Shown here: positions 1 to 64,000 of the stretch, one piece after another | Numbering within the stretch: the stretch's first letter is position 1 | Layout: each line of letters begins with the position of its first letter | Assembly (NCBI GenBank): GCA_963556145.1 | Contig: OY744465.1 | Coordinates: 1,736,001-1,800,000, forward strand | Reading direction: 5' to 3' | Source of the DNA: Hygrocybe punicea | Lineage: Eukaryota > Basidiomycota > Agaricomycetes > Agaricales > Hygrophoraceae | DNA: 64,000 nt | The notes under the pieces: model-generated | Databases searched by the model: none | What the model saw: the letters and a program-made list of their open reading frames with translations, nothing else | What the model was told of the DNA's origin: nothing | Translations under genes and position numbers: made by a program

Positions 1-372
1 CAATGATTCTCATTATATCCCTCAAAAACATGCAAAATACCCCATTTTTACCTGTTTTTGGTGGTTTTGATGATTATTGTGGACGGAATACTGGTCGGAT
101 CCCTTTAGTGTAAAGGAACACAATGTTTAGAATACTGTGGGGAGTGTTGAGAGCATTTTTACATATTTTTACAAGCAATAATTCTCATTATATCCCTCAA
201 AAATAGCGAAGAATACCCCAAAAATTGAGTTTTTGATGTTTCTTCTCCCAAAAAAAATACAGCCCATACCCGTGTGGGTACTGCGGGTATTCTGAGGCTG
301 GACTCGTACCCTTAACCCGTGGTACCCGTACTCTTAACCCCTGGGGGTATTGCATACCCTTGACCTGCCCTA
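1..372 (-). repeat. hAT-like repeat with TAGGG end, copy 1 (cut by window edge)
   Basis: Read on the minus strand this begins TAGGGCAGGTCAAGGG at 372 and continues to the window edge. It matches 28220-29203 in opposite orientation, apart from a 638-bp MITE present only in that second copy. The TAGGG terminus and GGGTAC-rich subterminal sequence resemble the element at 4427-6759. No target duplication can be checked because the other end lies outside the window. It abuts the integrase end of the Ty3 remnant and may have replaced that element's 3' LTR. Confidence 0.6.
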
Positions 373-468
373 TTCCATCCTCAGCGTTTCACATTCTCCC
401 ATCGTTGCCTCCACTGCCCTTTGTGTGGCTGCTAGTTTCATGCCGTCTCTCAGTATGAATGCATGGAG

Positions 469-1582
469 TCATCTGGCATTGAATAACCCATCTATCGGGT
501 CACCATTGACTGTCTCTAGCCAGTATGAATTACATAGGTGTTGCGCAATGTGGTGAGGTTGTGACCATTTAGGCAGAAGCTTCCGCTCTGCCTTGAAGGA
601 GTTATCTAGATCGCTCCAGTAGATTTGGACTAGTTGACCAATTTTAAATATAACCTCACTTGGTTGTTTCTTCAGTACCTTCCGATCAAAGGTCGCTTTC
701 CATCTTGCCGCGTGCTGTAACGCCTCCTTGTAACCATCAAGGCACTGTTGGGCTGCATAGACCATGTGCATGTTGATGTTGTCTGGTCTGACCATCACTG
801 TGCTCTCTGCTACATGTGTTTTCGGGGTGTTTATCGCCATACCAAGTGGTATTTCTTTAGGTGCAAATTTCAGTGACAGTAGTATCTGCCAGTTCAATCG
901 CCGGATTGCTTTTTCTAGATGATCTGGCCAGTTTTTTGGTAGTAGATCCCAATTCATGTTTTGGAACTCATCTGTGTCCTCACCCAACTCCGGTGCACAG
1001 AGTCGTTTTAGCACATGCAGTGGAAGCTTGTTGGTATTCTCGACTAGCCCATTTATCCAGGGTGCGTACGCTGCGACGATATGTGGGGTTGTTCCCCATT
1101 CCGTGCACAGGCTTCACACCTCCACGTTATCAAAGTGTGAGCTGCCGTCCATCATAAATGTCTCGAATGGTGCGTATCCATGGAATATCCACAATAGGCT
1201 CAAGCTAGTCATTTTAGCACTACCTGCTGTTTTAAATTTGTCAGCCCATACATGTTGGGAGCATGTGTCAAGGTATATGCCAATTGTGTGGAATCCCCCT
1301 TTTCCTGTCGGTAACTTGAGGTAGTCTCTGACTAGCAGCTCGAATTGGTGGCATCATGTGATGGGGCTTAACAGCGCGTGTATGTGTGCAGAGCTGAAGT
1401 TCTTGCATCATGCGCAGTCGTTAATCGCTGTTATGATGGAGTCATCCCATTTGGGGCTGCAAATCTTGTCCAATAATGCCATTTTGATTGTGTCCCTGCA
1501 CCAATGGCCTCCTTTCTCATGTTCTGTTTTGGCTAACTCCTTTGCCTCGGCTTTCATGACACATTCCACTTGGGAGCGGGCT
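469..1582 (-). pseudogene. Ty3 integrase remnant
   Basis: Just after the insertion the minus strand reads an HHCC-type start (AKTEHEKGGHWCRDTIKMAL), then a heavily stopped catalytic core between about 1400 and 1010. An open C-terminal domain follows (1014-469) with VLKxLCAPELGED, a tract like KIGQLVQIYWSDLDNSFKAE and SYWLETVNGDPIDGLFNAR. The catalytic D,D(35)E is not recoverable. The element cannot integrate. Confidence 0.75.
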
Positions 1583-1590
1583 CTTGTGCT

Positions 1591-2847
1591 TAGTGTTGCC
1601 GAAGTTCAGTTCGGTCCGGTTCCGAGCCTTTTTGGCGGAACCGCGAACTGAACTTCGGGTCCGGTTTGGCGCATGGCCAAACCTGGACCCGGACGGCATT
1701 GAACCGTCTCGCCGCGTTCGGTCTGGGTTCAGACCGAGGTTGGCTCACCCCATGAGCTCCGTTCTCCTCGCGAATGGCAGGCACGTATCAATTGATACGG
1801 CGCTACACTTCGCGAGGTAGTTGGGCTGCGGGGGAGCCGTCCGGTGCTGCTGCTGCTGCTGCTGCCGTCGCGTTGCTGCTGTTGCTGCGGCCGTTGGCGT
1901 TGTTGCTGCTGCTGCTGCTGCTGCTGCCATTGCTGCCGTTGCTGCTGTTGCTGCTGTTGCTGCTGCTGCCATTGCCGTGGCATTGCTGCTGTTGCCGCCA
2001 TTGCCGCTGTTGCCGCCGTTGCTGCTGCTGCCGTCACTGCTGCCATCGTTGCTGCCGTCATTGCTGCCGCTGCCGGCGCTGCTCCTGCTGCCGTTGCTGC
2101 TGCTGCTGCTGCTGGCCGTCGTGGTTGTCGTTGCCGTTGTTGTTGCCGCCGCTGGTGGTAGTGGTGGTGGTGGTGGTGGTGGTGTTGCAGCTGTCGCGCA
2201 TCCGTTGCTGCCGGCGCTGCTGCTTCTGTTGCTGCTGCCGTTGCTGCCAGTGCTGCTGCTTCTATTGCTGCTGCTGCTGCTTCTGCTGTTGCTGCTGCTG
2301 CTGGCCGTTGCCATCGTCGTTGCCTGGTTGCCATAGCCGTTCCCATTTCTGTTGCCGCCGCTGGTGGTGGTGGTGGTGGTGTGGCAGCTGTCGCACGTCC
2401 ATTGGCATTGGGTTGGCGTTGGCATCCATCTTGTGCCAAGATGGGTGTGGCCGCGACGTGGTCGCGGTCGAGTTCCCTGTCGCAAATGACATTAGTAAAG
2501 TTAAGAAAAGCTTGAAACTGACCTTCGCGTTGAGTGTTGATGTTGTGTTGCATGTTGATGTTGTGTTGCGTGAAAGCTACACGGTCACGGCCGGTCACAT
2601 GATACCATTTAACACGAAATAGTAAGTCAAGAAATACGAAAAACAAATGAAATAAATACCGTAAAAATAGCTGCGTTCGCGGTTTGGACGCGGTTTGGAG
2701 CCGTTCAGGAAATCCGGCGGGCCTTGAAACCCGGAACTGAACCCGCGGTCCGGTTCAGCACTTGGCTGAACTTAGACTGAACCTCGGGTTCGGTTCGGGG
2801 TTTGAACCGGGTTTGGCTAGGTTCGGAACCGAACTACGGCAACACTA
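1591..2847. mobile_element. Non-autonomous hAT-like element A, target duplication CTTGTGCT
   Basis: A 1257-bp element with termini TAGTGTTGCCGAAGTTC and, inverted, TAGTGTTGCCGTAGTTC. It is flanked by a perfect 8-bp duplication CTTGTGCT (1583-1590 and 2848-2855), as in the hAT superfamily. Both subterminal zones are dense in GGTTCGG/CCGAACC motifs, plausible transposase-binding repeats. The core (about 1845-2330) is CTG/CCG-type triplet repeat, which opens long low-complexity frames on both strands. No transposase is encoded. It is inserted in the Ty3 integrase and carries the symmetric module at 1766-1817. Confidence 0.9.
1766..1817. repeat. 52-bp symmetric module, copy 1 (element A)
   Basis: A two-fold symmetric block. 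Outer arm CCTCGCGAA (1766-1774) is the exact reverse complement of TTCGCGAGG (1809-1817). Both are equally far from the central perfect palindrome CGTATCAATTGATACG (1784-1799). It begins 175 bp from the left end of element A and is followed by the CTG repeat core. Confidence 0.85.
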
Positions 2848-2855
2848 CTTGTGCT

Positions 2856-3122
2856 GGTCCCACCTGCTACTTTCCATAGCTTACCATCTTCTATCATGTA
2901 CTGGGTTGCTCTGTGTTTTGCCCATTTTCTTTCTTTCAGGCTCGCTCCCATGTCCAATTCCACTAACACTTCAACAACCTCTTGGAATATTGGTTTGTTC
3001 TTGAATTGGTTTTGAAGATCTGTTATTTCAGTAGCTGGTGTTGCATTGAATATATTGTGCACTAGACCTTCCGCCACCTCCCAGTCCTCACTCACACACC
3101 AGCTACTGCCATCGCTGTGCAA
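2856..3122 (-). pseudogene. Ty3 linker and integrase N-terminal remnant
   Basis: The segment between RNase H and integrase, with DLQNQFKNKPIFQEVVEVL followed by RATQYMIEDGKLWKVAGGT, typical of the region before the integrase zinc domain. The frame is interrupted by the hAT-like element at 1591-2847. Removing the element and one copy of its target duplication restores the frame into the integrase at 1582. Confidence 0.65.
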
Positions 3123-3461
3123 TCTTGGCTGGTTCTCCCATTTTCTACTCAGCCCATCTGCAACTACATTGATTCGTCCCGGAACATGACGTATGTCTGT
3201 GATGCAGTGAGCTAGTACTCCATCTCACCAGCATGCATTGTAGTGGTTGTGCCTGACAGATCACGTGACCAGTCCCTTAGTCAGTAGCCCTTCTGGATGT
3301 AGTAGTCAGTTCATCCTATCCCATCGAGTCATCCCATCCAGACCTTTCCCTTCGAGTCCTGCGTGAGCCCCTGAGAGGTCCCTCAGGACCTCTCCTGCAT
3401 GTGTAGCACTTAGCTTGTCATTCATGAGAATATCTCGCAGTGCATGGCAGTCTGTTTCCAA

Positions 3462-3812
3462 TTAAATGGGGAATCCCCATGTTATGTCGGCAAATTTGTC
3501 TAGCGCGAATTTCAGTGCCGCGAACTCCAGTAGAAATGGCTTGTACTTCTCCTCGCTAGGTGATGTCCTTTTTGACACAAACCCCAATGGGTGTAATTTC
3601 TTGACTACCTTGCCACTTGGCAGCATTGTCTTGTTTCGCTGTGCTAGTATCCCTGCAAAGCCATCCTTGGAACTGTTGGTAGTGATGATGAAGGGTGTTC
3701 TGTCCCATTTCGGGCCCCATAAGACTGGCTCTGAAGTTAGTGCGATTTTGAGTGCAAGGAATGCCTTAGTGTGTTCCTCTTGCCATCTTCCCTTGAGCTT
3801 GTGTGCTGCCAT
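3462..3812 (-). pseudogene. Ty3 RNase H remnant
   Basis: The RNase H domain following RT. It reads EHTKAFLALKIALTSEPVL, then a degraded TTNSSKDGFAGILAQ in which the expected DASxxGxG acidic residue is Asn/Ser, then EEKYKPFLLEFAALKFALDKF, the usual E-containing helix. The first catalytic Asp looks lost. A short gap with stops (3813-3920) separates it from RT. Confidence 0.75.
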
Positions 3813-3920
3813 TACTCTTCGGTAGACTGTTTTTGTGTGCTTCTCAGGTAGTTCGACCTCTCAAAGTAGGTCGCATAGCAGTTGTTCCATTTTAGCATAT
3901 CCTTGGATGAGGTCTCTGAA

Positions 3921-4418
3921 CTATCCTGTAATTCTGATGAACGCTGCCAGGTTTCTTGCATCTTTAGGTTGTTCCCAGTCTACAATTGCAGTGAGCTTTG
4001 CGAGATCCGGTTGGACGCCGTTCGGGCCTACTGTTGCGCCTGCAAAGACCGTCTTGGTCATGAAGAACTTCAATTTCTTTGCCGATAGTGACAGGTTCCT
4101 CTCGCGGATGCGCTGGAATATTCTAGTCAGCTTCGCTATCATCTCCTCAAACTCATCTGCCACTGTGCCTCCGTCATCAACCAGTAGTTCCATTATGTCT
4201 TCTGCTAGCAGATTGACCAGGTTTGATGCGGTAACATGCGCAAATGTTGACAGTGCACCTGTTAGTCCAAATGGCATCTTTGCATAGCCCAAGTACCCTC
4301 AGCCTTCGACGTAGAATGCTGTATATGGTATGGATTCTTCAGCTATTCGGACAGTGTAAAATCCAGATGCAAAATTGAACATGGATATCCATCGGTGTCC
4401 ACTCAATCTTTGTTGTTT
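3921..4418 (-). pseudogene. Ty3 reverse transcriptase remnant
   Basis: The RT palm. MFNFASGFYTVRIAEES leads to YTAFYVEG, then KMPFGLTGALSTFAHVT, then the catalytic loop ELLVDDGG. AGATVGPNGVQPDLAKLTAIV follows, as in basidiomycete Ty3 elements. An in-frame TGA interrupts between YVEG and GYL near 4296, where related elements have arginine; CGA to TGA is the simplest cause. The N-terminal part of RT is missing at the junction with the element at 4427. Confidence 0.8.
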
Positions 4419-4468
4419 CATCCATATAGGGTATAGCACGGGTTCGGGTAAACCCGTGGTTTTCAGGC

Positions 4469-5768
4469 TAGTGTTGGGGAAGTTCGGTCTCAGACCGACC
4501 CAAACCCGGTTTAGACCGAACCGAAACCGCCGGTTTCGGTTTCGGTTTGGGAAATTTCGGCTGAGACCGAACCGTTCAGTCTCCGGTTTGGAGATTTGGC
4601 CGCGGGCCGAAACGGTTTCAAACTCAGTTTGAACCGCAAACCGACAGTCCAAAGTCGGCTACATGGCTGACTTCGAAAGTCACCCAAAGTCACCAACCCC
4701 ACCAACAACACCCCCGATATACGCCAAACGAAGACGATGGAGCACCCGAGGTCGACAAAACGGGCGGCGGGGTACTCCCTGCCGCCCGCGTATGTTTTTT
4801 ATTTTTATTTATTCGAACTTAACTAATGCATTTACAAATTACAGGTTGATGCACCACGGCCACCACCACCACCACCACCACCACCACCACGACAACGGCA
4901 ACGACAACGGCGACGGTTACAACCACCGTCAACGCCACGCCGGACACGCCCACAGCAACGCCCACAGCCCACCCCCAGCGCCACGCCAAACGCGTTCAAA
5001 ACGCGCGCCAAACGTACGTGAATGGGGTGGAGTCAACAAGGTGGAAGAGCAGCAGGGGTGGTGCATCCACCCCACTCCTTCGTGGTATGTACCTTTATTC
5101 ATTTTTTCACTGATTTATTCATCCATTATAGAATGCGGCACCGTACCACCACCACCACGCAACACTAACACCACCGAGGAAGGCCAACGCGGGGTCAACC
5201 CGGCCGTCGTCGTGTGTACAACGCGTATGACGCGTCCGGACACCCTCGCGAAGAGGCTCCTATGCCACCACCACCACGCGTCCGCCGAAAACAACCAAAG
5301 CGGCCCAGCCGTCGTCGCGTGCACAACGCGTATGACGCATGGGGCACCACCACCACCACCACCACCACCACCACCACCATCACGCGTCCACCGAAAACGG
5401 CCAATGCGGTCAACCCACATCGCATGTACAACGCGTGTGACGCGTCGGGACACCCATGGAGAAGCCCGCGTGCGGCTCAATGCCGGCACAGGGTGTGCCA
5501 GCACCCCAGCACCCCAATCTCACCTCGCAAACAGGCTGGCCACGTCAATTGACGTGCGCAGCACTGTTGCGAGGTCAGAATGGTGCAGGGGCACTGAGCA
5601 CTAGCGGTCCGCGGTTCAGACTGCGTTTGGACCGAAACCGAACCGATGCAAACCGTTTGCATCGGTTTCGGTCTGGTTTGGGGACTTTGGGTGGAAAACC
5701 GGACCATTCGGTTTCCGGTTTGGGCAAAAAGGCCCCAAACCGGACCAAACCGAACTTCCCCAACACTA
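4469..5768. mobile_element. Non-autonomous hAT-like element B nested in C, target duplication TTTCAGGC
   Basis: A 1300-bp element with termini TAGTGTTGGGGAAGTTCGG at both ends (inverted), flanked by a perfect 8-bp duplication TTTCAGGC (4461-4468 and 5769-5776). Subterminal zones are packed with ACCGAAACCG-type motifs. The interior has two CAC trinucleotide tracts (about 4860-4890 and 5342-5380) and repeats of ACAACGCGTATGACGC. No transposase is present. It sits 42 bp inside element C, so it is younger than C, which is younger than the Ty3 copy. Confidence 0.9.
5523..5574. repeat. 52-bp symmetric module, copy 2 (element B)
   Basis: CCTCGCAAA (5523-5531) mirrors GTTGCGAGG (5566-5574) around the perfect palindrome CACGTCAATTGACGTG (5541-5556). 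Length and spacing are the same as copy 1. It ends 194 bp from the right end of element B. Confidence 0.8.
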
Positions 5769-6117
5769 TTTCAGGCTGCGGGTTGATCGGGTACGGGTAC
5801 GGTGTCCCAATTTGTTAACCCGTGTACTACTGCACACCCTTACCCGCGGTAGACGGGTATCCATGGGTTAGCACAGAGGGCCGCAAGCCCCAAAGGTATG
5901 TTTTTTTTTTACTTTTAATTCATTCATTTAACATATCTAATAATTCAGTTATACCCAAACCGCCGCCACCACCATCACCACACCAACCAACAACAGCAAC
6001 AACAACATGGTGACAAAGGGAAACGGCTGGGAGAGTGGTGCGCCCACTTACCAGCACAGGTACATGCCCGAATCATTCACCACCGACATCGGCTAACCCC
6101 CTGCCTTCCAGTCCACA

Positions 6118-6170
6118 CCTCGCAAATGACGTTGACGCATCAGTCGATGCGTCAACGCATGTTCGCAAGG
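6118..6170. repeat. Symmetric module, copy 3 (element C, internal)
   Basis: CCTCGCAAA at 6118 and TTCGCAAGG ending at 6170 flank a longer palindrome, GTTGACGCATC / GATGCGTCAAC. Its centre is CAGTCG instead of CAATTG. It is one base off perfect symmetry and lies 589 bp from the right end of element C, so it is a second copy in that element. Confidence 0.65.
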
Positions 6171-6521
6171 TCTCCAGCACGGAGACACACACGAAGACCT
6201 TGCGACAGCACGGCGACGGTGATGAGGGTGACGTGGACAGGGTGATGTGGACAGGGCAATGCAGACAGGGCAACGCAGACAGGGCAACACGGACAGGGCA
6301 ATGTGGACGTGGACGACGAGGGCCCGGATGATGATGAGGGCCAGAACGATGATGGCCAGGACAACGACGGCCACGACAATGACAGCCACGACGATGCCAG
6401 CCAATTGGCCAATGGTGACGATGTTGGCAATGACGCGACGTGGGACAAGAATGGGCCAGGGGGTGGAGGGCCATGGGGCTGTCAAAAACAATGTTGGCAG
6501 GACCATGGCCCCCTCAAATGA

Positions 6522-6575
6522 CCTTGCGAACCGCATCAGCCGCATGTCAATTGACATGGCAAGGCATTCACGAGG
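6522..6575. repeat. Symmetric module, copy 4 (element C, end-proximal)
   Basis: CCTTGCGAA (6522) and TTCACGAGG (6567-6575) flank the perfect palindrome CATGTCAATTGACATG (6543-6558). The left spacer is about 4 bp longer than in copy 1. It ends 184 bp from the right end of element C. Confidence 0.7.
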
Positions 6576-6767
6576 TCAACAATGACCAGGACGGAGTGGG
6601 ACGAGCCCCCACCCGCTACCCGCACAGTGACGCGGGTAACCACTATACCCATGTCCGATGGCGGGTGATGCAGACCCGGACCTGTGACGGGTGCGGTGTC
6701 TGCGGGTACGGGTACGGTGTTCGGCCTGGGGACCCACGGGTCACCCGTGCTACACCCTACATCCATA

Positions 6768-7132
6768 TGTCGCCCTGTAGCATTGGTGCGACTCACGTCA
6801 CTTTCTTGACTTTGCCAAAGTTCTGGCAGATGAAGCTTTCTGTACATACGACTGCATATTGCCGGTATTAAGGCGCCGTCATCGAATAGACTTTTTATCT
6901 TTGCCTCCTCCCCTTGTGTGCCCTTTAGAACAATGTTGTGTTCGAATGGTACACTGGGCTGTTGTCCTCCTTCCTCGCTCGTTGAGTACATGTCAACTAT
7001 TTCACATTCATGTATCGACATTTGTACATTGTTGACAGTATTGAGGGCATCGGGGAGGTCTGGGCTCTTGTCCCCTCGCAGTGACTCATTGTGTGGGGGG
7101 ATGCTTGTGACTAGACTGCGTTTATGGGCCAT
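6768..7132 (-). pseudogene. Ty3 retropepsin remnant
   Basis: A minus-strand protease segment. The active-site loop reads SLFDDGALI, where basidiomycete Ty3 proteases carry DDGA, followed by a typical stretch ending near NATGRHMD. The frame runs straight into the hAT-like element at 4427-6759, whose target duplication CATCCATA lies here. On the far side the sequence resumes in the middle of RT, so the linker and N-terminal RT portion were apparently lost before or with the insertion. Confidence 0.6.
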
Positions 7133-7290
7133 CTGTTCGTCCTTCAGACAGATGGCCCTTCCTCTTTTCCCTGGTTCTCCTGTTCCTGCTCATGTTCCTC
7201 CCAGTCGTTTGTAGTGTCTTCCATCGTTACTAGCTGGATAGGTACTGTTAAGTCGCGATTGAAGTGGCCAAGAATTGATCCACAAATGGC

Positions 7291-8375
7291 TCACCACGCT
7301 CCCTCCCATAGTGGTAGGCCTTGATTGCATGGGAGCGGGCATTTGGGGCCTCTGTGTCCATGCATGCCACACCTATAACATTCCCCTGAGCATATCATCA
7401 CTGTCCCAGGAGTAAGTGGCACTGGGGTATTAGCATGGACCCTCGCATCTTCGCCGTGTTTTGTGATCCATTGTTGTACTTGTGTGCAGTATGTGACTAG
7501 GCCTTGTGGTGTGTTGGGATGGTGTACTAGGTTATTAATACATTTGCGTAACGCGTCTTTGTCGGCCTGTGTTGGAGGTGCTCTGGTGTTTGTCGTGATC
7601 ACTCGTTGGGGCTGATATCCCCACTTGATGTTCCCTTTTCCTCCTCCATTGGATGTAAATGGGTCTCCACTGTTCAGCTTTGTAGGTGACATTCTGGCAA
7701 ACCGTGTGGGATTGGTGTTGGTGGGTGTCACGAGTGACGTCCTCGATAGTTGCATTCGTACGCCGGCCATGGGGGAAGCTTCGAGCTGTTGTAGGTGACT
7801 GGTGAGTTCCTGTTTTTCCTCCACTGCTTTTTTCAGCTTCTCTGCTCTGTCTTTGATGTGCTCTAGGTCAATCTCCCTGATTGCTTTGGTGAACTCCTCC
7901 CAGTTCGCATGCATCGAGGAGACCTTCTGTTTGATGAGGTCGGGCAGTTGTTTTCGTACTTGGCTTATGTACGTTGTCGTTCGTTCGATGTTGGCTCTGA
8001 TGGCTAGGCGCAGTTGATGTGTGTCCATGCACTGAGTCCTCCTACATCTACTTTCTTCCCTAGGTCTTCTTCTTTCAGTTGTAGTTTGAGTAGTTCATCT
8101 TCGTATTCGATTTGTGTTTTCCTCACTTGTTTTACTTTCGGCCATTTTTTCGCGAATGCTTCTTTCAGTTTAGGCCATGTGGCCTTGTCTGCTGGGTCGA
8201 GATTGTCAAGCCAGTCGTCTGCGGGACTGGACAAATGTAGATAGTTCTCAAATGCTTCCAATTTAGCCTTATCGTCATCTCCATGCGTATCTCTGAGGAA
8301 CGCTCGCATGAAGTCCTGCACATTCTCTCCTTCATGGCTGTCACCCCAGAATGGCTCTACAGTCAATGGTGCCAT
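7291..8375 (-). pseudogene. Ty3 Gag remnant with CCHC zinc knuckle
   Basis: The structural protein of the Ty3 element. The first frame (8375-8004) starts MAPLTVEPFWGD and contains the tryptophan-rich, helical part typical of Ty3 Gag. The reading continues in another frame (8028-7291) with a charged coiled-coil-like stretch. It ends in a CCHC knuckle, CYRCGMHGHRGPKC, near its C terminus, which in this family binds genomic RNA. One frameshift near 8030 joins the halves. It lies upstream of the protease in element order. Confidence 0.8.
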
Positions 8376-8691
8376 TCTTCTAAGTTTGACTATGGGTGCA
8401 TTTGTCGAGGTGTTTTGGATGTGGGTTGGGGGTGTTACTGATTGGTTTCAACGTGGCGGTGAAGTAGGGGGTGTTTGTTGCTTTAGGCGACTTTTGAATC
8501 CAAAGGATTTGGGTGAATGGGATCTGGATGGGGTGCTCGAAGGTGTTATCAATGATTCTGAGGATGGTGGTAACAATTCGGCACTGGTGGTGTAAGGGAT
8601 GAAACGGCCGTTCAACTTTGATCTTATTTTGGGTGCCAGGGTGGGCTCATGGACTATTGTTACTGTGCTAGTGATTATTCGGTGGGTACTC

Positions 8692-10436
8692 TGTCATGAT
8701 CCAAAAAGGATTCGGATCAAAACATAGCAATATGCTGTCACTAGTCACCATCCCTACAGCGCACATCACATTACAAGGACCATTCATACTGGAATGCCCC
8801 CATCTGCATATGGAGTAGAAAGGAATACCCTTATCTGCATATAGGACACACAGGAAATCCTTATCTGCACATAGGACATACATGAAACCCTTATCTATAC
8901 AAGGGACATGCAAGGAAACCCTTATCTACAGAAGGGACATGCAAGAAAACCCTTATCTATGCAGAAGAAATGAAGGAATACCCTTATCTTAACTGATAAG
9001 GCCCCCAAAACATCTTATCAGAGGCCAAAGAAGCACAAGAAGCACAGCCACATCCTTATCTCCAATCATAGAGATAACACATGCCACCCATCATTCCCTG
9101 ATCAAGAAGCACATCACATTTCATATCAATTGATCAAATACAGCCCAGCCCTGATCTTATCTTTTTCTTAACTGATAAGGATACCCACATGGCATGGCAT
9201 CAATTGATCAAGAAGCACAGCCTCAGGAAGATGATTCTAGAAGCATAGCCTGGCACAGCCCTTGCCTTTGATTCACACACCCAAGATTGGACCAGCAACA
9301 TGACTCACTCCCATCAAATGTGACTCATTGGTCTATCCATGACAAATTATGACCCTTATGACATACTCATGACCCCCCATGACTCATTATGACCCCCCAT
9401 GACTAATTATGACTATTTCTGACTCATTATGCCCCCTCCTTTGATTATAATTCCTATGTGACTCATTAATTGACTCTGTATGAGTCACAAACCCATGCCT
9501 TCCTTTCTTATGACTCCTTATGAGTCATAACCCCCCCATGCCTTTCATCATTATGACTCCTTATGAGTCATAAACCTATGCCTCTCCCCTATATGACTCC
9601 CCATGAGTCATATCCTATGCTCTCCATTTCATATACCATTCTATGACTCAGTATGACTCCTGCTGTAGAATAGGTATATATAGAGCCCAGTTTCTGCTGG
9701 AGATGGCTCAGTCACCTAATCTGACAGGCCCAGTCACAGGACAGTCCCTCTCCCAGATTCTGATTCACCCCATCTGTATTTGTTTGTATTACCTACTTTG
9801 GTAGTAGCTAGTACCCAAATACCAATTGCAGTTCAAGTCATCATTCATTTGTTTAAGGATATCAATCTCAGATATATTGATACTCCCTTATTACTTGTTT
9901 GATATATATTCTTTGTGTTCTGTCACGTAGTACAGTCACATTCAATTTCTTTCAAGTTCTATTGATCATCACCAAAGATATCCCAGTGCTTTATTCTGCA
10001 CTAGTAGCCAATGTGCGTTTGAAGCTTCGGAATAAAGTCCGATATCTTGATCATCAATCCTACTTGCCTATTGTTCAGTTCATTCATTCTGTACATAGTA
10101 TTTTGTCACACCTCCCTTTTTGTTTGACATCTACTGTTACACTCGCCCATCGCCCATCGCCTATCGCCCATCGTCCATAATCTATCGCTCATCTCTATTG
10201 TACCTCTGCTCATTGTATACTTGCTACTTGTATACTTGACTGTTGTACACTCGTTCATCTTACACTGTTCATACTTGCTTGAGTTATTATCCGCTTATAC
10301 TCTCGCATACCTCTTGTCACTCAAAGTCTTTACCTTCAGTAGGGAAGACCTCACTGTTCACTCATCCTCTATAAGTCATACATCTGACTTATATTATTGT
10401 CAAGTATTTGTTGTATCCCTCAAAGCTAACCTTTGA
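8692..10436 (+). repeat. LTR-like control region with TATA box and arrays of short sites
   Basis: No gene is visible. From TGTCATGATCC at 8692 there are imperfect roughly 33-bp tandem repeats built on CCCTTATCT (8800-8990). Further CTTATC/GATAAG motifs follow to 9180, then a dense run of ATGACTC/TGACTCA and palindromic TATGACTC-TATGAGTCATA (9300-9660). A TATA-like GGTATATATAGAG follows at about 9672. CT-rich sequence with a degenerate repeat of CGCCCATCG (10140-10170) comes after that. This order resembles U3-R-U5 of a large plus-strand LTR, but no second copy or target duplication was found, so solo LTR is an inference. Confidence 0.45.
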
Positions 10437-11015
10437 TAGGATTCACACCACAACCCAACCACCCAACAGGAATACCCCAGAGTTATTAAAGAGCTAAATC
10501 CTTGTTCCTAAAGGACAACAAGGTAATTTCCCGATCAACGACGCACTCCGGAAACCCTTGGTGTGGATTTGTTCAAACACTTCCCACGCAAAACAACTCA
10601 TATGTGTCTGATGGGTGTGGGATGCTCGTGTTTGATGGATCTTGTCAGTGTGGTGTACTTGTGTTTGATGGATCTCGTTCGGAATGCTCGTGTGTGATGG
10701 GGATTCTCGGGTTTGGCTTTATACTTGTTGTGATAGCAGACTATGGGGTGCCGTGAGGCCTTGATGCTCGTGTGCTGTGGAAGTTGGCGGTGCTCGTGTG
10801 TGATGGCGACTTGATATTCTTTTGTGGAAGTGCGTGTGGGTGCTAAGAACTAAGAGATTGCATGAGTTCAAATCGTGCACTCATCACCAGGTGGAGTGGG
10901 CACTAGTGATGATCTCTATATGGATGCGTGTCATAGTCTCCGATAATGTCTCTCTCTATCTCTAGCTGTGCATCTAAGTCTGAACATCATGTGATATGCT
11001 GACTAAGCATATCAT
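10437..11015. other. No gene; degenerate TGCTCGTGTGTGATGG repeats
   Basis: Several diverged copies of a TGCTCGTGTTTGATGG-like unit occur at 10620-10810. I see no supported gene here. It lies between the LTR-like region and the Copia remnant. Confidence 0.4.
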
Positions 11016-11029
11016 GTGCCTCCCACTAC

Positions 11030-11373
11030 AACAGTCAGACGAAACATGGATTTTACGATCCGACAATCAGGCCACAATTGCTATATCGCACAACCCAGAA
11101 TTCCACGCGTGGACGAAGCACATAGATATCAATTTACATTTCCTATGAGATCACGTCACGTCTGGTATCCTCAAAGTCACATGTATTCCTTCAGAAGAAA
11201 ATCTAGCGGACATATTTACAAAAGGGTTACCTCGCCTGCTTCACGCAAAGTTCACAGCCGAACTTGGTCTATTGACCAGAGAGGAACTGGGAAGAGCGGA
11301 ACACATAACGGAATACATGAACGATGTTTACCGCGACCCAGAACAAGTCGAAGAGTATTCGACCAAGGGGGAG
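11030..11373 (+). pseudogene. Ty1/Copia RNase H end
   Basis: A plus-strand reading gives DNQATIAISHNPEFHAWTKHIDI, then an in-frame TGA, then DHVTSGILKVTCIPSEENLADIFTK and GLPRLLHAKFTAELGLL. This is the C-terminal RNase H signature of Copia polyproteins (KHIDI and ADIFTK). It is followed by the polypurine run AAGGGGGAG directly before a TGTTGGG LTR start. Upstream Pol sequence is absent, so this is a 5'-truncated remnant. Confidence 0.8.
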
Positions 11374-11613
11374 TGTTGGGAATAGTGGCCTAATAGTCAC
11401 GGAAAGGATTAGTAATCTGTATCACGTGACCCCGGAACTCAAACCCACCTGTCCGATGAATAATGCTGAAGCACAGTATGTATTCCACTCACCACAAGAA
11501 ACTTCTAGTAGGTTTAGCTAGTAGTATAAAAGCCCTCTCAGAGAGAGGCAAATATAATTCATTCCACACAAAATAACTTAGCGGTCAACAACCACTGCAA
11601 ACTATATATTCCA
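11374..11613 (+). repeat. Copia 3' LTR
   Basis: It starts TGTTGGGAATAGTGG immediately after the polypurine tract and Copia RNase H end. It carries a TATA box (AGTATAAAAGCCC, about 11522-11534) and closes near TATATTCCA at about 11613. The exact 3' edge is uncertain because no second LTR is in the window. Confidence 0.65.
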
Positions 11614-12158
11614 ATAGAAGGAGAACTCAGTGGCCATTGTTTGGTTTTCTCATTTTGGGCAAGCTTCGTGATGGAGAGATTTGATTGCATGATCTGATCG
11701 TTGGGCCAGGCCATCACGATGGCAGCAAATCAAATTGGATATCACATGAGCCTCGCAACCAAAAAAGGCAGGTCGTTGATTTCTCTCTCGTGCTGAGAGT
11801 GAGACTGCTCCTTACTGAAATGTAGTTAATAGTTGACTAAAAGTATCTAAGTATGCAGGTAGAATATAAAATGAACCTTGTAATCTCCCCAAACTGCAAG
11901 TAAATATAACAGCATTGCTAAAAAAGGAAGTTGTGAAACCACATGGTTCCAATTCGTGCGGCCGCGCAGCCTCAATCGCGCAAATAATAAAAGTGCATTT
12001 GTCACGTCATAACCAAGTATCTAATTCTGCTAGGTATATTCACCCACTGTGACCAGACTTACATATTTGGCAAATTTTGGCAAGTCTTGTACCACATAGT
12101 CATTTCACTCATTCTAGCACACTTCAGTTTCTGCAAACTGAATGTACCAGACAATATA

Positions 12159-13336
12159 CAGCTGATTCGGAAATTCTTGTCCCACGGTTCAAAAAGTGCG
12201 AAAAAAATCAAAAAAATCAAAAAAATCAAAAAAACATTTGCTCCCTCAATACCAGCTAGAATCGCCTACATTTACATGGTCAGACCCATAAACCCTCAGA
12301 GAACACCCTAATGAAGATCTTTGCGCATTAACAGATGTCAATTTCTCGAAGATTTACATGGTTTGTGAAGACCAATTGCGCCTTCGCTGGCTTCTCCACA
12401 TCGGAATACGAGTTTGGGAATCCAAATGGAGACACCTTTATTGGCGTAGACAAGGTTTCAGAAGCTGAGGGTGTCAAGAAAGATGTTCTGTTCAAGGTAC
12501 AGTCGTCTCCCACTTGCCTGCCGTGACACTCATTCTCAATCAGTTTAGCAATAGCGGAATCGACGATTGGGACGATTCGCACCTCCCAGGCCCTCCCAAA
12601 ACTAGGCAGAGGCCCCGTGCCGTTTTCAACAAGTGGGTTCAAATGTTGCAATGAGCAGTTGCTGAGTGGCCGATAGGGACAGTGAAGACGTTAAGCAAAG
12701 AGTTTGTTGGCTTTCCCTACTACTCCGAGTGGGTTCGAGATGATGGGGCAAGCAAATTCTCGCATCAAAGGAGTGGAACACAACTGTTATGCTTGTGGCA
12801 ACGGCATCGCCAACGACACCAAAGAGCAGCAATCAGCGAGAGTATTAGGTGTGTACTCTCTGTCAGTTTGCATTCAAGGTCATACTCCAGAGTCACTCAG
12901 TCACTCCACTCTGTCTCAGACTCTGGGTCTGTTCGGCAAGCCTTGGGCAGTCACCAAATATTGAAGTACTATTGTGTTCGGTGCCAGTAATGTTTTAACA
13001 TATACTCTGTGTATACCAACTTCCTTGCCTTATCCATAGTAACTGCTGTTGTGCCTGCTTCAACAATTTCATGTTCAGGATACCCGCTCACTCGAATTGA
13101 TCTCGTAGAAAAATTTTGGTTAGGCTGCCTTAGGCAATGTGCTTGGTGGAGACACCAACAGATTCAAGCCTTCCAGCAGTGGCCGCAACACTCCTTGTTT
13201 CATTTCGTAGCTGATATGGCAGTAACCCATGGTGAATGAATGGTATTGAGGGAGCAAATGTTTTTTTGATTTTTTTGATTTTTTTGATTTTTTTCGCACT
13301 TTTTGAACCGTGGGACAAGAATTTCCGAATCAGCTG
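12159..13336. mobile_element. TA-flanked element with perfect 96-bp terminal inverted repeats
   Basis: The arms 12159-12254 and 13241-13336 are identical in inverted orientation over 96 bp. This includes four A7 runs separated by TC, so the match is exact. Ends are CAGCTGATTCGG and CCGAATCAGCTG, flanked by TA at 12157-12158 and 13337-13338, as for Tc1/mariner elements. The 986-bp interior has no DDE transposase I can recognise, though it holds short coding-like stretches (for example minus 12651-12328). It is therefore non-autonomous, possibly with captured host sequence. Perfect arms imply recent insertion or arm conversion. Confidence 0.8.
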
Positions 13337-13424
13337 TAATGGGAGAAAGTGAGTCCTCACTTGTGAGAATGTCCATTCCTTGACTTTTCATTGACGTGGC
13401 TAAATTCTGCTCTCTTAGAGGTTA

Positions 13425-13793
13425 ATGGCGGAATCTCTCAAGTTATTCCCAAGTCTCAAATGCCTTTACATCTGGGGTAGAAATAATGGGATCAGTCGTG
13501 AGTTCCTTCCACCAGAGGAAGTGGCCGATTTCGTCACAACGGTTGCCAACCACTGTGTAAATGTGGAGTCTTTTACTGAAGTTACTGATCTTGCTGGGGC
13601 TTTTGGACACTACAAGGCCGTAAAAATTCAATGGGGCCACGATGGCACTGTAACTTTTCAGGAGCGGCTAGGCTGCGGGCGCATTATAGGATGCGAGGAG
13701 GATGATTTGCCATGTATTTGGTTTGAATTTGTCTGCAGAAGTGGTTTAAGCTTTTGCAAGGAGGCACTCCGACTTTGGGAAAATTTGTCGTAG
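13425..13793 (+). CDS. C-terminal fragment resembling an F-box/leucine-rich-repeat protein
   Basis: A 122-residue frame, MAESLKLFPSLKCLYIWGRNNGI, then PPEEVADFVTTVANHCVNVESF, then GYGRIIG-like CGRIIGCEEDDLPCIWFEF. The hydrophobic rhythm (LKLFPSLKCLYI) resembles the last repeats of agaricomycete F-box/LRR proteins, but there is no diagnostic F-box. The upstream exons would fall in or beyond the element at 12159-13336, which ends 89 bp before the ATG, so the gene is probably truncated. The identification is tentative. Confidence 0.4.
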   Translation: MAESLKLFPSLKCLYIWGRNNGISREFLPPEEVADFVTTVANHCVNVESFTEVTDLAGAFGHYKAVKIQWGHDGTVTFQERLGCGRIIGCEEDDLPCIWFEFVCRSGLSFCKEALRLWENLS

Positions 13794-13902
13794 CCTTACC
13801 CGGTAATAGTATTCAAATTATTTATCTGCTAATTATTATAATCCCGTGTCATTCCGTCCATGTTTTCCCAATGAACTTGCGGCAACACCAGTTCCCTGCA
13901 GA

Positions 13903-15913
13903 ATGCCTTTTCTTGCAATGTTGTGGCCATGTGTAATCATCTGTTTCTCCACCTACCTGCTATTGAAAGTTTGGCTAGCGTACGCCCGAACACTGCGCTC
14001 GACTGACGACACCCGTCGGTCGGAGGTATTCCGTAACCTTGGTATTTCCCCAACACTCACGAAGAAAATAGTCGGATTTTTCCATCCGTATTGGTGAGCA
14101 AACCTTCCTCGCTGTGTTACACTCTTTGATTCTACTCAAGAAAACACAAGCAATGCAGGAGGGGGTGGTGAACGTGTGCTGTGGACAGCTATCGCCGCTC
14201 TGCAACGTACTGAACGCGATCTCGTCAGTGTCGTGTACAGCGGGGATATTGATGTAACAAAAGAGGAGATCATCGCTAAAGTGGAGGTATTATCGTTGTC
14301 GAACGCAAGATAGACGTTGGGAATTGACTTCAACTGTTCAGGCTAGATTCGACATTACATTGGACCATTCAACTATTCACTTTGTGTTTCTGCGATCCCG
14401 CCATCTGGTCGAGGACGCCGCATGGCCGAGATTCACACTCCTTGGTCAAAGTGTTGGTTCGATGTACCTCGCATGGGAAGCAATGTCGCAGCTCATCCCT
14501 GACGTCTTCATCGGTTAGCCTCACACGAAAGCTACTGAAAAGATAACGTGATTCCTCATGGAATTCCTGCAGACACGATGGGATATGCATTCACATTTTA
14601 CGTAGTTTCGGTCTTGGGCCAGATCCCTGTCGGGGCATATGTCCACTACCCAACAATCAGCACCGACATGCTCGCACGCGTGAGATCCAGGCAACGATGG
14701 CACACCAATTCGGACGTCATCTCGTCCTCATCAGTGCTCAGCCACGGAAAGCTCCTGTGCGCCAGTACATCCTCTTTTCATTGTTCATATTGACTACAAA
14801 GGCCTGCCCAGGTACTACCGTCTCTTCATGTATTATTACTCTCTATCCCTCCGGAATGCCTCATTCCTCATGGTCAACTCCTCATGGACAAAAAACCACG
14901 TCCAAGCCATCCTGCAACACTCCGATGGACTTCTCGATGCCATTCATTTCTTGCCATCCCAATTGATGTCGAGATTCATTAAATCCAACAAATTATCTAA
15001 ATCGGTGCAGATCGTGTACCCGCCTTGCGATACGCGTGAAATGGCCAAGTTTCCGCTCGAAGGCAGAGAGCGCATTATTCTTAGCGTGGCGCAGTTCCGG
15101 TGCGCGATTCCCCTTGTCATCCACAGTCCCTACTAATTTAATGCTTTTACTTTACAGTCCTGAGAAGGATCACGCAGCGCAACTGCATTCCTTTCATAAG
15201 TTGATTAAAACATACCCAGAACATAGCCAGTCTGGCACAGCTGTCAAGCTCGTCCTTGTTGGTGGAAGCCGCAACGCAAAAGACCTGGCCCGTGTTGACC
15301 AGCTGCGTCATTTGGCAAAAGAACTCGGCATTGAGGTTCATTTACACATCTGAATTCAGCAACTACGTGCTTTTTTTTTGACTTCGGGAGCACTCTAGGA
15401 ATGTGTCGAGTTTGTCGTCAATGCTTCCTTCTCGGATATCCTCGGCTGGCTATCCCGAGCAAGCATTGGACTCAGCACAATGGTTGACGAACACTTTGGG
15501 ATCAATATCGTTGAGTTCATGGTCAGTCATTCTTGGATTGTGGTAATGTGTTGTCCTCTCACCATTGTGATCGCTGCGTCGCAGGCGGCAGGGGTGATAC
15601 CGGTGACACATGCCTCCGGGGGGCCTCTGAACGATATTGTGGTCCCTCTGAACGGGGAACCTACGGGTGCCGCGGTTTTCATTCCCAACCACGTTGCACT
15701 GACAACCTTCTTATGCCAGGTTACCACGCAACGACTCCAGAGACTTTCGCAGCTACATTACACACAGCTTTGACGCTTTCCAAAGTCGAGGAATTCGCGC
15801 TGAGACAGCGAGCTAGGGCCTGCGCCATTCAACAGTTTTCAGTGGAGGAGTTCGAGAAAGGCTGGAATGCTAGTGGATGGCGTAATTGGATCACGGAGTC
15901 CTCCTCACTCTGA
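13903..15913 (+). CDS. ALG11: ALG11, GDP-Man:Man3GlcNAc2-PP-dolichol alpha-1,2-mannosyltransferase
   Basis: Adds the fourth and fifth mannoses to the lipid-linked oligosaccharide on the cytosolic face of the ER, for N-glycosylation. Nine exons: 13903-14093, 14151-14286, 14342-14513, 14573-14756, 14812-15099, 15158-15335, 15399-15521, 15585-15666, 15720-15913. They join in frame to 515 residues, normal for the family. An N-terminal membrane anchor ([20 protein letters not shown]) is followed by the family hallmark [12 protein letters not shown] at about residues 64-75, then [11 protein letters not shown]. The GT-B donor-site [14 protein letters not shown] (about 414-427) has the paired glutamates. 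Introns are 53-63 nt. The ATG is the first in frame ahead of the anchor. The gene appears intact and functional, and it converges with the oxidase gene downstream. Confidence 0.95.
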
Positions 15914-16058
15914 TTCGGATGCTGAATATCGTTCATGTAGCAGGGAATAACGATCCGATGGTCCGAGTGACAGAACTTAACCCCAAAAGACTCCCTACCG
16001 AAAGAACATGCAATGGTTTCTGACTGTTTTTAACATTACCCCCTTGTACTACAAGTGC

Positions 16059-17748
16059 CTAAAGTTTGTTCTTTATGGCGACGGCCTCCCCTTTCCCGAT
16101 GATCTCCTCCATTGTCGAATACCCAGTCAACCCCATGGTGATGTCTAAATCCGCTAACGTGCACTTGATTACCTCCTCTACGCCAGCTTCGCCACTGATC
16201 ATGAGACCGTACACCCACGGTCTTGCCACTGCCGCATTGTTTCTCAGCAAACCCAAAATCATCAACGGAAGGAAATGCACTCACGTAAAATCGCCTGAGC
16301 CCCCAGTGCAAATGCCTTTATGATGTCACTACCAGTCCTAATTCCTGAATCGAAAAGAACAGTCAGTTTCTTGCTCCTCTGCGCCTCACGTATTTTGGGA
16401 GATTGGCATATTCGCTCAAGGGAAAAAAGAGAAGCTACTGCGCCATCTACTTGACGGCCGCCTGCGGGTGAATGACGTCTTAATAACTCAGGGAAAGGGA
16501 GACGGGGATAGGGCCCACCGTGATTTGAGACAATAATACCATTAACGCCTGCGTCTAAAGCTTTCTCTGCGTCCTGTATATTGTGAAATTCCATTCAGGA
16601 CACAGCGAAAAAGCATCATGCTCACCACAACACTTTGGATGCCTTTCAAGACAAGCGGACCGGCCCAATTGTCTCTCAAGAACTTGAGCTCCTCCCATGT
16701 CCTGAATTTTCCAGAGTTGATCTCCCTCATCCATTCCCCCCCGAGGAAAGTATCTCTCATCGCCTTCTTGTCGCCAGCAAGGCAGAGTTTGTCTTGAACC
16801 GCAGGGTTATATGGGAACTTTGTGTGCTCGTCTCGGACTGGCTGGATGTTGTATCTCGCCATGAAAATCGGGTCTGAAGTGCCGACTTGTGTCCCTACGC
16901 CGTGTGCAAATGGCTGGGGAGCAACATAAATGAGTACGAGACAAGTGGAATGGAACGGGAGGACATCACAAGATACGCGGTATCAATATCATGCGGTCGC
17001 CAGCCAAGTAATGTGGTGTCAAGTGTGACTACTAGAACCGTGAAGCCGTTCTCTTTTGCCCTTTTGAGCAAGGATAGCGTTACGTCATTTGAGCGTGGCC
17101 TGATAATTTACGACAGATGATTCCCAGAGATAAGTCAGCAAGAGCAGGACTAGACGTACCAGTATAGCTGGTACCACCTTGAGCTATTTCCGTTGGCTCG
17201 TGCAACTTCTTCAATGGAACGCGACGAAGCCGTGCTCATAATGAACGGAACTCGAAGATTTTTGGCAGCGCGAGCCGTGGCAAGCTCAGCGTCAGCATGC
17301 CAGACACCTTGCACTCCAATTGGGGCAAGGAATAGTGGAGATGAATATTTGACACCAAATATGGTCACCTGAAATTTACAAGATGAAGACAATGAATGGG
17401 GCAGGCGATCAGTCCAAACACTTACAGAGAGATCACGAGTGTGGGTGTTGCGCAACATGCGCGGGACGATTTTGAACGCATCAAAAGCCTTGCGGTTCGC
17501 ATGGTAGGTGGAACCCGAGCCAGCACTCCCAAAAGCATACAGGAATGCACCTACGTGAGTTCAAGTCAAAGTTCAATAAAAATTCGCTGAAGGGTCGTTC
17601 GAAACAGACCATGGTGTTCCTTGAGTGCCTCTCGCGCTTTCTGTTCAAGCTTGTCGATATCCACCGTGCCGTTGATTGGCGGTTTTCGGCTGGAGTATGC
17701 TTGGAGCATATGTGCCCCCCATGCAGTCGAACCTGTTGGCCGGGACAT
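16059..17748 (-). CDS. FMN-dependent alpha-hydroxy-acid oxidase (lactate 2-monooxygenase-like)
   Basis: A flavoenzyme oxidising lactate-like 2-hydroxy acids. Eight exons in minus order: 17748-17610, 17550-17426, 17368-17160, 17099-16970, 16913-16626, 16573-16519, 16461-16285, 16228-16059. They join in frame to 430 residues. Motifs in order: AFLYAFGSAGSGS, FKIVPRMLRN, SPLFLAPIGVQG, IMSTASSRSIEEVA, RWYQLYW, the catalytic His/Arg block SNHGGRQVDGA, then FDSGIRTGSDIIKAFALGA and RPWVYGL for FMN phosphate binding. The start is the first ATG after an in-frame stop. No mitochondrial cytochrome b5 domain is present, so it is not flavocytochrome b2. It appears intact. Exact substrate not determined. 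Confidence 0.9.
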
Positions 17749-18554
17749 GGACGTTGAGGAAGTGGGATGGTACCGCGAATGTGATAAAAAGCTACCGGCG
17801 ATGCAGATGTCGTAGGCTTTCGGGGATGTTGACTGATTGCCGGCAACCTCAGACGCTTATCAGATAATGTGGTCATTTGTCTCCGACTTCACCCATCTAA
17901 GGCATGACACGAGGCCAGGCGTACGTGAGCGTTTCGCGATCATACTTTCTTTGCGTCAAATCGATGTGCTGCTCCGCGGAACAGCAAGAAATGCCAAGAG
18001 GGCAGTAGTTTTTCAAATCTCGCGCGCAAGATATCACTGATGGTTGGATGATGTATGGATGATTTACGCGCGTCGAGGGTGGCACAGTCGAGATGCGGAC
18101 CATCAACCTTGCCAGATTTATATTCACTATGGTCGCAAATTCCAAATGTATTACGCACCGAGGCCACTGGGGCTATCATGATGATACCGCTCTTTCGGAT
18201 TGTAGGTCTCGGATTACTCCAAGATGAGCGCAGAGGAACAATTCTGATGCCGTAAGGACGCGAGAGAGGTGAAAATACCGGTATTAGTTTGGACAGGAGA
18301 TCATGAATCAGTTGTGCTTCCATCTAGAAGCACAATGGTCCATTTGGACGGTAATATTGCAAAGGTATGAGGCGCACTCACCGACTGATCCGAAAAATTT
18401 CAAGCAATCCAATGTACAAATGCACAATGCACAAAATGCACAAATATACATCCTCGTCGATGGTTCGGAATCGCGGACTCGGAGCATGAGCCCAATAATA
18501 TTGATCCGATTCGGCGATTCGGAGACACGCGACCACTCGGAGGATCTTGCCAAT
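17749..18554. other. Intergenic, no supported gene
   Basis: The promoter side of the oxidase gene, running to the edge of the Harbinger element. Open frames here (for example minus 18323-17940) have no recognisable motif. At 18420-18450 there is a short degenerate repeat of ATGCACAA. 18450-18550 is rich in CGGAxxCG motifs, like a diverged MITE, but no ends were found. Confidence 0.4.
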
Positions 18555-18627
18555 AATGGTTCTCAAGGCTCGGCTAGTGACTCGGCTAGTGGATGACAAA
18601 TATGTAGTTATTTCTATATACAGTAGT

Positions 18628-18798
18628 CTATGTCCGTGCAGGCAAAGTTTCTGGCCTAAGGAATTTGTTTTGGAAGAGGTTACATAAACAAATTTGCAAT
18701 ATAGCGAGAAACTCGGTTTTGGGGGAAAAAACAGGAAGGGGTTTTTTCAAACTCAAAAACAGTGTCCGGTCCTAATCGAGAAGTCAAATGAGCTGCGA
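18628..18798 (-). repeat. DIRS split direct repeat B2
   Basis: 171 bp beginning CTATGTCCGTGCAGG on the plus strand. It is nearly identical to B1 (19113-19283), and its outer edge is one end of the element. Confidence 0.85.
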
Positions 18799-18952
18799 GG
18801 GTGGGAGGGACAAGCAGCAGGTCTGAATGAAACGTGAACACAGCGTCGAGTTGGTTGAGGAAGCTGCAATGTCTTATGGCAAGTATATTGATGAAGATAC
18901 CTGCTGCTAGGGAGTGGCGGGGGGGTTGAAATGAGGGAGCTGGAGGGTGGGC

Positions 18953-19112
18953 GAAATGAAAGAGATAATCTGCTCTATTGAGCAGGGAAGATCTTTTGAA
19001 GTGGCAAGTGGTGGTGGCACGAGCTGAGAGGCAGACGCGCCACAACTTGCCAGATTCGTACATAGACTTAATTCTAATTCACACTCATTCTTCGTGTTTG
19101 TTAGAAGACAAT
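18953..19112 (-). repeat. DIRS split direct repeat A2
   Basis: 160 bp, nearly identical to A1 (24179-24338), differing at a few C/T positions. It abuts B1 directly at 19112/19113. Confidence 0.85.
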
Positions 19113-19283
19113 CTATGTCTGTGCAGGCAAAGTTTCTGGCCTAAGGAATTTGTTTTGGAAGAGGTTACATAAACAAATTTGCAATATAGCGAGAAACTCG
19201 GTTTTGGGGGAAAAAACAGGAAGGGGTTTTTTCAAACTCAAAAACAGTGTCCGGTCCTAATCGAGAAGTCAAATGAGCTGCGA
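19113..19283 (-). repeat. DIRS split direct repeat B1
   Basis: 171 bp matching B2 and directly joined to A2. It lies just downstream of the recombinase ORF. Confidence 0.85.
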
Positions 19284-19364
19284 CTCCCAGATATTAGGAG
19301 CCCAGCGACGCGTTAAGCGAAGTGGACTCCCAGTGATTAGGAGATGGGTGAGTTACTCACAGTT

Positions 19365-20640
19365 TTAGCGGGGAGGTGGCATTGCATAGCGCAGGAAGGG
19401 TTCTAGGACTGGTGTTCCCTGCATGTAAGGGGCCATGACTACTGCGTGTTGGCGTAGGTATGTCAGGAACGCACCACTGGTCCAGCGACCAATGGTTTTT
19501 ACTACTTCGAAGGGAACACCTCGTAGCAGGAGTTCAAGTGTGGCTCCAATGCGTATCCCATGTCCCTGGAAGGGAGGTATTTTGAGTGCTTTGCTGATAT
19601 CCTTCAAGCGTGATATGAAAGCTAATCGGGTGAGAGGTCGGAGTCCTTGTGGGTGGCGCCATGCAAATAAAGGATCGGCCGGGGATGGGTTGTTGATGCT
19701 GAAGTGGGTATTGATGGTGGCCTCTGGATCGGATGGGCCTGGTTGTTTTGACCAGTATATATCCTCGCCTTCTCGGGAAGTCTTGGTGACTGGGATGTGG
19801 AAGACTGATACTTGGAGATTGTTGCGATCTTTCCGCCAAGTCATATCAGAGCGTTTGACGTGTAGGTCAGGATTGAAGGCTTTTAAAGTGGGAACAGTAA
19901 GTTCTCCCAGGCGAGCTATGGAGTAAAAGGTGGTTGTGAGACAAGCATAGAAAGCGGCATCGAACGGGAGCGTTAGGTCCAGTTCATTCTTGGCCATTGC
20001 TAGAAATTGGGTAGTGATGGGTTCCCTCTTGGCACGAATGGATGTGGGGGGAGTGAGGGAAGTGGGACCATCGAGGGCCGCTTTTATCTCTGGGTGATTG
20101 GCACACCATGGCTGGCCATGGAGAATGTGCCATGCACGGACGGCGAAGACATAGTTGGCCAGAGTCTTTCCGGAGTAGACTCCGGCATTGTTAGCAATGA
20201 AGGCGAGGACTAGGACCAGGCTGGCTGGACATCGTTGAGGTTCCGGAATGCTGCGGAGATCGCAGAACCGGTGAAATGCGAGAAGTCCCGCACCGTATCC
20301 AGCCCGAGTGCCTTGAGCCCAGGATACGCCGATGACCTCTAGAATTCGGTCTAGGTCAGCATCAGTGATGGGGAGAGTGTGTCCATTAGTGTCGTGTGCT
20401 GTACGTGTCCGAGCTGGGACCCATAGCCGAAGACGGTCGCGGGCAAGGCAGTGAGGACGAAGCGGTGAGGTGAGAGGGGCCAACCCAAGTCGATATGGTT
20501 GTGGCCTGGAAGGAATTGGGTCCGGGGGTGGACCGAAGGGTGGATCAACCGGACCATTGGCTTTGGAGGGCTCGCAGCTCAGTTTCAAAGTTAGTGGGCT
20601 GTTTCTGTGGGGGACCAGGATTCCTGAGAGAATCCGCAAT
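19365..20640 (-). CDS. DIRS tyrosine recombinase
   Basis: The C-terminal part of a long minus-strand frame; the recombinase domain starts near 20640 and ends at 19365. It shows DADLDRILEVIGVSWAQGTR (core-binding region), the first catalytic Arg in SIARLGELTVP, the HxxR box in GHGIRIGATLELLL, and the nucleophile Tyr in GRWTSGAFLTYLRQHAV. The family integrates and excises DIRS circles without a DDE integrase. The frame upstream of about 20640 overlaps the RT ORF and is a shadow. Its start overlaps the end of RT/RNase H, suggesting coupled translation or splicing. Confidence 0.9.
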
Positions 20641-22794
20641 GAGCTTTGCGGTTGGTTTGGGGTATCGGCCCTCTCGGAGCAGGTTGAGCTCAATGTCTGA
20701 ATATGGTAGGGTCGCATCAATGATGAAGCGGTCGAGACCGGCTGGTATCTCAAAGGGGGGTAAGAGGAGGTGGTAGGGAGGATAGATGCCCCGGGAGGGG
20801 CCATCGGCTGGGTTGAATTTGCTGGGGATGTAGGTTGCATGGATCGAGAGAATGGAATCACAAGACTCGATGAAGTTGTGGATGCGTTTAAAGACATCGT
20901 TGATGGCTGCGTTCCTGCTGCGGCCGTTTGGCCAGCCTTCGACGACTCCCATGTTGTCCCCAAATAATTCAAAGTGGTGGCCAGTTGTTGCAGACCGGGC
21001 GACTGATCGAATGAGGAGTTCAAATCCCAGGGCCTCCGCCCAGCCGATGTCACGTTTACCATTAAGGGTCTGCCATCCTGGAATGAGGCGCCAAGCACGC
21101 CAGCGGCCAGCGATGACGATTCCGATGCCAATGCCCGAACTGGCATCTGAGAAGGCGTGGAGGTCTGTGAGGTGGACAGGGCTTGGGATTGTCCGGCCAA
21201 GGAATGGTTGGGCCAGTTTGGCGCACCACCATTGCAGGTCTTCACGGATTGTCCGGTCAGCGTGGCGTGGCATGAGAGGACGGTCACCGTAGATGCCCAG
21301 CATGTTCTCCAGGCCAGTGAGGTAGGCACGGCCTGGAGGGACCACCAGGGATGCATGAAGGAGCTTTCCGTAGATTTGTTGTACGTCGCCAAGGGTGTGG
21401 GTAGGCGAGTGCTCCCATTCGTGGGTTGAGGCGAGGTATTTGGTCTTCTTCTTTGGTGGAAGGGAGACCGTGAGTGTTTCCAGGTTCCAATCCAGGCCGA
21501 TGAATGTCGTCGTTGAAGCAAAGGGCAGGTCCTTGGATTTTTCCCAGGGGATACCAAGCTGATCGGACAGGCGATCAATGTCGTCGAAGTTGTAGGCAAA
21601 GAGTTGGTCCCCGGAGGGGCGGGGTGAGCAGGATGATAGATCGAGGCAGGGGGAAGAGCAGTCTTCGTCAAATTCTTCAAGGGTGCCATCGGGAAAAACT
21701 CTCCCGCCAAACCAGAGGCGCCCACCATCGTGATGTCGGCCACGGGGGGTAATGTCGGCATGCCAGTCTCTGCGACGCATGTTGTATTCCTGGAGGTGCT
21801 CTCGAAGGATCCGGAAGAAAATGTGGTCGTCGACCCATTTGGAGAGAGGCGCCATCCCATGGCAACGGAATAGCTCGGTGCCTGCGTCACTGACGGAGCC
21901 ATACACTCCAGCAGATGGTGCCACCCCAAAGCAGGTGGCAGTGTCGATGCAAAATTCGTCGGCAGCGAGTCGGACAACGGCACCTGGCCATTGGGAGGGG
22001 TGCAGGGGGATGGTCCGGTATGCCTCTGCCACATCTCTTGTGGCTGCCTGAGAGCCGGGGGGCAGGCGTGAGATGAGTAAGGACACAATTGAGAAAGTCC
22101 CCCAGGTGCTGGGGAAGCGGTCCGAGTCGATCTGGGAGTTGATAGAGGGGCTTGGGAATTTTGCTGAGGTCTTATGAGGGAACGAATAGTTTTGTACGTT
22201 GCGGAAGTGATTCGGTCGGCCTGGTTTGGGTATGATGCCAAAGGGGGCCGTCTGGAAGGGGCCGATGAGTATCTCAAGAGTTGACTGTGAGAAGGGGCCC
22301 AGGTATCGGCCTTTGGACAGCTCTTTGGATACAATTTTTTGGAATTCGGAACTATGTTCAATGATGGAGTCTTTGTTTGGCGGCGCTTGGGTGCGTGAAA
22401 TGGTGGGTATCTCAAGATTGAAACCATATTGCATACTTCGAGGGAGGTGATCATAGCGAGGCCAGATGTTGGTTGAATGGAGTAGTGCTTCCCAAGCATC
22501 TGGTTTATAGGGAGTGAGGGCTTGATGCTTTCTGCGCTCGAGGACAGCCTTGTGCGCCATGAGTGGTATGACCACATCTGGAGCAGATGTGACGATTGTC
22601 GTGGTGGGTGCTGGTGCAGCCGGCAACGTGTTGGAAGTCGACGCAGATGGGGCGGCCATCGCGGAGCAAGAGGGACTTGTTGATGCGCTGTGCAAGCGCA
22701 AGGTGGAGTCCATCCCAGGTATGTGTTGCAGCGCATTCCACAATTCTGTGTGGGTGGCGACCGAGGCATACGGCGCAGGCAGAGTAGCCCCCAC
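20545..22794 (-). CDS. DIRS reverse transcriptase / RNase H
   Basis: A continuous 749-residue frame. RT landmarks: FGIIPKPGRPNHFRNVQNYSFPH, RDVAEAYRTIPLHPSQWPG, FGVAPSAGVYGSVSD, and the active-site loop KWVDDHIFF. RNase H landmarks: HAFSDASSGIGIGIVIAGRW, GWAEALGFELLI, ELFGDNMGVVEGW and IPSKFNPADGPSRG. It copies the element RNA into DNA. It overlaps the gag-like ORF (ending 22505) and the recombinase. No stops or frameshifts. Confidence 0.9.
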   Translation of the reverse strand: MGATLPAPYASVATHTELWNALQHIPGMDSTLRLHSASTSPSCSAMAAPSASTSNTLPAAPAPTTTIVTSAPDVVIPLMAHKAVLERRKHQALTPYKPDAWEALLHSTNIWPRYDHLPRSMQYGFNLEIPTISRTQAPPNKDSIIEHSSEFQKIVSKELSKGRYLGPFSQSTLEILIGPFQTAPFGIIPKPGRPNHFRNVQNYSFPHKTSAKFPSPSINSQIDSDRFPSTWGTFSIVSLLISRLPPGSQAATRDVAEAYRTIPLHPSQWPGAVVRLAADEFCIDTATCFGVAPSAGVYGSVSDAGTELFRCHGMAPLSKWVDDHIFFRILREHLQEYNMRRRDWHADITPRGRHHDGGRLWFGGRVFPDGTLEEFDEDCSSPCLDLSSCSPRPSGDQLFAYNFDDIDRLSDQLGIPWEKSKDLPFASTTTFIGLDWNLETLTVSLPPKKKTKYLASTHEWEHSPTHTLGDVQQIYGKLLHASLVVPPGRAYLTGLENMLGIYGDRPLMPRHADRTIREDLQWWCAKLAQPFLGRTIPSPVHLTDLHAFSDASSGIGIGIVIAGRWRAWRLIPGWQTLNGKRDIGWAEALGFELLIRSVARSATTGHHFELFGDNMGVVEGWPNGRSRNAAINDVFKRIHNFIESCDSILSIHATYIPSKFNPADGPSRGIYPPYHLLLPPFEIPAGLDRFIIDATLPYSDIELNLLREGRYPKPTAKLIADSLRNPGPPQKQPTNFETELRALQSQWSG

Positions 22795-24246
22795 TGCCTG
22801 CGCCTGCCCAAAAATCCGACTTCTTTTCTGGACATCCTCGGCTGTCGCGAAGCTGGGGTGGAGACCCAGATCTTCTGCGAGTGTCAGTTAACCGCTTGTG
22901 CTCTCGGCTCCGTCTGGAGGGGGAGACGTTGTAAGGGGTGCTGTGGGCGGAACTAATGTCCTGGTCAGCCTGAGCGCATGGGTGCATAGGGCGCAGGAGC
23001 AGAGGAGCATGCATAGAGCAAGGGTGTGGCATGCGTGGAGCAAGGGTGTGGCATGCATGGAGCAAGGGTGTGGCATGCATGGAGCAAATAAGGGGCATGC
23101 ATAGAGCAAGAGGGGGCGTGCGTGGAGCAGAGGAGGCATGCGCGATGTAAAGAGGAGGGTGAAGGTTATTGTTTTTTGGTAGGTAACGGTAGAGGGAAAT
23201 GTGGGGGGGGCGACAGTCAGCAAGTGATCCGTCATTAGAGGGAGGGAGGGAGGACTCACGCGGAAGTCCTTGATGTTGTCCTTGTGCTTCCGATCTTCCC
23301 AGTATACCTCTTCTTTGGTTTTGCGCAAGACGGATTCATCTATTATAGAGATGTTGTAGGCGCCGCGGGGCGAGGGGATGGCGAGGTGCCATAGCCGTCG
23401 TTGTCTGGCCTGGTATAAGAGCAGGGCTTTCTGGTTGAGGGGGTCGTGGGAGGACCGCATCTCGTGGATCTGAAGCTTGCCCCAGAAGGAGGCGAGCATG
23501 GCCACGCGATCAGCTGGCCAGTCGGCCTCTTCCATGGCGAGGATCATCCGGGGGACGGCTTGACAGAAATCTTCCCATTTGACGTCCCTGTCATCAAGGG
23601 CCTTGTTGGAGTCTCTGGCAGCAGCAGCCGGTACCCAGGATGTCGAGCCATCAGGCTTCTGGGCCATCACCATGGCGTCATCGTTGACTGTGGCATGTGC
23701 CTGCATTGCCTCATCTAGGCCCTCATTAGTGTAGTACCAGAGTTCGACGTATTGCCCTCTATCCATCTTCTTGGTGGCGTAGTTGGACGCGAAGACGGGG
23801 GTGATGGAGGGCATCGGCCGATTCGGGATGGGGATGTACTTGGCCTTGTTCTTCTTCATCTCTTCCTTTCGCACATCCTCTCGCTCTTGGGCGGCTAGGA
23901 GAGCGTGTTGTTCTGCGGCCGCTTGCATCTGTAAAAACCGTTCTGCTTGTTCTGTGGCGTCGTTGTGTATCTGATCCTGCCATAATTGCTTCTCTAGGTT
24001 GTTACCAGCTGTCCAGACGTTGGTGAGCAGTTGTACTGCTTGCGCCTCTGTTGTTGTGGCATTGACAAAGGGTGCTCGAGTTTGGGCATAAAAGGCAGAT
24101 GCGTAGTCAGGGCACTGGAGTTGCGCAGGGTCAAAGAGGAGTCGAGGCATCAAAGGAGTTGGTGTGTGATTTCGGAGTGAAATGAAAGAGATAATTTGCT
24201 CTATTGAGCAGGGAAGATCTTTTGAAGTGGCAAGTGGTGGTGGCAT
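22505..24246 (-). CDS. DIRS gag-like protein with C-terminal zinc fingers
   Basis: The first exon runs from MPPPLATSKDLPC (24246; an alternative ATG is at 24150) through a helical, glutamine-rich region (ERFLQMQAAAEQHALLAAQEREDVRKEE) to a GT donor at about 23259. The second exon, entered near 22970, ends at 22505 with CAVCLGRHPHRIVEC and later HICSRCGHTTHGAQGCP, the cysteine clusters typical of basidiomycete DIRS Gag. Between them are diverged 20-30 bp repeats of GCATGCATGGAGCAAG (23010-23140). The intron limits are my inference. Confidence 0.7.
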
Positions 24247-24338
24247 GAGCTGAGAGGCAGACGCGCCACAACTTGCCAGATTTGTACATAGACTTAATTC
24301 TAATTCACACTCATTCTTTGTGTTTGTTAGAAGACAAT
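24179..24338 (-). repeat. DIRS split direct repeat A1
   Basis: 160 bp matching A2. Its outer edge (AGAAGACAAT) is the 5' end of the element and is followed by the resumed Harbinger terminal repeat. Confidence 0.85.
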
Positions 24339-24562
24339 AATTTAACACTCAGCAAACCTTCGTGTCCGGTTAGCCCTCCCCGATCATTCCAGAATCTCCA
24401 TCCCAGGATTGCCTCCCTGCCCCCGAATTTGCCGGGATGCTCTACACCCATCTCCATACTGCCCTTTGGCTATGTTTAAGATAATATTACCATTTTCAGT
24501 AGCCTACATTTTGCCTATAAATACAGGGTTCTTTTGACTCAATTAATCCAGACTCTTTTGTA

Positions 24563-26131
24563 ATGCCTCGGGTTTCTCAACGCCAGCAGCTGAGAAATGC
24601 TATCAAAGAAGCACAAAATAACCTTATCCTAGCCAGATACCATCACCTTATGGGATTGGTACTGGATGATATGTTGTCTGATGCTGATTCTGACTCTGAC
24701 TCTGACTCTGCTATGGACTTCCAAATTCCTTCATCTGATCCTATTTCTGATGAATCCATGACAGACTCTCTATCTTCTGATGGTGATGATGAAATTCTTG
24801 CAGGTAATTTATTTGAGACTATCTGACTTTGACCCTAATTTGATGATAATTTCATAGGTCTTGTATTTGAGGAACTACACAAGACTCTTGCTGCCCTAGA
24901 TGATGAAGTCCAAACAGCTCGGGTTCTCAATCATCGTCCACCACCTCCTCGAGCCCCTCAAATTCAGCTTCTTGCTGAATGGGCTACTGCACACCCCAAT
25001 CGTTTTCGCCGCAAAGTCCGTGTCCTTCCTGCTGTGTTTGATGAACTTGTCAGGAGGATCCAGGATCATCCGATTTTCTCAACTTGGGGTCAGCTCCCTG
25101 CATACTTCCAGCTTGCCATTTTTCTCAATCGTGCTGGGCACTATGGCAATGCTGCAACTACTGAAGATGTGGGTGAGTGGGCTGGGGTTTCAGTTGGCAC
25201 AGTTTACAATTGCAGCTCTCGTGTTCTTGTCTCTTTACACGATGAAGTTATGCATTGGAACATCCAAGATCCAGCTTGTATGGAGGAGAAAAACAGAGCC
25301 AAGGCATGGGTTGAAGCAAAAACTTGTAAAGGTTGGAGAAATGGATACCTCTCCTGTGATGGGTCATGCTTCAACCTCTTTCAAAAACCTGGATACCATG
25401 GAGAAACTTTCTATGACAAAAAGAGCAATTATTCTCTTAATTGTCAAGTTGAGTTCTTCTTTGTAATATTTATATGATATTGACATTTATTTTTAGGTCA
25501 TTTGTCTTCCCCACAATTTGCAGATTGTGGACTATGTGGCTGGTGTGGTTGGAAGCATTCATGATTCAGCCGTTTTCGATACTACCCGCATTGCTCGACA
25601 GCCAGAAGCATTCTTTGCACCTGGTGAGTGGATGTGGGCTGATTCTGCATATCCATGCCATCCATGGTGTGTCCCACCCTTCATCAAGCCACGACGTGGA
25701 CAGCTCAATGCTCGGCAAGGAACCTTCAACTACCACCTCTCAAAGGTTTGTTTGATGTTGCAATCCCAGAAATTCAGTTCAAACTCCATACATTTCAGAT
25801 TCGTGTACGGTCTGAACACTTGTTTGGTGCTTTAAAAGGTCGCTTTCAGTCACTCCGGGAACTTCGGTTTAAGATCCAGAACGAGAAGGATATGGCTCTT
25901 GTCACCCTCTGGATTCGTTGCTGCCTAATACTACACAACATGATAATCAAGATTGAGGAGACATTTGGCTCAAGGGATACATGGGAGTGGGCTAAGGATG
26001 ATGGAGAGTACACCAGTGATGAAGAAGACTTTGAGGAGGAGGAGCAGGAGGGTGAAGAGGGTGAAGCAGTTCAAATTGGTAGCCTAGATGGGCAGGCATT
26101 TCGGGAAAGGCTTATGAGGATTTTGTTGTGA
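24563..26131 (+). CDS. PIF/Harbinger transposase (DDE_Tnp_4 type)
   Basis: Four exons: 24563-24803, 24858-25447, 25497-25745, 25799-26131. They join to 470 residues. An acidic Asp-Ser run (DADSDSDSDSDS) lies near the N terminus, followed by a helix-turn-helix-like region (AATTEDVGEWAGVSVGTVYN). Catalytic residues are Asp248 in SCDGSCFNLF, Asp300 in GSIHDSAVF and Glu366 in RSEHLFGALKGRF. The acidic tail (DEEDFEEEEQEGEE) is usual. It cuts and pastes the element at its roughly 99-bp ends. Reading frame intact, introns 49-54 nt. Confidence 0.92.
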
Positions 26132-26229
26132 TCTGCTGGTTAAATTTCTCTGTATTTACAATGCAGGCATGATGGTATATTTATTATACAAAAACCACAA
26201 AAAAAATACAACATGGGCCACCATAAGAA

Positions 26230-27971
26230 TTATTCAGAAATCGGAGGGAAATTCACTGCTGGTATATCCCTAACAAGCTCCATCTCTCTCACCTTGAGTG
26301 CTTGCCTTTGGGTTTTTTCCCTCTCCATCTCCAGCTCAATCCTCAACTGCTTGATTTGAAACTGTGCCAAGGACAACTCGTGATCATGCTTTCGATCCAC
26401 CTCGGTCTTTGCCAAATCGATTTTTGCTAAATTGAGCTCATGCTCGTGTTGGGCTTTCCGATCCTCCGTCTCCTTAGACTTGGCCTCCTCCCGAATAAAA
26501 CGTAGATCCATTTTTTGTTTTTTGTTTGAGACGCTGGTGTGATAGGTGGATGTGAGTGATTGGATTGAAGAAAGGCTGTCCGAGACATTGCCTGCCGAAT
26601 CCGTGGCACGTTTACGTCTTTTTTCAGGTGAGGGACCGGGACCAGATCCAGATGATTGTGACCACGGAGTAGGCATATTTACCTGGGACATGTGTGGCAT
26701 GGATTGTTGTCGACGGAAAGGCGTACGGAGAGACATGGATTGTGTCTGCAAAGAATGGTCTTCTGATCCGGATCCAGACGCCCAACTGATAGGGCTCTCA
26801 CTCCGGGAGGGGGGGTTGGATGAACGGGGTAGCAGGTATTGGTGGGAAGGGCCGAAAGGCGGAAGACGCGGACTCCTTTCCGGCGTCGTCCGTGACATCC
26901 ATGTACCGTCCCCGCTGCCAACTGGGCTTTCCACGGTGTTGGTGCCAAATGCGGGATCCGGACACTCGTCAAAAATGAAATTCAGAGGTGTAAGGGGGGC
27001 TAGAATATGATTGGTGGGAAGCCGGGTTGAAAAGGGGTGAGGGCTGGCGTTGATGGGGATTTCTGGGATATGTTGGGTGGTATTGGAAGTGGAGGATGCT
27101 ATGGGTGAATGTAGAGGGCCAGGGTGTCCAAATCATCGAGTGATTGTGGCTGTGAGTGTTGAACATCGGCAGGTACTTGGCTGGATGATGGGATAGCCGG
27201 AATGGTGGCCGTTTGCATCCTTGGGTTGCGAAAGAGCGCGGCAGCTTGCTGGTCGAGGTTTTGACCAGTATCAGAAGTGGCCGGACTTGGATTGTGACTC
27301 GGAAGTTGCTTCCAGAGCCCATGTAGATCCTGGAACCACGGAAATTCATGCATGGCACGATCTGCTGGCTTTTTGAGCAAATGCAATGGTAATAAAAAAA
27401 TAACAAACTTACTGATGGGGTTAACATGACCCGATTCATCCTCAGCACGAATTCCAGCACCGGTTTGATTGAGACCACGCATAATATCGCGATATTTCGT
27501 TTTCAGGCTATATAGTTGTAAATCAGTATGATCCCGGTACACACGAAACAAAACTTACGTCTGTAAGCGGTTTTCAATGGTCTTCGCATACTTTTCGATG
27601 TTGGTTTCATATGTAGCAAGAACTTGAGGATCTTCATCAACCGAAAAGATAGCCCGAGCAATGCGGTTGTAAATCACATTCCGCGATTCCTTTCCAACTT
27701 TCTTCTTCCAGTTGTCGGCCTTAGCATCCTGAGTAGAGTCAGAAAACAGGAGCAATCGGTCGGCAGGGTGGTCCTTCAACCAGCAAACAAGTCGATCTGT
27801 TCGAGCACTGTGTTTGCCCTCCCAATAGACTTTGATTTTCGCAACATCGGCGCTGATATCTGGAGACGGACCAGGAGCACGACCTTCTACTCCTTTGCCC
27901 TTGTAGCTTGCTTGCATTGTGGTGGACCTTTTAGATTTACGTCTCGGAGTCGTGTAATGTCGGGCAGGCAT
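26230..27971 (-). CDS. Harbinger accessory protein (probable Myb/SANT-type DNA-binding partner)
   Basis: Convergent with the transposase, the usual second gene of Harbinger elements. Exon 1 (27971-27555) has a helical domain with DRLVCWLKDHPADRLLLFSDST and NWKKKVGKESRNVIYNRIARAIF, like the tryptophan-spaced helices of a SANT-like fold. Later exons give LKTKYRDIMRGLNQTGAGIRAEDE and HEFPWFQDLHGLWKQLP, a Ser/Pro-rich linker, and a C-terminal coiled coil (EDRKAQHEHELNLAKIDLAK). The join between 27180 and 27000 needs a frame change I could not place as an intron, so it may carry a one-base shift. The start ATG lies at the inner edge of the terminal repeat. Confidence 0.65.
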
Positions 27972-28069
27972 GAAGGTTTGCTGAGTGTTAAATTACTACT
28001 GTATATAGAAATAACTACATATTTGTCATCCACTAGCCGAGTCACTAGTCGAGCCTTGAGAACCATTAA

Positions 28070-28167
28070 TAGTGTTGCCACAGCTCGGTCCGGCTCGGCT
28101 CGGCTACGGCTAACAACGGCTAACCCATATATGGGTTGATAGCCGGACCGGACCGTTGTGGCAACTA
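28070..28167. repeat. 98-bp hAT-like MITE
   Basis: Ends are TAGTGTTGCCACAGCTC and, inverted, TAGTTGCCACAACGG. The centre is palindromic (CCCATATATGGG). Flanking 8-mers ACCATTAA and GCCATCCA agree at only 5 of 8 positions, so the target duplication is doubtful. It shares the TAGTGTTGCC start of elements A, D and E. Confidence 0.55.
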
Positions 28168-28219
28168 GCCATCCAAAAAAGGAAATTAATAGCAGACAAC
28201 CACTAAGGTCGAATCTCAC

Positions 28220-29203
28220 TAGGGCAGGTCAAGGGTATGCAATACCCCCAGGGGTTAAGAGTATGGGTACCACGGGTTAAGGGTACAAGTCCAGCCTCAG
28301 AATACCCGCAGTACCCACATGGGTACAGTCATTCCTGGCTCCCTGAGACACCCTGGTTCCTTGAGACAAAAGGCCCGGAAGCTATCAATTTTGTAGAATA
28401 CCCCCTCGGACTTGTTTACAGTACATAGATAAACTACACACCTACCTTTTGATCCCAAAATTGCAGCGCCGGATGCTTGTCAGGCCTGGCACTGTGCAGA
28501 TCAGTGATGAAAATTCAATGAAATGTTCCAGAACTCCCCAAATGATGACACCAATGTCTGAAATTTGTGGTAGTTTTTGTCTCACACTTCATGCACACAC
28601 ATTTGTTCAAAAAAAACAAACCATCTGCACCCAAGAAATGTGTATTCTCTGCTCAATGGCCGGCACAGTGAGCGGCATGTCACATCACACTTCCCAATTA
28701 GGACTGATGCACGCACAAATTGCTTAGGAAGTCACGCTGATGTGACACTGTTGCAAGGACAGAGTTACGGCTAATAAGCACTTTTTCCAAAGATCGCTTT
28801 CATCGCCAATGTTCCTCACTTCTGATAAGACTTCTGAAGCTCTCACAGGTAATATGACATATTTGAGTATGAGACTGTGTATTTACATGAGGAAAGAAGT
28901 GTGTTTATTGTGAATTCCGAGGTGTAACTAAAATTGGCTGTCTCAAGGAGCCATGAATGACTGTATGGGCTGTATTTTTTTTGGGAGAAGAAACTTCAAA
29001 AACTCAATTTTGGGGGTATTTTTCGCTATTTTTGAGAGATATAATGAGAATCATTGCTTGTAAAAATATGTAAAAATGCTCTCAACACTCTCCACACTAT
29101 TCTAAACATTGTGTTCCTTTAGTCTAAAGGGATCCAACCAGTATTCCGTCCACAATAATCATCAAAACCACCAAAAACAGGTAAAAATGGGGTATTTCGC
29201 ACC
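28220..29203 (+). repeat. hAT-like repeat with TAGGG end, copy 2
   Basis: It starts TAGGGCAGGTCAAGGG and matches 1-372 in inverted orientation. The match is collinear except for the 638-bp MITE at 28326-28963 and an abrupt end near 29200, where the Ulp1/RNase-H-like gene begins. There is no matching 8-bp duplication, so this end is probably a deletion junction. Confidence 0.65.
28326..28963. mobile_element. 638-bp TA-target MITE (Tc1/mariner-like)
   Basis: Terminal inverted repeats of 25 bp begin CAGTCATTC and end TGAGACA, with 23 of 25 identical. They are flanked by TA (28324-28325 and 28964-28965). The uninterrupted site is readable in copy 1 of the host repeat (reverse strand of about 266-272, GGGTATGGGCTG), so the insertion boundary is proven. 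It encodes nothing recognisable. Confidence 0.9.
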
Positions 29204-29686
29204 TAGCATGCAGTCATAAACACTGAGAAAGGTTAAGACAGACAGAATTGATGTGATACTGACCTTAGTCACCTTGATTACATCTGGATTGGCCATGACT
29301 TCTCGCATTTGCTCCGGATTTGTAACACGTATTGGACCACCAACCGCACCAACTAAACAATGACTGCCCTGATTGGAATCCCAGTACAAATGCATGGAGC
29401 TGAATAATTTGGTGTCGTCACAGCTCAGTCCAATGGGCCCATCATAGTTAAGTGATGTCAAGTGGTTGGCAACAAGTTCAAATGTTTGGTCACAAATCTC
29501 CATCAGAAATTGTGGTTGCCGACCTTCTTTCATTCTGCCAAAGAAACCATGCTGGATGAATAATTTGCTACCAGTGCATGGTCAGCAATGCTCACCAAAA
29601 GCTGCATTGCGTACGCATCGGGAAATGCTCAGCTAGAGCCCGGTATGCGCGTGGGCTGTGGATGCTGATTATGTGCGATATCTCGT

Positions 29687-29927
29687 TTTAGAGATTGATA
29701 TCTCTCTGTGTGCGTATTCTCTTATTTTCTATTGTTACAGTTTACCTTATCTTCTTTACAATCCCACTTCACCATTTCTTCACCACAGTCCATTTATAGA
29801 TACTATACAGTACCTATATAGTGGCTTGTGTACATAGTTACAAACAAGTTGAGTTTTGGGTTTTGACCCCAGTGACAATGATCTTGCACACCCCGAATCC
29901 ACGCCTACCCAGGCCGCGTTCACCACA
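29687..29927 (+). repeat. 5' LTR of the non-autonomous element
   Basis: 241 bp, TTTAGAGATTG to CCACA. It matches 31955-32195 at nearly every position; the first bases differ (TTTAG versus TGTAG). Confidence 0.85.
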
Positions 29928-30420
29928 TCTGGAGCCCACCGCGAGGACTGTCAAGCTCACTTCACCTTTCTCTCTTTGCCTTTGCCATTTTTGGCATTTT
30001 ACACCTCTTTCTGGCAGCAACAGCGCCCCATAGTCAACAGTGCGCCATATTCAGCAGCATTTCAAGCCTCTCCAGTCGCTCAGCAACTCCTAGGCCCATT
30101 TCCAATGATTCCAACACCTACATATGGTTATTTCGTACCAGTCGCGCCTCCAGGGCTGCAGCACTTGGCCTTTTGGCCTTTTTGTCACAGCGTCACGGCC
30201 ACATCACACGGTGTTCAACATGCCCACCCCTTCGCATTTCCATTTATTTACACTAGTCCTGCCCCCCACACGCGTTTAAACACCACCAACAGACTCAGAA
30301 GACGACCCCCCACAGATCCCGCTCGAAAAACCACGCCCGGAAAGCCCCAGAATGGCCACAACAAACCCGTCCAACATGGAGCGCGTCTCACGCAGGAAAC
30401 GAGTAACCGAGACCCTGTAG

Positions 30421-31809
30421 ATGAAGGAAAATGCCCGCCATGCAACGGTTGTTGCATGTGCACCTTTAGGTATGCCCCCCATCATCGTCCCCGTGGTTCC
30501 CGTGCAGGAAAACGCATCCGCGCACGCCAACACAACGTCAACACGCGTATCGACGTGTCCCCCCTCGTTTCACACCCGAGTCGCCCCCCATTTGCGCCTC
30601 CGGACACGCTGTCGTCCCCAGAGACGAACCATGATGCACCCCTACCATCTGCGCCCTCGTCAGCCTCAGGACAACGCGCCCACGTGCCCCAACATGTCGA
30701 AAACACGCGTATCGACGCGTCCCCCCTCGTTTCTGGCTCAAATCACCCCCCGTTCGCATCTACGGACTCGCCGTCGTCCCCGGATGCAAGTCACGACCTA
30801 CGCCCACCGTCTGCACTCGCGCCGTCCCCAGGAAAACGCGTCCCCGCGCACCCAAGGCCGTGTTCCATGCGTCTCAGCGTGTCTGCCCCCGTTTCGCCCC
30901 GCGTTCGCGTCTACGGCCTCACCGTCGTCCCCGGAAGCGAACCGTGACATGCTCCCGCCATCTGTCCCCGCGCCGTCACCAGAAAGCCCCACCTACACCC
31001 AACAGATGCCGTCTTCAACGCGTATTAACGCATCCGCCTCCATTTCCGTCTCGTTTCGCCCACTGTCTGCACCTACGCTCTCGCTGTCGCCCTCAGACGC
31101 GAACCGTCACACGCCCCCGCCGTCTGACCCCGCGCCGTCGCCAGAAAAATGCGTCCACGCGCATATCGACACATCCGCCCCCGTTCTGCTCTCGTTTCGA
31201 CCCCCGGCAGCCGCGTACCACTGACAGGACCCCCATATCGCCCTCCGTGACACCGTTCAAGCCGCCCCCACCACGTTCGAGCCTCCAACACTGTCCCACA
31301 TCGCCCCACCATTGGCCCCTGTGTTCCATCATCCAGGACCAACGCTGGACCCACAGACCAGCCCCTATGCCCATGTTCATGCCCCCGTGCCTCTGTACGG
31401 CACCCTCCCATCCCAAACGAGTTCGCCCCCATCCTTCTTCGATGCCCCCAACACACCATGTCACCCGCTACCCCAGTCAACCCTGCATGCCCACGATCCA
31501 CCCCACGGAGCCTCGCAGGCCCATTCGGTAGCCCATACCATGACCCCGCACTCAACCCCATCCTGCTACGCCCATGCACCGCTGCTCCATGACTTCGTTC
31601 CACTAAGACAAACTGGCCTACTTGAGGTCATGTCGTCCTCTGTGCCTGAACTGGAGTCTGTTGCTGTCGACGATATACGTTCAACCCTACTTGCGCTCGA
31701 GTCGGCATTGCTATCCCTTAAGGCCATCAAAGTTTTGGAGCAGAAGATGGTTAAGTTGGCTGATCGGTTAGAGAAGTTGGAAGGTTATGTGTTGGAAGAT
31801 TATTGTTGA
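30421..31809 (+). other. Pro/Ser-rich repeat region with short C-terminal coiled coil
   Basis: The internal region of the LTR element. About five diverged 140-170 bp repeats, each opening with an ACGCGTATCGACG-like block followed by CCCCCTCGTTTC (30540, 30711, 30866, 31018, 31157). All three plus frames are partly open, so codon use alone cannot choose. The most gene-like part is the end, VPELESVAVDDIRSTLLALE followed by a charged leucine-rich helix and a stop at 31809. It could be a gag-like or recombination-shaped non-coding body; I do not recognise a product. Confidence 0.4.
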
Positions 31810-31954
31810 GTTCATTGGATTTTTTTGTTTTTTTGTTTTTGTTTTTGTTTTCAGTATTGTCCCTCCCCTTCCTCCTCACTTTTTTTTCCACCTGTTTCTT
31901 CATTCCTTGCCTTGTGTGAGACTGAGGACAGTCTCTATTTGTGTCCCTAGTGGA

Positions 31955-32195
31955 TGTAGAGATTGATATCTCTCTGTGTGCATATTCTCTTATTTTCTAT
32001 TGTTACAGTTTACCTTATCTTCTTTACAATCCCACTTCACCATTTCTTCACCACAGTCCATTTATAGATACTATACAGTACCTATATAGTGGCTTGTGTA
32101 CATAGTTACAAACAAGTTGAGTTTTGGGTTTTGACCCCAGTGACAATGATCTTGCACACCCTGAATCCATGCCTACCCAGGCCACGTTCACCACA
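31955..32195 (+). repeat. 3' LTR of the non-autonomous element
   Basis: 241 bp, TGTAGAGATTG to CCACA. Just upstream is the hairpin GAGACTGAGGACAGTCTC (31918-31935), and a purine-containing AGTGGA tract directly before the LTR. Confidence 0.85.
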
Positions 32196-32659
32196 TCGTC
32201 CCATGTAGGTGGATATCTAAAGTTCTTCATACCAACACCACATTCTTCTCGATCCACCTTGGTGACCATAGCTTTCACGAGGCCTGTGAAGACATCGAGT
32301 TCTTTGTATTTTCCTTGCAATGTCCCCAAAGCAAACCGGACGCAGGGTGTATTCTTGCTGCCCTATGAGAATTGAATGTCAATAACAAGAACTTGGTACA
32401 ATCACCAAAACTTACTGGTGACTCAATAAGTTCACGGAGGCCAACAGTCCGAGCATACAATTCGCCAAGTACCTGATTGTGGAACCGATGATTGTTGTAG
32501 ATATAGTTGTTGTCATTTGGTAATGGCTTTTTCAAAACAGAATGAAAATGCCTGTCAAGAAGGAGAGCAAGACATTGTTCACAAGGGCATGCCGTTGATA
32601 CACTATATGTAGCTATAAGAAGGGAAATCCTACAACTACAAAAGGTGAAAAGGTGCAAG

Positions 32660-33216
32660 GAAGCTTCGGAAAGCCTACATTAGTATAGGAAATGAAGGAG
32701 AATGAATAGAAGTGGATGAGAAACTCAAGAGAAGTGCTGCGATCAAAACTGGAGTGGTGTGATCAAAATCGAAGAGTTGCGATAAAATCAAAAGTCGCAG
32801 TGAGATTGAAGGGTCGGACAGTGAGAGAACGTGATAGAATATGAAGAGAATGGAACTAGGATGAAGGGTAAGCTCTGAGATGAAGGGGGAATGATGGTCT
32901 GTCTTGATTCTCTGGGGGTTCTCTGTCTAGTGGCTCATACAGGCAGGTATATAAGCTGTAAGGACAAAGGAAGAGAGATGAAAGGATGATACTAAAAGGA
33001 GATATGTGAGATCAAGGGCATATAGAAGAAAGGATATGTAGAGAGAACGATAAATGAATATAGAGAACAAAGAGAACAAAGGAAATACTTCGAAGTGCGA
33101 TAACTAAATATCTCCGAAGTCGCAGAAGATCGCAATAGTCACGATGTGATCGGAAGGTCGAAGAGTGGTAAGTCACATCAAGTCGCAAGGAATCGCAAAA
33201 TATATGAAATCGGAGC
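32660..33216 (-). repeat. LTR-like insertion between coding modules
   Basis: About 550 bp of non-coding sequence between two coding pieces of the same gene. On the minus strand it starts TGTGGCGGGACGGTG, has repeated TCGCAAC/TTGCGACTT motifs, a TATA-like CTTATATACCTG (near 32955) and a CT-rich 3' part. This is the layout of a solo LTR. No clear terminal CA plus target duplication could be fixed. Confidence 0.4.
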
Positions 33217-33816
33217 TCAGGATGGCTGAGTGCGTATCACCGTCCCGCCACAGGGACTTGGAGAAACATAATGGAGGCAGGACACTGTGAAGACGTGGGA
33301 ATTGCCATGATCATTTCGCCATGTGTGCTCGTGCTCTTGCAAATCCATCACTTCCTGCTGCCTTCCCTTCTTCAATTGACCAAAAGATTTTCCAAACCTC
33401 TCTTTTGCTATTGTGGCAACAGATCGAGCACCACCCCCCTTAGCGCCTGTTCGCTGTAAGTAAACCAGCACTAGGTGGTGATAAGCTTCTGTGAGACCTG
33501 GGCAAGCTGTGGGTTTTTTCTTGACTGGTTCCTCTGTTGATTTGCCGTTCTTTGTCAGTTTCCAGCTGAACTTGCTTGCCATGTCAGCCAAAGTTGGCAT
33601 ACCGGCCATTGGGTCAATCTTTTTCTTTTTGGTTGGGATGCAGTCTTGAATGTGTTTTCGCCACTGAGTTGCATCATACATCTCCTTGACTATCACATTT
33701 GTTCCACAGCTTGAATGACGAACAAGGTGAAGGTTAGACGAGTCAAATGTGGCAGCTGGATCATCGCTGCGTATCTTCTCTTTCCAGCGTGCCAGTTTTG
33801 ACTTTGAAGGTGCCAT
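33217..33816 (-). pseudogene. Zinc-like module of the interrupted gene
   Basis: ARWKEKIRSDDPAATFDSSN leads into LVRHSSCGTNVIVKEMYD and WRKHIQDC, a spaced C-C-H-C pattern. It continues with PCPGLTEAYHHLVLVYLQRTGAKGGG and EHTWRNDHGNSHVFTVSC. The preceding frame reads NGTFKVKTGTLE across the same bases as KLARWKE, which argues for a single-base shift joining it to the protease module upstream. It ends at the LTR-like insertion. Confidence 0.55.
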
Positions 33817-34434
33817 TCTTTAACATCTCCCTATTGTTCCGTGATGATATAGCAGAGATGCTGATCCCAACAGGCCCTCCAACAGAGGAATCTTCAGATG
33901 TGCGATCTCTCTTTTTTTTGATCACTGGCGCCCAATTTGAGGATTTGGGTTTTATCGCTTCATTGAAGATTGAGAAGTATTGCTTTGGGGGCAATGGGGT
34001 TGTTTGCGAAGATGTGGGTGCAGTTTCTCTGAGGTGGCCAGACTTGTCAGCGGTGAGGTAGGAATTGACTTCATCCATCATCGCTGGCTCACTCTCAGGT
34101 GTTGTAACAAGGAGATTTTGCATGATGGGCGCATTGTGGTACGTATCCATGCATAGAAATGATATGTCCATTGAGTTGAAGTGAGCTAGATTAGGTGCTG
34201 GCTGGATTGGTAGTGGATCGGGCAGCATCCCAGTGGTCTGTGATTCATTATGAGAAGAGCATGGAAGTCCTGCCAAATCATTGCTACTTGGCACAAGTGC
34301 AGTGGGAGTGTCGGGTATAAGCATTGGGTGAGGCGCTGGCAAGGTTTTATCACATCTTGGGAACTGCTGATTGTTTGATAACAGTGTATTGACTGATAAG
34401 TATAGGTGTGTAAAGGATGGCTAAATTTCTTACA

Positions 34435-35670
34435 TCGTTCACACAATGTTCTGCTAACTGAATGAACCAGTCAGCCCTGGCTAGTGATCGCTGGCTGGGG
34501 ACCCATAGTGGAGTACCCCCAATCGCATGAGATATGGTGTTTATTGCGATTATCCCACAGGAGAAGCTGTCTTTGTGATTGCCATGCTTGAGACAATCAC
34601 CTTTATTCTCGAATGAGCCATTAAATTTGGCTTTGAGCCATTTTTGAAGTGCGTTTATAAATGACTTCAGTGGGGAAAAGCTGCTGACAAGGGGATCCCC
34701 TACATAGACATGAACCTATACTGCTATTAAATCAACAGGTGTACGTACCGTAACCAAAATATCTGTCAACAAAGTTGATGATGCCAGCAACCCAATGGTT
34801 ATTTTCCAGGATAGGGAAGTACAGTGCCTGCAGCCCAGATTCTTTGACAAGATGTTCATACTGAGAGAGGTTCGGTGTCTCCTTCCAGTTATAGCCCTTG
34901 TGTCCATTGCCAGTTGCCACGACCTCAAGGAAAAGGGAGCTGGATGTGACTGCTGTAGTTGGAGTTAACTTGATATTTGAGCAGATAGACAACATGTTTT
35001 GGATCATCATATCAATGTGAGTGATTGATATCCATGCTATACCGAGGAATACTGATAGTTGTTGAGTTGTACTTCCCTCCAGACTAGCATGCAGAACGTT
35101 CCAGCCAAGAAAATCAAGTAATTTCTGTGTGCGAGTAAATTGGCTGGTAGGATCAATCCCCCTTGGCTGTTCCTTGAGCCATTGGCTGCACTTCTGCCAG
35201 CTGGACTGCATGCTGATGGTTTCATACATCTTGGCCCAGAACATAAGAACCCAAACCGGTAGTCAATTAGAGGAATTGTTAAACCGGTGATCAACAACAG
35301 AACGTGCCCCATTGAGCCATGCTTGTCCATATTCTTTTTCCAAACAATCTAGGAAGTCCTTCAGAGGGATGGGCCTTGACATGAGGTATGTGAGTGATTC
35401 ATTATATGGAGGGTCATTGCTGAACCATTGTCTGGGAGTACTGGAGATCAGCTCAAATGAAATCGGAGGCAAAGACAATGCCAGAAAATTTGTAACAGGT
35501 AAACCAGGAGGTGGAAATTGAGTCAACTGGGGTTCTGGTATCTCCAGTGTTTGTTTTTTTGCAAACCAGATGTGCAGGGGTGTATTCCTTGAGGGGTAAG
35601 ACTTTCCAACACCAATCCATTCACTTTCTTGGAATATAGGAAGGGTTTCAAAGTCAATGACCTCACTCAT
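34435..35670 (-). pseudogene. Ulp1-like cysteine protease module (C48)
   Basis: The start ATG at 35670 (MSEVIDFETLPIF) is followed by a helical region with EYGQAWLNGARSVVDHRF and LGIAWISITHIDMMIQNML. The catalytic His is in ENNHWVAGIINF. The Asp in RYFGYGDPL is formed across a roughly 50-nt GTACGT...TAG intron at about 34693-34741. The Cys is in HKDSFSCGIIAIN, with DS preceding as in Ulp1/SENP proteases. The catalytic triad is complete. The family cleaves SUMO-like conjugates; here it probably serves the transposon-like protein it precedes. Confidence 0.75.
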
Positions 35671-36144
35671 TCTCGGAAAGGTAATCGAATGCCGATGCCG
35701 TATGCAGTGGGGAATAGATCTAGCACCATATTGCAGCCATGTGTTATGTAAGATTTATTCCACTCATGTAAAAATGTACAGGAATTCGGTGGCCATGCGA
35801 AGTATATTTTATACTAGCTATCCTCTGTTGTCCGGATAGTGATCTGGCCTTGAACTACCCTTGCAGATTCTGTTCGGATTTTTTTCTGGCCGTCTGGGCC
35901 CTCAAGCCTGATTTTGTCTGGATGTGAAGTGGCCTTCTGCCGATTTTGGCCCAAATTTGTCCAGATTATGATCTGGCCTCTAAGTAGTACAGATATTCCG
36001 GGGTCCTTAGACGGCACTCGAACTGAACGTTGAACGTTGAACCTTCAAATTCCAATCGAACGAGCGCTGGGCCAGTGGGCCACCAGACATACTGGTCCTT
36101 TCATTCTACACTTTTGGCATGATCTTCTATGACTCTCGAGACCA
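35671..36144. other. Intergenic between the Ulp1-type gene and the hAT element
   Basis: No gene. Two direct copies of a GATCTGGCCT-containing stretch (about 35837-35852 and 35962-35978) and several TCTGGCC motifs suggest a small decayed repeat. The edges were not resolved. Confidence 0.35.
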
Positions 36145-36152
36145 AGTCCAAC

Positions 36153-38906
36153 TAGTGTACGTGGCAGAACTATTTTCAGTCAATTGTGCCGGCAGAACTG
36201 GCAGAACAGCAATTGCCAACAGTGGCAGAATCTGGCGGAACGTTTCCGAGTTCAAATATCAGCTTTACAGTTGACAAGTCGCGGTAGGGACCAGTCCATT
36301 GAGTATTACAAAAAAGAAACACCCTCAGAAGACATGATGTGACGGACATCCCACAAATTCGAAGCTGCGTCTTCATCTCCGATGACACTCACAACCTCTT
36401 TGAACGACTCAGGAATAAGGCCTTGATCTACACGCTCCAACTCCTCAAAACTGTATACCTCACCTTGCAGCACCTCTCCGCCATCCAAACTCTTGTCCAA
36501 TTCCTTTGATTGGCTCTCCAGTTCCCTGAAAGCTTCATCCAGTTCATCAAGGGATATCCCTTCTGGACCCTGGAGAAAATTGTCAGCTCGGAATTTTCGG
36601 AAGTAAGAGGAGGTGTCCATGTGAATGTGGCCTCAAGATCGTTGACCAGGTCAACACTGATGCCAACTTCAGAGCGGGTGTGCATATGGGCATGGCGGCG
36701 ATGTGTAGGCTTCCCGGAAGCGCGATCCTTTTGATAAAGATGATAGCAATAGTTGGCATGGAGTTTTCCAAGGGTTTCGAAAGTTTCAACAGAGAGGCGG
36801 CAACGTTTGACAGTTTGCGTACCACCGAGAGCTGAAAAGAGTTGCTCGACTTTGGCTGCATGTGGAACGATGGAAAACAGGGTGATAGCGAGGATTTTCA
36901 ATGGATTGGCCTCAGCAGTGAGCGGTAAGCATTCCCACCAGTCAAGGCCGTTCGCTTGGCCACCTGCATATGGCCCTCTGCACTGGTGGTACTGCTTCAA
37001 GTTGTCGACCAGCCGCTTTGCCTTCTCCTCACTCCACCTCCACTGCTGTGCAATCCCTAGAGCTGTCTGAACCATAAACTCAAATGAACGGCCATTTGCT
37101 GCCTGTGAAATTGTTAACTTCCGGCACATGGGGTGGAGGAAAAGGGCCAGGGAATGGATGTTCGCGTTCATGGAATGAAAGCATCGATTAAAAACAGCCT
37201 TTGCGTGCATCCAGAAACCCACGTCGTCATCATCAGGATCCAGCTGAATGCGAATCATTGCTTGAGCACACCGGATTAGCTCAAGCATGCAATCGGCAAG
37301 TGATGTCTCCCGTGATTCAAGGTTGCCGATGGCATCAACAATGGGCTTTGCAGTCTTAAGGAGCTGGTTAAGGCGTGACCAGTATTCTACATCATGGAGG
37401 ACTGTATTTATTACTTCGGGTACGACAGGGGACAGTCCGTGGGTTTTCTTCTGTGCATCAGGTCGAATACAGATATGAGAGAGGGTTTCTGACCAACTCG
37501 TCAGACATAGCTCTGTGCATACTGAAGTAGAATATCAAACCGATATGATAACACGCAGAATTAAGGCATACCACCGAGATTTGCGATTCTGCTTCATTGT
37601 GTGGTTTATCTTCATTTTCTTTGCTTCGCTGTTGAGCTGGCCCCCCCAATAGTGAGAATTGTTGAAGAATGTGACGATCCGAGTTGTTTTTGAAATGATC
37701 TTCTTCATCGCCAGAAACGAAAAAATCTCACCAAGTGTGGTGTTGAGCCCATGAAGAAAACAAGCAAAAGTCTGTAAGTTTCCAAATCATAAACAAATTC
37801 AAGTATTTCAAGAATGAGACATACAAGCACCCAATAGAAATGGCCTTGAAATCTCCTGCGAAGCACCTGCATCACCGTGGGGTTATCGGTTGTGAGTGCA
37901 ATGAGACAACGGCCATCTTCAATTTCCATAGTTTTCAATGCCTTTTGGGATGTCCCGAACAGCTTGTCTGCAGAACCCCGATGGCCAGTCAAGTCGTCAA
38001 GGCTAAGTACAACTGGATACCTGTTAACTTCTGCTGCAACAGAGCCATATAAATTTCGTTTGATCTTATCTTCCCAACCATCAATCAGCAATGTGAGCTG
38101 CTTCCTCTCCTTCAGTCGGTTAATTTCTTCAATCTGCACCCTTGCTGCTTCAGCATCCATAATAGAGTGAGACAAGACCCAGCGAGAGGGTGCCTGGTAG
38201 GAAGGGCGGATCTCATCAAGAAAGTCACGGAAATACCAATTCTCTGCAACGGTGAATGCCACATTGGCATGAACGACAAAGCTGATATATTCTGTAAACA
38301 GAAGCGTATATAATCTCACACCACCACTCACCGGAAGAGTTTGACATTGGCACGCTCTTGTTGTGTTAGAGTGAGTGCATGGTCAACATATCCTCCAAGC
38401 GTCCCAGACTTCCGCTTCTTTACAACAACAGAGCCACCGGCTTCAGGCAATATGGGAGAAGAAGGTTCGGATGGGGTGATAGAACCGCCGATCACCTCAT
38501 TTATTCCCTTTCCTGCCAGAAAGGTACGGGCTTCTTTACGTACATCGGAAGGGCAGTTGGGACACTTTTTGGGATCTATAAGATGTTTGACATGTAGATT
38601 GTCATGTCCCTGGATGCGATGACCAGGTCCATTGTCATCACAGTGGTTGCATTTCCACCAGTAACGACCAGATTTATTTGCAACTTTTTCAAGCTGGGTG
38701 AAGTTTGCCACGACAAATGCGAGGAGGCGGGCGCCCGCCTGTGTTATTGGAAGTCATGCTGATTCTTTTACAAACTCAGTGCATAGAGGTAGACAAAACT
38801 ATTATAATAGAACTTCAATCCGCGAGGTTGTACTTCTGCCGAGTTCTGCCCAGCACCGCTTTTGGCAGAATGGTGGCGGAATGGCAGACTTCTGCCAACA
38901 ACACTA
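36153..38906 (-). mobile_element. hAT element encoding a transposase, target duplication AGTCCAAC
   Basis: A 2754-bp element with ends TAGTGTACGTGGCAGAA and, inverted, TAGTGTTGTTGGCAGAA. It is flanked by a perfect 8-bp duplication AGTCCAAC (36145-36152 and 38907-38914). Both ends are crowded with GGCAGAA/TTCTGCC motifs, likely transposase sites. One gene fills the interior. Its terminal eight bases TAGTGTTG at the right end match those of the non-autonomous elements A, B, D and E, but the rest of the ends differ. Confidence 0.93.
36306..38712 (-). pseudogene. hAT transposase with BED-type zinc finger
   Basis: The N terminus carries a BED-like finger, YWWKCNHC ... HVKHLIDPKKC. Exon 1 ends 38332; exon 2 starts 38281 (RFVVHANVAFTVAENWYF). 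Then come MDGWEDK-like LIDGWEDKIKRN, LTTDNPTVMQ and ACFLHGLNTTLGEIF (across an intron), SRWYALIL, and the hAT dimerisation block WWECLPLTAEANPLKILAI ... VEQLFSALGG. One proposed intron near 37530 is only 33 nt. No clean ATG is in frame with the finger (an ATG at about 38757 is one base off). A further frame change near 36600 is needed to reach the stop at 36306. It may therefore be slightly damaged. Confidence 0.75.
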
Positions 38907-39095
38907 AGTCCAACACTCAAGACCAGTGTGAGCAGAACAGCGACAGGAAGGGAGGGCAGGACGGGTGAATCTGTGTTGGAGGTTGCACGTTCGCCGACTC
39001 CACCAACGTTGATCTCATGTGAATCCCATCAAGAATGTCTTCTCATAAATACTGGCCAATGTAGGTTCAATGGGGCCTCCCAACGTCCTCTCAAC

Positions 39096-40794
39096 ATGTG
39101 GTTCATCGCCGCCCTCTCGCTTCTCTCGATAGTTTATGCAGCTCAAGTACGTTGCCGTATTATCCCAACCTTGAACCGCAACCATACCCTTGTAAACACT
39201 CCGTTCAGGTCCCGACTTTTGTTCCCCCATCGTTTGGTCCTACCGTCGCTTCTTCCAATTACGTTGGAGCTAGCAATGGCTCTCTTCCAAAGCCTACAGT
39301 CGTACCTGGAAAGCAATTTGATCGTTTCATCCAAGTAACCCGTCTTACCTTCTCAGTCTCCTTTTGCTCACCCGCCCCACCCCCCAGATATGGCTCGAAA
39401 ACACCGACTTTGCCACCGCGAGTAATAACGTGAGCAATCCGTCTCCTTAACGACGAGACTGAACTGATATCTCGTAGTCTGTCTTCACATCCTTGGCCCA
39501 ACAAGGCATCATACTCGACCAGTACTATGCTTTGACTCACCCTTCCGAACCCAACTACATGGCTGTTGTTGGAGCCGACTTCTGGGGCTTGGCAGACGAT
39601 GCTTACTACAGCATACCAGCAAAGTTCGTGATTCAATTTTTCCTTCTCAATTTCCTGAATTCCCCCTTGCAGCATCTCCACTGTTGTTGACCTTCTGGAT
39701 GCGAAAAACATCTCCTGGGCTTCCTACCAGGAGAACATGCCCTCTGACGGCTTTACAGGCTTCAAGTACGTCCTCGCCGCTCTTTGTTCACCCTGTACTT
39801 TACCAATCCACCCATCCTCGAAGCTTCACGTCCGTTAACTACTTGAACACATCCGCTCCTCCCTATACGTTCTACGTCCGCAAGCACAACCCACTCATCT
39901 TCTATGACTCCGTTGCGACTGTCCCAGCTCGAGATGTGCTCCAACGCAACTTCAACGACTTTGCGGCCGACGTCAATGCGTCCGCCATTCCACAATGGGT
40001 TTTCGTAACCCCAAACCTTGTCAACGATGCCCACGATACCGACATCACCTTCGTCTCCGAGTGGCTCCAGTTCTGGCTCTTGCCACTCCTCAATGACACG
40101 AACTTCAATGACAACAGGACCCTCATCCTTTTAACATTTGACGAGAACGAAACCTACACCATCAATAACCGCATTGTCTCCATCCTCCTTGGTGGTGCCG
40201 TCCCCGCTGCCATGCATGGGACCACCGACTCGACATACTACACCCATTATTCCACCTTGAGTACCGTCCAGGCTAATTGGGGCCTCGGCTCCCTTGGACG
40301 CGGAGACACCAACAAGTGAGTCTCTTCCGGTATACACAACCAACACCCCCCCTCACGCACGCCCCCTCAGGACCCTCTCCAATGTCTTCTCCTTCGTCGC
40401 CCAAGCAACAGGCTATACCAATGTCGACATCACCGGCTCCGATATCCCCCTCACCAACTTAACTGGCACGATCCCCGGGCCACTCAACGGTAACCAATAC
40501 GTCCCTTACCTTGCACCCAACACTTCTGCCGTCGGAGCCGGGGGAGGTCCGGTCTTCATCGCACAAACCCTTAACACTAGTCTCAATGAAACCAACGCCC
40601 CGCCGCCCGTCAACCTCACCGCCATGAACAAGACGGTCCCTGGCCTTGGACCGTCCTCCACTTCACCGCCAAAAGCGACGGGGACTGGATCGGGATCGGG
40701 ATCAGGGTCGAGCGGCTCTGTGGGTCGGGAGGTGGCTGCAGGGACCGCTGCAGTTTTAGGTGTTTTGATGGGCGGTGCGATGTTGTTCTTGTGA
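39096..40794 (+). CDS. GPI-anchored acid phosphatase-like phosphoesterase (PF04185 type)
   Basis: Seven exons: 39096-39146, 39209-39334, 39388-39429, 39478-39623, 39673-39765, 39824-40315, 40371-40794. They join to 457 residues. A signal peptide (MWFIAALSLLSIVYAAQ) is followed by the metal-ligand motif WLENTDF (about 61-67), HPSEPNYMAVVGAD (94-107), and a late FDENETYT with HGTTDSTYYTHYS. Many N-x-T/S sites fit secretion. The tail is Ser/Gly-rich with a hydrophobic end (AAVLGVLMGGAMLFL), a GPI-attachment signal. It probably releases phosphate at the cell surface. Exons 2-4 are very short, but the frame is fully consistent. Confidence 0.9.
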
Positions 40795-41009
40795 GAGGTA
40801 TGTCTTGCCTTGCATCTCAGGACAACTAGTTTATCATGCCCGAACTTCTCAATATCTTCTTTATTGTGCATATCAGATTCCTGTAGGTAGTAGCATTTAA
40901 ATAGGTTGTGAGATTAAAGCTTCTTTAGCCGCTCTGCTATTTGACTATAATGTACATCCACTTGTCCTAAAAACTATATTCCGGTGTTCATAAATCTTGA
41001 GACTTTTGC

Positions 41010-43579
41010 TCATTGCCACCATTCACGAGCCCTCGGACCACATCTCTTGGGAGTGACTTGTTCAAGTCGATCCTGTAAGGATGTCGAACAAAACTGGTAT
41101 GAGAAGATAGCCATATCCCATAAATAAGATATCAACAAATACCCAATAATTGACAGGAGAATGCGCGGCCAATCGTCCGATGAATGGTATGTGCTGAGAG
41201 GCCAAGAACATCTTCTTTACAGTCAAACCACGTAACACAGCGTCCTGCCTCATGGCCGTAATCTCTTCGCTGCTGAAATCAGATTTCACGTCGACCGAGA
41301 CGACTTTGGGTCCAGGGAGGAGGCGGTCTTGGCCTTGAACCTCGCATGAGAGGGGAGACGGTTTCAAGAAGATTTCAATGCCAAGATGACAGAAGTTGAA
41401 TAGATTTTCTGGATCCACATTTGTGTTTCATGGTTCCTACCACACAACGGCATGAAGATAGCTCACCAGGGTCCAAGTCAACATCTCTGAAATCGCCAAG
41501 AGAGGGGAGACCAGTGGCAACAAAGTCGTTTCGGTTCGTAACGCGCCACATGGATCTGGGAACCTCAGGGTCGGTGCGCAAGCCCTTGTGCAACGCTGCG
41601 AGAGATTCCAGTTATCAAAATGGGACAGTAAGTATCATCATTAAAACTTAACCAACCCTCACGGCTGACAATATCTGACTGTATTCACCATAGCAATTTG
41701 AGGAAGTGTCTCGACGTAATGTAAGAAGACAACGTACAACAATTGGAGTGGCAAAGAGGTACGCATCCCGTAGAAGAGCGTTTGATCCGATGTCCTTAGA
41801 GAGGAGAGCTTTCGAGTAAGCCAACGAAGCAATGGCTGTACCCAGACTGTGTCCGGTGAACCAAACGTGAATCTTGGTACCAGGCGGTTTCCCTTTGGCC
41901 AGCTCATCCGTAGCTATTTTAAGCCCAGCTGCAATCGTGTCTAGAATAAAACATAAATCAGCAGTCAGGGGGATATTGGAAAATGTCTTAAGAGTTTGTA
42001 CCATAGGGTAATCGTTCTTGGTCATCTGGAAAGAGTCGCTACAAGGTTTTGATTCAACAGGCGCGTGTTAATGAGTGGTATCTCCCTACTTCTTTAAATC
42101 CTCGGTGGACTAGTGTAGAGCATGAAGACGTCATTCTTCCGACACGTCCAATAGCAGAGAAAACACACCATTGTGGAAGCCGGGAATATGTGCTGATGCT
42201 TTTACGAAACTGGACATGGATTCCTAAGTTTTCATATAGAAGTATGGATCTGGGTCGTACTAACGTAGCACTGAAATCGGTTATCCATTCTTCAAACGAT
42301 GCTGGTCCTGTGCCTCTTAAAGAGCAGACCAATTCTATAGTCAGCCTCCAGAATAAAGCAATGAAAATCATCCTGATGACTGACTTGAATGCAACAACAA
42401 CCCAATCCCCGTCAGCATCCCAGAACAACAAACAATACGCTTGACTCGTGCTTGCCAACTCGCTCAAAGGTTCGTAGAAAATGTTATAGTCATTAACGAA
42501 AGTGCTGATCGGGCTCGACGACAATTCGTCATCATCCTCACCAAGTAACGCGACAATCTTTGAAATCGCGTCGCCATCAAAGATCGATGTGATGAGACCA
42601 CCAGGGTCAGACATGTCCGCCGTGTTGGAGGTATGACGTCCTCCGTCTCTCAGGGCGTCGCGAGCGGAGTAGAGGGCTTTGTGAAATCCAGTGGTCGATC
42701 TTTCGTACATGATACTAGACAGTTGGAGGCTGGGGTGGTGGGGGTAAAGAATGGATGTAATTAGAAAACAGGGCCATTGCCATAGCTGGGAACAACAGCA
42801 TACAGAAATTTAGCGATATCGAGGTCAAATTCGCGTAGATCCTGAGCTGAGTTGGGAGCAGTTGACAATTTGTGTTTTGCCGCCTCACATAGGTTTTTCT
42901 GCAAAGCTTTGAAGAGCATGGGATTCACTGACACAGATAGCACACCGTCAAACGTAACCAGATTTATATGCATCGAGTCATCCACTCACTGCTGTTTACA
43001 AGGGATAAATGCCCTGATAAATGCCCGAATGTGCGACGATACAAAGCAACGATGAGCGGAGCGTTGGCGATGATGCACCAGACATAGATGATGCCCAAGA
43101 CAAAGGAGGCACCAGTTGCAAAGAAGACGACAGACAAAAACGCTGAGACATCTGTGAAACCATAAGGCCAAGTGAATCTGGATATGCGAAAAGGTTGGAT
43201 GCACCAAATCGTCCCATGAGCAGCCTGCACAAATGTCAAAAAGGAGCGCATTTGGACATCAGTGCCTCCGAAAAAAAAAAAATAGATGGATTTCCACGTC
43301 GACATACCACCAAGTTCTAACCAGGTACTTCATGAATACGACCAAATTACCGACAACTATGTGCCTCAGCCAGGCGATCTCTTGGTTAAGGATGGTCCCT
43401 CGAGAAGCCACATTCTGCGCAATGCTAGCCACTTCGTCTGAACGAAGACTTTTCAGCTGACTACGAATGCGAGCGGTACATGCATCAATTTCCGCCTGCG
43501 TCTGGGGCGCCTGAATCGTTTGCAGTGAGCGTGGCCCGAGTGGGGATAGGTTGCAACGACAAACTTGGTTTATAACCAT
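41010..43579 (-). CDS. Class 3 lipase-like alpha/beta hydrolase with N-terminal membrane region
   Basis: The proposed start is MVINQVCRCNLSPLG (43579). An early region with a membrane segment (FTDVSAFLSVVFFATGASFVLGIIYVWCII) is followed by NLVTFDGVLSVSVNPMLFKAL. The catalytic part has SLRGTGPASFEEWITD and the nucleophile elbow VWFTGHSLGTAIASL (about 41854), then RVTNRNDFVATGLPS near the C terminus, as in lipase class 3 (PF01764). It has many introns, not all fixed. The last join, NYW to FCSTS with stop at 41010, uses a GTATTT...CAG intron and is inferred. It probably hydrolyses acylglycerols. Confidence 0.75.
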
Positions 43580-43789
43580 GCAAAGCTTTGAAGGTGGTAT
43601 CGTGGGTTTGTTAGATGTGGAAAACAAGAGCCGTCGGGCGCTAAGCACCTCAGCTTGGGATTGGCATTTTTCCAAACCCGGCAAAGGGACTGGATTCTAA
43701 ACATACAAACATACACATCACGACCAAATACAGGTCTACAGAGAATTGATAGCACCGGAGATACGTCACCACGTCACACGTCACACGTC

Positions 43790-44425
43790 AGGCTCGATAC
43801 TGATGTCTGTTGCGGATACTGATACTGATACTGACTAAGCGATGACTAAGCAACTCAGGTGCTGCTTTTGGTGATGCAGGCATTGTTTTCATTGTTTTGC
43901 TGCAATGCCCAACTAAATAAATGCCAGAAAAATTGTCAGATGCTGTTGGCATGTTACACTACAAATGACACTGCAATGTCAAGGCTTTTTAGGCAGAAAT
44001 AGAGTCAATATTAATAGATTTATTTAAATCTGCACTTTCTTTGGCACTAGAGCCTTGTAAATTGTTATTCTACTTATTCCTTAGCCAAGTGTTGTAAAAT
44101 GTCTGATTTTAAGTATACAACAAGTTTTCAGTACTTTATTTAATGAAGAAAAATGAAGTTTCTGGTCATTTGGAGAAAAATGCCACACCAAAATATGCTT
44201 TTTTTAACTTACCCATCCCAAAATTAACCATTTATGACTCTTCTTTACCTTCCAGTTGTGCTGCTGTATTCTAACTTCTGTATCCTGCCTTGCCAGCACC
44301 GTGAATTACTTCATACAGAATACTAAGTTTTGGTATTTGATTTTTCTTGAGCAGAGATGTAGTCTAATCTCTTTGAAGTAGTATAGGACCTAGAGAAAAC
44401 ATTAGATATTTTTAAAATATGAAAT
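43790..44425. other. AT-rich stretch without a gene
   Basis: It begins with GATACTGATACT-type short repeats (43795-43830) and is otherwise AT-rich. Nothing coding or structured is convincing. Confidence 0.4.
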
Positions 44426-45330
44426 ATGAAGCCACCCTTATGTCAAAGTCAATATACTACAGCTTGCTCATCAGCTTTTACAATGTGGCATGTTGACTAC
44501 ACAGATGCCAAGCAACCTCACCATTTCCTTGCCAAATTACAAGGAACTCGAAAAGCAATCCTGCCTGTTCACAATCTGGAGGAGCAGGCACTGTTTTGTC
44601 AGCTGATGTTCACCAATCTCACCTTCAATGCCACTGCCCAGCCAAACTGGAGTGAAGCAGTATGGGTATGAAATTTCATGCAGATATGAATCAGCATATA
44701 TCATATAAGGTGTGTCTGCATTTCTGCATTCATGACCTCATTGTATGACACTGACACTGCCTATCAGCTGACAGAACAGCTCAACACCTACCATAGAGAG
44801 TGGAAGACAAGCATTAATATTTGACAATCCCTCAGATTCCATCTCAATGTCCTCAGATGCTCATGCATCACTTCACACTGCAATTCTTGATCCATGTCAT
44901 GTGCTGGAGGTTCCAAATGCCCCACAGCATTGACAGCAACCACTCAGACAGCATGTTGTTGGAAAAGGACTTCTGGAAATTTCTGCTGATAGTGCAACTG
45001 GAAACTTATCCTCTCACTCAATGTTGCCACAACACCAAGCCATGTCTGTCTCCCAAAAAATTCACAGCCAACTCAACTCCCTATCACACAAGCAGAGATT
45101 TGGCTTCCCTTCCTACCCCAGCACAGCCAAATCCCAAAAAAGGAAGATGCAAACATGCAAAAAATGTGGAAAAGAATCATGTAAGGGAAGAAAGGAGGAA
45201 AGGCTGTGTTTGGATCAGTATAGGGATTGTGGCAAGAGTGCCTGCAATGGTAGGGACTCAAAGAGACCCAATAAGCCTTGCTGGGATGTTGGCTATCGAT
45301 TGTTATTTACTGATGTACAGATACTGATTT
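44426..45330 (+). pseudogene. Decayed transposase-like gene with Cys-rich C-terminal knuckle
   Basis: Frame pieces read MWHVDYTDAKQPHHFLAKLQGTR early, then several frames with stops. The end (45150-45295) gives TCKKCGKESCKGRKEERLC and YRDCGKSACNGRDSKRPNKPC, two linked cysteine clusters. I know this ending from mobile-element-associated proteins in agaricomycete genomes, but I cannot name the family. Frames change at least twice, so it is not intact. Confidence 0.45.
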
Positions 45331-45400
45331 TATCCAATTCAATTTTATTTTATTTTATTTATTTATTTATTTATTATTTTTTCCTCAACAGACATCAGTA
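45331..45400. repeat. TTTAT/ATTT microsatellite
   Basis: Runs of TTTTATTTTATTT then TATTTATTTATT between the Cys-rich remnant and the end of the convergent secreted-protein gene. Confidence 0.6.
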
Positions 45401-45505
45401 TCGAGCCAAACGTCAGAGAGATACGATCACTCCAAAAGGGAAATATCAATATTGGAAAGTAAGATCGAAGAACTTTGTAAAGAGCCACGGCAAATCGCCA
45501 GGGCG

Positions 45506-46077
45506 TTAGACGAAGTCCCAACTGACTATAAGCAACGGTGTCAGGATGGCAAACAAACGAGCGGATTCAGTATGGCAAAAACGCACTGGGGACTATGCCT
45601 TGGGAGAGACTGGCAATGTGCTGGAAAGCACCCAAGGAGAGGTCGAAGGAATTGCCATTGGGACAGGTCACGCAAAGGTCAGCGATGACGGCGGTAACGG
45701 ACTGGCCATTATTGGTGTTCATGATATGGACAGACTGGCCACAGAGATCACTATTCCAGCGGGCAATATCTGAAGGAGGAGGGAGGGTTCATGGTTAGGG
45801 GACACAGAATGACGAAACGGTTAGGGCAATGATACCAATGGCACAAATAAGGTCCGAGTCTTGGTGCACGACTCCGCATGCGCCAGGTTCGCCATTCTGG
45901 GAGTAGAATGTGGCGCTAGGGGAGGGATAAATTTAAAAGAGGGTAATAAGAGGGGTAACAGCGTGAAACTCACTATCCACCCGTGATGTCACGGGAAGCG
46001 AGTTCATCAGTACGGGGAACGACATGGGCAGAAACAAGGGTAGCCGCAGCGTAAATGAAATAGAGTATGGCGACCAT
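45506..46077 (-). CDS. Small secreted double-psi beta-barrel (RlpA/expansin-like) protein
   Basis: Four exons: 46077-45974, 45915-45836, 45769-45587, 45525-45506. They join to 128 residues. A signal peptide (MVAILYFIYAAATLVSAHV) is followed by a short propeptide and then GGYATFYSQNGEPGACG. Next come CGQSVHIMNTNNGQSVTAVIADLCVTCPNG and SFDLSLGAFQHIA, ending GIVPISWDFV, the canonical RlpA-like double-psi barrel with paired cysteines. The 20-nt last exon is needed to restore the conserved WDFV end. Such fungal proteins act in the cell wall or at the plant or wood interface; the precise substrate is unknown. It appears intact. Confidence 0.88.
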
Positions 46078-46829
46078 TGGAAAAAAAGGTGGAGAGTATT
46101 GTTGGTATTTAATGTGAATGAGAGGTGGTAGAGGTGAAGAGAAGGTAAATTGGTCGGGCTTTTATAGAATAATGAGAGCTCACAATTACCTGTACGTGAG
46201 ACGGCAGGCTGCATTCCAGTGGCCGGTAGCAGGTAACCCGTACCGGTGGAGTGTATCCTTGCTATCTAGAGTCCAAGCAATCCCGTTCGTGTCGGCAACC
46301 GGTCGAGGAATACTCCCCGCGGTTGACTACCAGTTGGGGGAAATCTCCCTTAGCATCTGAGGGTGTGTGTGAGACCTGCAGCAGACGGCTATAGCATTAC
46401 GTGAACATGGTGAATGCACCCGAGGCAGCAAACGTTTGCGACGCCATTGGGCATGTCAGGTCCTAAGGGCGCCCAGACCATGTTCTCATAGTCCCAGATG
46501 AGTGTAAGGGGGTAGTGTGTCAACCATATCAACAGTCATGGGGGCAGGAAGCGGTACGCACTTTGAAAAGTTCTAGGAATGTTTCTCCAAAGGCAAATAT
46601 CGGGCATACGGGGGGGGGGGCCGCGTCATGGGCAGATTACTGGTTTACGCAGCAACAGACTCTGCTTAGCCTGATTCTGCTAGAACTCGAAAATAAGGCT
46701 GGCGGCCACTTGGGCTGGCCGTGAGTCCACGAAATATTTGTTGGCATAACTACCATTGATGAAACCTGCTTGGAGGCTAGTGTCTCCAGTTGAGAATGCG
46801 GATATTAGCAAGGAAGCTTGCATTATTTA
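46078..46829. other. No supported gene
   Basis: The upstream region of the secreted protein. It contains a G10 run at 46611 and weak open frames; minus 46800-46690 is coding-like (QAGFINGSYANKYFVDSRPAQ) but has no recognisable context. Confidence 0.35.
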
Positions 46830-47455
46830 GGGCGTCACTGGTATGATGACCATCAAGGCCATGGCCAAGACTGTTCTGCTTGCTTTTGCTATGTGGCGTG
46901 GCTCCGAGCCAGGGTTGCAGTAACACATTCCTTTGCGGAAAGTATGACTATTGCTGAGAAAAAGTAGGACCTCATCATCCCGAATGGGTTGATCAAGATC
47001 GCGGATGACAACACCCTTGACGCCCAAGGCCCATGCCGATCGAGTGCTGTCACGGTCACCCAATGTGTTCGGTGTTGGTGTCCCCCCAGTATTGGATTTT
47101 TCTGATGGCGTTGTCAAGTGCGAGGAGGGACTGGTTTCTTGACTTGGGATAATCACCATATTTGTTCGAACCGGATGAGGTCCTGAATGACACCGAGATC
47201 ACGTTTCAGAATTCTATGCGGGGGCACCAGGGTTTGGGCGTCGAAGTTTGCGGATGGATCGAGAACACTGCTTGGTACGTAGCGGGCAACGGTTAGCTAC
47301 TGGTCTATTGAATCAGTACATTCGGCTTGCAGGAAAGGGGAAGGGGAAATCGAACGGTTGAGAAAAACTACTACTTAGTTTCCGGGGTAGGACTTTCCTT
47401 CAGGGCAAGGGTAATGGTGACGAGCATCAAGAATGTCGGATGTGGATAGAGACAT
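46830..47455 (-). CDS. Unrecognised protein gene
   Basis: A possible start at 47455 (MSLSTSDILDARHHYPCPEGK). An intron would then lead to VARYVPSSVLDPSANFDAQTL and RILKRDLGVIQDLIRFEQIW. Further frames give YPKSRNQSLLALDNAIRKIQYWGDTN and STRSAWALGVKGVVIRDLDQPIRD. The pieces look like real coding sequence (good amino-acid texture, no low complexity), but joining them needs at least one unplaced intron or frame shift. I recognise no domain. It is divergent from the retropepsin gene, sharing the 47456-47973 interval. Confidence 0.35.
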
Positions 47456-47973
47456 TTGGTCCGGAGGTTCAGCTATTTTGCAGGATATGAGCGTCGGTTC
47501 ATGGCTGTGTCGCGGGAGAGGGGAGAGGCAAAAGAGCTATGTGCGTTCCAGTGTTCACTCTCAATATAAGACGCGCTCTCCTGTTCCCTGTACCGACTGG
47601 TTAGACCATCTGACAAGATCAAAAAAGAATTGGGAGACTTGCCACCTGCTTGAGTATGGTCGCCGTTCACGGAAAAGCGTTGCAGAAGGCGACTGCGCTG
47701 AAAATATCACCTCACAGTCAAATTCGCCTACTTTTGAAATGTGTTACAATCAACTATGTCACAGGCAGGGCTCCTACACGCTCCTCTGAACCCTCCAGTG
47801 TCGGGCGAGTCTGGGAAAATAGGCTGAAGTATCGAAGCGAACGGATACGGAAAGCTCTGTCACGGTAGCGATGAGCATTGAAGCTTGAAGCAAGGATCAC
47901 CGCCATTCTAACCGTTCTTTGAACCTCATTGCAATGTCGCTCCCACCTCCGGCTGATTCTCTTCAGGTCGTTC

Positions 47974-48862
47974 ATGTCGCCTCCCGAGCCCGCAACTAAA
48001 CATCAAAATCCCAATCTCCTCAAGGTCATACATGACGAGGACGAAGCCAGGCGCGTTAAATTAACTGCTGAAGCGACCCAACGCCGAGCCCCGCTGTCTA
48101 AACGTAAGTGTAACAGTAAGTCAGCTCCCAACTTCTTGCCCCACCTCTGACAACGGGCCTCCAGTCACTCTCCAATCTACCAAGGCAACCACCGGACTCA
48201 ATATCATCACCGAATCCAAATTCGTCTCCAACCCTACCAAACCCGCCAATGTCGATTCGTTGGCGAAGGAACGTCGTCGTCGTCATCTCCTTGAACTCAC
48301 CAAAGAGGCCTTCCCTGACGGTTCCAGATCCGTTCACAATCACATGGCTCTCTTTATCCCAGGATGTCGCCGCCAATAAGCTTCCCTTCATCCTCTCACG
48401 TATCGTCGCGACAAATGCCGCAGACACGTCTGAAAATCCGCCTCAATCCATTTTTGGGAACGTATGGTGCCTCTGGGACACTGGCTCGCAGAGTTCCTTT
48501 GTTCTCACCAGCAAACTCGATGCTGCTGTGAGGGGCAACCAAGCCGAAGGCAATGCCATCATGGATATCAAGTGCGACCACATTTTGTTTGTTCACGGCG
48601 TACACCAGCTTCTCGAATGTTAACCAAACCATAGGTTCGGTCATTCACTTCCGCCCTCAGCTCCCGAATGGCGTGACGTTCATTATCCTCGGTCAGCATG
48701 CAAGTCCACGTTTCTCTCACTCTGTTCAAAATGTTGGAACAATTTCACCTCATTTATCAATCACAGGCCCTTCTCGACCGTCCCCAGTATCAGGTCCAGC
48801 CCAGGTTGATCAACCCTCATGTCTGGCAACAAAACCCGTACGCATATGGTGAAATTGAGTGA
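47974..48862 (+). pseudogene. Retropepsin-like aspartic protease domain gene, frame-disrupted
   Basis: Exon 1 starts MSPPEPATKHQNPNL (47974). A GTAAGT intron ends near 48163, then comes LTLQSTKATTGLNIITESKF with the basic run KERRRRHLLELTKEAFP. A one-base frame change at about 48361 leads to DVAANKLPFILSRIVATN and the active site CLWDTGSQSSFV (retropepsin DTG). A second change near 48615 leads to TIGSVIHFRPQLPNGVTFIILG. The last intron (48700-48766) is GC-AG. The end reads LLDRPQYQVQPRLINPHVW with stop at 48862. The two indels suggest recent decay of a host-type aspartic protease gene. Confidence 0.6.
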
Positions 48863-48869
48863 GCCATCC

Positions 48870-49366
48870 ACATCCGCCACCAGAGACCCCGCCGGTGTTC
48901 AGGAGGAACCCAAAAGAGGAGTTCATCTTGCGGACCAAGTATCCACCCATCTTGAATTTGAGACATGACTCTTGAACAATAGAAGGAGGTTTGATGCAAA
49001 TGGCATTTCCTGGACTGGGAAAATGCACTTGGTGACTGGAGAACGGAGTGCATTTGAGCAAGCCTTCACGGCCAGGAATTGGCTTCAGATGGCCTCACCT
49101 GTCTCTACATCACAGACTCGGATGGTGTTGCCCGAAACGATGCGTTTTCCGTCATGCGAGAAGGCGACGGAATGGACCCAAAATTGGCTTTGAGATGGCG
49201 TCGCCCGTCTCTGCTTCTTTCTGACCAATTCTGACCAATTCAAGATACGGGACCCGGGTAGCGACAAGAGCGGATTCTCATTTCTGTAAGTCCTCGGAAT
49301 TCTGCAGATTCGGAGGTCATCTTCACTGTAGACACCAGACACCAGTCGTATCCACCATACATTCAA
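48870..49366 (-). pseudogene. WD40-repeat gene relic
   Basis: Minus-strand pieces: one WD repeat (HSVAFSHDGKRIVSGNTIRVCD with ETGEA), and the C-terminal cap DGWILGPQDELLFWVPPEHRRGLWW, typical of the large agaricomycete NACHT/WD40 family. Frames change and most repeats are missing, so this is a relic. It lies between the retropepsin gene and the transporter. Confidence 0.65.
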
Positions 49367-49552
49367 GTTTGTCGTGACCGTCGTTCCTCAGCTGGCTGGC
49401 CAACTGTTCACTAAGCGTGGGCTTGTGCGAAGACTGACATGGTCATTGGAACAACTTCTGCGGCCCATCGCCACCTCGACCCGTCTTCACGCCTGCGGAC
49501 TCCCGCAGCCAGACCATTATAGGCGCTCAGTTTCGCGTTCTTCAACTTCCTC

Positions 49553-51433
49553 ATGTCTTTACCCTCCAAACCCTACCAAGGACATGTATACCCCGAGAAG
49601 CCCACTGTCCCCCCTCCTTCGCACCAGGTTCTGACGATCCTATCAGGTTCAACCACATCCGTTGATGCTAAAGTCGTGCATCGAGTCGACGGAGGACTGG
49701 AGGCATGGGGGGTAGTAGTCGGCGCATTTTGCGCCCTATTTGTTCAGTGCGGTTTGGGTAAGTCAGACCGAACTTGTCGCACTAATTTGACTTGTCGATT
49801 TCTTCTTACAAAATATCAGCCAACAGTTATGGTACCTTCCAACAATATGTAACTATTTCACTTCAAAAATGCAGCTGTTTTGACATTATCTGCAGTATTC
49901 AACGCACCAACTAGTCGATTCAACACGAGAAGCTATTAGTTGGATCGGGTCTGTCCAACTATTCCTTACCGCAAGTTGCCTCCCCTCTCTCTCTCTCGCT
50001 GCTCAAAGAAGCTAATTCGATTCTTCTGCCATCTAGGGCGTTCTTGGAACTATTTGTGGGAGAGCCTTCGACGCTTATGGACCTCGCTGGCTCCTGATCT
50101 CAGGGTCTTGCCTCCTGGTTGTGAGCTTGTTCTTCGTGTCCGCCTCCCAAAAATATCATCACTTGGTATGTGGTTGATTTCACATTGCCCCCTCCGCCAA
50201 AATCACATCTGTGCAGATGATTTTCCACGGCATCACCCTTGGAATCGGTTGTGCTCTGATCTATAATCCTTGTGTCGCAGTGGTTGGTCAGTGGTTCATC
50301 AAGCGTAGAGCAACAGCGGCAGGGATTGTTGTTGCAGGAGCTGCCCTCGGAGGCGTGTTACCATCTATTGCCATCCGTCTTCAAGCCCTCAAACACTATT
50401 CTCTTCAGGCGTCATATTCCCCATTCTGTTCTCCCATCTGTTCGATCGCCTAGGCTTTGGCTGGACGGTCCGCACAGTGGCATTCCTTTCCATTGTACTC
50501 CTGGCCATCTCCATCACTACGGTCAAGGCTGGCCTCCCTCCACGCCAACCGCCCCCATGGTCTGCACCCATCGTCGCACTCAAAAATGACAGGGCGTACG
50601 CATGGCTTGTTGCTGCGAGCTTCTTCGGCTTCTGGGGGTGAGCTGCCTTTCACACGTACCTTCATGCATTAAATTTATCGCATATCCAGCTTCTGGATCC
50701 CGTTCTTCTTTATCGGTGATTTTGCGACCTACCGAGGCATGTCGGCTCATTTAGCCTTCTACATGCTCCCTATCATGAATGCCGGCAGCATCATAGGTCG
50801 GATGGTGGGCTTCATAGCAGACAGGTGGGGGAGGTTTGTTCTCCCATCCTCTCCTTTTCCATGTATGTCGTAGACTTACAAAAAAACTAAAAACAGGTTC
50901 AATACCCTGACCATGATTGGCCTCTTCTCCGGGATGGTTGCTTTGGTCGTATGGCCGACCGCCTCAAGCTACGCAGCCATATTCGTCTTTACCATTCTAT
51001 ATGGTGCCGGATCCGGTTCGTTCTGCCTTTTTCTTTGGTTAGGTTTTTTTGTTTAAATCAGGATACAACAAATCACCCCATGAAAGGCGCATTCCTTTCA
51101 CTCTTCCCGCCATGCTCCGCTCAGATAGCACCACCGGAGCTCATCGGCTCGCGTTTGGGCTTCCTGTGGTTCGTCATGTCCTTCAGCACGCTTACGGGGC
51201 CGCCAATCGCTGGTGGTGGGTACTCGACATGCAACAAAGTCATGATTCCGTGGATGCATGCTGACAATTTTTTATTTTTTATTTATTTTTTTGCAGCGCT
51301 TCTCCGGAGAGGGACAGTGGGGAACGAATACCTGGCTACAGCCTTGTTCACTGGTGTGACGATCATAGTCGGTGGGATTTGCGTGATGTTTGCTCGGTTA
51401 TCGATATCGCGTGAGATACTCAAGGCAGCTTGA
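49553..51433 (+). CDS. MFS transporter, monocarboxylate-transporter-like
   Basis: Ten exons join in frame to 442 residues: 49553-49757, 49820-49848, 49896-49970, 50037-50165, 50217-50352, 50409-50637, 50690-50833, 50897-51015, 51087-51212, 51297-51433. A cytosolic N terminus rich in Pro precedes about 12 membrane helices. Landmarks: GGLEAWGVVVGAFCALFVQCGLA, GTICGRAFDAYGPRWLLISGS (MFS loop 2-3), GQWFIKRRATAAGIVVAGAALGG, SAHLAFYMLPIMNAGSIIGRM, and PPELIGSRLGFLWFVMSF. It likely imports or exports monocarboxylates or similar small acids at the plasma membrane. Two introns use GC donors (49971-50036 GCAAGT; 50353-50408 GCGTGT). No damage seen. Confidence 0.88.
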
Positions 51434-51740
51434 TGTCCACATTTTGCTACTGCAGAGCAATGTGTAGCCAACAAAAAATAAATTAAAAAGGTCTAGTACA
51501 GTTTCCTAATAGCAGATATTTCCTTGGCTTGGATAGTTGGTATACTATGTCTTTGTATCTGATGAATGATTTGGTCTGCAGAGGTTGGACCAAACCTCCC
51601 CCTAGTCAAGCATCCAGCTTCATAAAATCACAGCTTGGCCTATTGGCATATCTCCTCGTCAGTCTCAGCAAAAAACCCGACTCGGACCACCCCCAATTTT
51701 GGGTGGTCCTTTGATCGACTGACTGCCCATACATTAGTAC

Positions 51741-52380
51741 AGTCTTCAACGGGTCAATGAGACACCCAAAAACATTTAAGTCTCGGAATTGAACACTATT
51801 AGATTTTGAGAAAATCTGAATAGGTACAAAGTTGTATTTACTGGTTGAGAAGCCATAAACAAAACATCTCAGGAAGCTCCTGCCAAGTGAGTGGACTGCA
51901 GCTTGATGTTTGCGAAATAGGTATTTTTGGCATTTCCGGGTCAATGAGACAGTCACACTTATTAATATTTATCAAGAGTTAAACCCTTTTTGAGCGACAA
52001 TAACACTCTGGCTAATCAGAGTCGCTATCGATCTCAGAACCTGGCAACGACTCTGAATCATTGTCTGCTTCCTCCTCCACAACAGCTGGCCTCGGAATTG
52101 GTGGCAGCAACAATGAAAATAAAAGTTGTGACACTTATATTTGACTGCATCTGGACAGCGTGACATTCCAGCTGAAAGTGGTCATAAATTTGTTTCTCGA
52201 GACATTTACACCTTGAACACAATGAAATAATACTGAAGGACAATTGTCAGACCTCTGAAATGTGGCTTAACATTGCTTGATCATGATTCATCAAAGTCTG
52301 AGGGGACATTCTACATGCTGCAAAAAATTTAGACTAAGTGTCTCATTGACCCAGGCGTCTCATTGACCCGTTGAAGACTG
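51741..52380. mobile_element. 640-bp TA-target MITE derived from a pogo-like transposon
   Basis: Terminal inverted repeats of 27 bp start CAGTCTTCAACGGGTC and run to GAGAC[A/G]CC (26 of 27), flanked by TA at 51739-51740 and 52381-52382. Inside, the minus strand reads PPIPRPAVVEEEADNDSESL to a stop, the acidic tail expected at the end of a pogo/Tigger-type transposase. It therefore looks like an internal-deletion derivative. Ends share the CAGTC...TGAGACA frame with the MITE at 28326-28963, which is almost the same length. Confidence 0.82.
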
Positions 52381-52741
52381 TAGTATACGGACAAGATGTG
52401 TGTTGTCTGGATAGATACTCTCCTGGAAGGCAGCGAGAAATATTGAGAGTGGAGAGGTCCAGGGACAATGTGGATTAGATAGAATCAGATTCAACATCTG
52501 GGACAAGTTGTATGATGCATGTACAGTCCTAAATGCACAAATCCATGAGATTACGTTCCATGAAACACAGAGCGACGATATGTTCGAACGAGCCACATGT
52601 CTTCTCTCCATTTGACTTTTGATATCTTGGCATGTTCCAAACATTGAGGGAGGTGGCAGTGTGTCGGTGTCCTTTGGCCTTTTCTTCGTCATGCCTAGTA
52701 ATGATGATAAATTGAATGAGAATTGATCATTCCAAGAATGC

Positions 52742-53534
52742 TGTGACGGTGAGTTCTGTTGTAGACCTGGAATGGGAATCTACGGAAAGGGTGATCGGCT
52801 AGAAAGTGATCAGAGGAATCAGTTTCTTTAGAGAAGTCTAATCAATCCAACCCAAATCCAGGGGTTCTGGAATCAGAGGGAGAGTGTGGGGGAAAGGACG
52901 AAGAGAGGTGTAGACAATATGAAGAGAGGACTAAGAAATATAGCTGAAGTGGGATGATGAGATGTATGTCTATATGCGTGTCTGGGTATCTGTATTTCTA
53001 TATTGTTTTGTAGTGTAAATGTGCTACTTTTATACTACTGTGAGGGATCCTGTGCTATGGTAACTATGTGCTACAAGTGAAGGCTGTAAGTGATAGGGGG
53101 CGAGTGGAGAGGAGGATAGGAGGAATGGTGCTATGTACTAGTAGACGGGAAACGAAGATATATGATATACAACTATATACGTACTGATTCCAGGTTGTTA
53201 GGGACATTGCATTGCGAGTAGGGAGGCAGAATCCGGAGCGGAATTGATAGGAAAGAGCGGAATCGAGCGGAATCAATGATACAGGAATGGGAATGGACGG
53301 GAATGGTGTCAGATATGAAGGGGATATGGATCCACACGAAGTGACAAAGATCCTGGCGTCGTGGGAAGAAAAGAGCGGAAGTGATGTCGAAAATGGGCGG
53401 AAATGGGGGTATAATATGAACGGAGTCGAAGCCAGCGAGTATCGAAGCGTTGGGAAGAGGTGATCCAGAGCTACCAAAATAGGGTGGGGCGAAACGGCTG
53501 GACAAAGAAATAACAGTCACATGATGGGGCAACA
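52742..53534 (-). repeat. Solo LTR, target duplication AATRC
   Basis: A 793-bp LTR on the minus strand from TGTTGCCCCATCATG to CACCGTCACA. It is flanked by AATGC (52737-52741) and AATAC (53535-53539), a 4-of-5 duplication. U3 contains ATTCCGCTC/GATTCCG repeats. A TATA-like box and CT-rich R/U5 follow. A 5'-truncated copy in opposite orientation lies at 59861-60426. No internal domain is left, so it is a solo LTR. Confidence 0.78.
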
Positions 53535-53703
53535 AATACAAACATAAAAATTTTCAACGTGACTCGACGTTGACAACAACCTCAACAGGCTCAACTATAT
53601 CCCAGCAGTCCCAACACCAACAACAAATGTCGACCGAATACAATGACTTCCTTGAAAAACTTGATGCAGATATGTGGAAAGACTTCGAGAATGCCGTAGC
53701 CAA

Positions 53704-54619
53704 TAGTGTTGCCGTAGTTCGGTTCCGAACCTAGCTGAACCCGGTTCAAACCCTGAACCGAACCCTTGGTTCAGTTCTGGGTTTCAAGGGCCGCCAGATT
53801 TCCTGAACGGCTCCAAACCGCGTCCAAACCATGAACATGGATATTTTTAAGGTATTTATTTCATTTGTTTTTCGTATTTCTTTACTTACTATTTCGTGTT
53901 AAATGGTATCATGTGACCAGCCGTGACCATGTAGCTTTCATGCAACACAGCAACATCAACACGGGTTGAACACAACACAATTTGTGTTGTGTTCATCAAG
54001 GTAAGTTTCGATTTTTTCTTAACTTTACTAATGTTATTTGCGACAGGCAACTCGACCGTGACCACATTGGGACCACACCCACCTTGGCACAGGATGAATG
54101 CCAATGCCAACACAATGCCAATGGACGCAGGACAGCCACAACACCACCACCACCACCAGCGGCGGCAATGGCAATGGCAATGGCAATGGCAACAGCAACC
54201 AGGCAATGACAACGGCAACAGCCAGCAGCAGTGGCAGAAGCAGCAGTGGCAGCAGCAGTGGCAACAGCAAAAGCCATCCAACATCACCACCAGTGGCGGC
54301 AACAACAATGGCAACGACAACCACGATGGCCAGCAGCAGCAGCAGCACCGGACGGCTCCCCCACAGCCCAACTACCTCGTGAAGTGTAGCGCCATATCAA
54401 TTGATACGTGCCTTCCATTTATGAGGAGAACGGAGCTCATGGGGTGAGCCCACCTTGGTCCAGGGTTCAGACCACATCTGAACCCAGACCAAACACCAAG
54501 AGATGGTTCAATGCCATCTGGGTCCAGGTTTGGCCATGTGCCAAACCGGACCCAAAGTTCAGTTCACGGTTCTGCCAAAAAGGCTCGGAACCAGACCGAA
54601 CTGAACTTCAGCAACACTA
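53704..54619. mobile_element. Non-autonomous hAT-like element D, target duplication GTAGCC[A/G]A
   Basis: 916 bp, the same family as element A but in the opposite orientation. The left end is TAGTGTTGCCGTAGTTCGG and the right end, inverted, TAGTGTTGCTGAAGTTC. The flanks GTAGCCAA (53696-53703) and GTAGCCGA (54620-54627) match at 7 of 8. The interior has CAG/CAA/CAC triplets and the symmetric module at 54375-54426. Confidence 0.9.
54375..54426. repeat. 52-bp symmetric module, copy 5 (element D)
   Basis: CCTCGTGAA (54375-54383) mirrors TTTATGAGG (54418-54426) around TATCAATTGATA (54395-54406). The length is exactly 52 bp and it ends 193 bp from the right end of element D. It is adjacent to the CAG repeat. 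Confidence 0.8.
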
Positions 54620-55321
54620 GTAGCCGAGTTGCTGGAAGTGGACATGGCCAGAAACAAGATCATACATGATGGACACGAGGACAGGGCACAGCAATGGGTG
54701 GTGAGACGACAACAGCCCATAGTAAGACATCCCGTTCCCGTAAATGGCACGAACTAACAATACCCAACAGCGGAACTACAGGGGACTCATGATGGAAATC
54801 CAGGACAATGGAATTGATGTGACAGAACTGAAGGACTTCTCAATGGGTGGGGAAATGGTGGTTGAGGTCGAGGAATGGTTGCGGAACCAGGAGGAATACA
54901 AGAAGTGGGAGCAGGAAGAGGCGAGGCATCGGGAAGTTGAGGAGGCATTATGGTTGCAGGAGGAAATGGAGGAGGGGGAAGCGAGGAGACAATGGGCTGT
55001 GGAGGCGGCGGAGCTTGAAGCAGAAACAGGCAGAGGATTTGTGCCAGTATGAGGAGGAGATAAATAGGAGGGCAGAGGCGGAGGCGGAAGTGAAGTGGAT
55101 TGAGGAGGTGGAAAGGGCGAAGGCGGCAGAGGCAGCGAAAAGGGAGGCTGAGGGAGCCACGGAAAGGGACCCAGAGGAGACCAGACAAGCCAGCGAGCAC
55201 AGAAACAACAAGGATGAGGACGGCAACTGGGCCGAAGAACAACTATGGAAATACGAGAAGATCCAAATGCTTACATGATCAAAAACAAAAAGGCCAACTG
55301 GGACAATGGAACCATTCACAG

Positions 55322-56460
55322 TAGTGTTGCCGAAGTCCGGTTTGGTGCGGTTTGTGGCCTTTTTGGCTGAACCAAAAACCGGACCCTTGGTTTGGTTTGG
55401 CCCCCTCACTGAACCGGAACTGGAACCGCATGGGACCATTCCATGCGATCCGGTCTGCGTTCCAATGCGGTTTGAACCACGAACCACCTCCCTCCACCTT
55501 CAAATTTCCTTGCAAGCCGCAGCACCACGTCAATTGACGTGGGCCTGGGGTTGCGAGGAGTTGGGGGGGTGGGGAGGAAGGGGGGGACTGTCCACTGCTG
55601 TGGGTGCTGTGTCGCTGCCGGTGCCGTTGTTGCAACTGTTGCCCTTGCCACCGTCACTGCTGCCGCTGCTGTCGACGCTGCTGCTGCCATAGCTGCGCTG
55701 CTGCTGCTGCTGTAGCTGATGCTGCTGTTGCTGCTGCCATAGCTGCTGTTGCCGTAGCTGCTGCCATTGCTGCTGCTGTTGTTGCCGCTGTCATTTTCAT
55801 TGCAGCCATGGCTGCTGCCACTGCTGCTGGGGTTGCCGTGGGGCTGGTGCCATGTCCACACTCGCGGGCGTCATGGAGTTGTGAGGGGCAAGTATAGATA
55901 AATAAGTGACAAATAAAAGATAAGAGGCGACATATCTTAGCAGCAGGGGTGGGCGCACCACTCCCCACTGTTCTCGCTATGGTCCCTAGTTCCCATCGTG
56001 GGCATGGTGTGGGTGTGGGCATGGTGTTGGCGTGGGTGTGGTTTTGGCACAGGCACGGGCAGGGCGTGGGCATGGGTGTGGGCCGTGGGGGGCTTCTTTG
56101 TGTAAGAAAATGTTAGTAAAGTATGAAATAAATTATTTACTTACCGTTATCATTCATTGATGTTGTTGTTGAGTCGAATCCGCGTGGATTTGCGTGTATG
56201 TTTAAGGTCACATGACCCAAGTTCTCACGAGTACATACACAAAAATTAACACAAAAATTGAATATTGCAGTATCTACATACAATAAGTTCAAGGTTTGAA
56301 CCCGGTTCCAAGCCGTTCAGAAATTTCTGAAGGGCCCGGAACCCTGCACCGGACCCGCGGTTCAGTTCAGCCAAAGTGCTGAACTTAGACTGAACTTAGG
56401 GTTCAGTTCGGGGTTTGAACCGGGTTCGGATCGGTTCCGAACTGGACTACGGCAACACTA
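55322..56460. mobile_element. Non-autonomous hAT-like element E, target duplication ATTCACAG
   Basis: 1139 bp, ends TAGTGTTGCCGAAGTCCGG and, inverted, TAGTGTTGCCGTAGTCCAG. Perfect 8-bp flanks ATTCACAG at 55314-55321 and 56461-56468. Subterminal zones are rich in GAACC/GGTTC. A CTG/TGC triplet core lies at 55600-55840, with repeats of GTGGGCATGG at 56000-56080. No transposase. It carries the symmetric module at 55508-55559. Confidence 0.92.
55508..55559. repeat. 52-bp symmetric module, copy 6 (element E)
   Basis: CCTTGCAAG (55508) and GTTGCGAGG (ending 55558) flank the perfect palindrome CCACGTCAATTGACGTGG (55525-55542). It starts 186 bp from the left end of element E. Confidence 0.78.
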
Positions 56461-56864
56461 ATTCACAGGGAGTACAATAGCAGGGACAATTTTTCGAATG
56501 TGAGTGGGAACGGGGACACGGGACCAAAGGGGAAGATTCTGGGGGTAAGTAATGTCTTGCAGACTCATATATCCATGGTGCCTAACTAATCCGTAGTACA
56601 TGCAGTCATTCCAGATCCAACAATGTGATGCCTGCATGACCGCCAACACGGTTTGTCGTGGAATCAAGGGGTACACATGTGACCAATGCAAAAGGCTCAA
56701 ATGGTGCTGCAGGTTATCAACAAAGGGACTGGCCACCAGAACCAGGATTTGCCCATACAATCTTGTGAATCTGAAGTCTGGCTACTGAGTTATTTGCCTC
56801 AGACTGAAAACAGTTGAATTGTTTATGTCTTTTGTAATACATGTATTATTCAGGAACTAAACAT

Positions 56865-56994
56865 GGGGCTGCCTAGCTCTTGTAAAATAGATGATTTTTC
56901 CCTGTCACACCGTAACAATCCATCCTGTATTTCATTGGTTATTTACAAAACACAGATATCTATCCTATCTATAGTTCTAGGGCTAGGCAGCCCC
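56865..56994. repeat. 130-bp hairpin-type MITE
   Basis: Arms GGGGCTGCCTAGCTCT (56865-56880) and its inverted partner AGGGCTAGGCAGCCCC (56979-56994), 15 of 16 paired, flanked by AT on both sides. The interior is non-coding. Confidence 0.6.
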
Positions 56995-57074
56995 ATAATT
57001 AATGTTGTACACTGTTCATTTTTACATGGAGTTATGCACATACTAAATAATGTAGATTATCCAGGACTAAGCTT

Positions 57075-57705
57075 TTGCTCTGACACAGGAGACAGACAAG
57101 GATTTTTTGTGATCACATAATATGCAAATATCCAGTCACAATGTAAAACTATTTGCATTGTTATCTCCCTTGTCAAAATATTGTAGAATGTTATCTAAAT
57201 GTGGTATTCATACAGAAAATGGTGTACATACAGAAAATACAATTATTTAGGCCTTTATTGGTTTCATTATTGTGTACATGTATTCATAAACCCAAATATT
57301 TAGGATTTCTGGCTGGATGTCTGTGGATCTTATTGTGAGTCAGATCTTATTGTCAGGAAGATCTTCAAGATATTTGGTCTTGAGATAATTCAGGCACAAG
57401 CCAGGACCCAATTATCTAGAGACCAAATAGCCTAACATTCTGCCCTCACAATAAAAGCCATAGATATTGGTTTAAAAATCCTAAATATTTGAATCATTTT
57501 CTATTTTCTGAATACATGCTCACAATAATGAAAACAATAAAGGCTGTGTGCACTATTTTCTGTATGAATACCACTTTTAGATAATATTATTTTCTGCAAT
57601 ATTTTCACAATTGAGATAACAACACAAATAGTTTCAAAATGTGACTGGATATCTGGATATCATTTGATTGCAAAAAATTGTCATCCATCTCCTGTGAGTT
57701 ACTAC
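57075..57705. repeat. Fold-back (large imperfect palindrome) element
   Basis: Two arms of roughly 260 bp (about 57075-57345 and 57440-57705) are inverted copies with scattered changes. Examples are ATATCCAGTCACA outward, TGGTATTCATACAGAAAAT, TTTATTGGTTTCATTATTGTG, and AAATATTTAGGATTT near the loop. There is no open frame and no clear target duplication. It would extrude a long hairpin and could yield double-stranded RNA if transcribed. Confidence 0.7.
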
Positions 57706-57893
57706 CTTTTTCACTCCCAGGCCATATTTTGTTCAGATCTTGGTCTGATCACAGCTGCATACAATAGTCAGTCTTGACAGCCCATCTTTGGCAAGTTTTT
57801 CATTTTCAGGAAATTTCACACTTTTGTCAGTTTTCTGTAACTACATCCACAAGAATTCTCTTACGATTCCAAAATTACCTAAATAATTATGAC

Positions 57894-58270
57894 TAAAGGA
57901 GGGGGTTGAGAAGATAAGGTGGAGAGAGGAGGAAGAAAGGGCAAGGGGAAAGCAGGAGAGGGGGAGAAGGGGGGAAGTGAGAAGGGAGGGGAGAGGGGGA
58001 GAAGGGGGGAAGTGAGAAGGGAGGGGAGAGGGGGAGAAGGGGGGAAGTGAGAAGGGAGGGGAGAGGGGGAGAAGGGGGGAAGTGAGAAGGGAGGGGAGAG
58101 GGGGAGAAGGGGGGAAGTGAGAAGGGAGGGGAGAGGGGGAGAAGGGGGGAAGTGAGAAGGGAGGGGAAGGGGGGGAAGTGAGAAGGGAGGGGCAAAGGAG
58201 GGGTCAATGGGGGGGGCAAGGGAGGAGGAAATGGGGGGAAAGGGAGGGGGAAATGGGGGGAGAGGAAGAG
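57894..58270. repeat. Purine-only tract with a 35-bp minisatellite
   Basis: The plus strand is almost entirely G and A. From 57961 the 35-bp unit (GGGGAGAAGGGGGGAAGTGA, then GAAGGGAGGGGAGAG) repeats at 57961, 57996, 58031, 58066 and 58101 without change, with a partial copy from 58136. The open frames across it are artefacts of base composition. Confidence 0.9.
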
Positions 58271-59245
58271 GGCAGTGGTCCGTCCTCACTCACGGTCCTT
58301 GGTTGCTGCCACCACTTGTTGCTGTCGTTGCAATTGCCAGTGCCAGTGCCATTGCTGTTGATGCTGCTGTTGCTGCTGCTGCCATTACTGTTGTCATCAT
58401 CCCTTGTCATCCCCGTAGCTACTTGAAATACGATTTTTAGTAAACAAATGAATGAATGAATAACAAAAAAACTCATGAAGTGGTGGGGGTGGGTGCACCA
58501 CCCTCCACTGTGTCTGGTTCTTGCGTTGCTGCTGCTGCTGCCATTGGTGCTGCTGCTGCAGTTGCTGATGTTGCCGCGGTTGCTGCTGCTGCTGCCGCCA
58601 TTGCATGCATGCTTGTAAGCTTCCTTTGTGGCCTGGTGTGTGGGTATGCATGGCGCATAAGTAAAGGGATGAAAGAAATAAACACAATACTCACTTTTGG
58701 CAGTGGGGTGGATGCACCACACCCCATTGCAACTTTTCTTCGTTACTGTCCCTCGCTCCCATCATTAGCTGGCATTGCGTTTTGTTGGCGCATGGGCATG
58801 GGCATGGGCGTGGGTGCAGTGTCGTGGGTTTGCAGGGTCCATTCCTGTCCTTGCGGTTGCAGTTGTGCTATTGTCTGTTGCTGCCATTGCTGCCGCTGTT
58901 GCTGCTGGCCATTGGTGTGCTGTAACTATAAATAAGTTAGTAGTAAGAAATTCAACGAAGAACTTACCTTTGCAGTGGGAGTGGGAGCCCCACCCCTTCT
59001 GTTGCTCCCATTCCGGGTCACCATTTGGGTGTTGCTGGTCATCATTGAGGGGCTGCTGGGTGCTGCTCAGGTGTCATTTGGGTCATTGCCGCATGCTGGC
59101 ATTGCCATGGTATTGGGCACATTGGGTGTGGAGTGGATTGTTGAGGGTCACGTGCACGAATGGAATGCATCCGGTGACATTGTTGATTGTTCACGTGACA
59201 ATAAATATGAAGAAATAAATAAATAAATAAATAAAGAAACATATT
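58271..59245. repeat. CTG-rich triplet-repeat region, probable decayed non-autonomous element
   Basis: Blocks of GCTGCTGCTG-type sequence (58350-58390, 58520-58600, 58860-58915) alternate with GGGTGCACCAC motifs, also seen inside elements B and C. It ends with an AAATAAATAAAT run (59213-59235). No terminal inverted repeats or target duplication were found. No gene. Confidence 0.45.
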
Positions 59246-59289
59246 GCAGACAGGATGAGAACTTGTGAGCAATCCTAGACAGTGTGAGA

Positions 59290-59390
59290 AAAGGTTGTGT
59301 AGACAAGTGGTTATAGCTGTGTGCTTGACGTGTTGAATAAAGTCTTTGGTTCAATCCCAGGAATTGGCACTTTTTTATTCACAAATCAGA
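59290..59390 (+). repeat. tRNA-derived SINE-like sequence
   Basis: TAGACAAGTGG (A box-like) is followed after about 40 bp by GGTTCAATCCC, a perfect internal B box of RNA polymerase III. The sequence between does not fold into a cloverleaf with a paired acceptor stem, so it is not a working tRNA. A T-run (ACTTTTTTATT) follows, a possible terminator. It is most simply a tRNA-derived SINE head. Confidence 0.5.
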
Positions 59391-59672
59391 AGGACCACTT
59401 CACCCAGATTCCACCTGGACTCCACCTGGATTCCTTGTGGACTTCAATTAGGTGGAGTCCTGATTCTCCATCAAAATTCCTCTGGAGTCCACTATGTGGA
59501 CTGGACTTTAGGTGGACTCCACGTGGACTAAAGGTGGACTGAAGGTGAATGAAAAAATGTCAATTTGGCTGTGAGTCCACATAAAGTCCACATAAAGTCC
59601 ACCTTCAGTCCACTAATAGTCCAGATGCAGTCCACCTATAGTCCACCAAGAGTCCACATGGACTTTAGGTGG
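59390..59672. repeat. Array of GTCCACC/GGTGGAC motifs
   Basis: About twenty copies of AGTCCAC or GTGGACT in both orientations. The first half mostly carries GTGGACT and the second half AGTCCAC, so the block is roughly self-complementary. Such arrays mark subterminal regions of DNA transposons, but the ends are not identified. Confidence 0.55.
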
Positions 59673-59703
59673 ATCCCCAGCTTAGTGACGAGTGCTCGCA
59701 TAT

Positions 59704-61770
59704 TCAAATCATAGACCCACCTTGTATTGCTTGTTGCCAAGATTTGCAAGAAAATTTGTGAGACTTCCAATCATTCTGCTGACACCTGGTTGAACAATAC
59801 AACATGTCAAAGCTGTGAAGGTAGGTCTGATGTAGAGGCTCTGGGCCGTCTGGACCCAAATCCTCTTCATATCCCACATTGTCCCCGTCCATTCCCATTC
59901 ATGTATCGTCAATTCCGCCCAATTCCGGTCCTCTCCGTTGATTCCGGTCCGGATTCCGCCTCCGGATTCGTTCCTACACGTAATGCAATGTCCCTAACGA
60001 CCCGAAATCAGTACATTTCTAGTTATATATCATGTATCTTCGTTTCCCGTCTCCTAGTACATAGCACTTTTCCTATCCTCCACTCCACTCCACCCCTATC
60101 ATTTTACAGCCTTCGCTTGTAGTACATGGTTACTACAGCACAGGATCCCTCTCAGTAGTATAAAAGTAGCACATTTATACTACAAACAATATAGAAAATA
60201 CAGGTTATCGCTCCCCTTCAGTTCTATTTCTTAGTCCTCGCTTCGTATCGTCTCCATATTAGTCTTCGTACTCCACTCCCTTCACTTCCCTTCTGATCTG
60301 GAACCCCAGATTCGGGTTGGATTGACTAGACACCTTAGAAAGACTCTACTCCTCTGATCTCTTTCTAGCAGATCACCCCTTCTAGTAGATTCCCATTCCG
60401 GGTCTACAACAGAACTCGCCGTCACACCGACATAATTAAAAATAACAAGTCAAAGTTGTTCAAAGTACTAACCATCCCATGCACTGCATGAAGCCTGCAG
60501 AATTGGATTTGATCATGCACTGTCATAATAACAAGTTAGAGTAGTCATGTGTCTTGTAATAACCCACACCTTGGGCCGTACAGCCAAAGAAACCTGGTCC
60601 TGCCCCTGATGCATTCTGTACATCAAACTCTGCTTTGTCCTCCAGGCATTCCTTCACAAGATATTTGAACATCACCCATGCAGTCCAGAATGGGCCACAA
60701 AGATGAGGAGTGATGTCACATTGGTCAACATTTTCTACTGCTTTAGCCAATGAGCGTAACACAGAGAAGTAAACTAGATATTGTTGTAACAGATTAAATA
60801 ATTTTTGCAGCGCCATTTTGGCCATGACATCAGGGACACCAGGTTGTTTCAGATGAAATCCTGACCGCAGCATTGCAGGCAACAATCCCATATCCAGAGC
60901 TTGAGAAATCCATGAGGGCCCATTCACAGACTCCAGAGCTCCAGAGAGTATTCGATAGCTCAGGGTCACTAATCTGGGATGAGCAAGAGATTGATCTAGC
61001 TGGTCACCAATCACATTCATTGTGTCAACAAGGGTTGGCAACGACCTTCAACGAAGCATGGCAGATCATAGCGGTGGGCATAGGCTGGTCGAAAAGGCTG
61101 ATACCAGCCACATATGTTTCAGAATTTGATTCAGGTCTGGAGGGTCATTGACCATAGCACTTTGGAGGTGGCCCATTGTGGTGCTAGCAACTGCTTCTGC
61201 TCCTCCATCAGCGGCATCCACCATGTTGGCAAGAATTTTAGCATTATGGTGTTCTTCCTTCTGAAGAATGTCCTGTAATGCTGCCATGAAATTGCAATCA
61301 TGATCAAGTTGGATGGGGGTCTTGTCAGTGCCTTCCTGCAACCAATGTGGGACAAGGATGTGGAATATCCCTGGCATCCTGGCAATAACCTTTCATAGTG
61401 AGGGATGTTCGCAAAAGGTAATGATAATCCAAGGAATGATTTGGAGAGACTGAAGCAGAAGTCTTTCACCAAAGGCTTTCCTAACAATGCCCTGAGTGTG
61501 CAGGAACTCCATCCATTTCCAAACCTCTGTCCAAGTGTCAAGTATGGTCGACAAGAATGCGGTGATGAACCCCATATCTCGTCTGATCTTGGAAATGACC
61601 ATGGTCATGGTCACGATCACAAGCTTGATTGCATCTTGGGCTGTCTCATCGGCGACATCAACAGTAGGGATCATCTCTTGTGCAAGATTGTGTTGAAAAT
61701 TAGTTATTACTTTAGCGCAACGCTTCAAAGCCAACCGTGAAGTCATGTTGTCTGAGAGGATATCCAACAT
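59704..61770 (-). pseudogene. MYND zinc-finger gene split by an LTR
   Basis: Minus-strand exons: 61770-61393 (ALKRCAKVITNFQHNLAQEM), 61377-61066 (FHILVPHWLQEGTDKTPIQ), 61041-60550 (ALQKLFNLLQQYLVYFSVLR, FWTAWVMFKYLVKECLEDKAEFD, GPGFFGCTAQ), a short exon near 60475 (ASCSAWD), then the MYND end DMLYCSTRCQQNDWKSHKFSC at 59815-59730. The plan matches the agaricomycete helical-repeat plus MYND family. The truncated LTR at 59861-60426 sits between the last two exons, probably in an intron. Upstream exons and the start are not identified. Confidence 0.6.
59861..60426 (+). repeat. 5'-truncated LTR related to the solo LTR at 52742-53534
   Basis: It matches the R/U5 part and some U3 of the solo LTR in opposite orientation, from about TTCATATCCC to CGCCGTCACA at 60426. 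It has a TATA box AGTATAAAAGTAGC (about 60156). Only the 3' end is intact. It lies inside the MYND gene. Confidence 0.75.
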
Positions 61771-61858
61771 TGATAAGTAACCCTCATGTCAAAAAATGTG
61801 TTTACCTACCCACACAGCACTGACTTTAGGCCAGTGGTACCGTGGTCAGCAGTACAAT

Positions 61859-62358
61859 ACTGAAGGTTCCCTAATTATAACAAAAAGTCACATCACACAA
61901 GGCCATTGTTAGTTATCTCAAGGGAAAAGTCACATCACATTTGACCAAAATTGTTACATCTCTGACCAATGTCATGCTTGGAGCAGAGTCACTGTGAATG
62001 CTATCAGTGTGATGGTGCCAGCTTCCTTGAGGTCTCGAAGCATGTGCATAACCTCTTCATACATGTAGCAGTACTTATCTACATTAATTCCTTCGTTGAG
62101 AGATAAGAACAGGCATATGAGCAGGATCATGTCCTGCCTCAGATTTTTGGATGTCCAATCAAGAATGCGGCACATATAATTGAGCCTGACAAGGAGAGCA
62201 TTAGTTTGTTTAATCATGTGGGCAACCAGTACAGGTACCACCCCCTCCCCAAAATTGTTATATGTCACATCATGCTCAGGGTAAGTTGTTATCAAAATAC
62301 CAAATTGTTAAGGTCATGCCGTCACACCTAATTGTTACAATTAGGGAACCTTCAGTAA
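61859..62358. repeat. TA-flanked 500-bp element with short terminal inverted repeats
   Basis: CTGAAGGTTCCCTAATT at 61859 is repeated inverted, ending at 62358, each preceded or followed by TA. The minus strand has a 107-codon frame (62295-61972) with coding-like texture (NALLVRLNYMCRILDWTSKN) that could instead be an exon of the MYND gene. The two readings conflict and I cannot decide. Confidence 0.4.
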
Positions 62359-62883
62359 TCCTTGACGATATGGTGATGCTAGAACTGATAAGTTGTAACC
62401 AGTTACATAATGTAGCCCCAGGTGCACCTAGTCGAAACGACATTCTCTGTTGATGCAGGATTGCAAGTACCAGTGCCATCAGGAAAATGTGGAGGGAGTG
62501 CAGGCTCCTACCAAGCCATAGTTGAAGAGGGTGAGAGGCTTCATCATCAGCAAAAGGTCACAACCAATGGAAGCTCAGATGACATCAGCCTGGCTGCTAG
62601 GTGCTGGTATGGTCAGCTATGACAGCACAAGACTGGGAGGACATTTACAACATGATGCCCAAAAGGTCAGACATAACAAGACAGCATCAGGATGGCGGGG
62701 GGTGATGGAAGGCCAGGTAAGGAGCTGCCTGGCCCATAGAAGGACTGCAAGGGTACACCTGATGTTGGATACCAATTATCATACTCATGTCAGGCTGGCG
62801 TCACATTGTATGTTGAGGGAATGCAATACAATTTTCATGTCCAACACAATAGTACACGACACAATGGAATAGAAGAAATATAG
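62359..62883. other. No supported gene
   Basis: Short open frames only. The sequence between the TA-flanked element and the Plavaka-like remnant shows no motif or repeat I can support. Confidence 0.35.
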
Positions 62884-64000
62884 TCACAATGGAGCATATC
62901 CCTCGGCGTCATACATATCCTCCATGTCAAGATCTTCCCCATCCTCCAGGCCCAAATCTTGAACACCATCAGATTTATCTTTCTTGTCCTCCTCATCACT
63001 CCCATCTTCCTCTTCAGCAGACACATAACCATAATCAACCTCTTTGTTCTTGTCACCTTCTTCCGCTGGCACATCCAGGTCATCTTCATTCTCGGATAGA
63101 TGAACATTCTCTTCATTTGCTTGTGGTTTGCATGCTCGGGCTACTTGATGACCAATTCCTCCCCCACAATAATGCATGAACATATCGCGATCCACAAACC
63201 TAGTCCCCATAATTAGTATAGCTTCAGTATAGAATAGAATAGGGTGACTTACATGCCAATGTAGTAATACACCCAATCTTCATCATTCTGATTTGCATAA
63301 TGTCCAATTGATTTTCCTAACAAGTCCTCTGTCCTGCCAAATGTGAATGCCAGAATAAGATGGACACCTCATAGTACCTCCTTTGGATCTAGGAATCCAA
63401 ATGTGTTGGGGTCTGCTGAATCCAGGAATCCAATCCTATGTAATTGTCATGTTGCAAAACCACCCAGGGCACTTAGATTGTGACCAAACCAATGGACCCA
63501 TAAAAATTCCATGTGTTGGGTTTCTTTTGAGTTTGATTTAGGACCGGTGTGACAGACATTGATGTAGAAAATGCCAATGACACATGCATACCAATAAGGA
63601 TGAGGGTAATTTTCATCTTCATCTTCATGTGCAACAACCATCACATCAGGGTGCATTTGAGGGTTGATAGAGTCCTGGGTGCAGTGCATGTCATATGTAG
63701 TATAGTTGATACAGAGCACTTTATGATGATACATTCGGTTGCTGATGAAGCAGATCTGGTCACGGTCATTTTCTGTGAATGTATGTTCGTCTCCATCATA
63801 TGGAATGCCTGTAAGACAGGCTAGAAGATGATCCTTCAATAGTGGCATGAAGTTCTGTAGTGGAATTCATGTTAGAACAACATTAGATTACAGTCCATGC
63901 ATCCACCTTGAGAGCTGGATCATTTTGATTCTTTGTGAGAAATCGAGTGATGTCATCATGGTAGCGTTGTGAATCTGAAATATGGTGATGGACTCTGGTG
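62884..64000 (-). pseudogene. C-terminal part of a Plavaka-like transposon protein (cut by window edge)
   Basis: Minus-strand pieces: SINPQMHPDVMVVAHEDEDENYPHPYWYACVIGIFYINV and MEFLWVHWFG (63848-63447), IGFLDSADPNTFGFLDPKEVL then an in-frame TGA then GVHLILAFTFGRTEDLLGKS, a spliced DWVYYYIGMFVDRDMFMHY, GGGIGHQ, and an acidic tail to a stop at 62884. This is the conserved end of Plavaka/CACTA-related ORFs of Agaricomycetes. The TGA replaces the expected Arg in LDPxEVIRGVHL, so CGA to TGA is likely. It continues beyond the window. Confidence 0.75.

Follow-up and report, generated by a model that had tools for sequence, protein, structure and literature searches.

The window, i.e., the whole 64,000-bp stretch of DNA analysed here, contains five TIR/TSD-bounded elements, detected by a scan for an 8-bp TSD plus TIR in which at most one TSD mismatch was allowed. 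Together they cover 5,645 of the 64,000 bp (8.8%), and each carries at least one copy of a symmetric module of 51-54 bp. The elements, their modules, and two further features of element C are as follows:

1591..2847, minus strand: element A1, non-autonomous hAT; TIR TAGTGTTGCCG, TSD CTTGTGCT
1766..1817, minus strand: A1 module; length 52 bp, distance to the 3′ end 175 bp (in 30 further A loci, 193 bp in 29 and 192 bp in one)
4427..6759, plus strand: element C, non-autonomous hAT, with B inserted; TIR TAGGGTRTAGCA, TSD CATCCATA
4469..5768, plus strand: element B, nested in C; TIR TAGTGTTGGGGA, TSD TTTCAGGC
5523..5574, plus strand: B module; length 52 bp, distance to the 3′ end 194 bp
6030..6059, plus strand: exon-like end of the shared cargo, GGAGAGTGGTGCGCCCACTTACCAGCACAG, in element C
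6060..6111, plus strand: intron predicted from sequence only, GTACAT...CTAAC (6093-6097)...CAG, between this motif and the first module of C
6118..6170, plus strand: first C module; length 53 bp, distance to the 3′ end 589 bp
6522..6575, plus strand: second C module, of D type; length 54 bp, distance to the 3′ end 184 bp
53704..54619, plus strand: element A2, same family as A1; TSD GTAGCCAA/GTAGCCGA
54375..54426, plus strand: A2 module, decayed; distance to the 3′ end 193 bp
55322..56460, minus strand: element E; TIR TAGTGTTGCCG, TSD ATTCACAG
55508..55558, minus strand: E module; length 51 bp, distance to the 3′ end 186 bp

All five elements possess the 8-bp TSD of hAT transposons, a property demanded by the scan itself to within one mismatch (the TSDs are identical in four elements and differ by 1 nt in the remaining one), and their TIRs are held in common with transposase-bearing relatives of two end types, L055 and L057. 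The elements measure 916-1300 bp (C without B, ~1.03 kb), Pfam gave no match for five ORFs lying in or across them, and they are non-autonomous. A Pfam search of six window ORFs gave a single weak match under the cut-off. The first-pass annotation had described five different hAT-like elements, each with one module at a fixed distance from one terminus. Five non-autonomous hAT elements with TSDs are indeed present, but they represent only four families, since A1 and A2 belong to the same one (for A1, 40 further matches to its relative A2 were found, at 84-91% identity), and C carries two modules.

The six modules themselves are present where they had been placed, the last being better taken as 51 nt, and the distances given for them (175, 194, 184, 193, and 186 bp) agree with the ends defined by TSD and TIR. 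The near-fixed distance to one end is likewise borne out: one module usually lies 184-197 bp from the 3′ end, with exceptions at 175, 176, 236, and 277 bp. In K elements the last module is at 197 bp in seven of seven (a first detection cut lost this module in most of them, and a later scan recovers it), in families other than A and K the distance is, apart from these exceptions, 184-196 bp, and the last copy of the F family is at 236 bp. Elements hold one to several modules, some of them far from the end; better preserved copies of the D-type module occur in loci L017 and L072.

Four arm pairs with no more than three mismatches in all and a spacer of 30-38 bp exist in the window, all within elements, and three of the four have an exact TCAATTGA core; the other two modules with exact TCAATTGA show four and five arm mismatches. 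Exact TCAATTGA is found in none of 35 looser arm pairs outside elements in the window, and the location of all six modules inside elements would have a chance probability of 4.7e-7 if they were independent. Simple symmetry amounts to 20, 20, 16, 10, 17, and 17 of 26 pairs, and the maximum across 20 Markov shuffles is 18, so symmetry alone exceeds chance for two copies only; a non-module place at 56324, inside E, scores 19. The rest of the evidence against chance is carried by the common arms and core. Rfam gave no match above the gathering score in the window.

A genome-wide pattern search, suggested with the first-pass annotation, showed the module to be abundant: two paired-arm patterns yielded 67+75 = 142 and 772+767 = 1,539 strand-matches, in which palindromic places are counted on both strands, vs 0+0 for the reversed control patterns. 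Modules vary between families, and arrays are frequent. Among the matches listed, all 54 places of the long class measure 53 or 54 bp within an allowed range of 53-80 bp, and a long class of 51-54 bp recurs among family representatives with little else in common. Shorter classes are mostly 31-35 and 41-42 bp, and these short forms (31-42 bp) are without TCAATTGA. The 41-bp form resembles the 53-bp form minus 12 bp between direct repeats, and the length classes therefore need not mean helical phasing. Both the missing TCAATTGA and length classes that may not reflect phasing speak against reading the module as a protein-binding DNA site. For 62 of 101 modules in loci, both element ends were identified with a TSD of at most two mismatches; the remaining 39 involve a locus edge, an absent end, or another end type, and the module is also present in an element with other ends and a 6-bp TSD. 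In L046, L048, and L054 the arms seem to have matched by chance. An IMG/VR scan with the 51-55-bp module pattern returned five stretches, none with TCAATTGA and all regarded as chance, and literature searches gave, among the matches listed, no account of the module.

The symmetry of the module is limited to its 9-bp arms and a core of ~16 bp with the layout NNNN-TC-NNNN-GA-NNNN; the spacers show no significant symmetry. Arms are conserved over 19 family representatives, part of which is fixed by the search pattern. The TC/GA pairs hold in 98-99% of 104 distinct modules (142 entries minus 38 duplicates or entries with a poor core), a figure inflated because those same bases were used to locate the core and any entry mismatching them more than once was dropped. 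The centre tetranucleotide of these 104 is AATT in 75, GATT in 12, and one of eight others in the rest. As had been proposed, core-adjacent half-sites co-vary between families: a half-site matches its own partner at 3.37 of 4 positions vs 2.32, a value reached in none of 10,000 permutations. One set of 17 families used in the analysis was chosen by eye. The covariation is clear for the 4 nt beside the core, weak for nt 5-8, and absent beyond. Such co-changing half-sites are predicted by base pairing or by copying between halves and not by independent recognition of half-sites, a point against the DNA-site view. Selection on the symmetry of the whole 52 bp is not upheld; more than 6 nt from the core, and with one recombinant perfect palindrome removed, the signal is not significant (1,023 of 10,000), and at 22 F-family places a module's own halves match no better than shuffled ones (1,758 of 10,000). 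The perfect palindrome, of 54 bp, forms the centre of a whole-element inverted repeat and can be read as a fusion of one module's left half with another's right half, so symmetry can also arise by recombination. Template switching was dropped as the origin of this palindrome because its flanks show the whole-element repeat.

Outside the module, a second constant is the exon-like motif, whose 21-base version has 131+112 genome matches vs 0+0 for the control. In C, K050, L061, L065, L070, and F045 alike, the motif is followed by a predicted donor at 12 nt and a branch-point-like sequence at 45-46 nt. From the latter to the start of the first module is 11-25 nt in K050, L061, L065, C, and L070, 31 nt in L003, and 38 nt in F045. 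This order of motif, predicted donor, branch point, and first module holds with both hAT end lineages. The claim that one symmetric module is shared by elements with unrelated termini is sustained; motif, module, and order are common across them, and the module is part of a shared cargo and not of the transposition ends.

Loci with hAT transposase were found by PF05699, and five of 152 reported domain matches were fetched. L055-like ends occur in A, B, E, F045, and L061, and L057-like ends in C and K050, the latter weak at its 5′ end; end-similarity scores are 41-140 (25 for the K050 5′ end), whereas 20 shuffles of the same pairs never exceeded 23. Neither the exon-like motif nor the module is present in the five fetched loci, two of which have matching ends (no element ends were found in L056); TCAATTGA occurs in none of the five, and one coreless arm pair in L054 is regarded as chance. 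Among the matches listed, the smallest distance to a hAT domain is 6.6 kb for the 65 short-class places and 3.0 kb for the 54 long-class ones (C1:2677193, outside the fetched set; the next is at 9.2 kb). The first-pass suggestion of a site for a transposase accessory subunit is not supported as a general need of the transposase or of such a subunit, given these module-free loci, the variable copy number, and the copies far from the end.

We tentatively favour, at somewhat less than even confidence, the view that the module acts in cis, as an inverted-repeat DNA site in the shared cargo that a sequence-specific dimer recognizes. The cargo unit would probably be transcribed and spliced, as its sequence predicts, and its carriers would be non-autonomous elements with ends of two or more hAT lineages and of one or more other element types. 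Arms and core would be bound in register by a sequence-specific protein, as a dimer or a dimer of dimers, and this protein might govern cargo expression, 3′ end, or chromatin state rather than the cutting step. The near-fixed 3′ distance would then mirror a terminal block of ~190 bp that is required by the transposase and adjoins the cargo, and cargo may be exchanged between transposon lineages.

An unlikely alternative is an RNA hairpin formed by the module within the cargo transcript, which would influence splicing, stability, or processing. The six copies have folding z-scores of -2.1 to -7.5, the centre tetranucleotide is loop-like in its variability, half-sites covary (which copying between halves also leads one to expect), and the short interval from branch-point-like sequence to first module in five elements suits such a role. 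On this view, the first copy is downstream of the branch point and others are close to the RNA 3′ end. However, deep folds are in part expected of any DNA palindrome, the arms keep sequence rather than compensatory change, and the spacers are not dependably paired. G·U-compatible mismatches are not in excess on the sense strand: G·T:A·C counts are 11:12 and 25:36 in the arms and 45:40 in the four core-flanking pairs, where the strand was deduced from repeat content as well as family similarity. This absence of strand bias leaves a sense-RNA hairpin unsupported.

It is also rather improbable that the module has no present function and hitch-hikes with cargo multiplied by transposition, its symmetry being kept by recombination or template switching between quasi-palindromic halves. 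The joined halves of the 54-bp palindrome, in an element that is now a full inverted repeat, fit this idea, and homogenisation of arms by template switching is documented in the sections of PMC8604942 and PMC8794818 drawn on here. Arms and core nevertheless persist, and the long class keeps to 51-54 bp, in otherwise dissimilar representatives, and the F-family halves are not homogenised. Binding of a transposase or accessory protein, as by BED domains at the subterminal quasi-palindrome of Hermes (PMC10368747, in part), is very doubtful: it would account for one copy at 184-197 bp in most families seen, but a Hermes-like site belongs in the transposase-bearing element, where the module was found in none of five loci, and the distance of the nearest hAT domains, the unrelated ends, the several copies per element, and the F-family position all count against it. 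A coding motif for a peptide such as LAN....SID, towards which the predicted intron of C (linking, as read by eye, the upstream frame to HLANDVDASVD) and several third-codon-position variants of the upstream motif (also in L068) point, is rejected as highly improbable, as the arm-to-core length varies by 1-3 nt and breaks the frame, no relative was found for the spliced 90-aa reading of C, and the five ORFs are without Pfam match.

Beyond the favoured DNA-site reading, a bolder and somewhat unlikely proposal is that the cargo (motif, intron, and modules) has moved among at least three end types as a second-order parasite, the real replicating lineage, with ends as exchangeable vehicles and the module serving the cargo itself as a signal for expression or maintenance. 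The end types meant are the two hAT lineages and the inverted-repeat element with a 6-bp TSD. The usual way to classify non-autonomous elements is by their ends, whereas here the middle is conserved in hundreds of copies with differing ends. If true, this would permit a direct test of whether non-coding or short-coding cargo is a selfish lineage swapping vehicles, and would point to a new sequence-specific factor in mushroom-forming fungi.

Among known systems, the TnpA sites of the class II element En/Spm are repeated short sites in both orientations and in this respect resemble the module; they occur in the autonomous element, which encodes the accessory protein, and En/Spm belongs to a different superfamily from the hAT hosts. 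Like the module, the BED-bound subterminal repeats of Hermes and Tol2 are quasi-palindromic and sit at a defined distance from a hAT end, but they lie, in the part of PMC10368747 considered, tens of bp from the terminus of the transposase's own element, whereas the module is ~190 bp or more from the end and does not occur in either of the end-matched transposase loci. A likeness in cargo is offered by the TET/JBP dioxygenase genes found in 11 fungal DNA transposon lineages, which are likewise fungal cargo in transposons of different superfamilies, passed between them (PMC12730594). Those carriers are classified by their own transposases, whereas the module carriers seen here lack one; and the TET/JBP cargo is a known enzyme whose compared borders have, in the sections of PMC12730594 drawn on here, no palindrome or signature, whereas the constants here are an exon-like motif and a symmetric module.

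All six sequences that the first-pass annotation had claimed for the symmetric ~52-bp module (9-bp arms around a ~16-bp core with TC/GA pairs) were found in the window. All six lie inside five non-autonomous hAT elements, delimited by a scan for 8-bp target duplications and inverted termini:

1591-2847, element A1
4427-6759, element C, with two modules
4469-5768, element B, nested within C
53704-54619, element A2
55322-56460, element E

These had been described as five different elements; five are indeed bounded, but A1 and A2 represent one family. The module-to-3′-end distances of 175, 194, 184, 193, and 186 bp agree with the earlier figures. Much of the interior of the elements is taken up by long trinucleotide (CAG/CTG-type) tracts (1834-2310, 54120-54350, and 55620-55830), and several A elements differ in length by multiples of 3. 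By eye, A1 and C are inserted in an apparent gypsy-like retroelement (window 1-8400), producing, with B inside C, a three-level nest; two ORFs of this interval had no Pfam matches. Other features of the window include:

7291-8028, minus strand, zinc-knuckle ORF of the apparent gypsy-like retroelement (by eye; further fragments elsewhere)
19365-22835, minus strand, long overlapping ORFs resembling a DIRS/Ngaro-like element with reverse transcriptase and tyrosine recombinase (one ORF with a weak Pfam match, below cut-off)
36428-38331, minus strand, ORFs that by eye look like fragments of a hAT transposase (without Pfam matches)

Across the genome (92.2 Mb, 42 contigs), paired-arm searches returned 772+767 matches with a 35-62 bp spacer (long class) and 67+75 with a 6-33 bp spacer (short class), each against 0+0 for the reversed pattern, while a shorter pattern gave 26+22 against 2+2 for its control; places are fewer than these sums because palindromic places count on both strands. 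The 34-bp spacer of family A falls outside both paired-arm patterns, and a 279-bp A2 query yielded at least 41 matches including A2 itself, 40 of 786 first-look candidates being scored. Among the matches listed, the long class occupies 54 places (100 rows) in the first 4.4 Mb of contig C1, measuring 53 bp in 31, 54 bp in 23, and more in none, and the short class measures mostly 31-35 and 41-42 bp, with a few at 45-51. By eye, taking 12 bp between direct repeats out of the 53-bp form gives the 41-bp form (C1:1423202 versus locus L050). Module arrays also occur, often spaced near 100 bp (L001, L035, L043), and at L070 (1238-1436) tandem CTTCGCGAGGTCTTCGTTCAT-like units mimic module arms.

The module lies 193 bp from the 3′ end in 29 of 30 family A loci and 192 bp in the other, its presence there being guaranteed by the search since the A2 query contained it. 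In A-type elements neighbouring other modules the distance is 192 (L049), 193 (L051 and, twice, L052), or 277 bp (L037), and an A-type element in L043 retains a decayed module (11 changes) at 189 bp. Corresponding values are 196 bp in family G (L034, L049), 197 bp in all seven family K copies, 196 bp in L065, and 176 bp in L061. In family F, the last module, a short form, stands at 236 bp in L001, L035, L045, and L053; its counterpart in L038 has decayed, with 9 changes.

Beyond the module, the families share an exon-like motif, GGAGGGTGGTGCRCCCACCTACCGGCCCAG followed by GTACGT or similar, whose 21-base version gave 131+112 genomic matches against 0+0 for the control. A donor lies 12 nt, and a branch-point-like sequence 45-46 nt, past the motif core in C, L061, L065, L070, and the K and F elements K050 and F045 (14 and 41 nt in L003), with the first module starting at 57-83 nt; the exception is the second motif of L061, which is without a branch point and has its first module at 180 nt. 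This arrangement occurs in carriers with both types of ends, resembling those of the transposase-domain loci L055 and L057, and the motif is also present in L062 and L067, with ends TATGACGTTCCACGTGCAC; none was seen in family A. Splicing at this donor and branch point is predicted from the sequence, and third-position changes hint that the motif may be coding; by eye, the upstream reading frame of L064 is offset by one base from that of L067. Another motif, TCATGTGAC, lies ~240-260 bp from the 5′ end and precedes a GTAAGT/GTGAGT intron-like stretch in L045, L001, L053, E (55322-56460), and A2 (by eye); common to families A, E, and F, the combination looks like a promoter and first exon. Tentatively, we regard the module as a sequence-specific DNA site within the shared cargo.

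Symmetry, emphasized in the first-pass annotation, exceeds chance in two of the six copies (20/26 pairs; maximum 18 in 20 shuffles), but the others reach 16, 10, 17, and 17. The site at 56324, subterminal in E and not itself a module, scores 19/26. The distinguishing feature of the six is their common arms and core. Compensatory half-site change was assessed in representatives of 19 families, obtained from 65 sequences by clustering at 78%. On either side of the core, the adjacent four bases agree with those opposite them in their own module at 3.37/4 positions, versus 2.32 with sides swapped between families (0/10,000 permutations), and positions 5-8 at 1.68 versus 1.13 (50/10,000; 189/10,000 without the perfect palindrome). 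An earlier test with 17 families selected by hand pointed the same way (0/5,000 on three measures). The claim stands beside the core but not beyond 6 bases (102/10,000 with the perfect palindrome, 1,023/10,000 without) or among 22 F-family places (own versus swapped halves, 1,758/10,000). Across 104 distinct modules, TC/GA pairs are kept in 98-99%, a value inflated because the core was located by those pairs; the four pairs that follow are kept in 64-85%, after which conservation falls to 33% and 15% at pairs 9-10 and is 63-66% at pairs 11-12. In L067, the element as a whole (791-1614) forms an inverted repeat with a perfect 54-bp module at its centre; its 412-bp arms share 93.5% identity, and it has a 6-bp duplication, CATTCT, seen in this one copy. 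It apparently arose when half of one module of an L062-like element was joined to half of another.

Coordinated half-site change keeps two other readings alive. Nothing else speaks as strongly for base pairing or copying between the two halves. Base pairing would fit an RNA hairpin, which we nevertheless consider rather unlikely: sense-strand G.U-compatible mismatches show no RNA-favouring excess over the reverse kind (11:12, 25:36, 45:40), and the modules fold deeply as RNA, but so would any DNA palindrome. Copying between halves would also fit a module that hitch-hikes without present function, a reading we hold to be unlikely.

Five hAT dimerisation-domain loci were fetched from at least 152 matches (573 candidates). 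L055 (3267 bp, TIR TAGTGTTGCCGA) has ends resembling A, B, E, F045, and L061, the 3′ similarity to E and L061 beginning inside the end; its transposase reading has 29 relatives, of which the six with a named source come from Favolaschia, Coniferiporia, Mycena, and Hohenbuehelia (33-48% identity), in keeping with an agaricomycete host. The ends of L057 (3369 bp, TIR TAGGGTATAACA) resemble C and K050, weakly at the K050 5′ end (score 25 versus 22 in shuffles), and those of L058 show no similarity to the module carriers compared beyond ~11-15 bp. A further hAT family is represented by L054 and L058 (frame of 722/618 aa, subterminal TAGTCGACTAGT repeats). Neither TCAATTGA nor the exon-like motif was found in any of the five; single arms (≤1 mismatch) occur in four, and one arm pair in L054. 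The nearest listed hAT domain is 6.6 kb from the 65 listed short-class places; among the 54 listed long-class places, C1:2677193 lies 3.0 kb from one and the next nearest 9.2 kb, and by analogy with L057 the element near C1:2677193 is expected to stop short of the module. The absence of the module from all five loci, including two with ends like those of carriers, speaks against the proposed role in transposition; we judge that role improbable, and the data favour a DNA site in shared cargo. That the module is itself a coding motif seems very improbable.

No account of the module was found in the open-licence literature searched. Two known systems offer parallels: TET/JBP genes are documented as cargo moved between transposon superfamilies in fungi (PMC12730594), and quasi-palindromic subterminal sites are known in Hermes (PMC10368747).
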